Source of the DNA: a virus | Virus record (IMG/VR): IMGVR_UViG_3300007760_000019 | Coordinates: 1 to 54,595 of that record | Strand: one strand, 5' to 3' | DNA: 54,595 nt | Shown here: piece by piece, positions 1 to 54,595 of the stretch | Numbering within the stretch: position 1 is the first letter of the stretch | Layout of the letters: every line of letters begins with the position of its first letter | The notes under the pieces: generated by a model | What the model was told of the DNA's origin: nothing | The model's input: the letters and a program-made list of their open reading frames with translations, nothing else | Databases searched by the model: none | Made by a program: the position numbers and the translations under genes

Positions 1-81
1 GTCTTCCCCTTGGGGGAAAGGGGTCAGAGGCTTTTACTCAACCAACCGCAGGTATGACAACCAATCCCTCCTCACAAATAA

Positions 82-1320
82 CTATACCCTATCATTCCGA
101 AAATGGATAAAAGTTGGAAAACGAAGTGACCCATCAGGCGTTACTTCCTGATATCGGACTTCGATTAATCGACCAATATAGTCATCTGGATTATTCCAGA
201 TCTCCTGGCGAAGCTCGTCATCCATGCCACTTCCAACACCCACCTCAACGCCGTTATAGTCAACAATCAGCGTTCCACACATATCTCGGAATTTACCTTT
301 TCCTTCTTCTATCCGAAGTACTTCAACATCAGCATCATGAAATGACTTTACCTTCATGACCTCATACCCCCTGCCGCGGCGATACAGGGCCTCAAGATCT
401 TTTACCATGACCCCCTCATAACCCTCTTCCACAAACTGATGATGGTACATATCAATCTGGCCCTGGCATGCCAAAATAGTATGACGTGGAACTAGCAGAA
501 GATATTTCGATTGACGCCCACCCGCGTAGAAGCGTGCTTCGAGCAATGCGCGTCGTTCCCGGCATGTTTCTCCAGGAAGGTCCTCAACCCAATCTTCAAG
601 AGACATAAAATCGAACAAAGCTAGATATGAATTGGTAACATCCACATCATCTTTACGATATGCTTGACGCATGAGAGCTACAAAATCTTCCCCCATTATT
701 TCGCCATCATAGAACCCATCGCCTAATCGTGATAACTCATATCCAATTGTGTCATCAAAATTTGTAATCTGCTTTCCAGATCTGGCATACAGAGTTGCTG
801 CCCCATCCTTAACAACAGCACAACATCGAATTCCATCTAGTTTCGGTTCAAGAGCAATTACCTCTTGATTCTTAATCCTCTTTAGTTCGAACTTTTGTGC
901 AAGCTGTACATCAAAAGTAGGAATCAAGCCAGGGAATATACTATTGATTGTCTTTGTCGATGCCCCAATCGCCAGGTGCTTCTTAAGAACCTTCCGCATC
1001 CACTTCTCTTCTCTAGGAAATGCCGATGATAAAGCGGTTTCCATAATTGATATTGCAGCATTACCGGTGTGATAACGTTCTGAGCAAAGCTTTGCACAAT
1101 CTAAGAATAGGTTCCACCTATCTTCCTCTTCATAGCCACACTTTCGATTATCAAATGCTAGCTTCGGAATCTTTACAATATTGAATACAATGTACGGATC
1201 ATTTGCATACTTCAATACACGTTGCAGTAGCATATTGTCAGAATGTTCCTGTAAGATTTGCTTCTTAGCATTTGAACCAGAAACATCTTTTACGGCTTGT
1301 AGGATATCAGATACTAACAT
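82..1320 (-). CDS. ATP-dependent DNA ligase
   Basis: This enzyme seals nicks in phage DNA during replication and repair through a covalent lysyl-AMP intermediate. Motif I is EPKLDGIR, with the catalytic lysine at residue 160. It is followed by a motif III-like FYDGEIMGE, motif IV EGYEGVMVKD and motif V VMKVKSF, and then a C-terminal OB-fold region. The 412 residues fall between the T7 (about 359) and T4 (about 487) ligases, and an N-terminal extension of about 150 residues precedes the catalytic core. The start is supported by AAGGAG a few bases upstream and by a consensus phage promoter at 1342-1373. The gene appears to be transcribed alone. Family assignment is firm; the closest relative is unknown. 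Confidence 0.95.
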   Translation of the reverse strand: MLVSDILQAVKDVSGSNAKKQILQEHSDNMLLQRVLKYANDPYIVFNIVKIPKLAFDNRKCGYEEEDRWNLFLDCAKLCSERYHTGNAAISIMETALSSAFPREEKWMRKVLKKHLAIGASTKTINSIFPGLIPTFDVQLAQKFELKRIKNQEVIALEPKLDGIRCCAVVKDGAATLYARSGKQITNFDDTIGYELSRLGDGFYDGEIMGEDFVALMRQAYRKDDVDVTNSYLALFDFMSLEDWVEDLPGETCRERRALLEARFYAGGRQSKYLLLVPRHTILACQGQIDMYHHQFVEEGYEGVMVKDLEALYRRGRGYEVMKVKSFHDADVEVLRIEEGKGKFRDMCGTLIVDYNGVEVGVGSGMDDELRQEIWNNPDDYIGRLIEVRYQEVTPDGSLRFPTFIHFRNDRV

Positions 1321-1341
1321 GGTGTAACTCCTTGTATGACA

Positions 1342-1373
1342 ATTATATCATACAATATATGGATTTACACGAA
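1342..1373 (-). promoter_or_regulatory. Phage promoter, TTCGTGTAAA-N16-TATAAT class (ligase)
   Basis: Read on the minus strand this is TTCGTGTAAA, a 16-base spacer and TATAAT, ending 22 bases upstream of the ligase start. It is one of nine near-identical sites in the window, all upstream of minus-strand genes. Confidence 0.75.
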
Positions 1374-1381
1374 ATTGCTCA

Positions 1382-1786
1382 TTAAGGCCGGTCGTCTTTT
1401 ACGCCTGTTCCGCTCCATCGTGCCTTGCGGCCACGGATATCATAATGAGTAAAAGTCAAATAACGACCAACACCACCCTGCATCATTTTACCCTCTTCGA
1501 TAAGTTGTAGTATTGTAGATCTTACATCATCCGGATGCATTCCGTCCACCTTGATGTCCGAAGCTTTTGCCAACATATGCTGGCTTTTACGAGCACCACC
1601 TATCTTTCGATTATATGGGGGAGAGCGATACCCGCTAATTACCCTTATTGGAAGACCTATATGATCTCTAAGTACCTGTAAGTTTTTTGCCAGAAGCCGC
1701 ACATTATCCATGTACTCTGGCGGAACATCCGATCCGTCTCTGCACCGAAATTCTCGTAAAGAAAAGTTTTTTGTTAAATCACCCAT
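1382..1786 (-). CDS. M15-family peptidase, probable endolysin
   Basis: This is a zinc D-Ala-D-Ala-type carboxypeptidase/endopeptidase of the peptidase M15A fold and probably cuts the peptide cross-links of host peptidoglycan at lysis. Visible signatures are SGYRSPPYN (residues 51-59), the zinc motif SQHMLAKASD (H70, D77) and the second metal element THYDIR (H114, D116). At 134 residues it is a bare catalytic domain with no cell-wall-binding module and no signal peptide, so it would need a holin to reach the wall. A candidate holin lies far away at 37141-37545. Confidence 0.9.
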   Translation of the reverse strand: MGDLTKNFSLREFRCRDGSDVPPEYMDNVRLLAKNLQVLRDHIGLPIRVISGYRSPPYNRKIGGARKSQHMLAKASDIKVDGMHPDDVRSTILQLIEEGKMMQGGVGRYLTFTHYDIRGRKARWSGTGVKDDRP

Positions 1787-1807
1787 ATGCTGAGTGCACT
1801 CCTGTTG

Positions 1808-2071
1808 TCATCGAAATGTTGGATCTTTTGCCGTCTTAAATAGTTCTGGCATAAAAGACTTTTTAAGCTTGAGAAGCCTACCGAACTTTACTCGGCCTCG
1901 GAGGTTTATCAAGACACCTTTTGGTTTCTTAACTTCACCGTCGATTAATAGTTCATCAAAATTATAAAATTTAACCTTAGCGTCTTTTGCTGGAGGTTTC
2001 GCAGCCATGGCTGTTTGAGCACATACGACGAAGGCAACAGAAAGGGCCAACGCTCGTATCACATGCTTCAT
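1808..2071 (-). CDS. Small exported protein, host-like
   Basis: The 87-residue product has a clear cleavable signal peptide (residues 1-23, ending AMA-A). It is followed by a conserved-looking core, FYNFDELLIDGEVKKP, and a basic stretch FGRLLKLKKSFMPELF. I recall similar short secreted proteins in Myxococcota and related Deltaproteobacteria, some linked to cell-surface or gliding functions, but I cannot confirm this. It overlaps the next gene upstream by one base. The function is not known. It is one of several exported proteins carried by this phage. Confidence 0.75.
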   Translation of the reverse strand: MKHVIRALALSVAFVVCAQTAMAAKPPAKDAKVKFYNFDELLIDGEVKKPKGVLINLRGRVKFGRLLKLKKSFMPELFKTAKDPTFR

Positions 2072-2403
2072 CAGATCCCGAATTTGCCTGGGTCTATCTC
2101 ATAGTTATTAAAGATTTCATCAACGCTATAGCCACCAAAAAATTCCTGAAGATCTAGGGCCGCATACTCTAAGGCGTCTTGTTGATTTGAACCTATACCG
2201 TCTAAATGCTTATCAATGTATACGTCCAATAGATCTGTAATTGCCCTATCAGCAATCTCTTCAGCTGTCTGTACGGTGCCCTCATTAATCTTTTGTCCCT
2301 TTACTGCAGCGGCAAGCTCAGGATGGGCACGAGAACGCATAGGACTAAAGGATTCTACTTCTTCCTTAATCAAGCTACGTAATTGTTTTCTAGATAATTT
2401 CAC
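2071..2403 (-). CDS. Hypothetical protein with N-terminal LRxxIKEE tag
   Basis: I do not recognise the body of this 110-residue acidic protein. Its first 19 residues, MKLSRKQLRSLIKEEVESF, are a clear copy of the amphipathic tag that recurs in more than fifteen proteins of this window. By analogy with T4 capsid-targeting sequences this would mark an internal head protein. A possible processing site is KINE-G near residue 41. It is coupled to its neighbours by overlapping stop and start codons. Confidence 0.75.
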   Translation of the reverse strand: MKLSRKQLRSLIKEEVESFSPMRSRAHPELAAAVKGQKINEGTVQTAEEIADRAITDLLDVYIDKHLDGIGSNQQDALEYAALDLQEFFGGYSVDEIFNNYEIDPGKFGI

Positions 2404-3309
2404 TTATCGCTCCCTACGGCCATAGGCTTTCACATTATCCCGAGTCCTTCCAATCTCATGACTACTAAGATGCCTAGCATCCTTGGCTGTCTTAGGGTCA
2501 AGGGCACTCCATGCGTCAGATAGTGCATTCTCTAAATAGTCGGCAAACTCCTTAGCCTTAGCTTTTTGTTGCTTACGAATCTCTGCATATTCTGGGCCAC
2601 GAAGACCCTTAATGCCGCCACGCTTCGGGCCCCCAGCCTTCGCAGCACGCTTTGGCTTGGTTTGAACCTGGTATGTAAGATCCTGATATTCTTTTGCGAG
2701 TTGATCTAGCGTTGCATCACCCTCTAATACCGCCATCATCTGTGCTTGAATATCTCGACGTAATTCGGTTTTTAGCTGACTTAACTTCTTTTCTAGTTTA
2801 TGTTGAGCGGCGCCGGCCATATTTCCTAAAATACTCTTGGCTACTCCGGCAAGCTTCACCCCGCCCCAAAGACCTGCAATACCTAATGCAACACCTGCTC
2901 CGATAGTAGCAATTGTTCCAAGTACCTCATTCATGTCATCCTCATTTAGCTCTAGTTCATCTGCTGTTAGAACGGGTTCTTCGCCATCGCCAGGATATCC
3001 CCCACCTAACTCTTCCCTAATGATTCGTCTTAACTGTGTCATTGTAATAGGCCGGCCGGCTCTTAATCTTTGGCGGGACTCTTCCATGCGTCGACGTTGT
3101 GACATTGGCGTAGATGTTATTGTAGCCTGAAGCCGTAATGCTTCGCTCTTTCGCCAGACCATAACCTGTTCTGCCTGAATTAGATCTAAATCATGCTCTG
3201 TCATGAGCATGCCCATATCAACGTCTAATAGTTCAAGTATTTCATCATCAGATAAAGGTGCATGTACCTGAGCCTTTAAGACCGCTAATTCTAAAACTTC
3301 TTTTGCCAT
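2404..3309 (-). CDS. Tag-bearing protein with glycine-rich membrane segment
   Basis: The product has 301 residues. The tag, MTQLRRIIREEL, is internal at residues 90-101, after a helical N-terminal region. It is followed by an acidic linker and then a hydrophobic Gly/Ala segment (about 128-150, IATIGAGVALGIAGLWGG) that could span a membrane. The C-terminal half is basic and helical. GGAGG upstream supports the long start rather than a start at residue 90. Such Gly/Ala hydrophobic segments occur in pore-forming virion proteins, but no function can be assigned. Confidence 0.75.
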   Translation of the reverse strand: MAKEVLELAVLKAQVHAPLSDDEILELLDVDMGMLMTEHDLDLIQAEQVMVWRKSEALRLQATITSTPMSQRRRMEESRQRLRAGRPITMTQLRRIIREELGGGYPGDGEEPVLTADELELNEDDMNEVLGTIATIGAGVALGIAGLWGGVKLAGVAKSILGNMAGAAQHKLEKKLSQLKTELRRDIQAQMMAVLEGDATLDQLAKEYQDLTYQVQTKPKRAAKAGGPKRGGIKGLRGPEYAEIRKQQKAKAKEFADYLENALSDAWSALDPKTAKDARHLSSHEIGRTRDNVKAYGRRER

Positions 3310-3332
3310 TTTAAGAATCCTCCGCTACAGCT

Positions 3333-3365
3333 ATTATAACCATATACATTCATGTGTAACTTACA
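3333..3365 (-). promoter_or_regulatory. Possible promoter (good -10, poor -35)
   Basis: The minus strand reads TATAAT at 3338-3333 with GTTACA-like sequence about 16 bases upstream. The -10 is perfect, but the -35 half does not match the window's TTCGTGTAAA consensus. It lies 24 bases upstream of the 2404-3309 gene, in the only sizeable gap of this stretch. Confidence 0.35.
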
Positions 3366-3405
3366 TAAATATCAACCGAAAGGAATAACGTACCTTAAAA
3401 GAAGA

Positions 3406-3723
3406 CTATTTTAACTTGGAGTCTTCAAGAAGCATTTTCTTAACTAAATGCCGCCTCTCTGATTTCGACCTCACTAACTTGGGATCAAGCTTATATCGTT
3501 TAGCAGCTTTTTTCCAAAGCTTCCTAAATCGGCGTTGGACAACTTTTTTCTCATCCGGTGAAAGTGATACAAGCAACTCATCCAAAGTTTTTGGCTTATG
3601 GTGCCACCCTGTAAAACCAAATGAATATGGGTCCTCAGAAAGTACACTAGTACTATTTTCAATATCAGGCACAATTCCAGCATCCAGCATTAAAATCTGG
3701 AGAAGCAAGTTTCTGGAATCCAT
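3406..3723 (-). CDS. Hypothetical basic protein
   Basis: The product has 105 residues: a neutral N-terminal half and a strongly basic C-terminal half (RRFRKLWKKAAKRYKL). It ends in HLVKKMLLEDSKLK, which resembles both the amphipathic tag and the MLLE processing-site pattern seen in neighbouring proteins. CCGGAG lies at proper spacing before the ATG. No family recognised. Confidence 0.65.
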   Translation of the reverse strand: MDSRNLLLQILMLDAGIVPDIENSTSVLSEDPYSFGFTGWHHKPKTLDELLVSLSPDEKKVVQRRFRKLWKKAAKRYKLDPKLVRSKSERRHLVKKMLLEDSKLK

Positions 3724-3767
3724 CTCAAACTCCGGTGCTGTGCATACGTCCTAGTATGCTATCAAGA

Positions 3768-4121
3768 CTAACTGTTATCTGCTTCGGTCGCCGTAATTGT
3801 TGAGCTAGTTGATTCAGTATCTAGCTCAGCATAAAAATACCTTACCTCTGGTTGTTTTGAGTGGAGAACAACCCATGTTTCCAAAGTGAATGAATTGTCT
3901 TCCCCTTCAGGTACCTCATCATATTTGGCTTCGGCTTGAAACTTCCAACCAATCGTCCTTGATTCGTTATCCGGATCCTGCACACTTCCAACGATGGGGC
4001 CAAATTGCTCTTCGGCTGCTTGGCGAAGTTCGGCTACAGTCATCTCACCTACATCATTTAGGCCACCTTCATTCAGGCAAACCTTTGCAGCATGATCAAA
4101 CTCAAGTTGTTGTACAAACAT
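3768..4121 (-). CDS. Hypothetical protein
   Basis: This acidic 117-residue protein has alternating beta-like segments (TIGWKFQAEAKYDE, SFTLETWVVLHS) and a Ser/Thr-rich end. GAGGAA precedes the ATG, which overlaps the stop of the small membrane-protein gene upstream. No motif or family recognised. Confidence 0.65.
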   Translation of the reverse strand: MFVQQLEFDHAAKVCLNEGGLNDVGEMTVAELRQAAEEQFGPIVGSVQDPDNESRTIGWKFQAEAKYDEVPEGEDNSFTLETWVVLHSKQPEVRYFYAELDTESTSSTITATEADNS

Positions 4122-4276
4122 TATCGGTTCCTCTTTTTCTTCCTATAGTCCTTATTTCTTATAAGAACACGTTCTCTTCGTCGCGATGGTCTTGATATCA
4201 AAACCAAGGCTCCCATGAAAATTGTAACTAGTAATAATGTATCCACTGCTAACTCCGTTGTATAAATACCATGCAT
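4121..4276 (-). CDS. Small single-pass membrane protein
   Basis: A 51-residue product begins MHGIYTTELAV. It has one hydrophobic helix (about residues 9-27, VDTLLLVTIFMGALVLI) followed by a very basic tail (RRRERVLIRNKDYRKKKRNR), giving an N-out/C-in topology by the positive-inside rule. A longer reading frame extends into the adjacent tRNA gene, so the start chosen here lies just after it. Its stop overlaps the next start by one base. Function unknown. Confidence 0.5.
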   Translation of the reverse strand: MHGIYTTELAVDTLLLVTIFMGALVLISRPSRRRERVLIRNKDYRKKKRNR

Positions 4277-4283
4277 AAATATA

Positions 4284-4360
<77 letters not shown>

Positions 4361-4365
4361 ATAAA

Positions 4366-4596
4366 TCAAAATGGATTATCCTCACAATATTGAATCAATT
4401 CCATAATATAGTCAAATGCTTCATCTGGTAAGTCCTTATATGAAACACCTCCGGCGGCATCCTTAATAACCTTGGGAATATGTGCATATGCATTTCTTCC
4501 CTGGGGATGTTTGGGATGATCTGGAAGCTTGCCCTTTAAGGCTTTAGCGGCTTCCAAGATCCTTTCCCTTATTTTCCCCTGGTTATCAGGTGACAC
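4366..4596 (-). CDS. Conserved-looking small phage protein
   Basis: A 76-residue product with the striking stretch KLPDHPKHPQGRNAYAHI followed by a helical C-terminus (DEAFDYIMELIQYCE). I have the impression that this HPxHPxGRNxYAHI pattern recurs in other large phages, but I cannot name a family. The start is GTG, directly abutting the TAG of the upstream 51-residue reading frame, which suggests translational coupling. Confidence 0.7.
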   Translation of the reverse strand: MSPDNQGKIRERILEAAKALKGKLPDHPKHPQGRNAYAHIPKVIKDAAGGVSYKDLPDEAFDYIMELIQYCEDNPF

Positions 4597-4752
4597 CTAA
4601 GCATTCCTATAATTGTTATAGCAAAATGCTGCAAACAATGTGCAAATACCACAAATTAGATAATTTCCAGTCATTGCTGTCTGTACAGCAAATGTAGCAT
4701 TTGCAGCACAACACGCTAAACTTAAATTTCGCCTATTGAATATTTTTCTCAT
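4597..4752 (-). CDS. Microprotein, 51 residues, hydrophobic and Cys-rich
   Basis: A short frame starts MRKIFNRRN and continues with a hydrophobic, cysteine-containing segment (LACCAANATFAV, then LICGICTLFAAFC). This gives one or two membrane helices after a basic N-terminus. AGGAG lies six bases before the ATG, and the stop TAG is immediately followed by the GTG of the next gene. Coding status is inferred from the ribosome-binding site and the exact junction, not from homology. Confidence 0.5.
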   Translation of the reverse strand: MRKIFNRRNLSLACCAANATFAVQTAMTGNYLICGICTLFAAFCYNNYRNA

Positions 4753-4774
4753 TATGTACTCCTCATGTTGAATG

Positions 4775-4847
4775 TGGAGCCAGGGGGGATCGAACCCCCG
4801 ACCTTCTGACTGCCAGTCAGATGCTCTCCCAGCTGAGCTATAGCCCC
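4775..4847 (-). tRNA. tRNA-Ala (GGC)
   Basis: A 73-base cloverleaf. The acceptor is GGGGCTA, the anticodon stem-loop TCTGA-CTGGCAG-TCAGA gives anticodon GGC, the T-loop is GTTCGATCC, and CCA is encoded. Confidence 0.93.
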
Positions 4848-4857
4848 ATGAAAAAAA

Positions 4858-4934
4858 TGGTCGGGGCAGCAGGATTTGAACCTGCGACCCTCTGCTCCCA
4901 AAGCAGATGCGCTGCCAGACTGCGCTATGCCCCG
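4858..4934 (-). tRNA. tRNA-Pro (UGG)
   Basis: A 77-base cloverleaf. The acceptor is CGGGGCA, the anticodon stem-loop TCTGC-TTTGGGA-GCAGA gives anticodon TGG, the T-loop is GTTCAAATCC, and CCA is encoded. It lies 10 bases from tRNA-Ala. Confidence 0.95.
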
Positions 4935-4939
4935 ATATG

Positions 4940-5011
4940 AGCGGGTGACGGGACTCGAACCCGTAGCCTTCTGATTGGCAACCAGATGCTCTACCATTGA
5001 GCTACACCCGC
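4940..5011 (-). tRNA. tRNA-Gly (GCC), no encoded CCA
   Basis: A cloverleaf with acceptor GCGGGTG paired to CACCCGC and anticodon loop TTGCCAA (anticodon GCC). The T-loop is GTTCGAGTCC. Unlike the other four tRNAs here, the 3' end runs into TCAT without CCA, so CCA would have to be added by the host enzyme. Confidence 0.93.
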
Positions 5012-5019
5012 GGCCCATC

Positions 5020-5625
5020 TCATCGTCTATTTCTAAACGCTTTAATGACGCCATTATATCCTTCTTTGCGATATATCTTCCGAACCTCTCGCCTATACGT
5101 TCTCGATTTCGAAACCCCATCAATGTATACATCACAAAGCGCCCACCTATTCGGGCCACGATGGAAAACAAAATCAGCATCTACCTCTGCATCACTGTGG
5201 AGTGACTTTATAGTTGTACTAACTTTTGCAAACCTATGGCCTCGAAGCACCTTATATTGTGTACCCCCGTTGAAGTATACTGTAAACTTTGCACTGGGTG
5301 AAAACAGGTAACCATATCTACTGATAGCATCTCGCTGCAAAAGTTTTTTGAACTTCACCTGCTGGGCCTTTGTCAACTTATCCCAATTAGGTCGAAAAAT
5401 TGATTCTGCATATGTTTCCCAATCTATGTTGTTATCCAAGAACACCTGTGCTGACTTAGGTGGACGCCTGGAACTATCAAGTATCTTATCTCGATACTTT
5501 TCAACGCCTCCTGGATTAAATGCTTGCACAGTTGTATATGCTTTGTATTGTGTATTCAGCATAATTTGTGGATCTCCCCCAGTGAACAAATATGCACTGG
5601 CAACTGCTACTACTAAAGACTTCAT
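5020..5625 (-). CDS. MlaC/Ttg2D-like periplasmic phospholipid-binding protein
   Basis: The 201-residue product matches the MlaC (toluene-tolerance Ttg2D) family. It has a hydrophobic N-terminal signal-like segment, a helical region LTKAQQVKFKKLLQRDAISRY, then beta strands and the family's diagnostic end WALCDVYIDGVSKSRTYRRE...KEGYNGVIKAF. In bacteria MlaC shuttles phospholipids between the outer and inner membranes with MlaA and MlaFEDB, and none of those partners is present here. The gene lies inside a tRNA cluster, a common place for acquired genes. A phage version could alter the envelope during infection or before lysis. Family assignment is good; the role is inference. Confidence 0.8.
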   Translation of the reverse strand: MKSLVVAVASAYLFTGGDPQIMLNTQYKAYTTVQAFNPGGVEKYRDKILDSSRRPPKSAQVFLDNNIDWETYAESIFRPNWDKLTKAQQVKFKKLLQRDAISRYGYLFSPSAKFTVYFNGGTQYKVLRGHRFAKVSTTIKSLHSDAEVDADFVFHRGPNRWALCDVYIDGVSKSRTYRREVRKIYRKEGYNGVIKAFRNRR

Positions 5626-5645
5626 CTAACTACCTCTTGTAAAAG

Positions 5646-5721
5646 TGGAGCCACCGATAGGGTTCGAACCTACGACCTGCTGATTACAAATCAGCTGCTC
5701 TACCAACTGAGCTACGGTGGC
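5646..5721 (-). tRNA. tRNA-Thr (UGU)
   Basis: A 76-base cloverleaf. The acceptor is GCCACCG, the anticodon stem-loop GCTGA-TTTGTAA-TCAGC gives anticodon TGT, the T-loop is GTTCGAACC, and CCA is encoded. Confidence 0.95.
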
Positions 5722-5726
5722 TTATG

Positions 5727-6041
5727 TCAAATGTACCTTGCTTCTTCACTCCCGTCATAACAACCATTAACGGCAAACCCTGGAGGAAGTGCACATAACC
5801 TGCCAGTTACTTCAGAAATAAGTGGCATAAGGCCGGCTGCATCACCCTGATTTATACCAAGCTTCTCCATTAGATAATTGTAATGTAACATACCATCATT
5901 CTTAAAAATAAATGCTTTTCCAGAAGCACCACCATCCTGAGACCAGACAAGAATCCACTTATCACCCTCAGCCTTTCCAAACCAGCATGGATAACGAGTC
6001 CCGTTACCTGGCTGATGATCGTAAAATTCCATATTAGTCAT
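5727..6041 (-). CDS. Hypothetical protein
   Basis: A 104-residue soluble protein with an aromatic, glycine-rich N-terminal half (YDHQPGNGTRYPCWFGKAEG, WILVWSQDGGASGKAF) suggesting a small beta fold. No family recognised. It overlaps the next gene upstream by eight bases and lies just downstream of tRNA-Thr. Confidence 0.65.
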   Translation of the reverse strand: MTNMEFYDHQPGNGTRYPCWFGKAEGDKWILVWSQDGGASGKAFIFKNDGMLHYNYLMEKLGINQGDAAGLMPLISEVTGRLCALPPGFAVNGCYDGSEEARYI

Positions 6042-6294
6042 GGTCTACTCCTTTGCGACATGCGCTTTTATTTGCTTTCTTTTTCTTATCAGTAAATACA
6101 GTTGAGCGGCCGCGCCATCCTGATAAGTCTCCGCCTTCTTTAAAGTACCGCGCGCGGTCTGCACCAGCTGTTCGACGATTACGCTCTATGGCGCGTTCTT
6201 CTGGGGTCATATTCCTCCATGCACGTGCGCGACGTACGACGTTAAGCTTCTTACGCTTTGATGCCTTATTTCTTTTTCGTCGACTCATCTTCAA
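6034..6294 (-). CDS. Small, very basic protein
   Basis: An 86-residue product, about one-third Arg/Lys, with RAWRNMTPEERAIERNRRTAG in the middle and little hydrophobic content. It could bind nucleic acid, but there is no recognisable domain. It overlaps both neighbours. Confidence 0.6.
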   Translation of the reverse strand: MKMSRRKRNKASKRKKLNVVRRARAWRNMTPEERAIERNRRTAGADRARYFKEGGDLSGWRGRSTVFTDKKKKANKSACRKGVDHD

Positions 6295-6475
6295 AATCCT
6301 TTTGGATAAACTTTACCCAATCCTTTCCTGATATCCATTTCCCTAATGCAAATACCCCAGCGGCCAAGATAGCTAATAGAATATACCCAACTACAGTCCA
6401 CCAATGGCCCTCTGACCATGCTGTACAAAGCTTGGTGACCATTGGGTGAAGTTGGCAAAAGTTATCAATCATCAT
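6266..6475 (-). CDS. Small single-pass membrane protein
   Basis: About 69 residues starting MMIDNFCQLHP, with one strong membrane helix (VVGYILLAILAAGVFALGKWI) and a charged C-terminal tail ending DESTKKK. The start overlaps the end of the L7/L12-like gene upstream (ATGATGATTGA), which suggests coupled translation. Holin or membrane-anchor roles are possible, but nothing in the sequence decides between them. Confidence 0.6.
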   Translation of the reverse strand: MMIDNFCQLHPMVTKLCTAWSEGHWWTVVGYILLAILAAGVFALGKWISGKDWVKFIQKDFEDESTKKK

Positions 6476-6893
6476 CTTCCACCGGATCACCCTCTGGGGT
6501 CAGGCCTTGCCAAAGCATAAGTTTATCATGGAGATCAATCAGGCGCCGGCATTCCTCAATACCAATCTTCTCCAACTTCATCAGCGACATCATATGGTAC
6601 TCACTAAGCGTTACCGTAACCTCACCCTCACCGATATCGACAATGATGCCCTTAATAAGCATCATTGGCATAATATCATAAGCCTCTGCAGGGGATCCAT
6701 ACTTCCCTTTATCATAACGCTTTTCAACCGCCTGCTTTGCTTCCCGAAGCCCACACTTTGTATCATTCCGAAGAGCCTTAATTGCCTGAATCTTCTGGCT
6801 ATTAGCCATACATTCATCCATCTTCTTCATGGCCTGCGTCGACACACGTAGAACCTTGTTATTATGATCAATCTTGGACGTATTTTTTTCCAT
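6465..6893 (-). CDS. Protein with ribosomal L7/L12 C-terminal-like domain
   Basis: Residues 34-60 contain KIQAIKALRNDTKCGLREAK followed by QAVEK. This matches the helix-turn-helix signature of the bacterial L7/L12 C-terminal domain (KIxVIKxVRxxTGLGLKEAK), the part that recruits elongation factors. The L12 dimerisation domain and hinge are missing. A separate 60-residue beta-rich/helical part follows (IKGIIVDIGEGEVTVTL). Marine phages are known to carry bL12 and bS21 homologues. This one could sit on ribosomes or simply reuse the fold. It is first in its operon behind a consensus promoter at 6912-6943. Confidence 0.65.
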   Translation of the reverse strand: MEKNTSKIDHNNKVLRVSTQAMKKMDECMANSQKIQAIKALRNDTKCGLREAKQAVEKRYDKGKYGSPAEAYDIMPMMLIKGIIVDIGEGEVTVTLSEYHMMSLMKLEKIGIEECRRLIDLHDKLMLWQGLTPEGDPVEDDD

Positions 6894-6911
6894 AACTCAG
6901 CTCCTATACCA

Positions 6912-6943
6912 ATTATACAACAGACACGTACAATTTACACGAA
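6912..6943 (-). promoter_or_regulatory. Phage promoter, TTCGTGTAAA-N16-TATAAT class
   Basis: The minus strand reads TTCGTGTAAA, 16 bases, then TATAAT, 19 bases upstream of the L7/L12-like gene. It matches the consensus exactly in both boxes. Confidence 0.75.
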
Positions 6944-6950
6944 ACCGATA

Positions 6951-7214
6951 TTAATCTTTAAGATCGATTGTTTCTCGAGGCCCACCATAGCAAGACGGGA
7001 ATCCGCCCTTAGCCATGGCCCGCTCATAGATACATGGTGCAATCTTATCTGGATAACGAGCCTGCCATTCTTCGACAGCCATTGTTTCCGTATCAATCAG
7101 GTCCATATTTCCATCATCACAGCGCATCTCTGTAAAAACCAGAATTGCTTTATTCAACTCACTATCCGAAAGACTTTCAAAGTATTCCGGAAAATCGATT
7201 CTAATACCCATCAC
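6951..7214 (-). CDS. Hypothetical acidic protein
   Basis: An 87-residue acidic protein with two predicted helices (LNKAILVFTEM, VEEWQARYPDKIAPCIYERAMA). It overlaps the phosphoesterase gene upstream by four bases. No family recognised. Confidence 0.65.
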   Translation of the reverse strand: MMGIRIDFPEYFESLSDSELNKAILVFTEMRCDDGNMDLIDTETMAVEEWQARYPDKIAPCIYERAMAKGGFPSCYGGPRETIDLKD

Positions 7215-7888
7215 TCACCTCTTATAAATTGTCCATCAAATCCACAACACTGATATGTTGTGCCAAGAATGTTCCAGGTCGTCGTCACATGATGATGACC
7301 AAAATACCAGATTGGTGGCTCATACCCACACAGCCTCACAGCATTATCTAGATTGCGGGGAGTTGGGCTATCAGACCTAGCATACTTTGCCATTGGGACT
7401 CGGAGTGGAGCATCGTGCGTAACCACAACATCAGGCTTCTCTGTTTCCAACCTTTCGGCAAACAACGAAAACTCCTGATAGCTTGGGGTCTCATTTCTCC
7501 ACCAGCTCTTTCCCTCAGTGCGGTGATGCCGATCGATCGACTCCGCACCCCCAAGAAATAGGTGCTTCTTTCCCTCAAGCGTAAGCATAGCTCCCCGCTG
7601 GATCCAAAAACACCCAGGTGCCAACTCTACCAAATCCGGGTTTCCTTGCTTCTCTGCAAGCTCAGCCCACTTATCCCAGTTATCATGATTGCCACCACAT
7701 GTAATCCATATCGGGGCACCCTCTGGGCGCTTCGAGAAGTACTTGTGAAAACTGCATGGGGATCCACCCCACCTTGCACCAAAATCACCAACCTGGATTA
7801 CATGAGATACGCCTTCCTTGATTGCTTGACGATCAACCATCACAATATCTTGGATAATCCCGTGGATATCACCAACATAAAAAATCAT
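7211..7888 (-). CDS. Calcineurin-like metallophosphoesterase
   Basis: All five metal-binding blocks of the family are present: GDIHG (6-10), GDFG, GNHDN, THDAP and FGHHH. The 225-residue length is a single catalytic domain. Family members hydrolyse phosphomono- or diesters with two divalent metals, and phage members include protein phosphatases and 2',3'-cyclic phosphodiesterases. The substrate cannot be read from sequence. No signal peptide is visible, so it probably acts in the cytoplasm. It overlaps both neighbours by four bases. Confidence 0.9.
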   Translation of the reverse strand: MIFYVGDIHGIIQDIVMVDRQAIKEGVSHVIQVGDFGARWGGSPCSFHKYFSKRPEGAPIWITCGGNHDNWDKWAELAEKQGNPDLVELAPGCFWIQRGAMLTLEGKKHLFLGGAESIDRHHRTEGKSWWRNETPSYQEFSLFAERLETEKPDVVVTHDAPLRVPMAKYARSDSPTPRNLDNAVRLCGYEPPIWYFGHHHVTTTWNILGTTYQCCGFDGQFIRGE

Positions 7889-8076
7889 ATCTCAACCCTA
7901 TCACTTAAAAGCTTTAGATCCCTAACTTTCTCAGATCCTCGGTGGCCATCTGTCCAGAGAATGGTAGCCCAGCGCGCCATCGATCCCAGTGTAAAGATTT
8001 CCAAAACAATTCCGGGTACAGAATAACCTTGGTTCATCTTAACAAGATCACCGGCTCTAATACTTTGAACTGACAT
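7885..8076 (-). CDS. Small 'GDLV' protein, possible SH3-like barrel
   Basis: A 63-residue product with RAGDLVKMNQGYSVPGIVLEI and ATILWTDGHRGSEKVRDLKLL. The pattern of an initial GDLV strand, a GIVLEI strand and a WxDG turn recurs in several neighbouring small genes and resembles small SH3-like or KOW-type barrels. It overlaps the phosphoesterase start by four bases. Function unknown. Confidence 0.6.
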   Translation of the reverse strand: MSVQSIRAGDLVKMNQGYSVPGIVLEIFTLGSMARWATILWTDGHRGSEKVRDLKLLSDRVEI

Positions 8077-8401
8077 TTACTTCTCCTGTCTCATAATCAA
8101 TTAGGTATTGATAATTAGCACCCATATGATCAAATCGCCAATTGTGTTCATCAATAACATATGGTTCATTATCATCAAGAAAATCTGTTTCCGGTGGGCC
8201 CTCATCAAGACCTGAACTGTGAAAGCTGCGAATACCTCCTGTGGCCTGGGCCCTGATTATCATAAGTGATAGACACGTCGTCGTATACTTATCCAAATAG
8301 TTCTGGATGCGATCTTTCATCGTCGCACCATCATAGTGAACGTAGCACCCATTAATTTTTCCATCAGGGAACTTAATCCCCAGCGCTGCATGTGTACTCA
8401 T
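8057..8401 (-). CDS. Conserved-type phage protein with HYDG motif
   Basis: A 114-residue product beginning MSTHAALGIKFPDGKINGCY followed by VHYDGATMKDRI. This resembles a family of small phage proteins with a 'DGxIxxxYxHWDGY' N-terminus, known from many phages but without assigned function. It is the first gene downstream of the consensus promoter at 8426-8457. Confidence 0.65.
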   Translation of the reverse strand: MSTHAALGIKFPDGKINGCYVHYDGATMKDRIQNYLDKYTTTCLSLMIIRAQATGGIRSFHSSGLDEGPPETDFLDDNEPYVIDEHNWRFDHMGANYQYLIDYETGEVNVSSKY

Positions 8402-8425
8402 TTAATAATCTCCACTAGTATATGC

Positions 8426-8457
8426 ATTATACACCCCCGGGGGCAGCTTTACACGAA
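8426..8457 (-). promoter_or_regulatory. Phage promoter, TTCGTGTAAA-N16-TATAAT class
   Basis: The minus strand reads TTCGTGTAAA, a 16-base spacer containing a CCCCCGGGGG palindrome, then TATAAT, 25 bases upstream of the 8057-8401 gene. Confidence 0.75.
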
Positions 8458-8494
8458 GTAACCAATTAAAATATCTTTTATACTTCAAGAATAT

Positions 8495-8776
8495 TCAACA
8501 TTTCTTCCTAATAAAACATCTAGCGAAACACCACTTCGGCCCATTATCGGTTAATACCTTAACTAGTTTTCGATACTCGCCTTTGAAGAGCCTCGCAGAC
8601 TCTACACAAAGATAAGTTCGGTTAGGTTCAATATCTTGAGGCCAGACTACTGTATCTTCAGTTAAGCCTATTCTATTATAATGATATGGAAAAAGCCTGG
8701 CCTCAGATCTATAATCCATTTCATCATCCTTAGTTCGTAGCAGATCGCCTGTTTCGAATTTTAGACTGTGTGCCAT
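8495..8776 (-). CDS. Small 'GDLL' protein, possible SH3-like barrel
   Basis: A 93-residue product with FETGDLLRTKDD at the start, a beta-rich middle (YLCVESARLFKGEYRKLVKVL) and CFARCFIRKKC at the end. AAGGAG stands upstream of the ATG. It overlaps the preceding gene by 47 bases, which is long for this genome, so one of the two boundaries could be wrong. No family recognised. Confidence 0.6.
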   Translation of the reverse strand: MAHSLKFETGDLLRTKDDEMDYRSEARLFPYHYNRIGLTEDTVVWPQDIEPNRTYLCVESARLFKGEYRKLVKVLTDNGPKWCFARCFIRKKC

Positions 8777-8990
8777 TATTGCATGCTCCTTCAGCAGCGG
8801 CTTCCTGAATCACATTCAAATAGCACTCATGCTCTGTCGTAATTCTTCCGTCTGCCCATCTTACTGTTGCAGAAAGCTTGGACTTTACCAATGATGTTTC
8901 TCGAAGTTCCATGATTAAACCGGGATCAGCCCTAACATGATTATTAAAGATTTCTGGGCATTTCCACCCTACTAAATCGCCGACCTTCAT
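8730..8990 (-). CDS. Small 'GDLV' protein, possible SH3-like barrel
   Basis: An 86-residue product starting MKVGDLVGWKCPEIFN, with PGLIMELRETS and ATVRWADGRITT. It has the same GDLV, strand and WxDG layout as the 7885-8076 product, so the two are probably paralogues. The start chosen overlaps the upstream stop (ATGA). Confidence 0.6.
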   Translation of the reverse strand: MKVGDLVGWKCPEIFNNHVRADPGLIMELRETSLVKSKLSATVRWADGRITTEHECYLNVIQEAAAEGACNNGTQSKIRNRRSATN

Positions 8991-9217
8991 CTTAGCACCT
9001 CCCAATCATTACGATGTGAAAGTAAAATATCACCCTCTTTAGTCATAACCTCGATGCCTTCGTTAGTCATCGTGTCAAAGCACCCACCAAGATCATGTGA
9101 TGTTACTGAGTATGATAAACCCATTGCTAACACAATTCCTATCTCTCCCCGCACGCAACGTGGCTCCTTTGCAGCCGGGCGCCGGGTGCCTTTATGTCTG
9201 ACTAGTTCTCCAATCAT
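8987..9217 (-). CDS. Small beta-rich protein
   Basis: A 76-residue product with GELVRHKGTR, GEIGIVLAMGLSY and DILLSHRNDWEVLR, consistent with a small barrel related to its GDLV neighbours. It overlaps genes on both sides by four bases. Function unknown. Confidence 0.6.
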   Translation of the reverse strand: MIGELVRHKGTRRPAAKEPRCVRGEIGIVLAMGLSYSVTSHDLGGCFDTMTNEGIEVMTKEGDILLSHRNDWEVLR

Positions 9218-9531
9218 TTAGCACCTATTGGTACCACATCCCCCTCAGCCTCGCCAAGGTTAACGGTATCTCCCTCTACAGGGGTAGGAGTTTCAATCTT
9301 TTTAAGAAAGTCATCCCGCATTGTTCGAAGCCTCGTTGGCACATTTCCCTTAGGGTAACCGTACGGTTCATCGAATTCAGTATCAACATAGTAATACTCA
9401 GAGTTTGCTGCCATCCTGACATTGAGGGCTACGCCCTCGCCAAACAGCTCATGGGAAACCCTGTCGTTAGTTGCCACCACTGATGGACGTGTAGTCCGCC
9501 CGATAAGCATTGTTGATTTACTCTTCTTCAT
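9214..9531 (-). CDS. Hypothetical small protein, possible SH3-like barrel
   Basis: A 105-residue product with NDRVSHELFGEGVAL and YYYVDTEFDEPYG. The layout resembles UvrD/PcrA-tail-like small barrels (DRVxHxxFGxGxV), though no enzymatic domain accompanies it. It overlaps both neighbours. Confidence 0.55.
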   Translation of the reverse strand: MKKSKSTMLIGRTTRPSVVATNDRVSHELFGEGVALNVRMAANSEYYYVDTEFDEPYGYPKGNVPTRLRTMRDDFLKKIETPTPVEGDTVNLGEAEGDVVPIGAK

Positions 9532-9761
9532 TACTCTTCCTTTGCTCGTTGAATGAGCGTTAAATGTTCACAATCAATCTTGCGAAATGTATTATCATCG
9601 ATTTCTATGGCTTCAATCCATTCGGAGCTATTAGCGGTGCCGGCGTCTCCATATGGACCACAATCCCAGTCACGAAAATATGGGTCTGACAATATTAGTA
9701 CTATTCTACTCATATATTGACAAAGGTCGCCCGGGCGTAGTGTACAAGCTGTATCGCTCAA
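9531..9761 (-). CDS. Small 'GDLC' protein
   Basis: A 76-residue product with LRPGDLCQYMSRIVLILSDP and a C-terminal FRKIDCEHLTLIQRA. It fits the cluster of short GD-(L/I) beta-type proteins. No family recognised. It overlaps neighbours by one and four bases. Confidence 0.6.
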   Translation of the reverse strand: MSDTACTLRPGDLCQYMSRIVLILSDPYFRDWDCGPYGDAGTANSSEWIEAIEIDDNTFRKIDCEHLTLIQRAKEE

Positions 9762-10297
9762 TATCTTCTCCCCACCCAGCCGCGCCGGCGATGGCGCCTG
9801 GCGGATTGTTTCATCTTATACTCAAGCTTCTCAGCCTCCTTTTGCTCTGGGGTAACCCAACAAATCTCAGCACAAACCGTCTTACCGGATTTTGCCACAA
9901 AAGTAGGGGCATTACACTTATAGCACCTCTTACCAGTCTTGGCACTCTTCCAAGTATCGCGCATGCGATGTAGCATACGATCAACAATCTCCTCAATGTT
10001 ACCAGTGCGGTGGACACGAGTCGATTTTACAATACCCTTTGTATCACCTGACTTTGTTTTATAGACCGCACATACTCGAATAGCATCCATACCATTTGAT
10101 CGAACTTCCTGACCTACAACTGTTGTATATACCTTTACGGAAATACTTTCATCAATTGCCCTAGAGAAAACTCTCTCTTTGGTCTTTGCATCAACCTCAA
10201 GGTCCTCAGTAAAACCGGCCTCATCTAGCCTACCCATAATACTCAGGGCCAGCATCTCACGCAGGATCTGCAATCCAGGATCATAATCACCAGCCAT
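9758..10297 (-). CDS. Hypothetical protein with zinc-ribbon-like cysteines
   Basis: A 179-residue product with a helical N-terminus, a beta-rich centre and a Cys cluster RCYKCNAPTFVAKSGKTVCAE (CxxC then C) near residue 135 that could bind one zinc. It ends in a basic tail RRHRRRGWVGRRY. The basic tail and Cys knuckle suggest nucleic-acid binding. The start shares its A with the upstream TGA. Confidence 0.65.
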   Translation of the reverse strand: MAGDYDPGLQILREMLALSIMGRLDEAGFTEDLEVDAKTKERVFSRAIDESISVKVYTTVVGQEVRSNGMDAIRVCAVYKTKSGDTKGIVKSTRVHRTGNIEEIVDRMLHRMRDTWKSAKTGKRCYKCNAPTFVAKSGKTVCAEICWVTPEQKEAEKLEYKMKQSARRHRRRGWVGRRY

Positions 10298-10620
10298 CAA
10301 ACCACCTCCAGTCTTTTAAGTTCAGGCCATACCGCTTGGCCGGCCTCGTATGTCATAGCTAAATTTGGGTCATTAGAACAAATTGCTCGAGTTACCCAGA
10401 GAGATAAAACTCCACGCAAGTCTTCGGGCACTTCATCCATACGAATAAAATCCTTCTTATATACATACCCGAGCCCTTGAGGTGCATTGGTATGCGGATT
10501 ATTGAGATAGCAAATATCAATATGGTTCTTTCGAACTTTGGTTACCAAGATAGGGCCTGAGAACATTACAGGCTTATCTGAATATTGGCATTTACTAAAT
10601 ACGATATCGCCAACCTTCAT
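10297..10620 (-). CDS. Small 'GDIV' protein
   Basis: A 107-residue product starting MKVGDIVFSKCQYSDKPVMF. It continues with IDICYLNNP and YVYKKDFIRM, a strand pattern like the other GDxV proteins. The C-terminal third is helical (DLRGVLSLWVTRAI). Stop and start overlap with neighbours. Function unknown. Confidence 0.6.
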   Translation of the reverse strand: MKVGDIVFSKCQYSDKPVMFSGPILVTKVRKNHIDICYLNNPHTNAPQGLGYVYKKDFIRMDEVPEDLRGVLSLWVTRAICSNDPNLAMTYEAGQAVWPELKRLEVV

Positions 10621-11009
10621 TAAATCACCTCAAGGAGATCACGCTTGACATAAGCGGTTTCACCGGTATGAGTACAGAGTAGCATCGTCATACCTGGGGT
10701 AGCATTTCCCCAACCCAGCCGGACTCTGCATCGGGCCCGAAGAACCTGGTAGATTCGATCGCGGTGGAGAGTCACTTGTCTTGACTGCGGCGGGAGCTTC
10801 GACTCACCAGCGGAGTCCATCCCCTTGCTGGCATCGGAATCATACCATGCAGAAGTTTCTTCAGCGGTAACTGGGCGAGCTGCCTGGACGGTACCGGCCT
10901 CATCATTCGCGTAATTAGTTCGAGGGTATTGAAGGCCTCCACCAAACTTTTCGGTAAAGCATCGATCTACATTCAATTTAACCAAGGCGCCTTTTCTTAG
11001 GGTACTCAT
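10620..11009 (-). CDS. Hypothetical small-barrel protein, first gene of its operon
   Basis: A 129-residue product with GALVKLNVDRCFTEKFGGGL and AGTVQAARPVTAEETSAWYD, then VTLHRDRIYQVLRARCRVRL. It is beta-rich with a long loop. It is first behind the promoter at 11055-11086, and six overlapping genes follow, suggesting one transcript down to about 8.5 kb. Confidence 0.6.
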   Translation of the reverse strand: MSTLRKGALVKLNVDRCFTEKFGGGLQYPRTNYANDEAGTVQAARPVTAEETSAWYDSDASKGMDSAGESKLPPQSRQVTLHRDRIYQVLRARCRVRLGWGNATPGMTMLLCTHTGETAYVKRDLLEVI

Positions 11010-11054
11010 GTATTCTCCAGGTTGCGGTAGGATCCATTCCCCACCATCAATTAT

Positions 11055-11086
11055 ATTATACCCTAGTATGAGAATATTTGCACGAG
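11055..11086 (-). promoter_or_regulatory. Phage promoter, TTCGTGTAAA-N16-TATAAT class (variant)
   Basis: The minus strand reads CTCGTGCAAA, 16 bases, then TATAAT. It differs from the consensus in two positions of the upstream box. It drives the 10620-11009 operon. Confidence 0.7.
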
Positions 11087-11107
11087 CATGCCTAATAAAT
11101 CCCTAAA

Positions 11108-11341
11108 CTAATCTTTATTAGAACCCACTAGATTACCTTCGCCTGGACCTGATAGTGGGAATGCTTTCGAAGAAGAGGTATGATCACCTGGAACCAAAGC
11201 AACCAGAGATTCTCCTGGATATTGTTTTTCGAATGTAGCCTTGGCATCCATAGAGTCATGGGGCCCATTGAAAGTATTAACATGCGTATTTCCTGCTGAC
11301 CAGTTATATGATACTGCAGTCCATATTCTTATAAACGTCAT
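11108..11341 (-). CDS. Hypothetical protein
   Basis: A 77-residue product with an aromatic N-terminus (FIRIWTAVSYNWSAGNTHV) and YPGESLVALVPGDH. Similar short single-strand-repeat proteins occur in phages, but I cannot name a family. It overlaps the coiled-coil gene upstream by four bases. Confidence 0.6.
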   Translation of the reverse strand: MTFIRIWTAVSYNWSAGNTHVNTFNGPHDSMDAKATFEKQYPGESLVALVPGDHTSSSKAFPLSGPGEGNLVGSNKD

Positions 11342-11541
11342 CTTTCCTCACTATGATAATAGTCTTTTGCTTTTTCAAGTGCCTCAGCAAGATCAGCTTC
11401 TTCAAGCTCTTCAAGGTCGACTGCCGATGATTCATATGCATCAACTATTTGTTCCAATAGTTCATAATACTCCTCGACGGTGTCTCGCAATCTTTCAACT
11501 TCTTCTTCAAGATCCCACTGTGTACGTGTTTCCTTAGTCAT
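11338..11541 (-). CDS. Acidic coiled-coil microprotein
   Basis: A 67-residue product, almost entirely Glu/Leu heptads (LEEEVERLRDTVEEYYELLE, VDLEELEEADLAEALEKA), predicted to form a coiled coil. No catalytic residues are visible. It might bind a partner protein, but there is no direct clue. Confidence 0.6.
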   Translation of the reverse strand: MTKETRTQWDLEEEVERLRDTVEEYYELLEQIVDAYESSAVDLEELEEADLAEALEKAKDYYHSEER

Positions 11542-11623
11542 ATTTTAAGCTCCTAAAATACCATTGTACAAGCAGGCCGAAATAGTCAGGCCTACCCACA
11601 TTAGGTATTACGCAGGATATAAG

Positions 11624-11902
11624 TTATTCAGCCTGATCTGATGCGATTCCGAGAATCGCATACCCGCAGATATCATTCCATGGGCTCTCACCAAAAGCAT
11701 CTTTCCTTGTTGCTAGTCTAAATAATTTGTCTAAGACACGAGTAATTGCCAACATGTCCCTGTATTGGTGGGGCTCCACACCATTTGGGTATAGTACCTG
11801 CAGAATCTCTTCAGCACGTCCAAAGCTGTCACCATAAGCTTCATTTTTTTCTTTCACTAAGGCACCCACCAACCGGCCGATTTCTTCAAAGTCTCTTTTC
11901 AT
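11624..11902 (-). CDS. MazG-like / DUF1599-type nucleotide-associated protein
   Basis: A 92-residue product with VKEKNEAYGDSFGRAEEIL, RDMLAITRVLDKLFRLATRK and DAFGESPWNDICGYAIL. This layout matches an all-helical family common in phages and related to MazG/DUF1599 proteins, often found near nucleotide-metabolism genes. The conserved acidic residues would bind magnesium for nucleotide hydrolysis if it is active. Activity is not shown by the sequence. Confidence 0.65.
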   Translation of the reverse strand: MKRDFEEIGRLVGALVKEKNEAYGDSFGRAEEILQVLYPNGVEPHQYRDMLAITRVLDKLFRLATRKDAFGESPWNDICGYAILGIASDQAE

Positions 11903-11911
11903 GATGCTCCT

Positions 11912-12184
11912 TTAATAATATGGATTTTGTCCCAGGGCATGATCTGTTGCATCAACTACTTCAGAGATACCTGGAAATTCTTCTTGTATTGCATGGGTTA
12001 TCATCAACTTCAGCGTTACTGTTGCGCTAGCACAACCCTGGCAGCCACCACCCATCATGATACCAAGTACCCCTGTACTTTCATCGTAGTCTTGTATTTG
12101 AGCATATCCCCCATGCATCTCAAGGCCAGGATTTATCATTTCATCAATAAATTTTTCAATTTGATCTTTATTCGGTCTTTCCAC
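11912..12184 (-). CDS. NifU C-terminal-domain (Nfu-type) Fe-S carrier
   Basis: The 90-residue product is a stand-alone NifU C-terminal domain with the cluster-binding motif GGGCQGCASA (C48, C51) in the correct context (LEMHGGYAQIQDYDE, VTLKLMITHAIQEEFPGI). Nfu proteins carry 4Fe-4S clusters to client enzymes. A GTG start is chosen here because GGAAAGG lies nine bases before it. A longer ATG frame from 12247 would overlap the IscA-like gene by 80 bases. It directly follows that IscA-like gene, so the pair looks like a delivery module. Confidence 0.85.
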   Translation of the reverse strand: MERPNKDQIEKFIDEMINPGLEMHGGYAQIQDYDESTGVLGIMMGGGCQGCASATVTLKLMITHAIQEEFPGISEVVDATDHALGQNPYY

Positions 12185-12539
12185 TTTGTTGTACCTTTCC
12201 CATATCAAATGCAACTGACTCGCCACATCCACAAGATTTTGATGCATAGGGAGTTTTGAATGTAAACCCGGAAGACATCAACGATTCTTCATAATCAATC
12301 TCTGTACCGGTAAGAAAAATTATTGATTTCTTACCACAATAAATCTTTAAGCCATCGTGCTCAGAGACAACATACATCGACTCATTTTTCGGGGGTTCAA
12401 TAAAATCAAATTCATACATAAATCCAGAACATCCCCCGCCCCGCAGGCCGACGCATAATACCCAATCCTCCGGCTTCTGCAACTTCGTTCTCATCTCTTT
12501 AGCTTTTGCAAGAGCCTTATCTGTTATTTTTAACCCCAT
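12168..12539 (-). CDS. IscA/SufA/HesB A-type Fe-S carrier
   Basis: A 123-residue A-type carrier. The three family cysteines are present: C37 in GGGCSGF, and C103 and C105 in KSCGCGES. The intervening beta-sandwich is conserved in pattern (GLKIYCGKKSIIFLTGTEID, GFTFKTPYA). A-type carriers take clusters from the IscU or SufB scaffold and pass them to apo-enzymes. The first base of the peptide deformylase stop overlaps its start. No scaffold or cysteine desulfurase is visible, so it would depend on host clusters. Confidence 0.92.
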   Translation of the reverse strand: MGLKITDKALAKAKEMRTKLQKPEDWVLCVGLRGGGCSGFMYEFDFIEPPKNESMYVVSEHDGLKIYCGKKSIIFLTGTEIDYEESLMSSGFTFKTPYASKSCGCGESVAFDMGKVQQSGKTE

Positions 12540-13222
12540 TACTTTTTCTTCCTCTTTTTGCCATGCGTCTTTTTTACCTTAACTCGTTTCTTCTTCTTCT
12601 TGCCCGGGCCGTGTGACTGTTGCCTCGGATCATCTGGGTTAATCCCTCTTAGTTCAAGGCGTTCTCGACGTTGTAACTCAGCCGTAAGCTTAGCCTTACG
12701 CTTTCTTAGTTTAAGTATTTTCTTCTGGATTCTTTGGCGTTCCCAATGTGAAGTCCTGTTAAGATAAAGTAGTCCAGCTAGGTGATCTGTTTCATGTTGT
12801 ATTACACCGCCGAGGGGCCATGGTGCGTCGAATGATTTAGACTCCCCTTCAATATTTTGATATGTTACGTGCACACCGTCTTTTCTTTTCACATGTGCAT
12901 TATAGCCAGGTACTGAAAGACATGCTTCTTGCCATCTAATCTCATTGCCAGAAAGTTTCAAGGCAGGATTTATTAGAACTAGCAAATCCTCATTTCCTGA
13001 AAATGGATCTGGATTATCGATCTCTATTCTGCCACAGTCAATTACTAGCACCTGTTGATGCCTGTTGATCTGTGGGGCTGATAGGCCGATGCCAAAATTA
13101 ACATTCATAGTGTCAATTAAGTCTTGTACCAATGATCTTAAATCATCATCAAAATCGATAACTGGGACTGATTTTTTATTTAGCCCTGAGCTGGGCCATG
13201 TCAATATCGTACGATTAGCCAT
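12539..13222 (-). CDS. Peptide deformylase with long basic tail
   Basis: The enzyme removes the N-formyl group from nascent proteins. All three motifs are intact: GIGLSAPQ (44-51), EACLS (99-103) and QHETDH (142-147), with the metal held by one Cys and two His. Residues 160-227 are an unusual Lys/Arg-rich extension ending in HGKKRKKK, not part of the normal fold. It could contact rRNA at the ribosome exit. Phage deformylases are known in marine phages, usually short versions. It is first in an Fe-S operon behind a weak consensus promoter. Confidence 0.93.
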   Translation of the reverse strand: MANRTILTWPSSGLNKKSVPVIDFDDDLRSLVQDLIDTMNVNFGIGLSAPQINRHQQVLVIDCGRIEIDNPDPFSGNEDLLVLINPALKLSGNEIRWQEACLSVPGYNAHVKRKDGVHVTYQNIEGESKSFDAPWPLGGVIQHETDHLAGLLYLNRTSHWERQRIQKKILKLRKRKAKLTAELQRRERLELRGINPDDPRQQSHGPGKKKKKRVKVKKTHGKKRKKK

Positions 13223-13228
13223 GGTACA

Positions 13229-13260
13229 ATTATAACGGGTTACTGTATTGAGTACAAGAG
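13229..13260 (-). promoter_or_regulatory. Probable phage promoter (weaker upstream box)
   Basis: The minus strand reads CTCTTGTACT, 16 bases, then TATAAT. The -10 and spacing fit the class exactly; the upstream box matches at six of ten positions. It lies immediately before the deformylase ATG, so the leader would be very short. Confidence 0.5.
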
Positions 13261-13261
13261 G

Positions 13262-13426
13262 CTACTCTGGATCGGGTGCAAAATAATGGCCGATTGTGCA
13301 TGCAATTCCTGATAATACGTTTAGCAAGCAAAGATCCCAAAGCTCCATTGATGCACTGCCAATGGCCAGGCATACATTCATTAAAACAAAGATTAGCCAC
13401 ACCCATTTTGGAATTGGTAGCCACAT
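13262..13426 (-). CDS. Small membrane protein
   Basis: A 54-residue product starting MWLPIPKWVWLIFVLMNVCL, with a second hydrophobic stretch (LCLLNVLSGIACTIGHYF), probably two short membrane helices. This frame was chosen over an overlapping one at 13230-13424 because of its hydrophobic pattern and its position right after the upstream stop. The ribosome-binding site is weak. Function unknown. Confidence 0.5.
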   Translation of the reverse strand: MWLPIPKWVWLIFVLMNVCLAIGSASMELWDLCLLNVLSGIACTIGHYFAPDPE

Positions 13427-13433
13427 CTTCGGT

Positions 13434-13676
13434 TTATTCAATGGGTTTCTCCACAAAGTTATGATCCCAGACAAGCAGCACCTGACCATCTACCAGGGCA
13501 TGCCAACATTGTCTTCCTTGACGATCTAAAAGAACAGCATTCGTCTCTTCAAGAAGACTAACGGCTGGGCGGCCTATGGCCGGTTTTCCAATACCTGGGA
13601 CAATAAAATATTGTCCGGAACGTAATTTTACTAACTGCCCTTGTTCTGATGCTTTATTTATGTTTATTTCATTCAT
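13434..13676 (-). CDS. Small beta-rich protein of the 'GxLV' type
   Basis: An 80-residue product starting MNEININKASEQGQLVKLRS, with YFIVPGIGKPAIGRPAVSLL and QCWHALVDGQVLLVWDHN. It resembles the GDLV proteins of the 8-11 kb cluster in layout. CAGGA precedes the chosen ATG. Function unknown. Confidence 0.55.
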   Translation of the reverse strand: MNEININKASEQGQLVKLRSGQYFIVPGIGKPAIGRPAVSLLEETNAVLLDRQGRQCWHALVDGQVLLVWDHNFVEKPIE

Positions 13677-13689
13677 TATTATTCCTGAA

Positions 13690-14274
13690 TTATGCCTGGC
13701 TTTCTGGGTGCCCTGCCTTGACCAGTGACCCAACTATCTGAGCCTTGGTACTCTTACTGCTCAGCCCCTCTATATTTACACTTTGTGCAAGTTCAAGGAG
13801 CTGACTCTTTTTCATCATAAAGTTCCATATAATTTTCTTGGACTTTTCAGGCTCTTTAACAATTGGAGTAGGTGCAGGCTCAAGAGTACTTTTAGCCTCT
13901 TTGGCCTCAGGTTTTGATGCCACTTCAGCTATAAATGGTTTTATCATTGGTGCCGGACTTTTTTTAGGTTCCGGCTTTTTTCTAACTGGCGGCACTTTTA
14001 CCGGCTGCTTTGGTGTGGGCTTTGGCTCTGGCTTACGCTTCGGCACCTGCCGTGGTTTCGGTTTTGGCTTAGGCGGTATACTTTTTGATTTGGGTGGCGC
14101 AGGATTATTAGCTGCAGCCAAAAGATCTTTTACTGCATCATGCTTAGGCGGCGATATTGATCGTTTCTTACATTCTGCCTCTAGATCGGCATATGTCTGA
14201 ATCTTCTTGCCCCTCAGCCATGCAACAATATTTAGCCCTCTTCTCTTAGTATAGTGCTCCCAACTTATTGGCAT
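13690..14274 (-). CDS. Pro/Lys-rich linker protein with HeH/SAP-like end
   Basis: A 194-residue protein in three parts. The first is a helical N-terminal domain (SWEHYTKRRGLNIVAWLRGK). The second is a disordered central linker of about 90 residues made of Pro-Lys/Glu repeats such as PPKPKPKPRQVPKRKPEPKP. The third is a C-terminal helix-extension-helix motif (KKSQLLELAQSVNIEGLSSK) of the SAP/HeH type that often binds DNA or RNA. It could tether nucleic acid to another protein. No family name can be given for the N-terminal part. Confidence 0.65.
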   Translation of the reverse strand: MPISWEHYTKRRGLNIVAWLRGKKIQTYADLEAECKKRSISPPKHDAVKDLLAAANNPAPPKSKSIPPKPKPKPRQVPKRKPEPKPTPKQPVKVPPVRKKPEPKKSPAPMIKPFIAEVASKPEAKEAKSTLEPAPTPIVKEPEKSKKIIWNFMMKKSQLLELAQSVNIEGLSSKSTKAQIVGSLVKAGHPESQA

Positions 14275-14289
14275 CTTTACTCCTTTTGA

Positions 14290-14595
14290 CTAAATATCAA
14301 TCTTACTGTCGTCATCGTAAACCTCACCAATCAATTCAATCATACCCGATTGAAATCTAGGATCGCGTGCTGCTTTTTCAACATGTGACGGATCATCAGC
14401 CAGATCATATAGTTCACAAAGAGGGGTTGCTAGCTTTTTCATAGCCCGCAGGAAAATATTCCTTGCAGTAGCATGATTCATCTGATGGCCATCTTCGGTC
14501 ATCTTCTGGGCAATGGTCCTATAGTCCATTCCTCCATCCGTACCTGTAACAGTTGCATATCCCTGCTTACTTTTGAATCCCTTTGGCATACTCAT
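14290..14595 (-). CDS. Sigma region-4-like helix-turn-helix protein
   Basis: A 101-residue product. Residues 22-52 (MDYRTIAQKMTEDGHQMNHA followed by TARNIFLRAMKKL) align by eye with the helix-turn-helix of sigma-70 region 4.2 (pattern: EIGKxFxVTRERIRQIExxALRKL), but with a longer turn. GGAGG precedes the chosen ATG. The start lies within the last codons of the sigma-factor gene, so the two are translationally coupled. It may supply or modify -35 recognition for that sigma factor; this is inference. Confidence 0.6.
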   Translation of the reverse strand: MSMPKGFKSKQGYATVTGTDGGMDYRTIAQKMTEDGHQMNHATARNIFLRAMKKLATPLCELYDLADDPSHVEKAARDPRFQSGMIELIGEVYDDDSKIDI

Positions 14596-14596
14596 A

Positions 14597-15403
14597 CTAA
14601 ACCTCCACTTTGGCATTGATAAGACTATCAACCGCACGTTTCTTAATTGAACTTAGTTCCCGGTTGGTTACAGGAAAACTACTATGATCTGTAGGGTCCT
14701 CAGTTATTCCAAACCGAAGGCGCAAGATCTTTTCTTCCCTATCAGAAAGAGAATGAAGGGCTTGGCGTACAACCTCTGTAATCTTTTCTTGATCTAACTT
14801 TTCGCCTGGATGCTTTGCGTCAGTATCAGGAATAACGTCAGCTAACTTCCTGCCAGTTGACGGACCAGAGCTTCCACCGTAACTAATTGAACTATCTAGC
14901 GAGATTGGTGTTCCCGCAGCATCAATAATGGCACGCATCGATTCTAAGGATACACCAAGAAGCTCAGCTAACTCCGCTTGTGAAGGAGGAGCTCCGAACT
15001 CCTCTTCAAACTCAGCTGCAAACTTCTTCATTTTCCATAGCATACCTTTTGCATGGGATGGTAGCCTGATTGAGTTTGAGTTGGATGCAATATGACGCAT
15101 CACCGCTTGCTTAATCCACCAACAACCATATGTAGAGAACTTAAAGCCCCTACGCCAGTCGAACCGATCAACGGCTTTCATCAAACCAATATTGGCTTCC
15201 TGGATCAAATCCTCAAGTGGACAGCCTCTATTTTGATATTTCTTTGCGATGCTAATTGCTAGCCGAATATTGGCTGCAATCATATGGTCTCGGGCTTGCT
15301 TATCACCCTTTTCAATTCGTTTCGAAAGAGAAACCTCTTCCTCACGTGTTAGCAATTTTGTTTTACCAACGTCCTTAAAGAACGTCGAGAGTGTATCACT
15401 CAT
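14597..15403 (-). CDS. Sigma-70 family RNA polymerase sigma factor
   Basis: A 268-residue sigma factor with a short 1.2 region and a well-conserved region 2 (residues 60-118: EDLIQEANIGLMKAVDRFD, FKFSTYGCWWIKQAVMRHI, IRLPSHA). Region 3 spans about 120-190, and region 4 starts at LSDREEKILRLRFGI. Region 4.2 is abnormal: the first helix of the helix-turn-helix (normally TLEEIGxxFG) is replaced by TEDPTDHSSFP, and only VTNRELSSIKKRAVDSL remains. This predicts changed -35 recognition and fits the unusual upstream box of the phage promoters. A region-4-like gene overlaps its end. Confidence 0.92.
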   Translation of the reverse strand: MSDTLSTFFKDVGKTKLLTREEEVSLSKRIEKGDKQARDHMIAANIRLAISIAKKYQNRGCPLEDLIQEANIGLMKAVDRFDWRRGFKFSTYGCWWIKQAVMRHIASNSNSIRLPSHAKGMLWKMKKFAAEFEEEFGAPPSQAELAELLGVSLESMRAIIDAAGTPISLDSSISYGGSSGPSTGRKLADVIPDTDAKHPGEKLDQEKITEVVRQALHSLSDREEKILRLRFGITEDPTDHSSFPVTNRELSSIKKRAVDSLINAKVEV

Positions 15404-15440
15404 ATTAACTCCTCTTAGTTATTTAACTTTCAAATTCCAA

Positions 15441-15752
15441 TTAGCGAGTCATTCGTTCTCTGTACCGAGAACTCATTGGCCGGCCTGGACGGTCTGCGGT
15501 TTTCATGCCGCTTTCCATATTCTTTTTTTTTAGCCTTTGTGCTTCAAGCTTTTTCTGTACATTTCTCCTTGTTACTCTGTGATCGATCTCCCTTCGAAGA
15601 TAACAATATTCAACTTCCTGCGTTCGGGTATCTTGGCCCTTACGTCTCTGTGCTTCAATTTTACCCTTAATATTTCTTTCAAGAGCGTAAAGCTTCTCAT
15701 CGGTCATTTCCATTAATTGCTTCGTATCGAAAAATGCGGCGTCAGTACTCAT
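15441..15752 (-). CDS. Basic coiled-coil protein
   Basis: A 103-residue product, mainly helical with many Arg/Lys/Glu (KLYALERNIKGKIEAQRRKG, VQKKLEAQRLKKKNMES). It lies directly upstream of the sigma factor on the same strand. It might bind nucleic acid or polymerase, but no domain is recognised. The 150 bases upstream (15753-15901) hold TATTAT-like AT-rich sequence but no clear promoter of the window's class. Confidence 0.6.
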   Translation of the reverse strand: MSTDAAFFDTKQLMEMTDEKLYALERNIKGKIEAQRRKGQDTRTQEVEYCYLRREIDHRVTRRNVQKKLEAQRLKKKNMESGMKTADRPGRPMSSRYRERMTR

Positions 15753-15901
15753 GTTCTTTCCTCCAGCTATGAGATATTGAGTTTCTTTATATGCCTATTG
15801 CTTAAATTACCGATCTACTACTATAATATAAGTATAATCACCCCCTCCTGAATGTATAAGGGACATTTCTGTCATTATGCTGAATTTTGAAGAGGCCATT
15901 A

Positions 15902-16351
15902 TTATCCCTCTACTGCGTATCGTAATTGCTCAAGCGCATCAGGATCGCCCATTCGATGATTTGCACCACACCTAACAACCTCAATCCCTGGGCTGCTCAT
16001 TAACTCCTCAGAGTCTTCAATGTGGACAATATCATCTGTCGGACAATGTAAGATCGTGGTACCTGGTGGAACATTTGGAGGTACGTCAAAATGCCTCCAT
16101 GCGGGTGCAATCAATACTAACTTAGCACCCTGTAAATCTAAAGACATCGCAACAGCGCCGCCACGAGAAGACCCCACAACAACGTCAGGCCTTTCGGCGT
16201 CAATCTCTTGTTGTGCTATCTCTACAGATTCCCCAAAGTTTCCTTTAGGTAATCCAGGATCAATAACATCATAACCCAGGCTGCGGAGATGCCTGGGTTT
16301 TATCCCACCTGGCATAGACTCAAGGCCATGTAAAAAAAGTACTTTCGACAT
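15902..16351 (-). CDS. Alpha/beta-hydrolase (YqiA/UPF0227-like esterase)
   Basis: A 149-residue compact alpha/beta hydrolase with the oxyanion strand KVLFLHGLESMPGG and a nucleophile elbow GSSRGGA. An acid region is present (CPTDDIVHIED), and the catalytic His lies in CGANHRMGDP. It is shorter than most esterases and lacks a lid, as in the YqiA/RBBP9-like group. No signal peptide. The substrate is unknown. Confidence 0.85.
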   Translation of the reverse strand: MSKVLFLHGLESMPGGIKPRHLRSLGYDVIDPGLPKGNFGESVEIAQQEIDAERPDVVVGSSRGGAVAMSLDLQGAKLVLIAPAWRHFDVPPNVPPGTTILHCPTDDIVHIEDSEELMSSPGIEVVRCGANHRMGDPDALEQLRYAVEG

Positions 16352-16364
16352 AAGTGTCTTACCT

Positions 16365-16574
16365 CTACGCTTCTAACGTTTCGCCAGTAGTTATATCAAT
16401 AATAATAGGTCCACGGGGAATGGATTGTTCTGGCACATAATCTGTTTGGTGGCCATCGGTCGGGTAAGGTATAGGAATATATAGACGAGGGCGATTATTG
16501 TCCTCTTGCTGCTCACGGCGGGCTTCTTCGATACGCCGAAGTTCCTCTATGATATATGGGGGCAGATGTGTCAT
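16365..16574 (-). CDS. Hypothetical protein
   Basis: A 69-residue product, helical at the N-terminus (YIIEELRRIEEARREQQEDN) with a Pro-rich middle and an IIIDITTGETLEA strand. No family recognised. It is the first gene behind the promoter at 16605-16636. Confidence 0.6.
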   Translation of the reverse strand: MTHLPPYIIEELRRIEEARREQQEDNNRPRLYIPIPYPTDGHQTDYVPEQSIPRGPIIIDITTGETLEA

Positions 16575-16604
16575 CGTTATACTCCTTATTGTCCTTACAT
16601 ATAA

Positions 16605-16636
16605 ATAATACCATACATGGGAAACTTTTGCACGAA
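16605..16636 (-). promoter_or_regulatory. Phage promoter, TTCGTGTAAA-N16-TATAAT class (variant)
   Basis: The minus strand reads TTCGTGCAAA, 16 bases, then TATTAT, 31 bases upstream of the 16365-16574 gene. There is one mismatch in each box. Confidence 0.65.
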
Positions 16637-16644
16637 AAGCACTA

Positions 16645-17091
16645 TTATTTAATAAATTCTTTTAGGTTCGAAAATAACTCATCATGCGATTCTGGGAAAT
16701 CACCGTAGCGAGCCTGATACTCTTCACGATGAAGTTCGGCAGCAGTTCCATACCCCTTTGATTTTAAGAGGTTGTACCCTACCCAGTCTGCTTCTCTTTC
16801 GATCTTTTCATCCCTATGGCTTGTTTGATCGATCTTTGAATGTCCAGCTCGATAATGCCCTAGCTCATGAGCCTGAATTACCAGTAAATGATCTTCTGAA
16901 AACCACGGCTCATCTACTTCGGCTCCATCAATAACCATAAGATCTAGATCATGCATCAAAAATGCAATACCGGCTCTATCAAAGTGAGGTACCAGCTGGC
17001 TGTATTTATTTGAGCCAGGATAGATTATCACCACATTAAGGGTTGGATCCAGGGGGCTTGAAAATACTAATTCACTCTTATTTTTGCTCAT
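16645..17091 (-). CDS. HExxH zinc metallopeptidase-like protein
   Basis: A 148-residue protein with the zinc signature IQAHELGHYRAGHS and a downstream glutamate in IEREADWVGYNLL, as in IrrE/ImmA-type gluzincins. The N-terminal half is beta-rich. No signal peptide, so a cytoplasmic substrate such as a repressor or antitoxin is possible. The start at MSKNKSEL overlaps the upstream gene by 14 bases; a longer frame would overlap it by 98. Confidence 0.75.
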   Translation of the reverse strand: MSKNKSELVFSSPLDPTLNVVIIYPGSNKYSQLVPHFDRAGIAFLMHDLDLMVIDGAEVDEPWFSEDHLLVIQAHELGHYRAGHSKIDQTSHRDEKIEREADWVGYNLLKSKGYGTAAELHREEYQARYGDFPESHDELFSNLKEFIK

Positions 17092-17317
17092 TACTCTTTT
17101 TCCTATTTTCAGGTAAGCGCTTATCACAAAACTCTGCGAGTGACCTAAGATCTGTTCCGCAGGGTGGATGAACACCAGGAATTATTGCATGTAATAGTTG
17201 GCACATACTGGCACATAGCAGTTTAATGCTCACTGTTACGGCACAATAAAAGTGTTGCCAGTATGTTTCCCCTACGGAACGCGGGTGCTTGAAAAACATA
17301 TGATCTAAAAACTTCAT
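17078..17317 (-). CDS. DUF6356-family small membrane protein
   Basis: A 79-residue product with the family signature FKHPRSVGETYWQHF at its N-terminus. A hydrophobic helix follows (VSIKLLCASMCQLLHAIIPG), then a charged end. This short protein family is found in several proteobacteria, often annotated only as DUF6356 or capsule-associated, and I recall it in some marine phages. Its function is unknown. Confidence 0.7.
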   Translation of the reverse strand: MKFLDHMFFKHPRSVGETYWQHFYCAVTVSIKLLCASMCQLLHAIIPGVHPPCGTDLRSLAEFCDKRLPENRKKSNEQK

Positions 17318-17351
17318 TTATGCCCCCACATTGCCATATGGCAACTAGCTG

Positions 17352-18998
17352 CTATGACATTATCAATGTATTATCAGGACCTGGGTCTTCTTCCCCAACA
17401 TCCTCAATCATGGCGCAGCCTACGGATAATAAATTACACGCTGCTGACGATGCATGTTCCAATGAAGACCTAACAACCTTGAGTGGATCAATAATACCAG
17501 CCTCCAGCATATCAACATACTCACCGGTAGAGGCATCATATCCCTTATTATGATCTTTTGAGCGGGCCACCTTTTCTAAAACAACCTCAGGTGCACCGCC
17601 AGAATTCCGAACAATCTGCATCAGTGGAGCGCTGCATGCCTTACGTACAACATCGATTCCTACCTGAACCCCCACGCCGTATTCTTTCTTGTTCATCTTA
17701 AGGCTCTCTAGATGACGCGCTGCCCTAACCAATGCAACACCCCCACCGAACAATAAACCTTCTTCTACAGCTGCCTGTGTAGCATGTAAGGCATCGTCGA
17801 CCCGGTCTTTACGTTCCAGTAATTCAACCTCAGTTGCACCACCAACCCTAAGTATCGCAACTCCACCAGCTAACCTTGCTAGACGCCTAGTAATTGCAGC
17901 TTGATCTGGTACTGACAATGTCGGGTCCCTTAATACTTTCCTTAATTCATCGGCACGGTGGTCAATTTTCTCTGCATCTCCAGCACAATCGATGAATGTA
18001 GTATAGCCCTTTCCAACAATAACTTTACGACATGTACCTAATTGCGTAAGGTCAATATCCTTAATATCATCCTCAGAAGCCATGCTCAATACTTCACACC
18101 CTAAAATTATGCCTAAATCTCCTAAGGCACCAACCCTCGACTCACCAAACTCTGGGGCCCGAATGGCACATATGTTTAATGTACCCTTTACACGGTTAAG
18201 CACCATCCCATGAAGAGCCTCGCCATCCACATCATCTGCAACTATTAATATCGAGCGTTGTGAGCCATGTATCTTTTCGAGTATTGGTAAAATATCATTC
18301 AATGATGTAATTTTTCTATTTAGCAAAAGGATATAGGGATTGTCCAATACTGCAGCCATTTTGTCTTGATCTGTAATAAAATACGGAGAAAGATAACCTC
18401 TATTAATCTCTGTTCCTTCAACTACATCAAGTGTTGTCTTAAACCCCTTTGCTTCCTCAACAGCAATGACACCATCCCTGCCAACTTCTTTCATAGCCCT
18501 ACATAAAAGCTCACCAATTGTACGATCACCATTGGCAGAAATTGTACCTACCTGAATTATTTCCTCATCACTGGTTACTGGTACTGCAATCTGTTTTAAG
18601 TACTGTACGACCTCTTCGGTTGCTATGTTTATTCCCCTACAGACCTCCGTTGCAGAATATCCAGCTGCTAACATCATTAACCCATCATTAAAAATGGCCT
18701 GAGATAGAACTGTCGCTGCGGTTGTACCATCACCCGCTACCTCAGCTGTCCTGCTTGCAGCTTCCTTTACCATCTGTACACCAAGATTCAAAAACCTGGC
18801 CCGTAGGTTTATAGCCTTAGCTACGGTCACACCGTCTTTTGTCAAGTGTGGCACCTGGCCGGGGCGCTCAATTACAACATTTTGCCCACGTGGGCCCATA
18901 GTAATTTTTACCGCATTAGCTAAGACATCAACACCTTCTAGAAGTTGTTCTCTAGATTTCGAGCCAAAAACTATCTCCTTATAAGAATCAGTAGTCAT
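17352..18998 (-). CDS. groEL: GroEL-type chaperonin (phage)
   Basis: A full-length 548-residue group I chaperonin with ATPase residues in place (GPRGQNVVIE at 36-45, GDGTTAATVL with D90) and the equatorial/intermediate hinge GGATEVELLERKDRVDDAL carrying the catalytic Asp. The usual flexible GGM C-terminal tail is replaced by an acidic end, GEEDPGPDNTLIMS. No GroES is found in the window; the 62-residue gene just upstream does not look like one. Phage GroELs are known (for example Pseudomonas phage EL) and can work without a co-chaperonin. It probably folds phage structural proteins. Confidence 0.95.
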   Translation of the reverse strand: MTTDSYKEIVFGSKSREQLLEGVDVLANAVKITMGPRGQNVVIERPGQVPHLTKDGVTVAKAINLRARFLNLGVQMVKEAASRTAEVAGDGTTAATVLSQAIFNDGLMMLAAGYSATEVCRGINIATEEVVQYLKQIAVPVTSDEEIIQVGTISANGDRTIGELLCRAMKEVGRDGVIAVEEAKGFKTTLDVVEGTEINRGYLSPYFITDQDKMAAVLDNPYILLLNRKITSLNDILPILEKIHGSQRSILIVADDVDGEALHGMVLNRVKGTLNICAIRAPEFGESRVGALGDLGIILGCEVLSMASEDDIKDIDLTQLGTCRKVIVGKGYTTFIDCAGDAEKIDHRADELRKVLRDPTLSVPDQAAITRRLARLAGGVAILRVGGATEVELLERKDRVDDALHATQAAVEEGLLFGGGVALVRAARHLESLKMNKKEYGVGVQVGIDVVRKACSAPLMQIVRNSGGAPEVVLEKVARSKDHNKGYDASTGEYVDMLEAGIIDPLKVVRSSLEHASSAACNLLSVGCAMIEDVGEEDPGPDNTLIMS

Positions 18999-19186
18999 TA
19001 ATCCCTCAGTAATTTTCGATTTGATTCTAACATAAGAGTATTAGTGTTTAGGATTCTTCTCTCCTTAGTTAACACATTCTCTGCTAAGATTACATCACCA
19101 ACAATTATTGCAACCTCCTGCTCTGTAATCAAACCAGATTGTCTCAATTTTTCCATATCATTATTGGTAACAGGTTTTTCAGACAT
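18998..19186 (-). CDS. Small protein coupled to groEL
   Basis: A 62-residue acidic/helical product with SGLITEQEVAIIVGDVILAE and NVLTKERRIL. Its stop overlaps the first base of groEL. It is too short and wrong in pattern for GroES (about 95 residues with a mobile loop). It may be a regulator or small partner of the chaperonin, by context only. Confidence 0.6.
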   Translation of the reverse strand: MSEKPVTNNDMEKLRQSGLITEQEVAIIVGDVILAENVLTKERRILNTNTLMLESNRKLLRD

Positions 19187-19231
19187 ACTATACCTCCTAA
19201 AAGCTTATGCATTACAGCAAATAATACTATA

Positions 19232-20056
19232 CTAATCTTCTCTTGTAATATAATAGCTAGCTGAACGATCGAATGTCGTAACAAACTTTGACCACGACTT
19301 TGCATTCGTAATTGAGAAAAATTGCATATCGTTAAATTTTGCCTTAATAGTTTTCCAGTTGACGTCCGGACTAGAACGCTCAAAATCTGGCTCTTCATTC
19401 TTTAGATCATGAAACCGAATAAGGCTACAGTTAACTTCAAACTTCTCTTTATGTCCCGGGGCTTTTTTCAAAAACTCTTTTAATAGCTTCGGTGAGTCGA
19501 CTAATTTTTTGGCGCGCTTATTTCCAATCCCCTCAAATCCCTGAATATTATCAGATGCATCTCCACGAAGAGCCTTATAAGAAACATAGTCAAACTCTAC
19601 TTTGGGAATGATCATTTTTCTAACAGGATTATAGATCTCAACATTATTACATGTATTATGCAATTGATAAAAATCAGAATCTGAAGAAATTATGACACAT
19701 TCATCTTGGCTATGTGTATGCTGCACTAAGTGAGCTAATACATCATCGCACTCATAGTCTGGATGGCGGACAGACGTTATTGGAAAATTCTCTTTCATTA
19801 ACCGAATGATCATTCTCTTTTGCTCATGAAAGTTGTTATTATCTGCGCGGACCCGGGTTCCCTTATATTCAGGTAATAACTCCATTCTACGTCGAGGATA
19901 TCCTTCTAGAACAAAATAAATCTTATGAGGTTCAAACTTCTCTACTAAAACCCGTAAACTACGAAAAAAACTATAAACCGTACCATGTTTTCCTTTATTG
20001 AATCCATGATGGGCTCTATGAATAAGGTTATATGCATCTAACAGTAGTACTTTCAT
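19232..20056 (-). CDS. 5'-3' exonuclease, FEN/T4 RNase H type
   Basis: A 274-residue flap-endonuclease-family enzyme that would remove RNA primers and flaps at the fork. Acidic metal-site blocks are DAYNLIHRAHHG (D7), YECDDVLAHL and SSDSDFYQL, followed by the helix-3-turn-helix DNA-binding element GDASDNIQGFEGIGNKRAKK. The length fits T4 Rnh and Pol I N-domain relatives. It overlaps the upstream gene by four bases. Confidence 0.92.
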   Translation of the reverse strand: MKVLLLDAYNLIHRAHHGFNKGKHGTVYSFFRSLRVLVEKFEPHKIYFVLEGYPRRRMELLPEYKGTRVRADNNNFHEQKRMIIRLMKENFPITSVRHPDYECDDVLAHLVQHTHSQDECVIISSDSDFYQLHNTCNNVEIYNPVRKMIIPKVEFDYVSYKALRGDASDNIQGFEGIGNKRAKKLVDSPKLLKEFLKKAPGHKEKFEVNCSLIRFHDLKNEEPDFERSSPDVNWKTIKAKFNDMQFFSITNAKSWSKFVTTFDRSASYYITRED

Positions 20057-20481
20057 AGGGTGTCTCCTGCAATACCATCAGGCAACCTTACGTTTGCAAT
20101 CTGGCCATCGTCTAAAGTTATCTTCATTGATTCACCATTTTCCTGATTTTTGCTGGCATCTAATATTGGGGGTGTATCCTCTGAGTGCTCGTACTTGAAT
20201 CTCTTTTGCGCTACGGCCACTGCCTTTTGAGTCATATCAAGTATCGTTGATTTTGCATTCGTTAGCATTGCATCCCGAACATCCTCAATTGATGTGTACA
20301 CAGCACCATCTAAACCAGAAAGTTCGAATGTCTTATCACCATCTTTAGTGGGAACATTAACAGAATACTGGATCTCTTCGCCCTGTAAAGAACGACGAAC
20401 CACTTGTTCTATTACTTGTACTGGAATAATTTGTGGGCGCTTATTTAGCACCACAAATAGTATTTGGCCAACTTCATACAT
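20053..20481 (-). CDS. Hypothetical protein with hairpin-masked ribosome-binding site
   Basis: A 142-residue product with a beta-rich N-terminal half (VGQILFVVLNKRPQIIPVQV) and a helical middle. It ends in a beta element DDGQIANVRLPDGI. No family recognised. Its GGAAGG ribosome-binding site, seven bases before the ATG, forms one arm of an 11-base-pair perfect inverted repeat (20484-20541), which suggests translational control. Confidence 0.65.
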   Translation of the reverse strand: MYEVGQILFVVLNKRPQIIPVQVIEQVVRRSLQGEEIQYSVNVPTKDGDKTFELSGLDGAVYTSIEDVRDAMLTNAKSTILDMTQKAVAVAQKRFKYEHSEDTPPILDASKNQENGESMKITLDDGQIANVRLPDGIAGDTL

Positions 20482-20483
20482 AA

Positions 20484-20541
20484 AAACACCTTCCCTATGT
20501 GTACGCTACATATAATCATACCACGTACGAGGAAGGTGTTT
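20484..20541 (-). promoter_or_regulatory. Inverted repeat enclosing a Shine-Dalgarno sequence
   Basis: AAACACCTTCC (20484-20494) and its exact complement GGAAGGTGTTT (20531-20541) flank 36 bases that contain a second inner pair, GTACG/CGTAC. In minus-strand RNA the 3' arm carries GGAAGG and is followed by UUUUAUG, the start of the 20053-20481 gene. The structure could hide the ribosome-binding site, or act as a terminator for the upstream gene, since a U run follows. Confidence 0.55.
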
Positions 20542-20569
20542 CAGCTTAAAAACAGCTTATAGGAACTTT

Positions 20570-20977
20570 CTACATGAATCCTGGGCCGCCGAAGCCTTTT
20601 TTGCCGCCGGGGCCACGTGCAGCTGCACGATTGGGATTATTGCTACGGGGACGGAATGCATCACTTGCAAACCCCATGACTGCGCTAACGCTGCGGCTCT
20701 TTTGAGCATTTTGAAGCTGCGCAGCATCACGTGAGGCCATAACCTCATCGATAACCTGGCCAACCTCTTTGCGAATGATTTGACGAAGCTTGGCTTCCTC
20801 TACGGTGTCAGAATCCTCTGTCTCACCATCTTCTGCTTCAGCATCTGCGGTTGCATCATCTTCTGCTTCAAAAACCTGGCTACGATTAATGCTTTCATTC
20901 AAAGCGTTGTCTCTATATTCATCTCGAGAAATCAATCCTGAGAGTCTTGCTATTCTATCCGTATTCCAATTCATCAT
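20570..20977 (-). CDS. Tag-bearing acidic/Gly-rich virion-type protein
   Basis: A 135-residue product starting MMNWNTDRIARLSGLISRDE. A very acidic middle (DATADAEAEDGETEDSD) leads into an internal tag, VEEAKLRQIIRKEVGQVIDE (residues 59-78). The C-terminus is Gly/Arg-rich (RGPGGKKGFGGPGFM). GGAGC precedes the start. The acidic stretch before the tag and the basic tail resemble scaffold or core proteins. No homologue is named. Confidence 0.65.
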   Translation of the reverse strand: MMNWNTDRIARLSGLISRDEYRDNALNESINRSQVFEAEDDATADAEAEDGETEDSDTVEEAKLRQIIRKEVGQVIDEVMASRDAAQLQNAQKSRSVSAVMGFASDAFRPRSNNPNRAAARGPGGKKGFGGPGFM

Positions 20978-21012
20978 TATGCTCCTATGACCGTGGCATC
21001 CACAAATCATAA

Positions 21013-21732
21013 TTATGGTGCTACAGGGGAAACTTCTTTGGTGATGCACTCATCAGAATCAAAAAGTGATAATTGAGCCCCACCAAGGCCTTCAAGCTCA
21101 AAAGAAAATCGGGGTGGTGTAGTTTCCCAATATTCCAACTTTTGCTTTATTTCTTCACGTTGGGCCTGTGTAGTAGCAGCCAACAGTTTAAGGTTTAACT
21201 TGTCAATATGTTTTTCGTTTAGATTTATTGCGGTACCCATAAGCATATTGCATTTCTTCATGCCTTCATGCTTTTTCATAGCGACCTTGCCACGGGAGCC
21301 ATTTGCAACTGGACGAAAATCATCAGTAGTAAGGCCGATGAAATGTAACACAGCAAACTTCTCAAAATCATGATCCGCAATAAGGTACAGGTAATCTAGG
21401 CTGCCCTTTTGTTCTAGGGTCCTAAAGTCTGTCTGAAAGCTAATTGCTCCTCCTTTATGGCGAGAAGTTAGCTTACACTCAAGCTCCTTATTAAGGGAGC
21501 CAATAATAATATCTGGTTGCCCTGTTTTGCCATCTGCGGATACACCAGCATATGCAGTAGAAAGAACCTGTGAAAAGAATTCTTCCTGAGCTTGGGACAT
21601 TACGATATTTCTTCGCCCCAGATTATCTAGCAAATCCATACCGTGCTTATTGTATAACCCTACAACATCGGTATGAAACTGTTTCATCTTTCCGACTGCC
21701 TGTTGGGCCATTTCTCTAGTAATGTAATTCAT
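21013..21732 (-). CDS. PD-(D/E)XK-type endonuclease
   Basis: A 239-residue product with the nuclease core GQPDIIIGSLNKELECKLTS: D74 and E85-x-K87 match the PD-(D/E)XK pattern, with an upstream acidic helix QAQEEFFSQVL. The layout resembles type II restriction-like or phage endonucleases. Its target is unknown. It could degrade host DNA or resolve phage DNA. The start lies 29 bases from a consensus promoter whose -10 would fall inside any longer frame, which fixes the start at 21732. It lacks the virion tag, unlike the two nucleases at 27.7-29.7 kb. Confidence 0.75.
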   Translation of the reverse strand: MNYITREMAQQAVGKMKQFHTDVVGLYNKHGMDLLDNLGRRNIVMSQAQEEFFSQVLSTAYAGVSADGKTGQPDIIIGSLNKELECKLTSRHKGGAISFQTDFRTLEQKGSLDYLYLIADHDFEKFAVLHFIGLTTDDFRPVANGSRGKVAMKKHEGMKKCNMLMGTAINLNEKHIDKLNLKLLAATTQAQREEIKQKLEYWETTPPRFSFELEGLGGAQLSLFDSDECITKEVSPVAP

Positions 21733-21761
21733 TGCAATACTCCTAATATTGTTGTATAGCA

Positions 21762-21791
21762 ATTATACCCCATTCGATGCAAATTTACACG
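21762..21791 (-). promoter_or_regulatory. Phage promoter, TTCGTGTAAA-N16-TATAAT class
   Basis: The minus strand reads CGTGTAAA, 16 bases, then TATAAT. GGAGT and the nuclease ATG follow at normal leader distance. Confidence 0.75.
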
Positions 21792-21797
21792 TTTTTA

Positions 21798-22208
21798 TTA
21801 GCTATTATCTGTATCCAGGGCATCTAGTGCATCCAAGGCATCTACATCATCATCAGTTACCTTAACACGTATGTTGCTTGTAATTTTAGAGCCCTTAACA
21901 GCAGCTGTCCTTAGGGACTCAAGGCCCAAAGCAAACCTGACATTATCATATTCCATATGGGATAACTTTTGTTTTAGTATATTCATATTGGCATACTGAT
22001 GTAGGTCTAATTGTGTTACCGGTAGCTCTTCACCATCAAGGCCGGGCTCAAACTCTCCGGTCTCCCTAGACTCAAACATAAAAAGCATATTAGGCATATG
22101 CTCGCCAAGTGGTACCTGAATAAATGGTATGTGAGAACTAATTCCTTCACCACTATCTTCATACATTATCTCTGGAATCCAGGGCGTTTTTACTTTATTA
22201 TCAGACAT
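21798..22208 (-). CDS. Conserved-type hypothetical phage protein
   Basis: A 136-residue product with MPNMLFMFESRETGEFEPGL near residue 38 and a helical QYANMNILKQKLSHMEYDNV. It ends in an Asp-rich repeat (DALDALDALDTDNS). I have the impression that this 'FES-TGE-EPG-DGE' block occurs in other large marine phages, with no function known. The neighbours are head-associated genes. Confidence 0.65.
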   Translation of the reverse strand: MSDNKVKTPWIPEIMYEDSGEGISSHIPFIQVPLGEHMPNMLFMFESRETGEFEPGLDGEELPVTQLDLHQYANMNILKQKLSHMEYDNVRFALGLESLRTAAVKGSKITSNIRVKVTDDDVDALDALDALDTDNS

Positions 22209-22296
22209 ATATTACCTCTCCATTTGATAAATACAGTATTGCATAACATGTGGAAATGTATCAATATCATGCAATATGTAAAAAGTCAACAATGGG

Positions 22297-23568
22297 TTAA
22301 TTCTTTATTTCTTTAACTGCATTTTTAACTGCATCAATCAATTGCTGGCCAGCTGGGGATGCTGATATCATGTCCCAATCATCTTCTGGGGGTACATCTT
22401 CCATTACCACTTTTAGTGCTGCATCGGCCATCTGTTTGACACCTTCGAAGATCTTTTTCTGTAGTGGCGTTTTTGATTGCATAAAGACAATTTGTTCCAC
22501 ATGTTTAATAAGCTCTTCTTCATTTACTTCCTCCGGAAGTTCAGGTGACTCACCGTCTTCTCCTTTTGGAATTTTCTTTCCCTTAGCTTCTAAAACCGCA
22601 AGGGCCATAGCATTCTTTGTATCCGGATCTTTAAGCATCTTATCAACATTAGCCTGAAGCTCTTTGCCTAAAGCAGCAATGCCACCACCACCAATATCTA
22701 AACCACTAGAGTTTGCCTTATCTATTGCAGCCTTAAATGCCGGCGCATCCTCAGCCCTATACAGGCCATCCAGTATTGCAAACTTTGCCCGGGCATCATT
22801 CATAGTATCTTCGATAATCTCTATCTTTGCCTTGACAAGATTCATAGCATCTGACTCTATTTTGTCCAGGATCCCTAGCTCATCTAAGTAACCTTCCATA
22901 CCTGTCTCTAAATCGCCACCCTTGGACTCTTTATCTTCCTCAGCCTCAAGCAGTACTGCTCCATCCGGGGCATGGTGTGCAATGAAGAAAAGTTTTGCCA
23001 ATGCTTTTAGTGTGCCTCCTATTACCCCCGGGTCGTCAGGCTCTTTATCTGGTTCATTACCACCAACAAGTGCACTTGCCATTGTCATATCAAACCCAGC
23101 ATCTTGAAGATACTCAACTGCAGCTGGTGTATTTGATATCCCTTTTGCCACCAAGCCAGCACCTAAAAATCCAGCTGGGTTTAGCATAAATCCTACCAAC
23201 GCAGTATCACCACTTTCCAAGGCTTTATTAATGGGCTCCATTACCTTAGAATATTCTTGATCAATTTTATTCTTGCGCTGGCCCCAGGCAGCATGTTGCT
23301 TCTCCATTTTATCAGGATCAAATGTAGTTAATAGTTCAAGATTTAAGACCACAGAGCTTGTAATATCCTTTACAGCAACCTTAGCAACCTTAAAAACATT
23401 TGCAAATGGTGCAACCCAAGTATCATAAGCCTCTTCAGGTGACATCCAGCTAGGGCCGCCCCATTCAAAAAGCATTGACTTAGATCGGTACTGGCGATCT
23501 TCTCTTATTATATTCCGAACCCACCTACGTACCTGTTCTTCATTTTGTCTCTTAACGGTTTTATTCAT
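22297..23568 (-). CDS. Tag-bearing internal virion protein
   Basis: A 423-residue protein whose N-terminus carries the tag EEQVRRWVRNIIREDRQ (10-26), followed by the putative processing site SMLFE-W (31-36). The body is long-helical with Gly/Ala hydrophobic patches (FMLNPAGFLGAGLVAKGI) and acidic repeats. Such a layout suggests a head core or internal protein. No enzyme motif is seen. It overlaps the next gene upstream by eight bases. Confidence 0.7.
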   Translation of the reverse strand: MNKTVKRQNEEQVRRWVRNIIREDRQYRSKSMLFEWGGPSWMSPEEAYDTWVAPFANVFKVAKVAVKDITSSVVLNLELLTTFDPDKMEKQHAAWGQRKNKIDQEYSKVMEPINKALESGDTALVGFMLNPAGFLGAGLVAKGISNTPAAVEYLQDAGFDMTMASALVGGNEPDKEPDDPGVIGGTLKALAKLFFIAHHAPDGAVLLEAEEDKESKGGDLETGMEGYLDELGILDKIESDAMNLVKAKIEIIEDTMNDARAKFAILDGLYRAEDAPAFKAAIDKANSSGLDIGGGGIAALGKELQANVDKMLKDPDTKNAMALAVLEAKGKKIPKGEDGESPELPEEVNEEELIKHVEQIVFMQSKTPLQKKIFEGVKQMADAALKVVMEDVPPEDDWDMISASPAGQQLIDAVKNAVKEIKN

Positions 23569-23803
23569 ATTCTGGTAACCTCAACCTTATGCCTGTCATA
23601 TCTTCATAAATATCAATTACGACCTGCTCAAAATCATTCAATGACTGTTTTTTTGTCTTTGGGTCTCGTGTTGAAAAGTTTTTCCTCATTTTAGAAGGTA
23701 TGGACAACAATAAGTATTTCTTAACTGGCATCCAATCCTTTTCTTTCGAGCCAGAACCGGCAATAAGTGCTAGTTCATCGATTATTTTTTTAGGAATATC
23801 CAT
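23561..23803 (-). CDS. Small helical protein
   Basis: An 80-residue product with MPVKKYLLLSIPSKMRKNFS and FEQVVIDIYEDMTGIRLRLP. It is mainly helical, no family recognised. It overlaps the virion-type gene downstream and faces a divergent plus-strand gene. An 8-base TATAAATA lies on the minus strand at 23864-23857. Confidence 0.6.
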   Translation of the reverse strand: MDIPKKIIDELALIAGSGSKEKDWMPVKKYLLLSIPSKMRKNFSTRDPKTKKQSLNDFEQVVIDIYEDMTGIRLRLPEYE

Positions 23804-23888
23804 TACACCCTTTTCGTGTACAATAATAACCTATAGATATTTACCTGTAACGGCGATATTTATAGATTGAAATGGAACGAGGTTACAA
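23804..23888. promoter_or_regulatory. Divergent intergenic region
   Basis: These 85 bases separate the only minus/plus divergence in the window. The minus strand has TATAAATA (23864-23857), identical to the T4 late-promoter consensus. The plus strand has TTCGTGTACA (23813-23822), like the window's upstream box, but no TATAAT at the expected 16-base distance. Promoter roles are therefore likely but not resolved. Confidence 0.4.
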
Positions 23889-24506
23889 ATGAAAATCGGT
23901 TTAGTCCCAGTATCAGCAAAGCCATACCATGCAGGCCATCATGCCCTAGTATCAATGGCTGCAGGAGAAAATGACAAAGTTATTCTATTTGTCTCCACGT
24001 CTGATAGAAAGCGCAAAGGTCAGTTTCCTATTTTGGGTGCTGACATGGTCAAGGTCTGGCAAGAAGAACTTGAAGGTATCATGCCACCCAATGTTGAAAT
24101 TGAGTACGGGGGCTCACCGGTCAGAAAAGTATGGGATGCATTAGGGACTGCTAGCGAAGATCTGGATAACCAGGACACATATGTTGTCTATTCTGATCCC
24201 GTCGATACAGCACAAAACTATCCTGAAGCTAGCCTTGAAAAATATTGTAACGACCTAAGGGCATCAGGACAGTGTGTACTTGCGGCAGAAGAAAATCCGG
24301 GAGCATTTACTCGTGGAGAAGGAACACCTAACATTAGCGGTACTGCAGTTAGGGAAATGTTGGAAGCAGGAGACTTTCAAGGATTTGCAGCAGCAATGCC
24401 CGCGGGGGTAAACAGTCAAAATATTTTTAATATTCTTACCCAAAAAACTTCTCAAAATGAATCCTTACTACGTAGCCTTATAAGGGAAACAATTCTATCT
24501 GGTTGA
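23889..24506 (+). CDS. HxGH nucleotidyltransferase with C-terminal tag
   Basis: A 205-residue cytidylyltransferase/NMN-adenylyltransferase-like protein. It has the nucleotide-binding motif YHAGHHALV (the HxGH signature, residues 18-26) and the later ISGTAVREMLEAGD block, which matches the ISxTxxR element that binds the ATP phosphates. The partner substrate (nicotinamide or pantetheine phosphate, or sugar phosphate) cannot be told. Unusually the protein ends in NESLLRSLIRETILSG, the same amphipathic tag found at the N-termini of neighbouring proteins, here at the C-terminus. It is one of only three plus-strand genes. Confidence 0.8.
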   Translation: MKIGLVPVSAKPYHAGHHALVSMAAGENDKVILFVSTSDRKRKGQFPILGADMVKVWQEELEGIMPPNVEIEYGGSPVRKVWDALGTASEDLDNQDTYVVYSDPVDTAQNYPEASLEKYCNDLRASGQCVLAAEENPGAFTRGEGTPNISGTAVREMLEAGDFQGFAAAMPAGVNSQNIFNILTQKTSQNESLLRSLIRETILSG

Positions 24507-24609
24507 GAATCAGAGAAGAGCAGAATCCAAGATTATACGTAAACCGCTATAAGAAGTTAACAGAAAAACTTTTTAACTGGTATAGGTATTTTATGGAGGC
24601 TGTAATCTT

Positions 24610-25215
24610 TTGCCGAAAATCTGTGCCAACGCTGCACTCTTACTCCTGGCCCTTTTAGCAGGATGCGTTGCCCATGTACAAGACACTAGCCCCGATGATG
24701 ATGACGATGATACACCTGCTTTAATTACCTGGACAGATTGCGGTGGCAATCCTGGTGATAAAGCATGTGATTTTACGTTTACAGATCAACATGAAAATGA
24801 GTGGAGACTTTATGACCATTACGGTACAGTAATGGTATTGGATTTTTCTACGATGTGGTGTGGGGTTTGTCAAAATATTGCCCCGCTAGCGCAACCACAC
24901 CAAGATGATTATACATCAGCAGGCCATGATTTCTTATGGGTTACGGTATTAGTTGATGAAATGACATGGGGGGAGCCTCCTAGTCTACAAGATATTCAAG
25001 ACTGGGCTGATATCAATGGAATGTCAACTTCCCCTGTTTTAGCCGGTGACCGAACAATTATTGATACTACCGCGGTGGATGGATATCCCATCTCATCCTG
25101 GCCGACGCTTATTGTTGTCGATGAAACCCTAACAATTCATAATGGACTTCGCGGATGGAACGAATCAACGGTTCTTCGATGGGTCGACGAGGTGCTGGGC
25201 ATCTCCGAAAACTAG
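24610..25215 (+). CDS. Thioredoxin-fold lipoprotein
   Basis: A 201-residue protein starting at TTG behind GGAGG. Its lipobox LLAGC (acylated Cys19) is followed by an Asp-rich linker (PDDDDDDTPA), then a thioredoxin/TlpA-like domain with active site WCGVC and the cis-Pro strand SSWPTLIVVDE. It would be anchored in the host envelope and act in thiol-disulfide exchange. Asp-rich lipoprotein linkers of this sort are common in Myxococcota, so it looks host-derived. No tag and no phage-type partner. Confidence 0.8.
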   Translation: MPKICANAALLLLALLAGCVAHVQDTSPDDDDDDTPALITWTDCGGNPGDKACDFTFTDQHENEWRLYDHYGTVMVLDFSTMWCGVCQNIAPLAQPHQDDYTSAGHDFLWVTVLVDEMTWGEPPSLQDIQDWADINGMSTSPVLAGDRTIIDTTAVDGYPISSWPTLIVVDETLTIHNGLRGWNESTVLRWVDEVLGISEN

Positions 25216-26219
25216 TCTTAACACCACTTTTATTACTTTGGGTGGGGGTATCAGCGTGTACCCAAGACTATGCGATCCATGCACCAGTAGAATATGTCGA
25301 GGTCATTGTAGAGGTTGAAGTACCGGTAGAAACCGAAGTTGAAGTTGACGTGCCCGCGGGGGATGTCTGGGTCGATCATTTTTTCCAACCTACCTCTGTT
25401 AATGGCGTTGATGTTTTATGGGTTATTGATACATCTGGTTCTATGAATAGTTTTCAAGATGAACTGTTGGCAGGGATTGAAGCAATGCTGAATAATCTTC
25501 CACCCTCTGGGTGGAGATTAAATATGATCTCTAATTCGCCAGATAAAGCAACCATTGATCAACAATTTCCCCTCGTTCCTGGGGACGGATTCGTTGAAGC
25601 CGAGGCTATGTATAATGCCATGTCTATAGGACATCAGGAGGAAGGGTTTGATGCAACATATGAATATATTATAAACAACCCCTACGCCTCTACATGGATG
25701 CGACATGATGCTGCACTATTGGTTGTGTTGGTATCTGATGAGGAAGATCAAAGTAACTTTCATTTTCCGGTTGTTGACGATTTTGTTTGGTGGTATGGTA
25801 GCCTAAGATCTTCGGTATTTCTTGCATCAATAATCCACCTTGACCCAAGTATGTCGCTATGTAACTCATCAACACATAATGCTGGATACCGGTATGAAGA
25901 TGCCACAACACAATTTTCTGGCACTGTCGTTGATATTTGTGCAGCTGATTGGGCACCAGGTGTTGCCGATGCATCAAATCAAGTTGAACCATTTGAAGAA
26001 TGGGAACTTACATGGATACCATTAGTAGACAGCATCGTAGTATTTATTGATGGAGTGCCAGACCCTGAATGGACTTACGATGCCGCAACAAACTCAGTGT
26101 TGTTTACGGTCATTCCTCCCGGGGGTTCCTTGGTCGAAATAGGTTATATCATCGATCCAAGCTTTGTAGATACTGGTGATACTGGTGATGATGATGACTC
26201 TGGGGATACTGGCAGCTAG
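25179..26219 (+). CDS. VWA-domain lipoprotein
   Basis: About 346 residues starting MGRRGAGHLRK, with a lipoprotein signal ending GVSAC and a Val/Glu repeat spacer (VEVIVEVEVPVETEVEVDVP). A von Willebrand A domain follows with the MIDAS motif DTSGSM. It ends in an Asp-Thr-Gly repeat tail (DTGDTGDDDDSGDTGS). VWA domains bind protein ligands through a metal; here it would lie on the host surface or periplasmic side. The chosen start overlaps the previous gene by 37 bases. It strongly resembles Myxococcota surface lipoproteins. Confidence 0.75.
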   Translation: MGRRGAGHLRKLVLTPLLLLWVGVSACTQDYAIHAPVEYVEVIVEVEVPVETEVEVDVPAGDVWVDHFFQPTSVNGVDVLWVIDTSGSMNSFQDELLAGIEAMLNNLPPSGWRLNMISNSPDKATIDQQFPLVPGDGFVEAEAMYNAMSIGHQEEGFDATYEYIINNPYASTWMRHDAALLVVLVSDEEDQSNFHFPVVDDFVWWYGSLRSSVFLASIIHLDPSMSLCNSSTHNAGYRYEDATTQFSGTVVDICAADWAPGVADASNQVEPFEEWELTWIPLVDSIVVFIDGVPDPEWTYDAATNSVLFTVIPPGGSLVEIGYIIDPSFVDTGDTGDDDDSGDTGS

Positions 26220-27052
26220 TTTTGGCTAGCCCATTCTTCTTCGTCATAAGGATCATGAGTACGAATTGTGCCACGATATCTTGTTGTGATGGGTGCTAGC
26301 TCTGACGTTACTATATCATTTTCCACATCATACACATATTCTATTGGGATGAAGTCAAAATGACCGCCATCCTGACTATCGTCATTCCAGTTGTCATTAA
26401 AGTTATTATAGAAATCTTGAACTGCAAACCAGTCACGAGTAACTAAGATATTCTCGAAATTGGTTTGAGCATTTGAACTAAAGTTAAATGAACCTGTAAA
26501 AACAGATCCGGTGCCATCTTCTCTATACTCAACGATATATTTGTTGTGGTGGATTGTACTACCCTTATATGCATAGCTTATTTCACCACTACCATTATAT
26601 TCTAGCTCAACCTTTCCATTGCGCGGTGGATCGTTTGGACACTTACCTGGCTTACAGTCGCATATTACAAGTTCATAACTACCATCTTCATTGAGCTGTG
26701 GTACTTTATCTTGTTTCGTTGGAACCCCTGCATCCTGTAAGAGGCGCACTATCATTTTGGCCTGGGCACTACTACGGTTATTATCAATGATAACCCTTAC
26801 AGTACAACCCCTATTAACATGTGCATTAATCAGCGCCTGAGCTAATCTTCTAACTGTGAAAGCATATGCAGCCAATAAAATTGTTGATCCATCAGGGCAC
26901 CTATCAACAAATCCGATTGCATGATTAATTGCTGGGGTATCTTGTCTAGAAAAATGACACCATGTGTTTCGATCAGGTTCTGGACATGGTTCAGGTTCTG
27001 GACACCTGGACATAACATACCGTTGCCACCAGGTTGCTCTTCGTTTCCCCAT
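26216..27052 (-). CDS. Phospholipase D-like (single HKD) protein
   Basis: A 278-residue protein of the PLD superfamily. The catalytic element is IHHNKYIVE followed by SVFTGSFNFSSNAQTNFEN, i.e. one HxK motif and the conserved GSxNxS block, as in single-motif nucleases that dimerise. The N-terminus contains CPEPEPCPEPD and no typical signal. Activity could be on nucleic acid or lipid. It overlaps the plus-strand VWA gene tail-to-tail by four bases, and its start shares a base with the upstream TAA. Confidence 0.8.
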   Translation of the reverse strand: MGKRRATWWQRYVMSRCPEPEPCPEPDRNTWCHFSRQDTPAINHAIGFVDRCPDGSTILLAAYAFTVRRLAQALINAHVNRGCTVRVIIDNNRSSAQAKMIVRLLQDAGVPTKQDKVPQLNEDGSYELVICDCKPGKCPNDPPRNGKVELEYNGSGEISYAYKGSTIHHNKYIVEYREDGTGSVFTGSFNFSSNAQTNFENILVTRDWFAVQDFYNNFNDNWNDDSQDGGHFDFIPIEYVYDVENDIVTSELAPITTRYRGTIRTHDPYDEEEWASQN

Positions 27053-27156
27053 TATCTTGGCCCATCGATTTTGAAGTTTTTAAGAATGTGACGAAGTATC
27101 AAAGCAGCTACAACCAGCATGCCGACAGATGCACCAACAAATATTGCTAGTTCCAT
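27052..27156 (-). CDS. Microprotein, 34 residues, single membrane helix
   Basis: A very short frame, MELAIFVGASVGMLVVAALI followed by LRHILKNFKIDGPR, forms one membrane helix with a basic cytoplasmic tail. Both junctions are exact one-base TAATG overlaps with the genes on either side, and AGAGGT precedes the ATG. The tight joins argue that it is translated. Function unknown; a role in membrane disruption or anchoring is possible. Confidence 0.6.
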   Translation of the reverse strand: MELAIFVGASVGMLVVAALILRHILKNFKIDGPR

Positions 27157-27386
27157 TATTTATACCTCTTTCCATCTGCTGCAGTATGGTATCCACCATG
27201 ACCTTTTTTCAATACACAAATATTATATTCTCTGTCTTTGGAGTATTTAGCAGTTAGACTCATTGATTCTTTACATTGATCTAAACAGTGTGCACATTGT
27301 TGTTCACTCTTAGGAATAAAAGAAAGTACAGTTATTAGTAAGCCACCAACTATCATGGCTGTTATTGCTACCCATATAACTGACAT
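27156..27386 (-). CDS. Small membrane protein with Cys-rich tail
   Basis: A 76-residue product with an N-terminal membrane helix (VIWVAITAMIVGGLLITVLS). A 50-residue tail follows with QCAHCLDQC and NICVLKKGHGGYHTA, four or more cysteines and two histidines that could bind zinc. It is coupled to the microprotein gene downstream. No family recognised. Confidence 0.6.
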   Translation of the reverse strand: MSVIWVAITAMIVGGLLITVLSFIPKSEQQCAHCLDQCKESMSLTAKYSKDREYNICVLKKGHGGYHTAADGKRYK

Positions 27387-27395
27387 ACAATTCTC

Positions 27396-27689
27396 CTATA
27401 CCGACATTGTATCGATGATGTTCCTGCGTTGGTACATCATGGTGTGGAAGGCCCTTAGTACTTTCTTTGATATTGCTATCACTGCCTTCTCATGTTCCTT
27501 ACCCTTGAACTCACCTTTGATAGCTTCACTGACTATCTTTTCCACTTCCTTCTTGAAGCCGGGAGCTCTTAGCTGTTTATCAAATTGCTTACGAGCAATC
27601 TTCTCAATTTCTTTCTTATCAGTCTTTGTAAGCTCCTCGGTAAGGAGGGATTCAATATATCTTCTAAGAAGTTTTTTATTGCCTAACAT
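27396..27689 (-). CDS. Tag-bearing conserved-type virion protein
   Basis: A 97-residue product starting MLGNKKLLRRYIESLLTEEL: the tag runs straight into a likely processing site, SLLTE-E (14-18). The rest is basic-helical (KEIEKIARKQFDKQLRAPGF, KVLRAFHTMMYQRRNIIDTM). I have the impression of similar sequences in T4-like marine phages, but no function is assigned. It lies next to the two tagged nucleases. Confidence 0.7.
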   Translation of the reverse strand: MLGNKKLLRRYIESLLTEELTKTDKKEIEKIARKQFDKQLRAPGFKKEVEKIVSEAIKGEFKGKEHEKAVIAISKKVLRAFHTMMYQRRNIIDTMSV

Positions 27690-27704
27690 TTGTGATATAT
27701 CCTT

Positions 27705-28859
27705 TTATGCTATACATTTTCCTGCCAATGTGAGTACGTCTTCAGGGTCGTCGAGGCTAAAGGTGGATTTAGGGATTTGATTATAGTTCAAACTAAGTGT
27801 AGCTCGAAGAACCATATTTCTCGAATTCATAATCTGAACCTTTATTGTCGGCGTCGGTAATGAAGCAATTGCATCACTAAAGCTTAAAGTTTCCAACCCT
27901 AATGGATTATTACCTATATGATATAGACCCTTATTCAAAATTTGAATATACTCAGCTTTCTTTTCAAGATAATAATCCACAAGAATATTTGGTGTAATTT
28001 CTATCTTGGGTGCGCTTTGACTAATGAGGGTTTTTCTCTTTATAATACGGTATTGATCTATTGACATTTGTGTTGAGAATATACCACCTCGGAATCCTTT
28101 ACCATTGTTAATATATTTTGCCCATCCATCATTTAACTTATTCATCCATGCTCTAATTCCAGGATCATTAAAGCGTATTGCCCTATTAAGAAGCCTCGAA
28201 ATCATTAATGCATTTTTCTTAGACCTTGACGCTTTGGATGGGCTAAACGGATACATTTTTGCATTATATGAATAGCGTAGCGTCGGCTCCCCAAACTTTC
28301 CACCCTTCGCTTTAAGTTCAAATCCAAGTTCTCCTTGGCATGTTGCTACAACATCAGTATATCTTGGATCTGTTCCCTGTATTACGGTGATCCCCGCGGA
28401 CTGGAGTACCTTTACCGTATCCTCTTCATACTTGTATCCACCACCACGTTGGCCGCCTGCGGCGAGGGCGGCAAAAATAATGTTCTTTGTCTGAACCTCT
28501 CCGTTCTGGTCAGTGCCTGAAACCTCATATGTATTATATGTTCCTGAAATATTCATGCTCATATTTTGTACGGTGACGGTCGCCGGGTCTAAGTTAAAAA
28601 CAGTAGTAACAAGGTCTTTTGCTTTTGTTTTAAGTTCCGTATCGCTTTGGCTATGTGTGTCTTTAGTATGAATCCGAAAGTGTGCAGGAACCCCAGATTT
28701 AGTACCAACACCCGTATATTTTACCCCACTAGGGGTTTTAATATCTTTAATTCCCACCTGTGGAGCAGTAGCTTGAATTAAGCGAGCATCTGATGCCCCT
28801 GATTCTGTTAAGAGTAACTCCCGAATCCATTCTCGTAACAACTTCTCACTCATCATCAT
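27705..28859 (-). CDS. Tag-bearing PD-(D/E)XK nuclease-like protein
   Basis: A 384-residue protein. The first 20 residues, MMMSEKLLREWIRELLLTES, are the virion tag with a probable cut at LLLTE-S. The body contains a PD-(D/E)XK core: acidic helix YKYEEDTVKVL (E145), DPRYTDVVATC (D169) and LGFELKAKGG (E181-x-K183). The C-terminal region (GLYHIGNNPLGLE, PTIKVQIMNSR) is shared with the next gene, so the two are paralogues. I infer a nuclease packaged in the head and injected with DNA. Its target is unknown. Confidence 0.7.
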   Translation of the reverse strand: MMMSEKLLREWIRELLLTESGASDARLIQATAPQVGIKDIKTPSGVKYTGVGTKSGVPAHFRIHTKDTHSQSDTELKTKAKDLVTTVFNLDPATVTVQNMSMNISGTYNTYEVSGTDQNGEVQTKNIIFAALAAGGQRGGGYKYEEDTVKVLQSAGITVIQGTDPRYTDVVATCQGELGFELKAKGGKFGEPTLRYSYNAKMYPFSPSKASRSKKNALMISRLLNRAIRFNDPGIRAWMNKLNDGWAKYINNGKGFRGGIFSTQMSIDQYRIIKRKTLISQSAPKIEITPNILVDYYLEKKAEYIQILNKGLYHIGNNPLGLETLSFSDAIASLPTPTIKVQIMNSRNMVLRATLSLNYNQIPKSTFSLDDPEDVLTLAGKCIA

Positions 28860-29677
28860 ATTCCTATTAAGAAACTTAGATCTGCCTCGAGATCAACCGT
28901 TGATGGTGATAAACCAGATAAGACTAGCCCATTATTCCATGAGATTGATGATCGTTTATTAGCAACCTTAGGATCTGCTGCCTTTTCAGGATCTGCACTA
29001 TGGTAAGCAGTTACACCTGCACTTGACCCACCCCACTTAAGCCGAGACCTAACCTGGACCTTGGCAGGAGCAAACTGCGGAACGCCTAATCCTAATGGGT
29101 CTGAGTCTAGATAGTAGAACCCATATCCTTCCCCTACCTGGATATAGTGTACACCCTTTTGGATATAGTTTGCATAGATCGCATCGGGTGTTACATCCAC
29201 CTTCATTAATTCAAAGGAAAAATCTGGATTCTCATTTCGAAAATCCCAATACTCTTGATTAGTTACGGACATTGGAAGCTTAGGCGACCCAAAATATGCC
29301 ATAAACTCTTCCATATGCTCCTGAACCCCGGGGCCACTAAGGATGAAATCATCAATCAAGCCTATATCATCGTAGAACTCAGTAATAGCGTCTGTTGATC
29401 CCCAATTCCACTTTCCTCCACCATGATACCTGCAATTCTTTTGACCCGCAAATACGTTTGGACTTAGCTTTGCTTCAATTCCATGTTCTCTACCAGATGA
29501 ATCAATAAATACCAGGTCTGCGCCATGGCCAGCACCTGCTGTTGCCTGTGATGGTCCGAGATCAGCAGATGCTAGCATTGCCTGTAGCTTGGCCTCATAC
29601 TCAAATCCGCCCTTGGCAAATGCCATTTCCGAAAGTAGTTTTTCTCTAATCCATTCTCTTAATAGTTGTTCTTTCAT
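28856..29677 (-). CDS. Tag-bearing PD-(D/E)XK nuclease-like protein (paralogue)
   Basis: A 273-residue protein starting MKEQLLREWIREKLLSE followed by MAFAKGG, the clearest tag-plus-cut site in the window (KLLSE-M, 13-17). The nuclease core follows at once: GFEYEAKLQAML, HGADLVFIDS (D54) and HGIEAKLSP (E68-x-K70). The C-terminal half shares the YIQKGVHYIQ...DPLGLG...KVQVRSR pattern with the previous gene. It overlaps that gene by four bases, forming a tandem pair. Confidence 0.75.
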   Translation of the reverse strand: MKEQLLREWIREKLLSEMAFAKGGFEYEAKLQAMLASADLGPSQATAGAGHGADLVFIDSSGREHGIEAKLSPNVFAGQKNCRYHGGGKWNWGSTDAITEFYDDIGLIDDFILSGPGVQEHMEEFMAYFGSPKLPMSVTNQEYWDFRNENPDFSFELMKVDVTPDAIYANYIQKGVHYIQVGEGYGFYYLDSDPLGLGVPQFAPAKVQVRSRLKWGGSSAGVTAYHSADPEKAADPKVANKRSSISWNNGLVLSGLSPSTVDLEADLSFLIGI

Positions 29678-29678
29678 A

Positions 29679-30956
29679 TCAGCCTGCCATTATCGCCATT
29701 CTTACATAAGTACGTAAGAGCGACTCATTTTTATCTGGTTTTGGTGCCGACATTCTTGAAGCCCGGCCTACAATCTGGTTATTCATAGCAAAAGTGCCTG
29801 TTAGCTTATATAGTACCCTACTGCCTGGTGGGTGTTCGAATACAACCCCTTCCATATCGGATGCAACATTCTCGATATCACCGAGTTTCCCTAGTTGCTT
29901 ATCCAATAATGCAGCAGCAGCCTCAGCATTTTCCTCTGGTACATTTTGAAGTGCAACGATAGCACTTTGAAGTTGCTCTTTCATCCTGGCAATCTCAGCA
30001 TCATGATCACTAACAAAAAATGATTCCAGACCTTTAAGCACTTCAATTGCAAAATCACTGATGGCCTTCTCTATAGGGCCTACTGCACGAGATATTGCGC
30101 CGTAGCGATTAGTTGTGGTAGCTATAGCACTAATAGACTTTCGAACGTCCTTAGGCACCATCTTCTTTAAAGCATTAACATTTTTGGCACCCTCTTTTCC
30201 GAGGATCGTCTTTAATACTTCTTCTTGTTGGTCAACGGGGATTGGTAAATCACCAACAGGGCCAGTCCTTAAACGTTCAGCAACATAATCACCAATAGTA
30301 GCATCATCACTCATTCCTGTTATGGAATCAAGCTCAGCAGCAAAATCACTATATGCAGACCCATCTGAAATGTCATTTAATTCCACTAGCTTTGGGCCGG
30401 ACATTTGCCAGCCCTCTTCATCCATTTCACCTTCGGCTGTCTCTACAGCAGAGACCAATGAAGAGAATGCACCACCGGATTCGATGGTCTTCTTACCTTC
30501 TTCATCGAATTGGTGCATGTTATGTAAGACAATCCAGTCACCACTGTACACGATAATGTTGGGATTCTTTGTATACATGATCTCGGCATTGATATAGTTC
30601 TGGCCATGATCACCAAAGATTTCTTGTAGCTGTTCAGGGCTAAGCTTGCCCATGGCTCGCTCTACAGCATGGAACCCATTCATAAATGCCTTAGCAACAT
30701 TAGGGTTCGGATGGGCAGCCCATTTGGAGGCATACTCATCAGGTGACATTCCGCCCTTTTTGATATCACCGTCGTTTCGCGCGGTGCGGATCTGGCCCAC
30801 ACTAGCATCCCATGTAAAGAATACATTTTGGCCGTCGACCTTTTCAATAACATCAATGTTAGCTGTTGCTACATCTGATAATATCGATTTGATCTCGCCA
30901 AACGTAAAATCTAAATTTTCATGAAGGTGACTTAAATGTCCTGCGACTCCGCCCAT
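29679..30956 (-). CDS. KxDG ligase-family nucleotidyltransferase with C-terminal tag
   Basis: A 425-residue protein with the covalent nucleotidyltransferase motifs: EKVDGQN (motif I, Lys39), NAEIMY (motif III Glu, E125), MEGVVFE (motif IV, 369-374) and YKLTG (motif V, Lys384). A helical insertion of about 200 residues separates motifs III and IV. This suggests an RNA or DNA ligase-like activity or a related nucleotidylation. It ends in NESLLRTYVRMAIMAG, a C-terminal copy of the virion tag. It is first behind the promoter at 30991-31022 and upstream of both tagged nucleases. Confidence 0.7.
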   Translation of the reverse strand: MGGVAGHLSHLHENLDFTFGEIKSILSDVATANIDVIEKVDGQNVFFTWDASVGQIRTARNDGDIKKGGMSPDEYASKWAAHPNPNVAKAFMNGFHAVERAMGKLSPEQLQEIFGDHGQNYINAEIMYTKNPNIIVYSGDWIVLHNMHQFDEEGKKTIESGGAFSSLVSAVETAEGEMDEEGWQMSGPKLVELNDISDGSAYSDFAAELDSITGMSDDATIGDYVAERLRTGPVGDLPIPVDQQEEVLKTILGKEGAKNVNALKKMVPKDVRKSISAIATTTNRYGAISRAVGPIEKAISDFAIEVLKGLESFFVSDHDAEIARMKEQLQSAIVALQNVPEENAEAAAALLDKQLGKLGDIENVASDMEGVVFEHPPGSRVLYKLTGTFAMNNQIVGRASRMSAPKPDKNESLLRTYVRMAIMAG

Positions 30957-30990
30957 CTGTTTTTACCTCTCTAAGATTCCTACCTTACTA

Positions 30991-31022
30991 ATTATATCGT
31001 AACAAGGGGGTATTTACAGGAA
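30991..31022 (-). promoter_or_regulatory. Phage promoter, TTCGTGTAAA-N16-TATAAT class (variant)
   Basis: The minus strand reads TTCCTGTAAA, 16 bases, then TATAAT. It has one mismatch in the upstream box. It would drive the ligase-like gene and the nuclease pair. Confidence 0.7.
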
Positions 31023-31027
31023 TGGGA

Positions 31028-31333
31028 CTAATCTTCTTCAGTTAACATTTCTTCCTGCTGCATCTTATCAAATTCTTTGAGTGCAGCACGTTTCTGGCGG
31101 CGTAATACATTCAATACACCATTATAATGACCGCGTGAATCTGACCTGCTTGGACATGTATCCCGAACCCATACTGCATCTGCTATACGAGCCCCAATAT
31201 CATCTACACAAGACTGGCAGCCGAACTGGACCATGTTTCCACCCAACGTTTTATATGATGCATCACCAGACATTTCACGGAGCATTTCCCTGACTAGCGT
31301 TTTTACATACAGCCTTTCGCTTAATTCACTCAT
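31028..31333 (-). CDS. Tag-bearing small protein
   Basis: A 101-residue product starting MSELSERLYVKTLVREMLRE and followed by MSGDAS, with the tag at residues 8-20. The C-terminus ends in EEMLTEED, a second MLTE processing-like site. The middle holds FGCQSCVDDIGARIADAVWV. No enzyme family seen. It overlaps its neighbour by one base (TAATG). Confidence 0.65.
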   Translation of the reverse strand: MSELSERLYVKTLVREMLREMSGDASYKTLGGNMVQFGCQSCVDDIGARIADAVWVRDTCPSRSDSRGHYNGVLNVLRRQKRAALKEFDKMQQEEMLTEED

Positions 31334-32043
31334 TATGCACCCCTCATTAATTTTCTAGCTCTTCTTAAAATGGCACCTTTATCGGCTGCCTCGCCGACAA
31401 CAATTGGCACATTTTCATTATCTGCATCGCCCTTAGGTACCTTAGCTTTTTCGGCAGGTGTGTCAGGTTTCTTTTCTTTTGACCCAGCCTTAGGCTCTTT
31501 ACCTTTCATGGTAATGCCAACCTCACCGGGAGAAGGTGACTCAGAACCAGAAACACCAGATGATACAATTTGTGATATCCCGCTTAGAAAAACAAACAAT
31601 GATTGTCGCTCGCCTGCAGATAGCTCTGCTATATACACATCAAGGTTCTTGCGGACCTTCTCATCCTTAAGAGATGAACCACTGCGTATCATATTAAGCT
31701 GATCAATAACGTCCCTCAGGCCTGCCCCCAGGACCTCCTTACTGGTCGGAACTTCAACATCCTTGGTTGACTTGTCTGCAGAACCTAATTTCGTAAGGTC
31801 TTTTCTAACAATTTTTCTTTTTTCAGTCCCAGTATCTTTATCATCCTTTCCAGTATCTTCTTCTTCGTCAACTTCATCCTTTTTATTTTCATCGGATGCA
31901 CGAAGGCCGGCCAGGTCCTTATCCTTCTTTGCTTGTTGATGCCGTTCACTTTCATAAACAGGTGGTAAGGCTTCCCTTACGCTCTCCTCAGCAACTCGCT
32001 CAAGAAACCTAGCTAGTGCGGATGATGTCTTGATGTCAGCCAT
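31333..32043 (-). CDS. Tag-bearing, charged head-core-like protein
   Basis: A 236-residue product starting MADIKTSSALARFLERVAEE then SVREALPP. The tag here is a looser form. It is followed by highly charged low-complexity sequence (DENKKDEVDEEEDTGKDDKD), a helical middle and a C-terminal ILRRARKLMRGA. The layout suggests a scaffold or core protein. Start chosen at the TAATG overlap with the upstream gene. Confidence 0.65.
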   Translation of the reverse strand: MADIKTSSALARFLERVAEESVREALPPVYESERHQQAKKDKDLAGLRASDENKKDEVDEEEDTGKDDKDTGTEKRKIVRKDLTKLGSADKSTKDVEVPTSKEVLGAGLRDVIDQLNMIRSGSSLKDEKVRKNLDVYIAELSAGERQSLFVFLSGISQIVSSGVSGSESPSPGEVGITMKGKEPKAGSKEKKPDTPAEKAKVPKGDADNENVPIVVGEAADKGAILRRARKLMRGA

Positions 32044-32252
32044 TATTCTTCCCACTTATTAATAGGGTGGAGAGGTATCATCCTGACCCTATTCTGTGGG
32101 CGCTCTCTATAAAGCTTGTTATACTCTAGGGCAGGGTTATCTTCATGGCTTTCAGCATATGCCTTCTGTTTTGCCTTTGCTTCCTGCTCACGCCTAACAA
32201 TGTCATCAATAAACTTGTCAAAATGCCCAGCTTGTTCGTTTTGATCACTCAT
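32043..32252 (-). CDS. Small conserved-type phage protein
   Basis: A 69-residue product, helical (FDKFIDDIVRREQEAKAKQK), then a tail NPALEYNKLYRERPQNRVRM. The 'NP-EYNKLYRE-PQNRVR' pattern seems familiar from other phage genomes but has no known function. Confidence 0.65.
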   Translation of the reverse strand: MSDQNEQAGHFDKFIDDIVRREQEAKAKQKAYAESHEDNPALEYNKLYRERPQNRVRMIPLHPINKWEE

Positions 32253-32274
32253 TGTAATGTCTCCTTAAAGGTAA

Positions 32275-32700
32275 TTATTTCGCCCATGCGCCAAAAGTCA
32301 GAGTAACAACAGAATTCGCAGACTCCTGCCACTGGATTAAAACATCAACATTCGCAGTTGGTGTAACATCAGCTTTCATAAGCTCCTTGTCGTCGCTAGC
32401 AGTATATACCCTATATGATTCCAGGGGTGACACATTCAAAAGCTTACAGGCATCCACTGAGGGTGTTGAAAAGGTATACGATGACTTGCCATCTTCAATA
32501 GTTGCCGCAAAGCATAGTAGCGTCCCAGTAATAGTGTAGTCACTAAAAACAAATTCACATGATGGATCTAATCTAATATCATCATCTAGCTTCGGGTAAA
32601 ATTCACTAAGGTCAACCCTACTCTCTAGCTCATCACTCATAATCACGTTATCTGGATTTCCCATTATTCTGTTCCACTCGTTATCTATATTCGCCACCAC
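32275..32700 (-). CDS. Hypothetical protein
   Basis: A 141-residue beta-rich protein (CEFVFSDYTITGTLLCFAAT, NVDVLIQWQESANSVVTLTF). The start is GTG with AGGAG close upstream, overlapping the end of the pterin-dehydratase-like gene by 20 bases. No family recognised. Confidence 0.6.
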   Translation of the reverse strand: MVANIDNEWNRIMGNPDNVIMSDELESRVDLSEFYPKLDDDIRLDPSCEFVFSDYTITGTLLCFAATIEDGKSSYTFSTPSVDACKLLNVSPLESYRVYTASDDKELMKADVTPTANVDVLIQWQESANSVVTLTFGAWAK

Positions 32701-33094
32701 TGGCTCCTTCTTCTTCCATAGAAAAATATCTCACATCTTGTAAGATGTTATCAACCACCTGTGCATACTCTTTATCCACCTCGGTTACATCGTTCACATC
32801 ATGAGTATATACTTCTATTATCACCTTTCGATGATCAATTGTAATCTTTCCATGATGCTGAGAGTCTTCTTGATACAATAAAACTTCATTTAGAAAAGAG
32901 AATAGTTCACCAGATGAGGTAAATTCAAACGTTCGCATTAGCCTATTAGGGTCTGATACTACTTCCCATGTATCGGTCTGCACTGGGCACACTGGTAACT
33001 TTCTCGATGATACAAAAGATTCATCAAGCAATTGCTTCGGTCCTGGTGAATTGGTAAAATAATCACTCATTACGTCTAATATGCTACCTGACAT
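32681..33094 (-). CDS. Pterin-4a-carbinolamine dehydratase-like protein
   Basis: A 137-residue product whose residues 43-115 match the PCD/DCoH fold: TWEVVSDPNRLMRTFEF, ELFSFLNEVLLYQED and the catalytic His pair QHHGKITI (80-81). A third His lies in VYTHDVNDVTEVDKEYA (98). The bacterial enzyme recycles tetrahydrobiopterin cofactors. In phages the role is unclear, since no pterin-dependent hydroxylase is present, so it may be a binding-fold reuse. Confidence 0.7.
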   Translation of the reverse strand: MSGSILDVMSDYFTNSPGPKQLLDESFVSSRKLPVCPVQTDTWEVVSDPNRLMRTFEFTSSGELFSFLNEVLLYQEDSQHHGKITIDHRKVIIEVYTHDVNDVTEVDKEYAQVVDNILQDVRYFSMEEEGASGGEYR

Positions 33095-33099
33095 CTGCT

Positions 33100-34365
33100 T
33101 TACTCCATGGCTTTTTCATGGGCATCCCAGTCAATCTTTGGATCATCTTCTTTTTGCCCTGCTTGAAACTTTGCAGTTGATGTTAATGCTTGCTCTAATG
33201 CCTTTTGCCGGCGACCTTTACTCTGCTTGCCCCATTTATCTTTTGCAACATCCAGAATGTCAACATCAAGCTTCGCTAATTTAGAGAGCTTAGGCATTTC
33301 CGCATTTGCGAGCCTGGCTAGTGCCGTAGCTGTTTTATCTGGGTCGTCATCTGTAACTTCACCCTTCTCAATAAGTTCTTTATAATCCTTATTAATCTTT
33401 TTTGCTAGCTTCTCTTGACTACGAGGCGTTTCACCTAAGGCTTGATTTAAGACAGTTTGGCGTGATCTCTGAGGTAGGTTCATTTTATCAATTTCTGTGC
33501 TAATGGCATCAACTGATCTTTTCTTAATAACCCTCATTGCCGGCCTCAAAATATGTGCCGTAAAGAAAAACCTATATGAATCTAACTTCTTAACAGCATC
33601 TGGGGATTGCTGGAGTTCTACAGCATCTTCTTCGTCTATATAATCACCAGCGAGCATTCCATCAATGAACTCAGCTGCTGCAAAGTCTCGTAACTCTTCT
33701 ACATCGTTATGAGGTACGTCATCAATCATATATCTCATCTGTGCTAGCCATCGTTCGCTTGCTTGACGCATTTGTGTAATGGAGCCTGTCCCTTCCTGAT
33801 CTGCAAGGTCCTCAAGGCTCATTCCATCAGGGGTATTATCGATAGGTTCAACTTCGTCCTCACCCGGATCCCAATCATGTACCGATAACTCTTCTTCAGC
33901 ATATCTTGGAACGTCCCAATTAGACATTGCCTCAATCATTGTCCGCACTTGTCGGCGAACACTTTCTTCAGTTACTTCTTCCTCAGATGGCTCTTTATTT
34001 TCAGGATGATTATGTTCCCCCATTGCATCATCATATAATCTAAGCATATCCCTATAAAATGCCGCAACTTGATCGCCAGGTATCATTCTTGCAATCTGGT
34101 CGGCGGCCCGGGCAAGTTCTTTTGGATTTTCTGGAATAAAATCCTCATCTTCAATAGGCGGCCTATCATCTGCTAGTTGTGTAGCCATCATTTCAGTTGG
34201 CTCAATAGGCACCTCACTCGGAACAGTTGATTCCGTCTCGGGTGTTTCGTTATCTGCCGAATCTGGGCCGGGTTGATCATACATCCCATACCTTATATTT
34301 TCACGTTCAAAAAGAACACCATTCAAAAACTTTCTTAGCGCTGTACGCTTAACTGAAACACTCAT
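33100..34365 (-). CDS. Large acidic tag-bearing virion-core-like protein
   Basis: A 421-residue product beginning MSVSVKRTALRKFLNGVLFE then REN: the tag plus cut site GVLFE-R (16-20). A second tag-like element, EESVRRQVRTMIEAM, occurs near residue 130. It has long acidic helices and a basic C-terminal third. This matches a scaffold/core protein with several processing sites. No enzyme motif. Confidence 0.65.
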   Translation of the reverse strand: MSVSVKRTALRKFLNGVLFERENIRYGMYDQPGPDSADNETPETESTVPSEVPIEPTEMMATQLADDRPPIEDEDFIPENPKELARAADQIARMIPGDQVAAFYRDMLRLYDDAMGEHNHPENKEPSEEEVTEESVRRQVRTMIEAMSNWDVPRYAEEELSVHDWDPGEDEVEPIDNTPDGMSLEDLADQEGTGSITQMRQASERWLAQMRYMIDDVPHNDVEELRDFAAAEFIDGMLAGDYIDEEDAVELQQSPDAVKKLDSYRFFFTAHILRPAMRVIKKRSVDAISTEIDKMNLPQRSRQTVLNQALGETPRSQEKLAKKINKDYKELIEKGEVTDDDPDKTATALARLANAEMPKLSKLAKLDVDILDVAKDKWGKQSKGRRQKALEQALTSTAKFQAGQKEDDPKIDWDAHEKAME

Positions 34366-34382
34366 ATTAAAACTCCAAACAA

Positions 34383-34414
34383 ATTATAACTGGATACTCC
34401 AGCACTTAAACACC
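34383..34414 (-). promoter_or_regulatory. Possible promoter with perfect TATAAT
   Basis: The minus strand has TATAAT at 34388-34383 with GGTGTTTAA about 17 bases upstream, a partial match to CGTGTAAA. It would serve the 33100-34365 gene. It overlaps the end of the upstream gene. Confidence 0.4.
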
Positions 34415-35116
34415 GCCCAATAATATTTTCATATGGGCCTTTTCACACCCGCCTATACCACGGCAATACCAACCTTCATGATCTGGACCATATCGGTTTG
34501 CATATTTTTCTTCTGGGTGCCTACCAACCCAATCCACCTTCTTGCCAGTTAGGGCTTCAACTTCTTCCTTGCTGGTTACTGCCGGTACACCATAGCGTGT
34601 TATCATAACATGTGCTATCTTTCCAGACATCTCGGCGATGTCACCACTCTTAAGACCTTCGGCAGTCTTATCCAGGTACATTTTAATTGCAGCTTCACTA
34701 CCATCATGGCCAACTATCCCCATCTTCATCCTTCCGCCGCGCATCTTCCCTCCGCGGAAATAATCAGGCTCAGGATCACCATCAATCTCAGCAGCCTTCA
34801 TAACTGTGTATCCGGCTGGAAGGTCGGATGGGCTCTGGACCTTTATGTTACCAAATTTCCCATCACCTAGCGGGACTTCACCATAAGCATTTTGGATTAG
34901 ATCAAATATTTCATCATCTAAATCACGTTCCTCAGGACAGGGAGGTTCTACACAATCTTCATCATCGAAATCCTCAGGAAAAATTGGAATAGCCTTCCCT
35001 ATTGGTGCATTAAAATCTGCCCATTTTTTTTCTATCAGCATACGTGCACGGTGTGCCTCAAGCTCTTCTTGAATAATGCGTCTTAACTTAGACTCTGAAA
35101 TTGATTTACGTTTCAT
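34406..35116 (-). CDS. Tag-bearing protein of unknown fold
   Basis: A 236-residue product beginning MKRKSISESKLRRIIQEELE then AHRARMLIEKK: a near-perfect tag (9-19) and processing site RMLIE-K (25-29). The body has acidic N-terminal and basic middle parts (YFRGGKMRGGRMKMGIVGHD) and ends with WVGRHPEEKYANRYG. No family recognised. Confidence 0.65.
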   Translation of the reverse strand: MKRKSISESKLRRIIQEELEAHRARMLIEKKWADFNAPIGKAIPIFPEDFDDEDCVEPPCPEERDLDDEIFDLIQNAYGEVPLGDGKFGNIKVQSPSDLPAGYTVMKAAEIDGDPEPDYFRGGKMRGGRMKMGIVGHDGSEAAIKMYLDKTAEGLKSGDIAEMSGKIAHVMITRYGVPAVTSKEEVEALTGKKVDWVGRHPEEKYANRYGPDHEGWYCRGIGGCEKAHMKILLGGV

Positions 35117-35122
35117 GTCACC

Positions 35123-35707
35123 TTACCTTGTTTCACTTAGGCCGTAGTTCAAACCTATCGCTAGCGCGCTGGTTGCAACAATTGAGATGGTCGCGACGAA
35201 TGCAGGGTGCTCATACCACCTTCGCTTAGCTGCCTCAAGTGCAATATCTCGTTGTGCAGTAACCTCTGCTATTCTTAGTGCATCTAATTGTTGCCTTGTA
35301 CGAGCTTGATCCTCAAGCATCCTCATTGACAATACATCAGCGTTCCTAACCCTTCCCATAGCATAATCTAGCTCATAATCAAAACGACTTTGGACAAATG
35401 ATTGCCATGCTAGAAAACTGGCTGCTGCTTCTTTATTTAAGAATATGCCTTCGCCCAATGTGGGATATGCACCGGCAGGGATAGGGGTTACCGTACAACC
35501 TGCACATGTTGATGCATTTAGAGTAAAGTCAGGAAGATCTAATTGTAACTTAAGATCCGCCAGCGGAATCAATGTACTTTCATAAGTTAGCGTGGGGGCG
35601 CCAGGTGATTCTGGTTCCTCAGCATATACTGTAGAGGGCACAACAATCAGCATCATAAAACATAATGTGATATATGAAACTGCTTTTTTTCCCCATGATC
35701 TCTTCAT
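35123..35707 (-). CDS. Exported protein with C-terminal membrane helix
   Basis: A 194-residue product with a signal peptide (VSYITLCFMMLIVVPSTVYA), a beta-type region holding CAGCTVTP and a long coiled coil (MLEDQARTRQQLDALRIAEV). A C-terminal hydrophobic helix follows (FVATISIVATSALAIGLNYG). It would sit in the periplasm and be anchored in a membrane. The layout, near holin- and spanin-like genes, could suit lysis or envelope crossing. No homologue named. Confidence 0.65.
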   Translation of the reverse strand: MKRSWGKKAVSYITLCFMMLIVVPSTVYAEEPESPGAPTLTYESTLIPLADLKLQLDLPDFTLNASTCAGCTVTPIPAGAYPTLGEGIFLNKEAAASFLAWQSFVQSRFDYELDYAMGRVRNADVLSMRMLEDQARTRQQLDALRIAEVTAQRDIALEAAKRRWYEHPAFVATISIVATSALAIGLNYGLSETR

Positions 35708-35721
35708 TATCCCCTACCACA

Positions 35722-36681
35722 TCACTTGATTAGTCCAGCTAATCGTTGCCAGTTCTCTATAATCACATCATCATTAGACCGATATGATTCTTCCGTTTTT
35801 TCTTCTTTGGCATAAGGCTCATTAAGGTCAACTTTTCCTTGTTGAAGTAACTCAATTGCCTGCTGCAGGTGACCTTTGCCCTTACTAATTACAGGCATAT
35901 CAGGTCTCTCTGGGAACCCGCCAGGGACTGATAACGTTAGTTGAGATACGTTTTCGCCCATTTTCTTTGCTGCTGCAGAAACGGCAGCATCACCCTCTTC
36001 ATCGGTCCATTCTTCACATGCTGCTTGACACTGATCAGCATCGGCGCCCCAAAAGCCGGCTTTGACTAAAGCCTGAAGCTGTTCTAAGATTCCAGCCTCA
36101 TTGAACTGGTCAAATCCTCCACTGCCTTCTTTACCTGAGGTTATGCCCAGTTTCACAGTAATCATATTTAAGGCTGCAATCATCTCTTTAGCAGGAAAAT
36201 CGACAATATAGCCCCCTACTGAGGCTGATGGGTCTATCATACCAGTTGCTATCCACCGGTGGTGGCCATCCATGATGTGGCCGTCGTTAGTAATAATAGC
36301 ACCTAAGTCACCACCTGGGCCTGTTGGAAATGGTTTAACCTTTAGAATTGCACAGATTGCAAATTGGCATGCCTTTTCAATGTTCATTGATGACTGAGAA
36401 GGCTTTAGGTTACTTACAGCAATGTCCCCTGCCTTTGCACCCACCTTATCATCATCTGCATCACCGTCGTCGTCGCCACCAGTTGCCAAAAGTTCTGCCT
36501 CATCACCAGCTTTAGTAGCTGCCTTGCTAAGAGGCATTGGAAAGCGATCCGAGTCAACCTTGGTTGGATCTGCATCCTCAAAAAGAACGTCTGCTAGACT
36601 AGGTTTACGCTTTCGTTTGCTCACTTTATTTTGAAGCACTTCCCGAATCGCCTTACGCAATTGTGTTTCATTCTTAATCAT
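35722..36681 (-). CDS. Tag-bearing ParB/sulfiredoxin-like protein
   Basis: A 319-residue product starting MIKNETQLRKAIREVLQNK, with a probable processing site DVLFE-D (31-35). Residues about 85-170 match the ParB-like nuclease/sulfiredoxin fold: DIAVSNLKPSQ, then DGHIMDGHHRWIA (DGHHRW at 138-143), the nucleotide-binding signature. Members of this fold bind CTP or ATP and some cut DNA. Its tag suggests delivery with the phage DNA. Activity is not established. Confidence 0.7.
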   Translation of the reverse strand: MIKNETQLRKAIREVLQNKVSKRKRKPSLADVLFEDADPTKVDSDRFPMPLSKAATKAGDEAELLATGGDDDGDADDDKVGAKAGDIAVSNLKPSQSSMNIEKACQFAICAILKVKPFPTGPGGDLGAIITNDGHIMDGHHRWIATGMIDPSASVGGYIVDFPAKEMIAALNMITVKLGITSGKEGSGGFDQFNEAGILEQLQALVKAGFWGADADQCQAACEEWTDEEGDAAVSAAAKKMGENVSQLTLSVPGGFPERPDMPVISKGKGHLQQAIELLQQGKVDLNEPYAKEEKTEESYRSNDDVIIENWQRLAGLIK

Positions 36682-36748
36682 GATACATAATCTCCTTGAT
36701 TTCTATTCATAAATATCATATCATACCTCAAACAGTTAATAAATATCA

Positions 36749-37141
36749 TCAACTAGGGGGTGGTGTTACCTCTGCCCCAAGGGCCCTGGCTATATCCTCA
36801 GCCAGCTCCTCTATGGATTTCTCGTTATTCTCTTTAATAGCTTTTTCCATTGCTTTCTTAGTTTCGGATCGGTGGAGGTTATATTTTTCCTGAAGCTCTG
36901 CTTCAAGTTTATGATAATCTGCCGTTCGTTTGATCTCATTTTCACGGGCTTGTCTCAATACTTCCTGCTCACCCTTAAATCGCTCATCGCTAGCGCCTAT
37001 CATCTTTTTAGCTAATTCAACCCCATCTTTTCTTGTAAGAACCAGTATAACACCAAATAATCCTAATACTACAAGCCACCCATATTTCTTAAACCAAAGC
37101 CATGTCTTTTTAGCTCCGTATTTGAAAGTAAGCCATGTCAT
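36749..37141 (-). CDS. i-spanin-like membrane coiled-coil protein
   Basis: A 130-residue protein with an N-terminal membrane helix (YGWLVVLGLFGVILVL) and then about 80 residues of charged coiled coil reaching into the periplasm (EQEVLRQARENEIKRTADYH), ending TPPPS. This layout matches inner-membrane spanins (Rz-like) but is not proof. It shares a base with the holin-like gene upstream, consistent with a lysis pair. Confidence 0.6.
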   Translation of the reverse strand: MTWLTFKYGAKKTWLWFKKYGWLVVLGLFGVILVLTRKDGVELAKKMIGASDERFKGEQEVLRQARENEIKRTADYHKLEAELQEKYNLHRSETKKAMEKAIKENNEKSIEELAEDIARALGAEVTPPPS

Positions 37142-37545
37142 TATGCGCCCTCTTCTTCCTCTTCACTTGGTGGGGGTACAGCAATCGAAGGATCATCTGG
37201 TAATGCAGGGTCAGAAGTAGGCTGATTTGATGGTTTTTTAACTGCCGATAGGTATCCTGACAGCGATGCGCCGGCGCCTTTGTTGGCAGTCATTAATGCA
37301 ACAATATCCTGTGCGGATTGTGCTCCTATGAAAACTAGTAAAATTAATGTTAGATTATTCTCTGTTAAGATCTGAGGAATTGTTATTGATCCCTTAGAAA
37401 TTAATGCCACAGCCCATGGTGTAAGAAAAATTGCCAAAGCAACTAATGTAACCATTAACTTTCTAGAAACAACCTTTTGTAATATTCGGTCAACTACATT
37501 ATTTCTAGAAAAAATTCCCGGAGTCTTCTCTTTATCATCAGCCAT
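37141..37545 (-). CDS. Holin-like two-helix membrane protein
   Basis: A 134-residue protein starting MADDKEKTPG with two hydrophobic helices (KLMVTLVALAIFLTPWAVAL, LTLILLVFIGAQSAQDIVAL) and a Pro/Glu-rich tail ending SEEEEEGA. GGGAG precedes the chosen start. Two helices, small size and pairing with a spanin-like gene suggest a holin, although the tail is longer than usual. Confidence 0.55.
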   Translation of the reverse strand: MADDKEKTPGIFSRNNVVDRILQKVVSRKLMVTLVALAIFLTPWAVALISKGSITIPQILTENNLTLILLVFIGAQSAQDIVALMTANKGAGASLSGYLSAVKKPSNQPTSDPALPDDPSIAVPPPSEEEEEGA

Positions 37546-37636
37546 TACCATACTCCCTAAACGTAAAAAACACGTATCTTTCAACACATAAGTATTGCAA
37601 ACACGTGCTTTCGTATTAAGGAAGAGAAGAAATGTG

Positions 37637-37987
37637 CTAGTTTAACCAGCCACCGCCATTGCCACCGTTGCCATCGTCGTCATCATCGTCATTACCATCC
37701 CAAGAGTTAAGGCCCCATTTTGCAAATGGGTCTTGGGAAAAATGACCAACTACACTTTGTAAGCTCTCATATATCGTAGCCATATCTGTAGCTAGCGCAT
37801 TATTGGCCTGGGCAATATATTGAACTATTAATTGTGTCTCCTGTAGCCGGCTCTCAAGCTCTAAGACAACCTTATTTAGTTCTGTAACTGATTTTTCTAA
37901 GGTCTCAATTTTCTTAGCTTGAGCCTTTATCGTGCGGGTGCCACCCTTACTATCTGTAGAGTCACCAAATAATCCAAAAAATGCCAT
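37637..37987 (-). CDS. Coiled-coil protein with Asp/Gly tail
   Basis: A 116-residue product: MAFFGLFGDSTDSK, a central coiled coil (KKIETLEKSVTELNKVVLEL) and an Asp/Gly-rich tail (DDDDDDGNGGNGGG). It could oligomerise. No family recognised. Confidence 0.6.
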   Translation of the reverse strand: MAFFGLFGDSTDSKGGTRTIKAQAKKIETLEKSVTELNKVVLELESRLQETQLIVQYIAQANNALATDMATIYESLQSVVGHFSQDPFAKWGLNSWDGNDDDDDDGNGGNGGGWLN

Positions 37988-37990
37988 CTG

Positions 37991-38284
37991 CTAATCCTCC
38001 TGGCCCTTGAGCGGATTCTCTCCCTCTATTGCTCTAAAAATTGACTCAGCATCTGTCTCAGAAAATCCCTCAATAGTCTTGGTTCGCTTACACTCAGCTA
38101 ATGTCTCAAGTAGGTCTACCATATAGGGTTGAGCCTCTACTATTTGCCTTGCTGTAGCTTCGAATATTTCCTGCATTGAAAGATGATGCTTAAATGCCAC
38201 CATCCGAAGTGCTGCATGGGTTTCTCTAGTTAAATTTATATGTACAGATTTACGAGTCTCAAAATCTACATAAGAACTAGGCAT
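37991..38284 (-). CDS. Ribbon-helix-helix-like protein
   Basis: A 97-residue product. The strand SVHINLTRETHAALRMVAFK followed by HHLSMQEIFEATARQIV gives a beta-helix-helix order typical of Arc/CopG DNA-binding dimers. It could regulate nearby late genes. It overlaps the tagged gene upstream by one base. Confidence 0.65.
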   Translation of the reverse strand: MPSSYVDFETRKSVHINLTRETHAALRMVAFKHHLSMQEIFEATARQIVEAQPYMVDLLETLAECKRTKTIEGFSETDAESIFRAIEGENPLKGQED

Positions 38285-38961
38285 TATGCGCCACCATCAG
38301 CTGCCATTGACCCTATCGCCTGAGGGGCTGGGGGTGTTGATTCATCATCTGCGGCGCGTTGTGTTGCACCAACATATTTGTCATACGTTGAATCCATCAT
38401 CTCTTCAAAATATGTAGTAGTTTCTTGATCATATTTGTCAAGGAGGTAATCCTTTGCTTTATTTATAATCAGCGCTTCCATATCTAGTAAACTATCATAA
38501 TTGTCAATAAGGCGACTAACGTCGCCAGCAAAACTAGCAATATCAATGTTGGTTGACCCAACCCAATTGGGGGCGGCGGCGGCAGAAGCTTCTTCTTCAA
38601 ATAACATATCTGCCAAAGGTCGTTTATGCCACTCAACTTCAATTTCGACATCAGGTGCCACCCGCAGTGTATTATCTGCTGCAACTGTTGCTGATTTCAT
38701 TGCCTTCGTTTCAAAGTCAATAAGATAAGCTAAGATCTGATCATCAGCAGATCTGCTTAGCGTAGCTTGTTCTTCTGGACTTACATAAATGTCATCTTCA
38801 GGCTCTTCCTCTTCTGCCGGTGCATCCTCACCTCCTTCATCAGCAGCTTCTTCGCCCTCTTCTTCGGTTGCTTCTTCGCCCTCTTCTTCAGGCTCGGCCT
38901 CAAGAAGTAGATCAAACTCTTCTAAAATCAGCTTTTTCAAATGTTTTTTTGTCAAGCGCAT
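38284..38961 (-). CDS. Tag-bearing acidic head-core-like protein
   Basis: A 225-residue product starting MRLTKKHLKKLILEEFDLLL then EAEPEEEGEEA: tag and probable cut site DLLLE-A (17-21). A long Glu-rich stretch follows, then a second site DMLFE-E and a helical C-terminus. Acidic composition and repeated LxE sites suit a prohead core or scaffold protein. Confidence 0.7.
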   Translation of the reverse strand: MRLTKKHLKKLILEEFDLLLEAEPEEEGEEATEEEGEEAADEGGEDAPAEEEEPEDDIYVSPEEQATLSRSADDQILAYLIDFETKAMKSATVAADNTLRVAPDVEIEVEWHKRPLADMLFEEEASAAAAPNWVGSTNIDIASFAGDVSRLIDNYDSLLDMEALIINKAKDYLLDKYDQETTTYFEEMMDSTYDKYVGATQRAADDESTPPAPQAIGSMAADGGA

Positions 38962-38985
38962 TCTTAAACTCCTAAAACTAAATAT

Positions 38986-39531
38986 CTACCAGCGGTATCC
39001 TAAGGTAATTCCTGGATACGGAACAACGGCCTCGAGTCCAGAACCCAATTTCCACACAGCCGCAATTGGAATATAGATTTCCCCATGAAGATGTTCTCCC
39101 CACACCTTACCTAGTCCTATAGAAGGGCCGCCGGCAAGATATGTATTTTCATAATCATAGCAATCCTCATACCCATTCGGATAGTCTTCACCGGGAGGTG
39201 GGTTGGCATCGACCCATTCACATTCTTCGCCCTGGCTATACATTGCCCCAAGCCCAATCGCGACATTTAAGTAGAAATTATCATCACCCTGGATTCTTTT
39301 TCCAAATTGTGTACCTGCAAAAACAGATCCACCATCTTCCTTATTCCAAGCCGGCATTAAAGCTAACTGGCCAAACCAGCCATCCATTGCACCGCGATAT
39401 GTTAAGCCCAGGCCTGTCGTTGCACCGGCTGTAAAACCTACAGTGCTATGAAGCTGTTTTTTCTGAGTACCTGCATGGGCGCTGGTTGTTAGGGCTAATA
39501 AAAATGCACAAGCAACAACTAGTCTTTTCAT
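38986..39531 (-). CDS. Outer-membrane beta-barrel-like exported protein
   Basis: A 181-residue protein with a signal peptide (LVVACAFLLALTTSAHA-G). Alternating amphipathic strands follow (GFTAGATTGLGLTYRG, FYLNVAIGLGAMYSQG, YLAGGPSIGLGKVWG, GEIYIPIAAVWKL). It ends in ITLGYRW, the terminal aromatic typical of barrels inserted by the Bam complex. Eight strands are likely. A phage-made outer-membrane protein could block superinfection by hiding a receptor. Function is inferred only. Confidence 0.7.
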   Translation of the reverse strand: MKRLVVACAFLLALTTSAHAGTQKKQLHSTVGFTAGATTGLGLTYRGAMDGWFGQLALMPAWNKEDGGSVFAGTQFGKRIQGDDNFYLNVAIGLGAMYSQGEECEWVDANPPPGEDYPNGYEDCYDYENTYLAGGPSIGLGKVWGEHLHGEIYIPIAAVWKLGSGLEAVVPYPGITLGYRW

Positions 39532-40259
39532 GAGCTCATCACCTTGGCAATTTTCTCGGCTTTCTTAACACGTTTTTCAATAACATCCCAATCAAGCTCT
39601 TTCATCATAGCCCTAATATAGGTTTTTCTATCATTAAGATAATCCCTATAGTAAGATGTTTCAGAACAATCAAGAACAATTACAGGATATGATGATAGCG
39701 GTGCATTATTGGCCGCCAAGTCTACAACCACATTTACATAGCGGTTTAACCAAGAATTATAGACTGTCATAGCCCAGCCGCTACGAGATGATAGTGCACA
39801 TGCGATAAAATCTTTCTGCCAATCATCAAACGTTCCAAAATCTCTTTCAAGGCGCATAAATGCCAGAGAATCCATTGCCAATCGACTTTGCATATCACTG
39901 ATATTTTCAAAAAACATGCCGTGAAGAAATGCTGCATTTAGATTATATGACTCATCTACCTTAAGGTTTCGAAACTCAGAATGATTTGCATTAACATCCG
40001 ACCTGTCCGTAGCATCCAGCTTGGCACTAACTTCATTTAGTGAAGCAATGTGGTGCTCCATTACTTCAAGGTGTGCTGTCTTATTCTTATTACTAAGAAG
40101 CTCTGTTTGAAGATTGAACTTCTTTCCTTGTGTGACGTAAGCTTCTTGAAGAACCTTTTTTGCCTCTTCGGCAGAGAGCTTATCCGGGGACATACCCAGG
40201 GACTCCCTAATGGTTCGAACTAGTTCCTCGCGTGTCAATGCAGATTTATTTGATGCCAT
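39528..40259 (-). CDS. Tag-bearing Fe/Mn superoxide-dismutase-like protein, degenerate metal site
   Basis: A 243-residue protein whose first 23 residues (ALTREELVRTIRESLGM) form the virion tag. The body follows the Fe/Mn-SOD pattern: HIASLN, FLHGMFFENI (H113), FGTFDDWQKDF, SGWAMTVYNSW, VIVLDCSETSYYRDYLNDRK (D197) and DWDVIEKRV. The last His ligand, normally in WEHAYY, is Thr201 here, and the first His region is altered. It is probably not a normal dismutase. The fold may serve as a structural or binding protein in the head. The start overlaps nothing and lies one base after the upstream stop. Confidence 0.65.
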   Translation of the reverse strand: MASNKSALTREELVRTIRESLGMSPDKLSAEEAKKVLQEAYVTQGKKFNLQTELLSNKNKTAHLEVMEHHIASLNEVSAKLDATDRSDVNANHSEFRNLKVDESYNLNAAFLHGMFFENISDMQSRLAMDSLAFMRLERDFGTFDDWQKDFIACALSSRSGWAMTVYNSWLNRYVNVVVDLAANNAPLSSYPVIVLDCSETSYYRDYLNDRKTYIRAMMKELDWDVIEKRVKKAEKIAKVMSS

Positions 40260-40260
40260 G

Positions 40261-40635
40261 TTATTTAACCTCATATTCCTTTTCGAACTCTTCCTGATCA
40301 ACTATAAATATCTCATCATCTGCAGAATCCTGATTCTTAAGCTTATATCTATCAGGTGCCTGAGCTGCTAATGGATCACCGGTTGCAGGTGGTTCAACTC
40401 GTGGTTCTTCCGGAAGATTCAATGTAACCTCAAGATCACCAGACTCTGGGTCTTCCTCTACATTATCTACCGTATATTCATATTGTGTATCTTTATGACG
40501 TACTTTAAGATCCTTTCCGACGATCATATTTCCCCTATCGTCGACCATATCGGATTCATCCAAGACCTCTGTTAGTCTTTTTTTGTACTCATCTCTCATC
40601 ATTCGGATAATATCACCCTCGGTTAACATACTCAT
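40261..40635 (-). CDS. Tag-bearing small acidic protein
   Basis: A 124-residue product starting MSMLTEGDIIRMMRDEYKKR, with a likely processing site EVLDE-S (23-27). A beta domain follows (VRHKDTQYEYTVDNVEEDPE, LEVTLNLPEEPRVEPP), then an acidic tail. No family recognised. Confidence 0.6.
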   Translation of the reverse strand: MSMLTEGDIIRMMRDEYKKRLTEVLDESDMVDDRGNMIVGKDLKVRHKDTQYEYTVDNVEEDPESGDLEVTLNLPEEPRVEPPATGDPLAAQAPDRYKLKNQDSADDEIFIVDQEEFEKEYEVK

Positions 40636-40636
40636 A

Positions 40637-42430
40637 TTAGTACCCCTTAATTCCTGCTGCGCGCATCCATCGATGTCTTACCAGTTCATCTGTAGACCAG
40701 TCCGTATTATGATCAGCCATTGGGTCTGAAAATTCATCTTGAGGAGGTGTATCTAGATTTACTATACGTTCTGTTAGTAGTTGTGCATCGCGTTGTGAAA
40801 ATCCTTCTTCAAAAATATCTTGGCCAACGGCTTGATTCATTGCTAGTCTAAATGCCCGACGTGATCTTGTAGCCTTACCACCCTCGCCGGCGATGTCAGG
40901 GAAACTCTTAAGAAGCCTGGCAAGCTTCAATTTATCAAATGGGATACTCCCCAGTGCCTGTTCTGCTTTGTCAGCCATTTCATCAGCAGCCTCAATATCT
41001 TCTGGGGAAAGTTCTGCATCTTCACCTGTTAGCTCTTCATCTTCTGTTTCTCCGCCGGTGGTGATGTCTGTTACAATTTCATCTTCCATAGCATCATTAA
41101 TACCTTGGGCCACCTGTGTAAGAACAGCATTTTTGTCAACATCATCACCTAAATCGTCCGCGCCGCTCATTTTAACCAAGTCTTCAAATCCAATTTCTTC
41201 ATTTAATAAAGACATAAGGGAAAATGAATGCATGGATCGGCGTTGAAAAGATTCTTCAAAAACGACACCCTTGCCTGAAAGAACTTGCTTAAAGCCATCA
41301 ACCTTGCCGAGGTTCTGTAGGATCTTTTGTGCAGATGCACCATCATCAGTAACATCAAGGACTGCCTTTGCAATATCTTTCCATTGTTTACCTGCTGCCT
41401 CAGCATCATCTAGATTAGCCTCATCGGCAAGATCTTCTAGAGCATCTTCCGGGGCAACGTCACCGGCCTCGACTGCAGCATCAACAGCCTCGACTGCATC
41501 TGATCCATCTTTGACCCCTGCACCAGTTAGCTTCTTAAGAAAATCTGGATAGTTGTCTTCAATATACTGCATAAGATCAAAGTTTGGACGTTTTTGGGCT
41601 TCCCCTGGAGATGCTACTTTTCCGCCCTCCTCTTCAGCGGCGCCTGAAAGGTCATCCTCCATTCCGGCCATGGCTTCACCGGCTGCCTCGGCGCCTTTAT
41701 CACCTTTGGCGTCGGCCTTCTTTACCTCAGCGACCATTCCTGCCAGTTCTTCAAGCGATAGTCCCAACATATCTTCAGTAAAAACTGATTTGTCGAGCTC
41801 TTTCCCCATTTTGCCCTTAAACCACCCCACAATTTTACCAAAAAGACCTTTTGACTCCTTTGATGGAACATATGAACGCTCGATACCTGTGCGTAGGGTT
41901 TTCTCATCAGGAAAATCCCCACGTTCATCTTCACCCATTGCCGCAAGATCTTTAAGCGATTTTTGTATTATTTCAGGTTTTTGCTCTTTTGCAAATGTTG
42001 TCTTCGATAACTGACCACCGAGAAGTGCAACAGAGTTAGCAAAAGAGTCTCTAGCTTTTTGAATCTGAGTCATGGCAGCAGAAGCGGTTTGTGCACGCTT
42101 CTTCATTGTTTTTGTATCACCCTTGATTGCTAGTTTTACCATTTCACCATTATCGGGCAGCTCAGCAACTAGTTCCTGGAAGTACTTTTTAACATTTTCC
42201 ATTTTTGTGCCTGGCATGCTGCCAGCAAGGGCCTCTAAGCCTGCACGAGTTTGCTTCACCGCGGAGTCTAGTTTTTCTGCTTCATCTTCACTAACATCCT
42301 CAGTTAGCAAAAAACTCATAGAGCCATGACCTAATGACTCCTCAAGTGTAGTAAGACGATTTAGCTTATTAGAAGCTTCAATCATCATGAAGATATTTCG
42401 AAAATCCTGTTTTGTTGGACGAGTTAGCAT
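40637..42430 (-). CDS. Large scaffold/core-like protein with repeated LxE sites
   Basis: A 597-residue, strongly acidic, Ala-rich helical protein. It carries repeated processing-like sites: MMIEA (15-19), FLLTEDV (40-46), VVFEESF and QDIFEEGF. There is also a tag-like MSLLNEEIGF near the middle. AAGGAA precedes the ATG. It has features expected of a prohead core protein that is cut during head maturation. No enzymatic domain. It ends the cargo region next to the nucleotide-metabolism genes. Confidence 0.65.
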   Translation of the reverse strand: MLTRPTKQDFRNIFMMIEASNKLNRLTTLEESLGHGSMSFLLTEDVSEDEAEKLDSAVKQTRAGLEALAGSMPGTKMENVKKYFQELVAELPDNGEMVKLAIKGDTKTMKKRAQTASAAMTQIQKARDSFANSVALLGGQLSKTTFAKEQKPEIIQKSLKDLAAMGEDERGDFPDEKTLRTGIERSYVPSKESKGLFGKIVGWFKGKMGKELDKSVFTEDMLGLSLEELAGMVAEVKKADAKGDKGAEAAGEAMAGMEDDLSGAAEEEGGKVASPGEAQKRPNFDLMQYIEDNYPDFLKKLTGAGVKDGSDAVEAVDAAVEAGDVAPEDALEDLADEANLDDAEAAGKQWKDIAKAVLDVTDDGASAQKILQNLGKVDGFKQVLSGKGVVFEESFQRRSMHSFSLMSLLNEEIGFEDLVKMSGADDLGDDVDKNAVLTQVAQGINDAMEDEIVTDITTGGETEDEELTGEDAELSPEDIEAADEMADKAEQALGSIPFDKLKLARLLKSFPDIAGEGGKATRSRRAFRLAMNQAVGQDIFEEGFSQRDAQLLTERIVNLDTPPQDEFSDPMADHNTDWSTDELVRHRWMRAAGIKGY

Positions 42431-42487
42431 ATTTTATTTCCTTCTACCGATCGTGAAATGCACGCTGTACTAATATTATGTATTGTG

Positions 42488-42919
42488 CTAGGGGGTAAAC
42501 TTCCGTACAAGAAGGCCCGATTTCCTTAACACGTCCAACCCATCAGTTATCCGATATTCCTCATCGTATATAACTTCGGCAACACCAGAATTAATGATAA
42601 CTTTTGCACACATCTCACATGGAGACATTGTTACGTATATCTTCTTCTTCTGGGGATTGTTGTAATCTAGTTTTATACATGCATTTATCTCAGCATGAAT
42701 TAAGCCAGACTTTCCTGGCTCTAAAGAATCAACTTCATTTGAACCACCTTTATAGTTGCCATTATAACCCAGGGCTAAAACCTGGGTATTCTCTTCATTC
42801 ACTACAATCGCACCTACTTGAGATCTTGGGTCAATAGAACGACGGGCAATAAGGTGTGCCATCTCCATCCAAATATCATCCCACCCTGGGCGACCTTTTC
42901 TAGCTTTCTGTGTTATCAT
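42488..42919 (-). CDS. dCMP deaminase
   Basis: A 143-residue zinc-dependent deaminase that makes dUMP from dCMP. The motif HAEINA (75-80) supplies the catalytic His/Glu, and PCEMC (100-104) supplies the two zinc cysteines. The start MITQKARKG overlaps the DHH gene by 20 bases; a longer frame would overlap it by 119. In a phage with hydroxymethyl-dCMP synthesis it would balance pyrimidine pools. Confidence 0.92.
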   Translation of the reverse strand: MITQKARKGRPGWDDIWMEMAHLIARRSIDPRSQVGAIVVNEENTQVLALGYNGNYKGGSNEVDSLEPGKSGLIHAEINACIKLDYNNPQKKKIYVTMSPCEMCAKVIINSGVAEVIYDEEYRITDGLDVLRKSGLLVRKFTP

Positions 42920-43889
42920 CTCCGGGTCCAGCAAGGTGTTCCATAGTTTTGTTGTTTGGTCCTTCATCCAACTCTTCATTGATTTTTTCCTCTCCAGTGA
43001 CTGCAACCACTTCAGCATTTAATTCTTCCTCCGAGGCTAATACCTCATCCTGTACATCGAATAATTCTTCAATATTACAGTCTCCAGGAAGATTAAAGCC
43101 AGCTGCTTTGCGGTGGCCACCACCACCATATTTCTTAGCAATCTCTGATACATCTACATCATCATGAAATGCACGTAGGCTCACCTTGACATCATAATCA
43201 TTATGGTCATAATACCAAATGATTGCAAAGTCACAATCTGGCGAAAGGCGAGCACCAATCTCCGACATCCAATGTGATGCATTCACAACCAGCACATCCC
43301 TTCCTTCAAAAACGCGCTTGGATGCTTTCTCACACACTTTCTTAACAACAGTCTTTGAATATGCTAGGACATATGAGCCCCTCTTTACAGCATCATCGAA
43401 TACAGAGTCATCTTCAAATTTTTCAAATTCCTCAAACTCAAAGGGCACCATATCAAATGCAGCAGAAAATTCCTTTGAGTAAGGGAGTTCCCACTTCCAA
43501 AGGTCTCTATCTTCAATGTAGTTAATGAACTTTGGGACGTCCTTACCTGGATGAAAGAAATCCCAAGCCAACCGAGCGCCGGAGTGGGTCATATCAAATT
43601 GGGCATTTGATATATCATGTAATTCTACCACAGCGGACTTATGATGATCAATAATGATAAGATCCTTGGCATCCTTAATCATTTGCTTTGTTGTAGCATT
43701 ATTATAAGAAAAATCCAGAATTGCTACAGTTTTACCAGTTACATCCGGGGGTTTTGTTCCATGTTTACATGCAAGGTATTCGGCTTTATTTCCTAATAAC
43801 TTCCATGCAGAAAATGCAGCACCGAATCCGTCAGTACAATCTGCATGATAGATTACCAAATCTATGCTGGACGGTTCTAGCAATGGCAT
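42900..43889 (-). CDS. DHH/DHHA1 phosphoesterase
   Basis: A 329-residue member of the DHH family (RecJ/NrnA-like). The first block is IYHADCTDGFGAAF, the signature IIIDHHKS (81-83) lies in the N-terminal domain, and the DHHA1 motif GGGGHRKAAGF is near residue 258. Relatives degrade nano-RNA, oligonucleotides or cyclic dinucleotides, so it could recycle host nucleotides or remove defence messengers. The C-terminus has an acidic extension. Confidence 0.88.
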   Translation of the reverse strand: MPLLEPSSIDLVIYHADCTDGFGAAFSAWKLLGNKAEYLACKHGTKPPDVTGKTVAILDFSYNNATTKQMIKDAKDLIIIDHHKSAVVELHDISNAQFDMTHSGARLAWDFFHPGKDVPKFINYIEDRDLWKWELPYSKEFSAAFDMVPFEFEEFEKFEDDSVFDDAVKRGSYVLAYSKTVVKKVCEKASKRVFEGRDVLVVNASHWMSEIGARLSPDCDFAIIWYYDHNDYDVKVSLRAFHDDVDVSEIAKKYGGGGHRKAAGFNLPGDCNIEELFDVQDEVLASEEELNAEVVAVTGEEKINEELDEGPNNKTMEHLAGPGDDNTES

Positions 43890-43891
43890 GA

Positions 43892-44458
43892 CTAACTATC
43901 CTTTTCACGCTGGTTCATATAACTATGATGTTCCCAGCATCGTGGTTCATATAACTCTTTGCCACCAACTGCAATCTCTTCTAGGCCTTCGATTTTTCTA
44001 TGTGTATAATAAGCATCATAACCGGTAACCGTACAGACTGCTGGACATACTTCAATCTTGGTAGCCCATGGCATCATATCCCTAATTTCCTCAAAAACAT
44101 TTCCTGAGGCTGACAGTTGTAAAGATGAGACTACTATCGTCTTGCCGAGTCTAAATAGTTGCAGTAAAACTTCTGCAATCCCATTTATCATAAATGCTTC
44201 ATCGACAGCAATAACATCAAACTCATCATACGTATCTTTCAAATAATTTAGAATATCATTTCCATCCTGCACACCAACTGCAGGAAACCTGCCCCCAGAG
44301 TGTGTGCTTATCTCAACAGATGAATACCTATCATCCATTCTTGGCTTAAACGCAACTACACGGCGGTTTTGATAATGGTATCTATCAACTACAGCAAGAA
44401 GCCTTGTCGTCTTTGATCCAAACATTGGACCAGTAAAAATAATAAACTCTGGATTCAC
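43892..44458 (-). CDS. tdk: Thymidine kinase (atypical P-loop)
   Basis: A 188-residue type II thymidine kinase. The P-loop is GPMFGSKTT (10-18); the usual order is GPMFSGKS/T, so the Gly before Lys has been replaced by Ser. The rest is normal: DEAFMI (Asp-Glu of the Walker B type), then the lasso region TVTGYDAYYTHRK. The zinc-site cysteines are reduced: one Cys of the CxxC pair is lost and RCWEHH may supply the rest. The GTG start overlaps the upstream TAG (TAGTG) with GGGGGT close by; ATG starts at 44473 and 44479 are alternatives. Confidence 0.85.
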   Translation of the reverse strand: MNPEFIIFTGPMFGSKTTRLLAVVDRYHYQNRRVVAFKPRMDDRYSSVEISTHSGGRFPAVGVQDGNDILNYLKDTYDEFDVIAVDEAFMINGIAEVLLQLFRLGKTIVVSSLQLSASGNVFEEIRDMMPWATKIEVCPAVCTVTGYDAYYTHRKIEGLEEIAVGGKELYEPRCWEHHSYMNQREKDS

Positions 44459-45471
44459 TATAACCCCCACCATTCCCATGTTTTTCTAAGCCCTTCATCA
44501 AGAGAAACCTTAGGTTCATATCCTAAAACCTCATAAGCCTTAGAAATATCTGCCAAGGTATGCTTTATGTCACCTGTTCGAGCAGATGCACATACTGTCT
44601 CTATATCCCTAAACTTCCCTCGAAACTTAGCAAGTACTTCATTATTTGAATATTTTTTTCCCGTTGCAATATTCAAAATTTCACCTGCTAGTTTACCGGC
44701 AGGAGCTTCTGCTGCAAGAATATTTGCCTCTATAACATCATCAATAAAGACCATGTCTCTCGTCTGAGTCCCATCCCCATCTGATCTTAGCGGCTCATCT
44801 GTTGTAACTTTATGACACCATGCTGAAATTGCTGTAGCATATGGAGAATCGCCAAGCTGACGAGGTCCATATACATTAAAATATCTAAGGCAAACTGCCT
44901 CCAGTCCATAGAGATCGGCAAAAAGCTTAATATAGTCTTCACAAATACGTTTTTGAAGAGCGTATGGCGACTTAGGCCTCAATGTAAAAGATTCACTAAC
45001 TGGTAGCTTCCCTAGTTCACCCTCTACATCACCATATACTGCGGCCGATGACGAAAATACAACTCGATCCACATTCCCAATAGCATAATAAAGTAAACCT
45101 ACAGTCTTAAGAACATTTGTCTCTGTTGTCTCGACAGGACGCTCTACAGAATATTCAACTCGAGGATTTGCAGCAAGATGAAAAATTACATCATATGTAC
45201 CTGCCTTAATTCTATCTAAAACATATTCATGTGCAAAATCAGCCTGAATCATTAAAAGATCTGGGGCATCATCATGTACTTTATGATTATAGAAATATAA
45301 TAAATTTGCAGGAATTGTCCTAACGGCCAAGGGCTCTAAAAATACAAGGTTCCCATTTGACATGTCATCGACGCCCTCGACAGACCACCCTTCTGCAATT
45401 AACCTATGTACCAAATTGCTACCAATAAACCCGCAGCAACCGGTAACTAATGCTTTTTTCTTTTTTGTCAT
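44458..45471 (-). CDS. NAD-dependent nucleotide-sugar epimerase/dehydratase
   Basis: A 337-residue extended short-chain dehydrogenase. It has the Rossmann motif VTGCCGFIGSNL (9-20) and the catalytic SPYALQK with Tyr and Lys, preceded by SSSAAVYG. The family includes UDP-glucose 4-epimerase and related enzymes. In this operon it could supply a UDP-sugar for a glycosyltransferase. No transmembrane segment. The exact sugar cannot be told from sequence. Confidence 0.88.
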   Translation of the reverse strand: MTKKKKALVTGCCGFIGSNLVHRLIAEGWSVEGVDDMSNGNLVFLEPLAVRTIPANLLYFYNHKVHDDAPDLLMIQADFAHEYVLDRIKAGTYDVIFHLAANPRVEYSVERPVETTETNVLKTVGLLYYAIGNVDRVVFSSSAAVYGDVEGELGKLPVSESFTLRPKSPYALQKRICEDYIKLFADLYGLEAVCLRYFNVYGPRQLGDSPYATAISAWCHKVTTDEPLRSDGDGTQTRDMVFIDDVIEANILAAEAPAGKLAGEILNIATGKKYSNNEVLAKFRGKFRDIETVCASARTGDIKHTLADISKAYEVLGYEPKVSLDEGLRKTWEWWGL

Positions 45472-45481
45472 CTTCTACTCT

Positions 45482-46474
45482 CTAAAATTTGTGATATCCT
45501 ACAAAGTCGGTTGATTTAAGCAGGGATCTTTTCTCATTTTTTAGGCCAAGTTTTCCGCATCGATGAGCAGCCAGTACCTTAACCCAGTCAGTCCAATATG
45601 AATCTTCTGTCCGAAGTAACGCAGGTGCTGATTTGATAATGTCTTGTAAGACGCTGGTATCTTCTGCATTCCGAATCTCTTCCTCTAACGCAAAGAGGAG
45701 AGTCGTCGGTGGCGTAGTTGTAACCGCAGGCATTGGTCCGATTTTTCTATGCAACTCTAATGCAGTCTTAATAGCATCTTTCTGCAACATCTTCTCCACC
45801 ATTTCATAATGTCTTTCATATATGTGTAATGAATTACTCACGTGTGTATACGTGCCCACGTCAATGCCTAACTCAAAAGCCATTAGTTCTTGAAGCATTG
45901 TAAATGCTGGAATATCGTATGCAATTCCCAATATTAGATCTGAAGATCGCATATGTGCAACAAGGTGAAGCTTCTCATCCCTGATAAAGAATTGAAGCGA
46001 CAACGTACAAGGTACATCTAGCTTAGCTTCCACAGAGTCCCAAGGCGAACGAATATGCACTACTGCCCGGCGGGAATCAGGGTCATTTTTTAACTCATTT
46101 TTAATATAGTCCCATTGAGAAAATGAACCACCAGCAATGCGCGGGTGGGGTTTGAAAATTCTAGCACCATATGCAGAATTTGCAGTTTTACCATCGTCAC
46201 TAATATTCCTCCAGAATGAAGAGTAATTTGCTATCCACTCCGTCTCATTATTTCCAGATAAATACCACAATAGCTCTGCAACGACATATGTCGTAGAGAA
46301 ATTTCTCATAGGCACATAAGGTAACCGATCAAGCGGATTCGTTATAGTAAATTTGCATGCTAGTTTCTCCTTAATCGCCATCCCTCGAGGTGCAGATTCA
46401 TAATCCGGATCTTCATATACCTGCCTTGCTAAATCCAAATAGCATGATGTAAAATCTTCATATACGTTACTCAT
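45482..46474 (-). CDS. ThyA-family enzyme, probable dCMP hydroxymethylase
   Basis: A 330-residue member of the thymidylate synthase fold. Present are the catalytic Cys156 (DVPCTLSLQ), Arg pair DSRRAVV, RSSDLILG (the R-x-x-D element) and HIYERH (H217, Y219). Thymidylate synthases have Asn in the block FNIPSY; here the block is YDIPAF, with Asp187. That Asn-to-Asp change is the established hallmark of dCMP hydroxymethylases such as T4 gp42, which recognise cytosine. It therefore probably makes 5-hydroxymethyl-dCMP. A plain dUMP methylase is the less likely alternative. Confidence 0.8.
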   Translation of the reverse strand: MSNVYEDFTSCYLDLARQVYEDPDYESAPRGMAIKEKLACKFTITNPLDRLPYVPMRNFSTTYVVAELLWYLSGNNETEWIANYSSFWRNISDDGKTANSAYGARIFKPHPRIAGGSFSQWDYIKNELKNDPDSRRAVVHIRSPWDSVEAKLDVPCTLSLQFFIRDEKLHLVAHMRSSDLILGIAYDIPAFTMLQELMAFELGIDVGTYTHVSNSLHIYERHYEMVEKMLQKDAIKTALELHRKIGPMPAVTTTPPTTLLFALEEEIRNAEDTSVLQDIIKSAPALLRTEDSYWTDWVKVLAAHRCGKLGLKNEKRSLLKSTDFVGYHKF

Positions 46475-46482
46475 AAAATCCC

Positions 46483-47517
46483 CTAAGCCTGATGCTCGAT
46501 AAATTCACAGACATGGTCGACTTTAAAGTCATGATATCTCAAAAGATTATCCCTCTGTTCTGCTACGATTTCTTCACGTTCAGTGGCGGTCATACCCTTT
46601 AGCTCGAGTACACGCTTGTTAACATCCCATCCTGAGTTAACTGACCAGTACTTGCCAAGTAAATCATCTTTTACAAACTCCGATGGTACTAACGCCGGCG
46701 TATTTGTAATAATATTCTCCAAATAACGAGGCGAAGCAAATCCCTGCCTTGCGTATCTTGGCTTTGTAATATGAACAGTTGCAATAAAAGAATTCAGTCT
46801 CTCCATCGACTCTCTAAACCCTAGCCGAGGAGCAAACGACACAAACGGATGAAGTGTAACCAAAAGCTCAGGTTGTACTCTTTCTGGGGAGCGTTGTAAC
46901 CAATTTCCATGTACCGTTGTTTGCACCCCATTTTCTCGAAGTAACTTGCTTGCTTGTGAGTAGTACTTCATAAACATTTCATCTCGTTCGTAATTGTTTC
47001 CAATATACCCAAGCTCTAATGGCTGCTCTGCAGCAGAAAATAGTGGCTTGAAGTCAGACCAAAATGTCAATCTCTCACGACGTAAAAACTCATTCTTAGG
47101 ATTAAATGTAGGGTCAGCAACAATCATCTCTGGCCAGGTTTTTTCATCTTCTGGGGTCATTTTAAGATCTGTATCCCATGCAATCACTGGTGTATTACCG
47201 CAGTAGTGGTTTAGCAGCTCTTTTTGCCTATCAAGATCTGGCTCAAATTTATCTGGGCCGGAGTTTTTATAAATTGGCCAGCGCCATTCAAGAAAAACAA
47301 CATCAAGATCCGGTAATCCTTCTGAATACGTTAAGTTTTTATAAGGTACAGGTTCACGACGTTGTTGCAATGCAAATACCTCATGCCCCCTACTAACCAA
47401 TGTATCTACCAAAAGGCGGCGACCATATCGATGCCCATCAGGTGTGTTGGCAATATTACATGAGTCAAAATCCTCACAAAATCCCCAATATGATAATCCA
47501 ATTCTAGCCACGCTCAT
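46483..47517 (-). CDS. Candidate glycosyltransferase (GT-B-like)
   Basis: A 344-residue protein with an N-terminal domain typical of GT-B folds (GHRYGRRLLVDTLVSRGHEV, VVFLEWRWPIY) and a C-terminal half containing LELGYIGNNYERD and TTVHGNWL. A donor-site-like stretch FASPRYLENIITNTPALVPS follows. It overlaps the dNMP-kinase gene by 14 bases. By context it could glycosylate hydroxymethylcytosine in DNA, as T4 beta-glucosyltransferase does; the DNA substrate is inference. Confidence 0.6.
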   Translation of the reverse strand: MSVARIGLSYWGFCEDFDSCNIANTPDGHRYGRRLLVDTLVSRGHEVFALQQRREPVPYKNLTYSEGLPDLDVVFLEWRWPIYKNSGPDKFEPDLDRQKELLNHYCGNTPVIAWDTDLKMTPEDEKTWPEMIVADPTFNPKNEFLRRERLTFWSDFKPLFSAAEQPLELGYIGNNYERDEMFMKYYSQASKLLRENGVQTTVHGNWLQRSPERVQPELLVTLHPFVSFAPRLGFRESMERLNSFIATVHITKPRYARQGFASPRYLENIITNTPALVPSEFVKDDLLGKYWSVNSGWDVNKRVLELKGMTATEREEIVAEQRDNLLRYHDFKVDHVCEFIEHQA

Positions 47518-48043
47518 AACCTCCTACAAAGTTTAAGACTTCAAATAATTCTCTATCTAAATTTTCATCATCAACATTCAAAAAGAATGTATCACAATTT
47601 GTCCAATCACTAAATGCCCTGTAGATCTCTTCAATGTCCTGGAGGATCGCTGGCTTTATCGATTCGAATTGATCCACAACACCATCATAACTTGTTCGGC
47701 AGGGAATTATAATTTTAGCATCAAGGGCCGCGGCTCGATCATCAATCGCTCTTAGCACACCATAGTCTGTAGGCCTCTTGAATGCCTTAGAGTACACCCA
47801 TTCAGAAGGGTACCACCTATCCATAATAACAGATGCTTTTGTTTGCTCCAGATATGATAAGAAATATGGGTCGCCATACGTCATTGCATTAATGAAATAG
47901 GATGGATCATCCTCAAAGCAACTCCATTCAGACTCATTCTTAAAATATGGGACCCCTATTACTCGCTCCAACTCCTTGGCAATGTTTGTTTTTCCACAAC
48001 CATCAGGGCCTTCGAAGATTAATATTTTCTGTTGTTTATCCAT
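47504..48043 (-). CDS. Deoxynucleoside monophosphate kinase (thymidylate-kinase-like)
   Basis: A 179-residue P-loop kinase with Walker A GPDGCGKTNIA (12-22) and the DRWYPSEWVY block, which matches the DRY-type substrate/acceptor motif of thymidylate kinases. It would phosphorylate a dNMP, possibly hydroxymethyl-dCMP or dTMP, before its use by the polymerase. The length fits the family but is on the short side. Confidence 0.85.
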   Translation of the reverse strand: MDKQQKILIFEGPDGCGKTNIAKELERVIGVPYFKNESEWSCFEDDPSYFINAMTYGDPYFLSYLEQTKASVIMDRWYPSEWVYSKAFKRPTDYGVLRAIDDRAAALDAKIIIPCRTSYDGVVDQFESIKPAILQDIEEIYRAFSDWTNCDTFFLNVDDENLDRELFEVLNFVGGYERG

Positions 48044-48096
48044 TTCATGTACCCATTGCTATGTAACATAGTATACACTACATTAGCTGCATTGTA

Positions 48097-48384
48097 TCAA
48101 TCACCTTGACCATGGGAGGTATACCAATCGTCATCCTCGCCTGAACAAAATTCTTGCTTATCTTGTTTTACTACCTGCTTTAAGAGAGAGGCATTCTCAG
48201 CTTCAAGCTGGTCAATTTTTTGCTCAAGCTCTGATATCTTTATCCTTGCCATAAACAGTTCTTCTGTATATAGCTTTGAGATATCTCGTTGTAGCCCCTC
48301 TATGTCTTGGCGCAATGATGATATTGTATAGCTATCATCACCGGTCTCCCTGTCTTCTTTCCACTTCTTAAAAGAATCACTCAT
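48097..48384 (-). CDS. Coiled-coil protein beside DnaE
   Basis: A 95-residue product with a long coiled coil (SLRQDIEGLQRDISKLYTEE, ISELEQKIDQLEAENASLLK) and an acidic C-terminus (SGEDDDWYTSHGQGD). It lies directly downstream of the polymerase gene, so a replication-linked partner is possible. No family recognised. Confidence 0.6.
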   Translation of the reverse strand: MSDSFKKWKEDRETGDDSYTISSLRQDIEGLQRDISKLYTEELFMARIKISELEQKIDQLEAENASLLKQVVKQDKQEFCSGEDDDWYTSHGQGD

Positions 48385-48393
48385 TGCGATCTC

Positions 48394-51300
48394 CTAGCTA
48401 CTTAACACCTTCAGCTTATGCATCTTTGTTGAGCACCCAAATTCATTTTTACTTACCTCTGCAACACAGACAGAGTATAGGGGAAGGGGGGTTTCTCCAT
48501 CCCATCCCCAACAGAACATTCGAGTTGAACCAGCGAGTCCGGCGGCAGTGAGAAGTAAATATGGCCGGCGGTTTTTTGTTAGCTTCGGTTTTGCATCGAC
48601 AACAACAAACCAATATAGATCTTGCTCTTCAGCTTCATCAATAGGACGAATATTTCTCTCTTCAAGTTTTTCCTGAAGCTCATCAGGAACTAGCATCGCG
48701 GCATTGAAGTTACCCAGGAGCTCAATGGTATTTTGTGCCATCTCACGACGGGTCCACTCTGCCATATCCTGAGTATCGATTACAGCCTCATAAAAAGCGT
48801 TCTTTCCCTTAAATGGTTCTTTCTTCGTAGATTTCTTAATGTCATTATTGCGATCGATTAATACTTCATGGACTTGCCTCCAGGAAGAAAATTGTTTTCC
48901 CTCCCCCACGACGTCCATGGATCCTAATGCACGGATCCTAATCAGGCTAGCAAGAGCCCGCTTATTGAATTTAGAATGTCTCCACCCACCCTCTTCATTC
49001 CATAGCATATCTTCAATATTCTCATATGGGCGGTTCGCAACGATTTCATCAATCGCGGACTCACCAATACCCTTACATGAGAGAAATGATGGCATGAACT
49101 TCTTACCCTCTAGAATAGTCCATGTTTTATCAGCATGATTAACGTCAAGTGGGACAATCTTATAACCCAGCTTTTTGATTTCGCTGTAAGCTTTCTTTCG
49201 CTTATCTGGAGTATTAGACATTGCCTCGAGGTATGCACAGAGCCACTCTTCCTCATAGTGATGCATCAACCAGGCACAGTAATAAGATACAATAGCATAA
49301 CTGACAGCATGGGACTTATTGAACCCATACCCTGAGAAGAAGAGGATCTTTTCGTATAGGTCATCTGCCAAGCTTTCACGCAGGCCATTGGATACGCAAC
49401 CACTGACGAATCGCTCCTTAAGTTCTTGGGCTTGTTTCTTCATGGCCGCGGCCTTCGAAGCCGACCTCTTCATAATGGTACGGCGGATCATATCACAGTC
49501 TTCCTTGGGGAACCCTGCAACGACATGGCATAGTTCCATGACTTGCTCTTGGAAAATAATTGTACCGTATGTGCTTTTGAGCACCTTCTTGATGAGTGGA
49601 TGCTCATAGTCGACATCCTCGGGGTTTGCCTTCGCGCCCAAATAAATCTTATGGACATCCGCGGAGAGCGGCCCAGGACGATAGATACTGGTCAACGTTG
49701 CAATATCCACAATACTACGAGGGTTACCCTTTTCAAAGAATCGCTGGGCTCCCTTCTGAGTCGCTTGGAAGATACCTCCCCAGCGCCCAGAATGGTAGAC
49801 CTGCTCATAGACATCCTGGTCATCAAAATTGATCACCTTTGGATCCATGTGGGTATCAAACCAAGTACGTACATCATCAAACGTTGGCTTCTCTACACCC
49901 TCATGACGTTGCATGATCAACTCGATACTGCGCTCGATCATACGGAGTGTCTCCAAGCCAAGGAGATCGAATTTAATCCAGCCGAACTCTTCCAGGTGCT
50001 TATAATGCATCCCTTCGACCCATGGGGTTTGCACCTCTCCCTTGGCCATGATAACAGGCATGCGCTGTTCAATGTTTTCAGAAACAATAACCCCACCCGC
50101 ATGTCGGCCGAGACTCTTATTCTGCTTGAACAGGATCTCAATTGGTTCAGCTACCTCTGGGTATTTCTCAATAAACTCCCGGAAGACCTTACTATGTTGG
50201 ACCGCATCCTCGTATAGCAAGACAAATAGGTTCTTATCAGTCCCCTTCTTGAAGACAGCCCGCTTCACATCGTTCTCTACAGGACCAAGTACCCTATTCA
50301 CCTCGTCAAACGGAATTCCGTAGAATCTCGAGATATCCTTCACCAATGATTTGAGTTTGAACGTGTTATAGTTCGAAATGGGTACAATATTCTCTTTGCC
50401 AAACTCCCTCTTCATCAGATCAATCAGGAGGTCTCGGTCGGCCACGTCACTATCAATATCTGGGTATTCCTCTCGATGCAACGATAAAAACCGTTCAAAG
50501 AGGAGCCCGTATTCAATGGGGTCCACATCTGTAATATATAACACGTAGTTAACAAGCGATCCAGCACCACTACCACGACCAGGACCTACCAGCATATGCT
50601 TACGTGCAATATCCCAGATGGCCTTCATGGTCAGGAAGTACTTAGAGAACTTCTTTTCCTTAATTACGCCAAGTTCTGTCTTAAGGCGGGTGATATACTC
50701 GGGATTAGTATGGAGACCACGTCTTACTAGCCCTTCTTTACACGCCTCGAGAAGTGCCTTGTCTTCCGTAAGCCCTTGTGGTACTACGTAGTTTGGTAGC
50801 TTCACCGACTTATCCGGGTGGATGTCACCAATCTCGTGATGCACAATATCATGGGTGCGCTCAATGGCATCGAACACTAGTTCATCATCATACCAATCGC
50901 ATCCCTCTTTTACCTCATTATATGTGTCCCATACCTGCTCGGCGTTCTTTGGGTACAACTCACACTTGAGGTCCTCTCGGCTTTGGGGAAGGTTCTCGGG
51001 GTTGAACTCCTTATAATTGAGCCAACCCAGCTTGCGGTAGATTTCACGCTCTTTCCAGTGATCGGGGTGCGAGTAGTGAGAATCGGTGGTGACCACTAGC
51101 TGGTCATCAAGATTCTCGTTACGAGCAAATTCCATAATAGCTCTATTAACCAAGTTTTGTGCTGGAAGCTTATTGAACTGCAGCTCTAACTTTACATTCC
51201 CTCGGCCAACTGAATCTACTAAGCTTCCATATGCATTACCTACACTCGTTTGTACCTTGGCCATAAGTGAAGGGTCATCCAATAGTTTTGCATTGAGGTC

Positions 51301-51993
51301 ATTAAACTCAACCTGTTGAAGATGGCGAAAAACCTCATAACATAGTGGGCCGCCTAAGCATGCGCTAGATACCATTAGATGGCCACCCTCGGCCGCCTCT
51401 TTAAGCATCTTATAGTCTACACGAGGAAACCTATAGAAGCCCTCCTTGTACCCCCTAGACACTAAATGAAACAACCTTTGTAGGCCAATGGATGTCTTTG
51501 GAAGGACCACCAGATGATGCCTGCGCTTCACAGGATCATAAAACTTACCTGATTTGGTTTCCTCTTCATTCTCAACAGTAACGCCAGCATCAACCTTGGT
51601 AATATCAATAGTTTCATCATCTACGTCAGTAATTGCAAGAAGAGGTGTTACTAGGGCTTCACGTTGTGCGCGCAGTGTATGTAGTGCATCCTTGTCACCT
51701 TTTTTGGCAGCCTTCTGGATCTCATAGTCTAACTTCCAAGCATCAAGATCCGGGTGAACATACATTTCGCAACCTGGAATAAACTTAAAATCTGCCCCTG
51801 CCTTATTCAGCTTCTCATTATAAAGCCAAGCATGAGCAAACGAATTCATATGACCATGGTTAGTAAGACACCACGAGTCCATGCCATTTTCACGAACAAA
51901 GTCAATATGCTCCTGAGGATATCCCAATCCGTCGAATGTTGAAAACCCATCATGGGCATGGAGTGATGTAAACTTGCTTGGCTTTTTTGACAT
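48394..51993 (-). CDS. dnaE: DNA polymerase III alpha subunit (DnaE) homologue
   Basis: A 1199-residue C-family polymerase. The PHP domain begins with SLHAHDGFSTFDG and LTNHGHMNSF and includes further His clusters near 300. The palm motif GPGRGSGAGSLVNYVL (470-485) and PDIDSDVADR (511-520) carry catalytic acidic residues. Fingers, helix-hairpin-helix and a C-terminal OB-like region follow. It replaces the B-family or A-family polymerase of most phages. It is driven by a consensus promoter at 52037-52066. Confidence 0.95.
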   Translation of the reverse strand: MSKKPSKFTSLHAHDGFSTFDGLGYPQEHIDFVRENGMDSWCLTNHGHMNSFAHAWLYNEKLNKAGADFKFIPGCEMYVHPDLDAWKLDYEIQKAAKKGDKDALHTLRAQREALVTPLLAITDVDDETIDITKVDAGVTVENEEETKSGKFYDPVKRRHHLVVLPKTSIGLQRLFHLVSRGYKEGFYRFPRVDYKMLKEAAEGGHLMVSSACLGGPLCYEVFRHLQQVEFNDLNAKLLDDPSLMAKVQTSVGNAYGSLVDSVGRGNVKLELQFNKLPAQNLVNRAIMEFARNENLDDQLVVTTDSHYSHPDHWKEREIYRKLGWLNYKEFNPENLPQSREDLKCELYPKNAEQVWDTYNEVKEGCDWYDDELVFDAIERTHDIVHHEIGDIHPDKSVKLPNYVVPQGLTEDKALLEACKEGLVRRGLHTNPEYITRLKTELGVIKEKKFSKYFLTMKAIWDIARKHMLVGPGRGSGAGSLVNYVLYITDVDPIEYGLLFERFLSLHREEYPDIDSDVADRDLLIDLMKREFGKENIVPISNYNTFKLKSLVKDISRFYGIPFDEVNRVLGPVENDVKRAVFKKGTDKNLFVLLYEDAVQHSKVFREFIEKYPEVAEPIEILFKQNKSLGRHAGGVIVSENIEQRMPVIMAKGEVQTPWVEGMHYKHLEEFGWIKFDLLGLETLRMIERSIELIMQRHEGVEKPTFDDVRTWFDTHMDPKVINFDDQDVYEQVYHSGRWGGIFQATQKGAQRFFEKGNPRSIVDIATLTSIYRPGPLSADVHKIYLGAKANPEDVDYEHPLIKKVLKSTYGTIIFQEQVMELCHVVAGFPKEDCDMIRRTIMKRSASKAAAMKKQAQELKERFVSGCVSNGLRESLADDLYEKILFFSGYGFNKSHAVSYAIVSYYCAWLMHHYEEEWLCAYLEAMSNTPDKRKKAYSEIKKLGYKIVPLDVNHADKTWTILEGKKFMPSFLSCKGIGESAIDEIVANRPYENIEDMLWNEEGGWRHSKFNKRALASLIRIRALGSMDVVGEGKQFSSWRQVHEVLIDRNNDIKKSTKKEPFKGKNAFYEAVIDTQDMAEWTRREMAQNTIELLGNFNAAMLVPDELQEKLEERNIRPIDEAEEQDLYWFVVVDAKPKLTKNRRPYLLLTAAGLAGSTRMFCWGWDGETPLPLYSVCVAEVSKNEFGCSTKMHKLKVLSS

Positions 51994-52036
51994 GTATGTA
52001 ATCCTATGTAGTCGCGTCTAGGGTAGTTCCATGTCT

Positions 52037-52066
52037 ATTATATCTTATTGGTGCCTATTTTACACG
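52037..52066 (-). promoter_or_regulatory. Phage promoter, TTCGTGTAAA-N16-TATAAT class
   Basis: The minus strand reads CGTGTAAA, 16 bases, then TATAAT, about 40 bases upstream of dnaE. All class-defining bases are present. Confidence 0.75.
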
Positions 52067-52086
52067 TAGATTACAAACTAATTTGC

Positions 52087-52290
52087 TTATCCATATTTCG
52101 AAATCTCATACCGCCGATATACATACCTGCTATCTTCTGGATCGATGCCTACTTCACGTAATGCTTGTTTTACTGTTTCTATTCTTTTATCGCCGGCGGG
52201 ACATATACAATACACACGTATGACTCGGCCGCCTATGTAGGCTTGTGCATATCCGAAATCATAACAAATCGAACAATGAGACATCGGCAT
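52087..52290 (-). CDS. Small Cys-rich zinc-ribbon-like protein
   Basis: A 67-residue product. The N-terminus MSHCSICYDFG, then VYCICPAG, gives four cysteines in two CxxC-like pairs that could hold one zinc. The C-terminus is helical/charged. Start may be the second ATG (MSHC). No family recognised. Confidence 0.6.
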   Translation of the reverse strand: MPMSHCSICYDFGYAQAYIGGRVIRVYCICPAGDKRIETVKQALREVGIDPEDSRYVYRRYEISKYG

Positions 52291-52302
52291 TGAACTTCTC
52301 TA

Positions 52303-52977
52303 TTAAAGCCCTGCATTTATTAGTTTAAAGTTTGTATCAACTACAAAACTCGAATGTTTCCTGGTCCAGCCCGGGTAATTTATTCCTTCATGATCTTGAT
52401 CTGGTTTATAGTACGGAGGGGATACCCACAACGAAGCATGGACTAACTCATGAATAAATGAAGTGTTCCCTATCGTTCTATGCATCGGCTCTTTACTAGC
52501 ATATACCCATATCCAGCCGGATGTTAGACAAAGCCCTATTATCCATGGCTTTTCTAGCTTTTTCCCATCTATCGTATATGCAGAATGTATCGTTTTCTTC
52601 TCCGGACTCCACTCTATCAACATACCGTTTAGTTCTTTCCAGACATCACCATTTGGATCACCAAACTCTGCTTTCCATCCCGTATAGAACATCAACATTG
52701 CCTGAGAAACGTCGTGCGAATCGTATTTTTTACAATTATGTACTATATGCCAGGCATTTTTGAACTTTGGAACTCGAATCATTTGAGGAAATGGCTGTTT
52801 CTTATCACAACCTGGATTATATGATGCATCATCATAATATGCTATTGGATGGAACTGTGAGAATAACTCAAGGCGCGCATGGGCCTTTACTAGTTCAAGA
52901 TCATCATCAGCTGACGCATCTGTATTTAGGATAGTTGCTAATAAGCAGACACAAAAAAGAAATATTGCACGCTTCAC
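52303..52977 (-). CDS. Exported HExxH metallopeptidase-like protein
   Basis: A 224-residue product starting at GTG, overlapping the upstream TGA (GTGA), with GGGGGG just before it. A signal peptide (AIFLFCVCLLATILNTDASA) precedes the mature protein. The zinc signature is FIHELVHASLW (HELVH) near residue 180, followed by HEGINYPGWTRKHSS. It would act in the periplasm or outside the host. The third ligand is not clear. No family name can be given. Confidence 0.7.
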   Translation of the reverse strand: MKRAIFLFCVCLLATILNTDASADDDLELVKAHARLELFSQFHPIAYYDDASYNPGCDKKQPFPQMIRVPKFKNAWHIVHNCKKYDSHDVSQAMLMFYTGWKAEFGDPNGDVWKELNGMLIEWSPEKKTIHSAYTIDGKKLEKPWIIGLCLTSGWIWVYASKEPMHRTIGNTSFIHELVHASLWVSPPYYKPDQDHEGINYPGWTRKHSSFVVDTNFKLINAGL

Positions 52978-54595
52978 GGACCCCCCTGATTTTGTTGACC
53001 TGGAATACACACGTCTTCAAAAACTTCATTTAGTAACTGAACTCCGGCCGGTACCGATCCCCCTAGTCCTATGTTAAATGCAGCAAAGTCCTTTATCCGA
53101 CCCTCTACATCAAGCTGGCCACCAGGGAATCCCCACATATTTTTCCATGATGATGTTGTTACAACATAAAACTCATAGTTCCCCCCTGGCTGTTCTTCAC
53201 AATCAGGGTTAGCTATACAGCAGCCAACGGTACAATTATTCATTCTTCCCAATACATCTGGCAAAGTAATCTGGTTCCATGTCTGTGGGGGCTCGTCGGT
53301 TAACAATACTATATATGGATATGCATCAGCTCTCCAATCCAAAGGCATGTTCAAATTTACATTTCCTTGTACCGGTTGTATGCACATTGAGGCATATGCT
53401 GCATCGAAAGTTGGTTCCCATCCCCCATTATTTTGGATCGAATTAACGTCTGCTAAAAATGGGCCAATAGGCTTGAACACTTGCCCATTGTTTGCATTTA
53501 TTAATCCATACGTTGGACTGTTGCCACCGTTGGCTCCGGCTGGGGGAACTACGGCTACAGCAAATCTATGGCACTCTTCATCCGGGGCATTTGGCATATT
53601 TGTGGGTGGGCATAACGTCTGTTGAAATGTCCCAACATATTGACTTATGGATTGAAACAATATCCCAATCGGCGATTGTAGGCTGCCTGTATTACCCATT
53701 GAGCCTGAAACGTCTACTATGAATAACATATCAACTTTTTCATGAGGGTTTAGATCTTCATCAATCTCGGTATCACAATCGTTATCAAGGCCGTCACAGA
53801 CTTCGTCGGTTGGCAGTACTTGGTCATTACATGGACCAGAAAATGCCTGCCCATCACACTCTCTCCACCCGCCTATGCAGACACCCACACCTTCTGTACC
53901 CGGTGGGCCTTCGTAGCATGGGTCATTTATTCCCACACAAATCTCTAAATTTGGATCCTGACTTACATCCTCAGAATCGATTCCGCATACACAATCATCA
54001 TCCCACCCATTACAGACCTCAGCGGTTACACCAATAATATAACAAGGGCCCCATTCTGGAGTACCCTGCCCATCATCAACACACGTCCTCATACCTAGCC
54101 CGCAGGGTGGAATTACTTGTGTATCTGGGTCACCATTGATACCTTGAAGAAACATTGGATCTTCTTGACATGGAACCTGATCACCTATCTGACAGGGGCA
54201 TATATCTTCATCATTAATAATGTTATCATTATTGAAGTCTGCAACCTCTTCATCGATTATTCCGTCGCAATCATTATCAATCCCATCACAAATTTCTGGT
54301 GCAGGTGCAGGTGCAAAGCATGTCCATGTACCTGCACCCCCTACATCACAAACATCCGGACCGGCGCCACAACCAAGATCACAAACCTGATTTGCGATGT
54401 CATTATCAATTGTGCCATTACAATCATTGTCAACACCATCGCAGAATTCTGTCTCAGGTGTTTGCTGATCCCAACAGTATAGCTCAGGTGCAACACATAC
54501 CTTGTTTCCTCGATGGCATATCCCCACATTCTCGGTGCCGGCAGGGCCATGATAGCATGCGTCAAGCTCAATTAGGCCGCCACCATTTGGGCCAT
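52974..54595 (-). CDS. MopE-repeat/VWA surface protein, 5' end outside window
   Basis: At least 540 residues, and the frame stays open to the window edge, so the N-terminus is missing. The N-terminal part has four MopE-type motifs, the Asp-rich CDGxDNDCDGxIDE pattern (for example CDGIDNDCDGIIDEE), with many cysteines. A VWA domain follows with MIDAS FIVDVSGSMGN. Such repeats are widespread in Myxococcota surface proteins and bind metal or mediate adhesion. It might be a phage receptor-binding or host-modifying protein acquired from the host. No phage tail-fibre feature is visible. Confidence 0.8.
   Translation of the reverse strand, partial: GPNGGGLIELDACYHGPAGTENVGICHRGNKVCVAPELYCWDQQTPETEFCDGVDNDCNGTIDNDIANQVCDLGCGAGPDVCDVGGAGTWTCFAPAPAPEICDGIDNDCDGIIDEEVADFNNDNIINDEDICPCQIGDQVPCQEDPMFLQGINGDPDTQVIPPCGLGMRTCVDDGQGTPEWGPCYIIGVTAEVCNGWDDDCVCGIDSEDVSQDPNLEICVGINDPCYEGPPGTEGVGVCIGGWRECDGQAFSGPCNDQVLPTDEVCDGLDNDCDTEIDEDLNPHEKVDMLFIVDVSGSMGNTGSLQSPIGILFQSISQYVGTFQQTLCPPTNMPNAPDEECHRFAVAVVPPAGANGGNSPTYGLINANNGQVFKPIGPFLADVNSIQNNGGWEPTFDAAYASMCIQPVQGNVNLNMPLDWRADAYPYIVLLTDEPPQTWNQITLPDVLGRMNNCTVGCCIANPDCEEQPGGNYEFYVVTTSSWKNMWGFPGGQLDVEGRIKDFAAFNIGLGGSVPAGVQLLNEVFEDVCIPGQQNQGGP

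What the first reader, a model, noticed from the sequence alone, without database searches (positions are those of the whole stretch)
2071..42430. A shared amphipathic tag marks more than fifteen otherwise unrelated proteins
At least fifteen genes carry the same short element, roughly [KTE]-x-x-L-[RK]-x-[ILW]-[IV]-[RK]-E-x-[IL]. Clear N-terminal copies are at 2071, 22297, 27396, 27705, 28856, 31028, 34406, 35722 and 38284, with looser ones at 31333, 33100, 39528 and 40261. Internal copies occur at 2404-3309 and 20570-20977. C-terminal copies end the proteins at 23889-24506 and 29679-30956 (NESLLRxxxRxxI). The rest of each protein differs: nucleases, nucleotidyltransferases, SOD-like, ParB-like, acidic core proteins. 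T4 has a known analogue, the ten-residue capsid-targeting sequence that sends internal proteins into the prohead. I infer a capsid-targeting system used as a general delivery address, with both N- and C-terminal versions. I recall similar N-termini in hypothetical marine phage proteins but know no description of them as a targeting signal.
Basis: partly seen in the sequence, partly recalled or inferred. Interest (0 to 1): 0.9.

Follow-up and report, generated by a model that had tools for sequence, protein, structure and literature searches.

The report
Capsid-addressing tags in marine giant phages
This uncultured marine phage and many of its relatives put the same short helical tag on dozens of otherwise unrelated proteins, and the tag ends in the same cutting site as the phage's own shell protein, so it is very probably an address label that loads those proteins into the virus head for delivery into the next host cell.

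Summary
The shared tag is real. Thirteen to fourteen window proteins carry it at the N-terminus, at the C-terminus or internally, and at least five more carry it in an overlapping contig. None of 14 recognisable housekeeping genes does. A profile built from these tags finds hundreds more in IMG/VR phage contigs and none in shuffled proteins. A tag DNA pattern gives only 8 stretches in 85,000 bacterial and archaeal genomes. Tagged proteins fall into over 100 unrelated families.

The final L-x-E equals the T4 gp21 prohead-protease specificity and the major-capsid cleavage site of the same phages. All long contigs tested encode a gp23-type capsid protein, and every one checked for it encodes a gp21-type (S77) protease. 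Homologous cargo carries a T4-CTS-like tag in one huge phage and this tag in others, and the tag has moved from one terminus to the other.

Best reading: a capsid-targeting propeptide, functionally like the T4 CTS but with a different sequence, used on up to about 50 genes per phage. Packaging and ejection are inferred; virion proteomics is missing.

The parts
2347..2403 (-). N-terminal tag MKLSRKQLRSLIKEEVESF of ORF 2071-2403
   Evidence: HMM 6.6e-5; LOO p=0.0025
2998..3048 (-). internal tag MTQLRRIIREELGGG of ORF 2404-3309; a G020 homologue of the upstream part has it at its C-terminus
   Evidence: HMM 2.2e-6; SD-like GGAGG lies before the annotated start, none before the internal ATG
20753..20803 (-). 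internal tag AKLRQIIRKEVGQVIDE of ORF 20570-21049; conserved in G020
23497..23568 (-). N-terminal tag ..EEQVRRWVRNIIRE|D of ORF 22297-23568; orthologues end KILVE|R and KILHE|S
24450..24503 (+). C-terminal tag NESLLRSLIRETILSG of the nucleotidyltransferase 23889-24506; conserved in homologues of L199, G020 and G026
27633..27689 (-). N-terminal tag MLGNKKLLRRYIESLLTE|EL of ORF 27396-27689
28803..28859 (-). N-terminal tag MMMSEKLLREWIRELLLTE|S of ORF 27705-28859
29627..29677 (-). N-terminal tag MKEQLLREWIREKLLSE|M of ORF 28856-29677
29682..29741 (-). C-terminal tag KPDKNESLLRTYVRMAIMAG of the ligase-like ORF 29679-30956; absent from LR756500, LR756508, Mel-JY01 and G026 homologues, present in G020
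31259..31333 (-). N-terminal tag ..YVKTLVREMLRE|M of ORF 31028-31333
   Evidence: HMM; LOO p=0.03
34303..34365 (-). N-terminal tag ..TALRKFLNGVLFE|R of ORF 33100-34365; LFE kept in four of five family members
35051..35116 (-). N-terminal tag MKRKSISESKLRRIIQEELEA of ORF 34406-35116; tagged in three orthologues
36625..36681 (-). N-terminal tag MIKNETQLRKAIREVLQNK of the ParB-like ORF 35722-36681
35725..35763 (-). C-terminal tail IIENWQRLAGLIK of ORF 35722-36681, like the C-terminus of the scaffold encoded upstream of the capsid gene in relatives (NRFKKLAGIIK)
38908..38961 (-). N-terminal tag MRLTKKHLKKLILEEFDLLLE|A of acidic ORF 38284-38961; orthologues end LLVE|, TLLE|, ILSE|, VLRE|
   Evidence: HMM; LOO not significant; orthologue alignment
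40143..40154 (-). predicted protease site VLQE|AYV before the SOD-like domain of ORF 39528-40301 (all five orthologues have hydrophobic-x-E|AYV)
   Evidence: Sod_Fe_C
40261..40635 (-). ORF with a looser leader ..YKKRLTE|V; orthologues RLNE|V and RLTE|A
   Evidence: not significant alone
40637..42430 (-). large acidic protein with many LxE sites and a scaffold-like C-terminus (RWMRAAGIKGY); candidate prohead core protein
   Evidence: sequence; C-terminal motif; G025 relative ends RWEALAGIRSK

Best explanation
The element is a capsid-targeting propeptide. Inferred mechanism: (1) the cargo is translated late with a roughly 15-22 residue amphipathic helix at one end; (2) the helix binds the prohead core or scaffold, so the cargo is enclosed when the gp23-type shell forms; (3) the gp21-type (peptidase S77) prohead protease cuts after the terminal [LIV]-[LIV]-x-E, the same motif it cuts in the capsid protein, which releases the cargo; C-terminal tags lack the final glutamate and are probably retained; (4) the cargo stays in the head with the DNA and enters the next host at infection. 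Shown here: the tag, its boundary, its match to the capsid cleavage site, its restriction to phages with this head system, its presence on unrelated cargo and absence from housekeeping genes, and its exchange with a T4-CTS-like leader on homologous cargo. Inferred: binding, packaging, cleavage and ejection.
For: Tag statistics. Consensus and sharp end at E13/E14: [ILVMF]xE at about 20-25% at each of offsets 10, 13 and 14 against about 2% background; 261 of 354 tags have it at offsets 9-17 against 56-61 of 354 in equal windows downstream. Offsets 13-14 lie outside both the search pattern and the profile. Capsid site: E in all 92 aligned rows at T4 gp23 E65, with [LVFI]-[ILV]-x-E|[AST]; clade MCPs Q[VIM]L[RK]E|[ASQ]. 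gp21 cuts after L/I-X-E (PMC9026906). S77 protease in 15 of 15, gp23-like MCP in 13 of 13 and 10 of 10. In LR756508, 17 of 22 hits lie in the 55 kb (11% of the genome) around terminase, portal, protease, scaffold and MCP. Cargo swap: the LR756500 ligase-like protein reads MKFLKSYEEFLNENLILE|GG; the window homologue starts M-GG, at the predicted cut, and has a private C-terminal tag. The DUF3008-like protein shows a second swap. LR756500 has about 30 T4-CTS-like leaders, close to T4 MKTYQEFIAE|A. Unrelated bodies: 141 tagged proteins form 105 BLAST clusters. Housekeeping orthologues 0 of 44 tagged, against 13 of 37 for tagged families.
Against: No virion proteomics and no cultured host; the tag is absent from the isolate phages searched with the profile and INPHARED gave only LR756508. 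In several relatives the tag clusters lie far from the head genes. About a quarter of tags have no L-x-E at the expected place. C-terminal tags cannot work as cleaved leaders. The window itself contains no capsid or protease gene; these are inferred from its clade. The share of comparable large marine phages that carry an S77 protease regardless of tags was not measured.
Confidence: 0.83

Rival explanations
1. The leader directs proteins to a chaperonin (the window phage encodes a GroEL at 17352-18998), as the T4 gp23 N-terminus directs proteins to GroEL.
For: Phage GroEL in the window and in 9 of 15 phages tested; T4 precedent cited in PMC10052503.
Against: Five tag-bearing records show no GroEL, including the 484-kb LR756508 with 22 hits. 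Does not explain the L-x-E end or its match to the capsid cleavage site.
Confidence: 0.05
2. The helix is a docking or localisation element for another phage structure (membrane, replication compartment, coiled-coil complex), and the L-x-E ending is only helix periodicity.
For: Helical composition; AF2 of a tagged family gives a helix at residues 3-31 (pLDDT 71); many tag clusters lie away from head genes.
Against: Helix periodicity does not predict a fixed E followed by loss of conservation and an A/G/S preference, nor the match to MCP sites. Orthologues keep hydrophobic-x-E while the helix sequence diverges. Homologous cargo has a T4-CTS-like leader elsewhere.
Confidence: 0.09
3. The tagged proteins are ordinary scaffold or core components that shape the head and are degraded, not delivered cargo.
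For: Acidic members such as 38284 and 40637 resemble core proteins; T4 core proteins have several L-x-E sites.
Against: Cargo includes folded enzymes: SOD-like, nucleotidyltransferase and ligase-like proteins, and kinases, YkuD, DnaJ, GNAT and ART-like domains in relatives. Over 100 unrelated families and up to 49 copies per contig are excessive for scaffolding.
Confidence: 0.1
4. Convergent or recombination-spread N-termini with no common function (a mobile start segment).
For: Tandem runs of tagged small genes suggest duplication and shuffling (G020 146-161 kb).
Against: Restriction to head-system phages, absence from housekeeping genes, C-terminal copies and conserved cut sites require selection.
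Confidence: 0.02

Closest known systems
T4 capsid-targeting sequence (CTS) of IPI/IPII/IPIII and the Alt propeptide, cut by gp21
   Same: Short N-terminal leader on unrelated internal proteins, ending in L/I-x-E; gp23-type capsid and S77 protease present; cargo genes may lie away from the head genes; ADP-ribosyltransferase-like genes with short leaders in LR756508 recall Alt (no Pfam support)
   Different: Different, longer helix (L-[RK]-x-I-I-[KR]-E) with no match to the T4-like profile in the window; up to about 50 copies per phage instead of a handful; also C-terminal and between domains
P1 DarB capsid-targeting signal
   Same: N-terminal 30 residues suffice to send a reporter into the head (PMC9024508)
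   Different: No consensus shared among the Dar proteins; different phage family
phiKZ/SPN3US head propeptides
   Same: Many internal ejection proteins; N-terminal propeptides cut by a prohead protease (PMC10052503)
   Different: Cut motif A-x-E in SPN3US, mostly long propeptides (111-254 residues), about 80% of head proteins uncut, no shared short tag
Encapsulin cargo-loading peptides and microcompartment encapsulation peptides
   Same: Short terminal peptides route unrelated cargo into a protein shell (from general knowledge)
   Different: No protease step, no DNA delivery, unrelated sequences (from general knowledge, not tested)

Membership tests
T4-type capsid-targeting sequence | short leader shared by unrelated proteins | tested here: met
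   105 clusters among 141 tagged proteins of at least 130 aa
T4-type capsid-targeting sequence | leader ends in the prohead-protease motif L/I-x-E | tested here: met
   261 of 354 tags against 56-61 in control windows
T4-type capsid-targeting sequence | cut motif equals that of the phage's major capsid protein | tested here: met
T4-type capsid-targeting sequence | phage encodes gp21-type protease (S77) and gp23-type capsid | tested here: met
   relatives; not on the window fragment itself
T4-type capsid-targeting sequence | sequence homology to the T4 CTS (K-[TS]-Y/F-x-E-F) | tested here: not met
   the T4-CTS-like profile from LR756500 finds nothing in the window and the window profile finds nothing in T4
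T4-type capsid-targeting sequence | tag suffices to package a reporter protein in heads | not testable with these tools
   needs experiment
T4-type capsid-targeting sequence | tagged proteins present and processed in virions | not testable with these tools
   no cultured tag-bearing phage found in INPHARED
phiKZ/SPN3US-type propeptides | cleavage motif A-x-E | tested here: not met
   P3 is L, I, V or M by the site definition used, and the aligned capsid sites also have I, L or V there

The most novel reading that the evidence does not exclude
A transferable, genome-wide delivery code: large marine phages mark up to about 50 accessory genes each, at either terminus or between domains of protease-cleavable polyproteins, for loading into the head and injection. 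This would be the phage counterpart of a secretion signal and would let injected effectors be read from sequence alone.
Probability: 0.55. Interest if true: 0.88.

Novelty: new variant of a known kind. Interest (0 to 1): 0.74.

Why it matters
Which proteins jumbo phages inject is largely unknown, and the tag-bearing phages found here are uncultured. If this tag is the address, hundreds of head-packaged proteins can be predicted from metagenomes, including candidate anti-defence and takeover enzymes, and the T4 CTS becomes one case of a family of clade-specific addresses read by a common protease. It also offers new peptides for loading phage heads with protein. I found no description of the motif in the paper library (searches of motif strings and capsid-targeting terms).

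Tried and rejected
No INPHARED relatives for 40637 or 27705; DNA ligase and DnaE hits in INPHARED too distant to help. AF2 of 28856 without an alignment failed (pLDDT 32), so the nuclease idea is unresolved; AF2 with INPHARED homologues was not accepted. GroEL was a poor anchor for the clade (2 loci); DnaE worked (28 loci). GroEL-targeting considered and down-weighted. A mis-called start for the 2404 internal tag was rejected for lack of an SD. GTDB hits: the 305,838-bp contig in the Methylococcaceae MAG carries both tags and a gp23-type MCP, so it is a phage contig; in the Halobacteriovorax MAG the MCP is on another contig; the other three contigs are short and undecided.
Full report
WHAT WAS CLAIMED. 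At least fifteen unrelated proteins in this window share a short amphipathic element, read as a capsid-targeting signal like the T4 CTS. The window is a 54.6-kb IMG/VR fragment. An overlapping contig identical at the protein level where checked (G001, 65.7 kb) extends it about 11.6 kb to the left.

THE OBSERVATION. It holds. The core regex occurs 12 times in window gene calls against 0.29 expected in shuffles. With leave-one-out scoring 12 of 14 tags reach p<=0.01. The exact pattern as written is too strict (3 matches), and 31333, 40261 and, marginally, 39528 are not significant on sequence alone. Two copies are C-terminal (23889 on the + strand, 29679) and two internal (2404, 20570). The overlap contig adds at least five.

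HOW FAR IT EXTENDS. An HMM made only from window and overlap tags gives, at 8 bits or more, 322 hits in contigs fetched with a tag DNA pattern (280 N-terminal), 40 in 80 loci selected only by their capsid gene, 14 in a stretch of the 484-kb phage LR756508, and none in shuffled proteins. In LR756508, which contributed nothing to the profile, 17 of 22 whole-genome hits lie in the 55 kb that hold terminase, portal, prohead protease, scaffold and capsid. A scan of 85,000 bacterial and archaeal genomes with the same DNA pattern gave 8 stretches, all in MAG contigs; the largest contig also encodes the phage capsid protein. In INPHARED only LR756508 answered.

The window's own clade was then found through its DNA polymerase (62-73% identity), without using the tag. 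All ten long contigs carry tags, from 1 to 49 each, and all ten encode a gp23-type capsid protein. The closest, G020, has a run of about 35 tagged small genes at 146-161 kb.

ANATOMY. In 354 N-terminal tags the consensus is M-K-[IL]-T-K-x-Q-L-[RK]-x-I-I-[KR]-E-E-[LI]-x-x-[LV]-L-x-E, after which composition is random. The closing [ILVMF]-x-E peaks at offsets 10, 13 and 14. Offsets 13-14 lie outside both the search pattern and the profile. 261 of 354 tags have such a site at offsets 9-17, against 56-61 in equal windows further on, with A, G and S enriched just after it. This is the gp21 specificity, L/I-X-E (PMC9026906).

Aligning the capsid proteins to T4 gp23 puts a glutamate at the known T4 cut in all 92 rows (two of them T4), with the pattern [LVFI]-[ILV]-x-E|[AST]. 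In the window's clade the site is Q-[VIM]-L-[RK]-E|[ASQ]. Tag ends and capsid site are thus the same motif in the same phages. All 15 phages tested (13 long tag-bearing contigs, LR756508, and LR756500, the latter with T4-like leaders) have the S77 protease.

ORTHOLOGUES. In relatives of the window region, none of 44 housekeeping ortholog pairs (DnaE, GroEL, sigma factor, exonuclease, thymidine kinase and others) is tagged, against 13 of 37 pairs for the tagged families by HMM. Alignments show more: the leader diverges while its end persists. The SOD-like family reads VLQE|AYV, KLDE|AYV, PLSE|AYV, AVNE|AYV and TLKE|AYV. The acidic 38284 family ends LLLE|, LLVE|, TLLE|, ILSE| and VLRE|. The 33100 family keeps LFE in four of five members.

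CARGO SWAPS. The ligase-like protein 29679-30956 has distant homologues in three other phages. In LR756500 it begins MKFLKSYEEFLNENLILE|GGSYGHLNH, a leader very close to the T4 CTS (MKTYQEFIAE|A). In Mel-JY01 and LR756508 it follows a nucleotidyltransferase domain, joined in Mel-JY01 by NIIAE|GG. In the window it begins M-GG, exactly at the predicted cut, and instead carries a private C-terminal tag; G020 also has the C-terminal tag. The separate window nucleotidyltransferase 23889 has a C-terminal tag too, kept in homologues of three other phages. A DUF3008-like protein shows a second exchange: C-terminal KFIKTFNEF in LR756500, the LRxIVRE tag in others. LR756500 has about 30 T4-like leaders genome-wide. 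Different phage groups therefore seem to use different addresses ending in the same kind of cut.

WHAT THE CARGO IS. 141 tagged proteins of at least 130 aa form 105 BLAST clusters. Recognised domains include P-loop kinases, zeta-toxin-like, HAD, YkuD, DnaJ, cupin, PAP2, GNAT, 2H phosphodiesterase-like and ART-like; no polymerase, helicase, terminase or capsid family appears in the lists shown. That mixture fits accessory effectors better than structure.

MECHANISM AND CONFIDENCE. Best reading: the helix binds the prohead core, the protease cuts after L-x-E, the cargo stays with the DNA and is injected. The first-stage inference is supported at about 0.83. Packaging and ejection are not shown; ejection rests on T4 precedent. 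Rivals (GroEL targeting, another docking role, pure scaffold, mobile start) are weaker for the reasons in their sections.

NOVELTY. A capsid-targeting sequence is known for T4 and P1 (PMC9026906, PMC9024508). Here the function type looks the same, but the sequence, scale, and C-terminal and inter-domain use differ, and I found no description of it. Hence a new variant of a known kind.

Noticed in passing
L026:1546-4245, L135:9211-11319, L035:1257-3263, L039:13-1449, L017:4667-6694, L204:4536-7361, L031: Polyproteins, several of them in capsid-anchored loci: unrelated stretches of roughly 50-150 aa joined by repeated ESVNE|[AG] or ESVVSE|G linkers (prohead-protease-like sites). 13 proteins have three or more, none in shuffles. 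Possibly cargo strings cut apart in the head.
   Followed up: partly
L013-L092, gene upstream of the capsid gene; window 35725-35763 and 40640-40696: Scaffold-like proteins end in [IV]-x-E...NRFKKLAGIIK; 56 C-terminal matches against 0.4 in shuffles. Window ORFs 35722 and 40637 and their relatives end in similar W-x-x-[LMA]-AG-[IL] tails, perhaps a second prohead-binding signal.
   Followed up: partly
L013-L092; L009:37697-43576: A shorter leader class M-I-[KR]-L-K-x-[IL]-L-x-E| (T4-CTS length) shares these loci and heads a row of ADP-ribosyltransferase-like genes in LR756508, no Pfam support.
   Followed up: partly
LR756500.1 (L006): About 30 T4-CTS-like leaders MKF[IL]K-x-YEEF-x-NE in one 462-kb phage, one at a C-terminus.
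   Followed up: partly
LR756508.1 156480-158204 (L009:16481-18205): The prohead protease gene is interrupted by a LAGLIDADG intein.
   Followed up: no
G005, G003: Two adjacent gp23-type capsid genes in one phage contig.
   Followed up: no
window 17352-18998 and 14597-15403: Phage-encoded GroEL and a sigma factor, syntenic in the clade.
   Followed up: no
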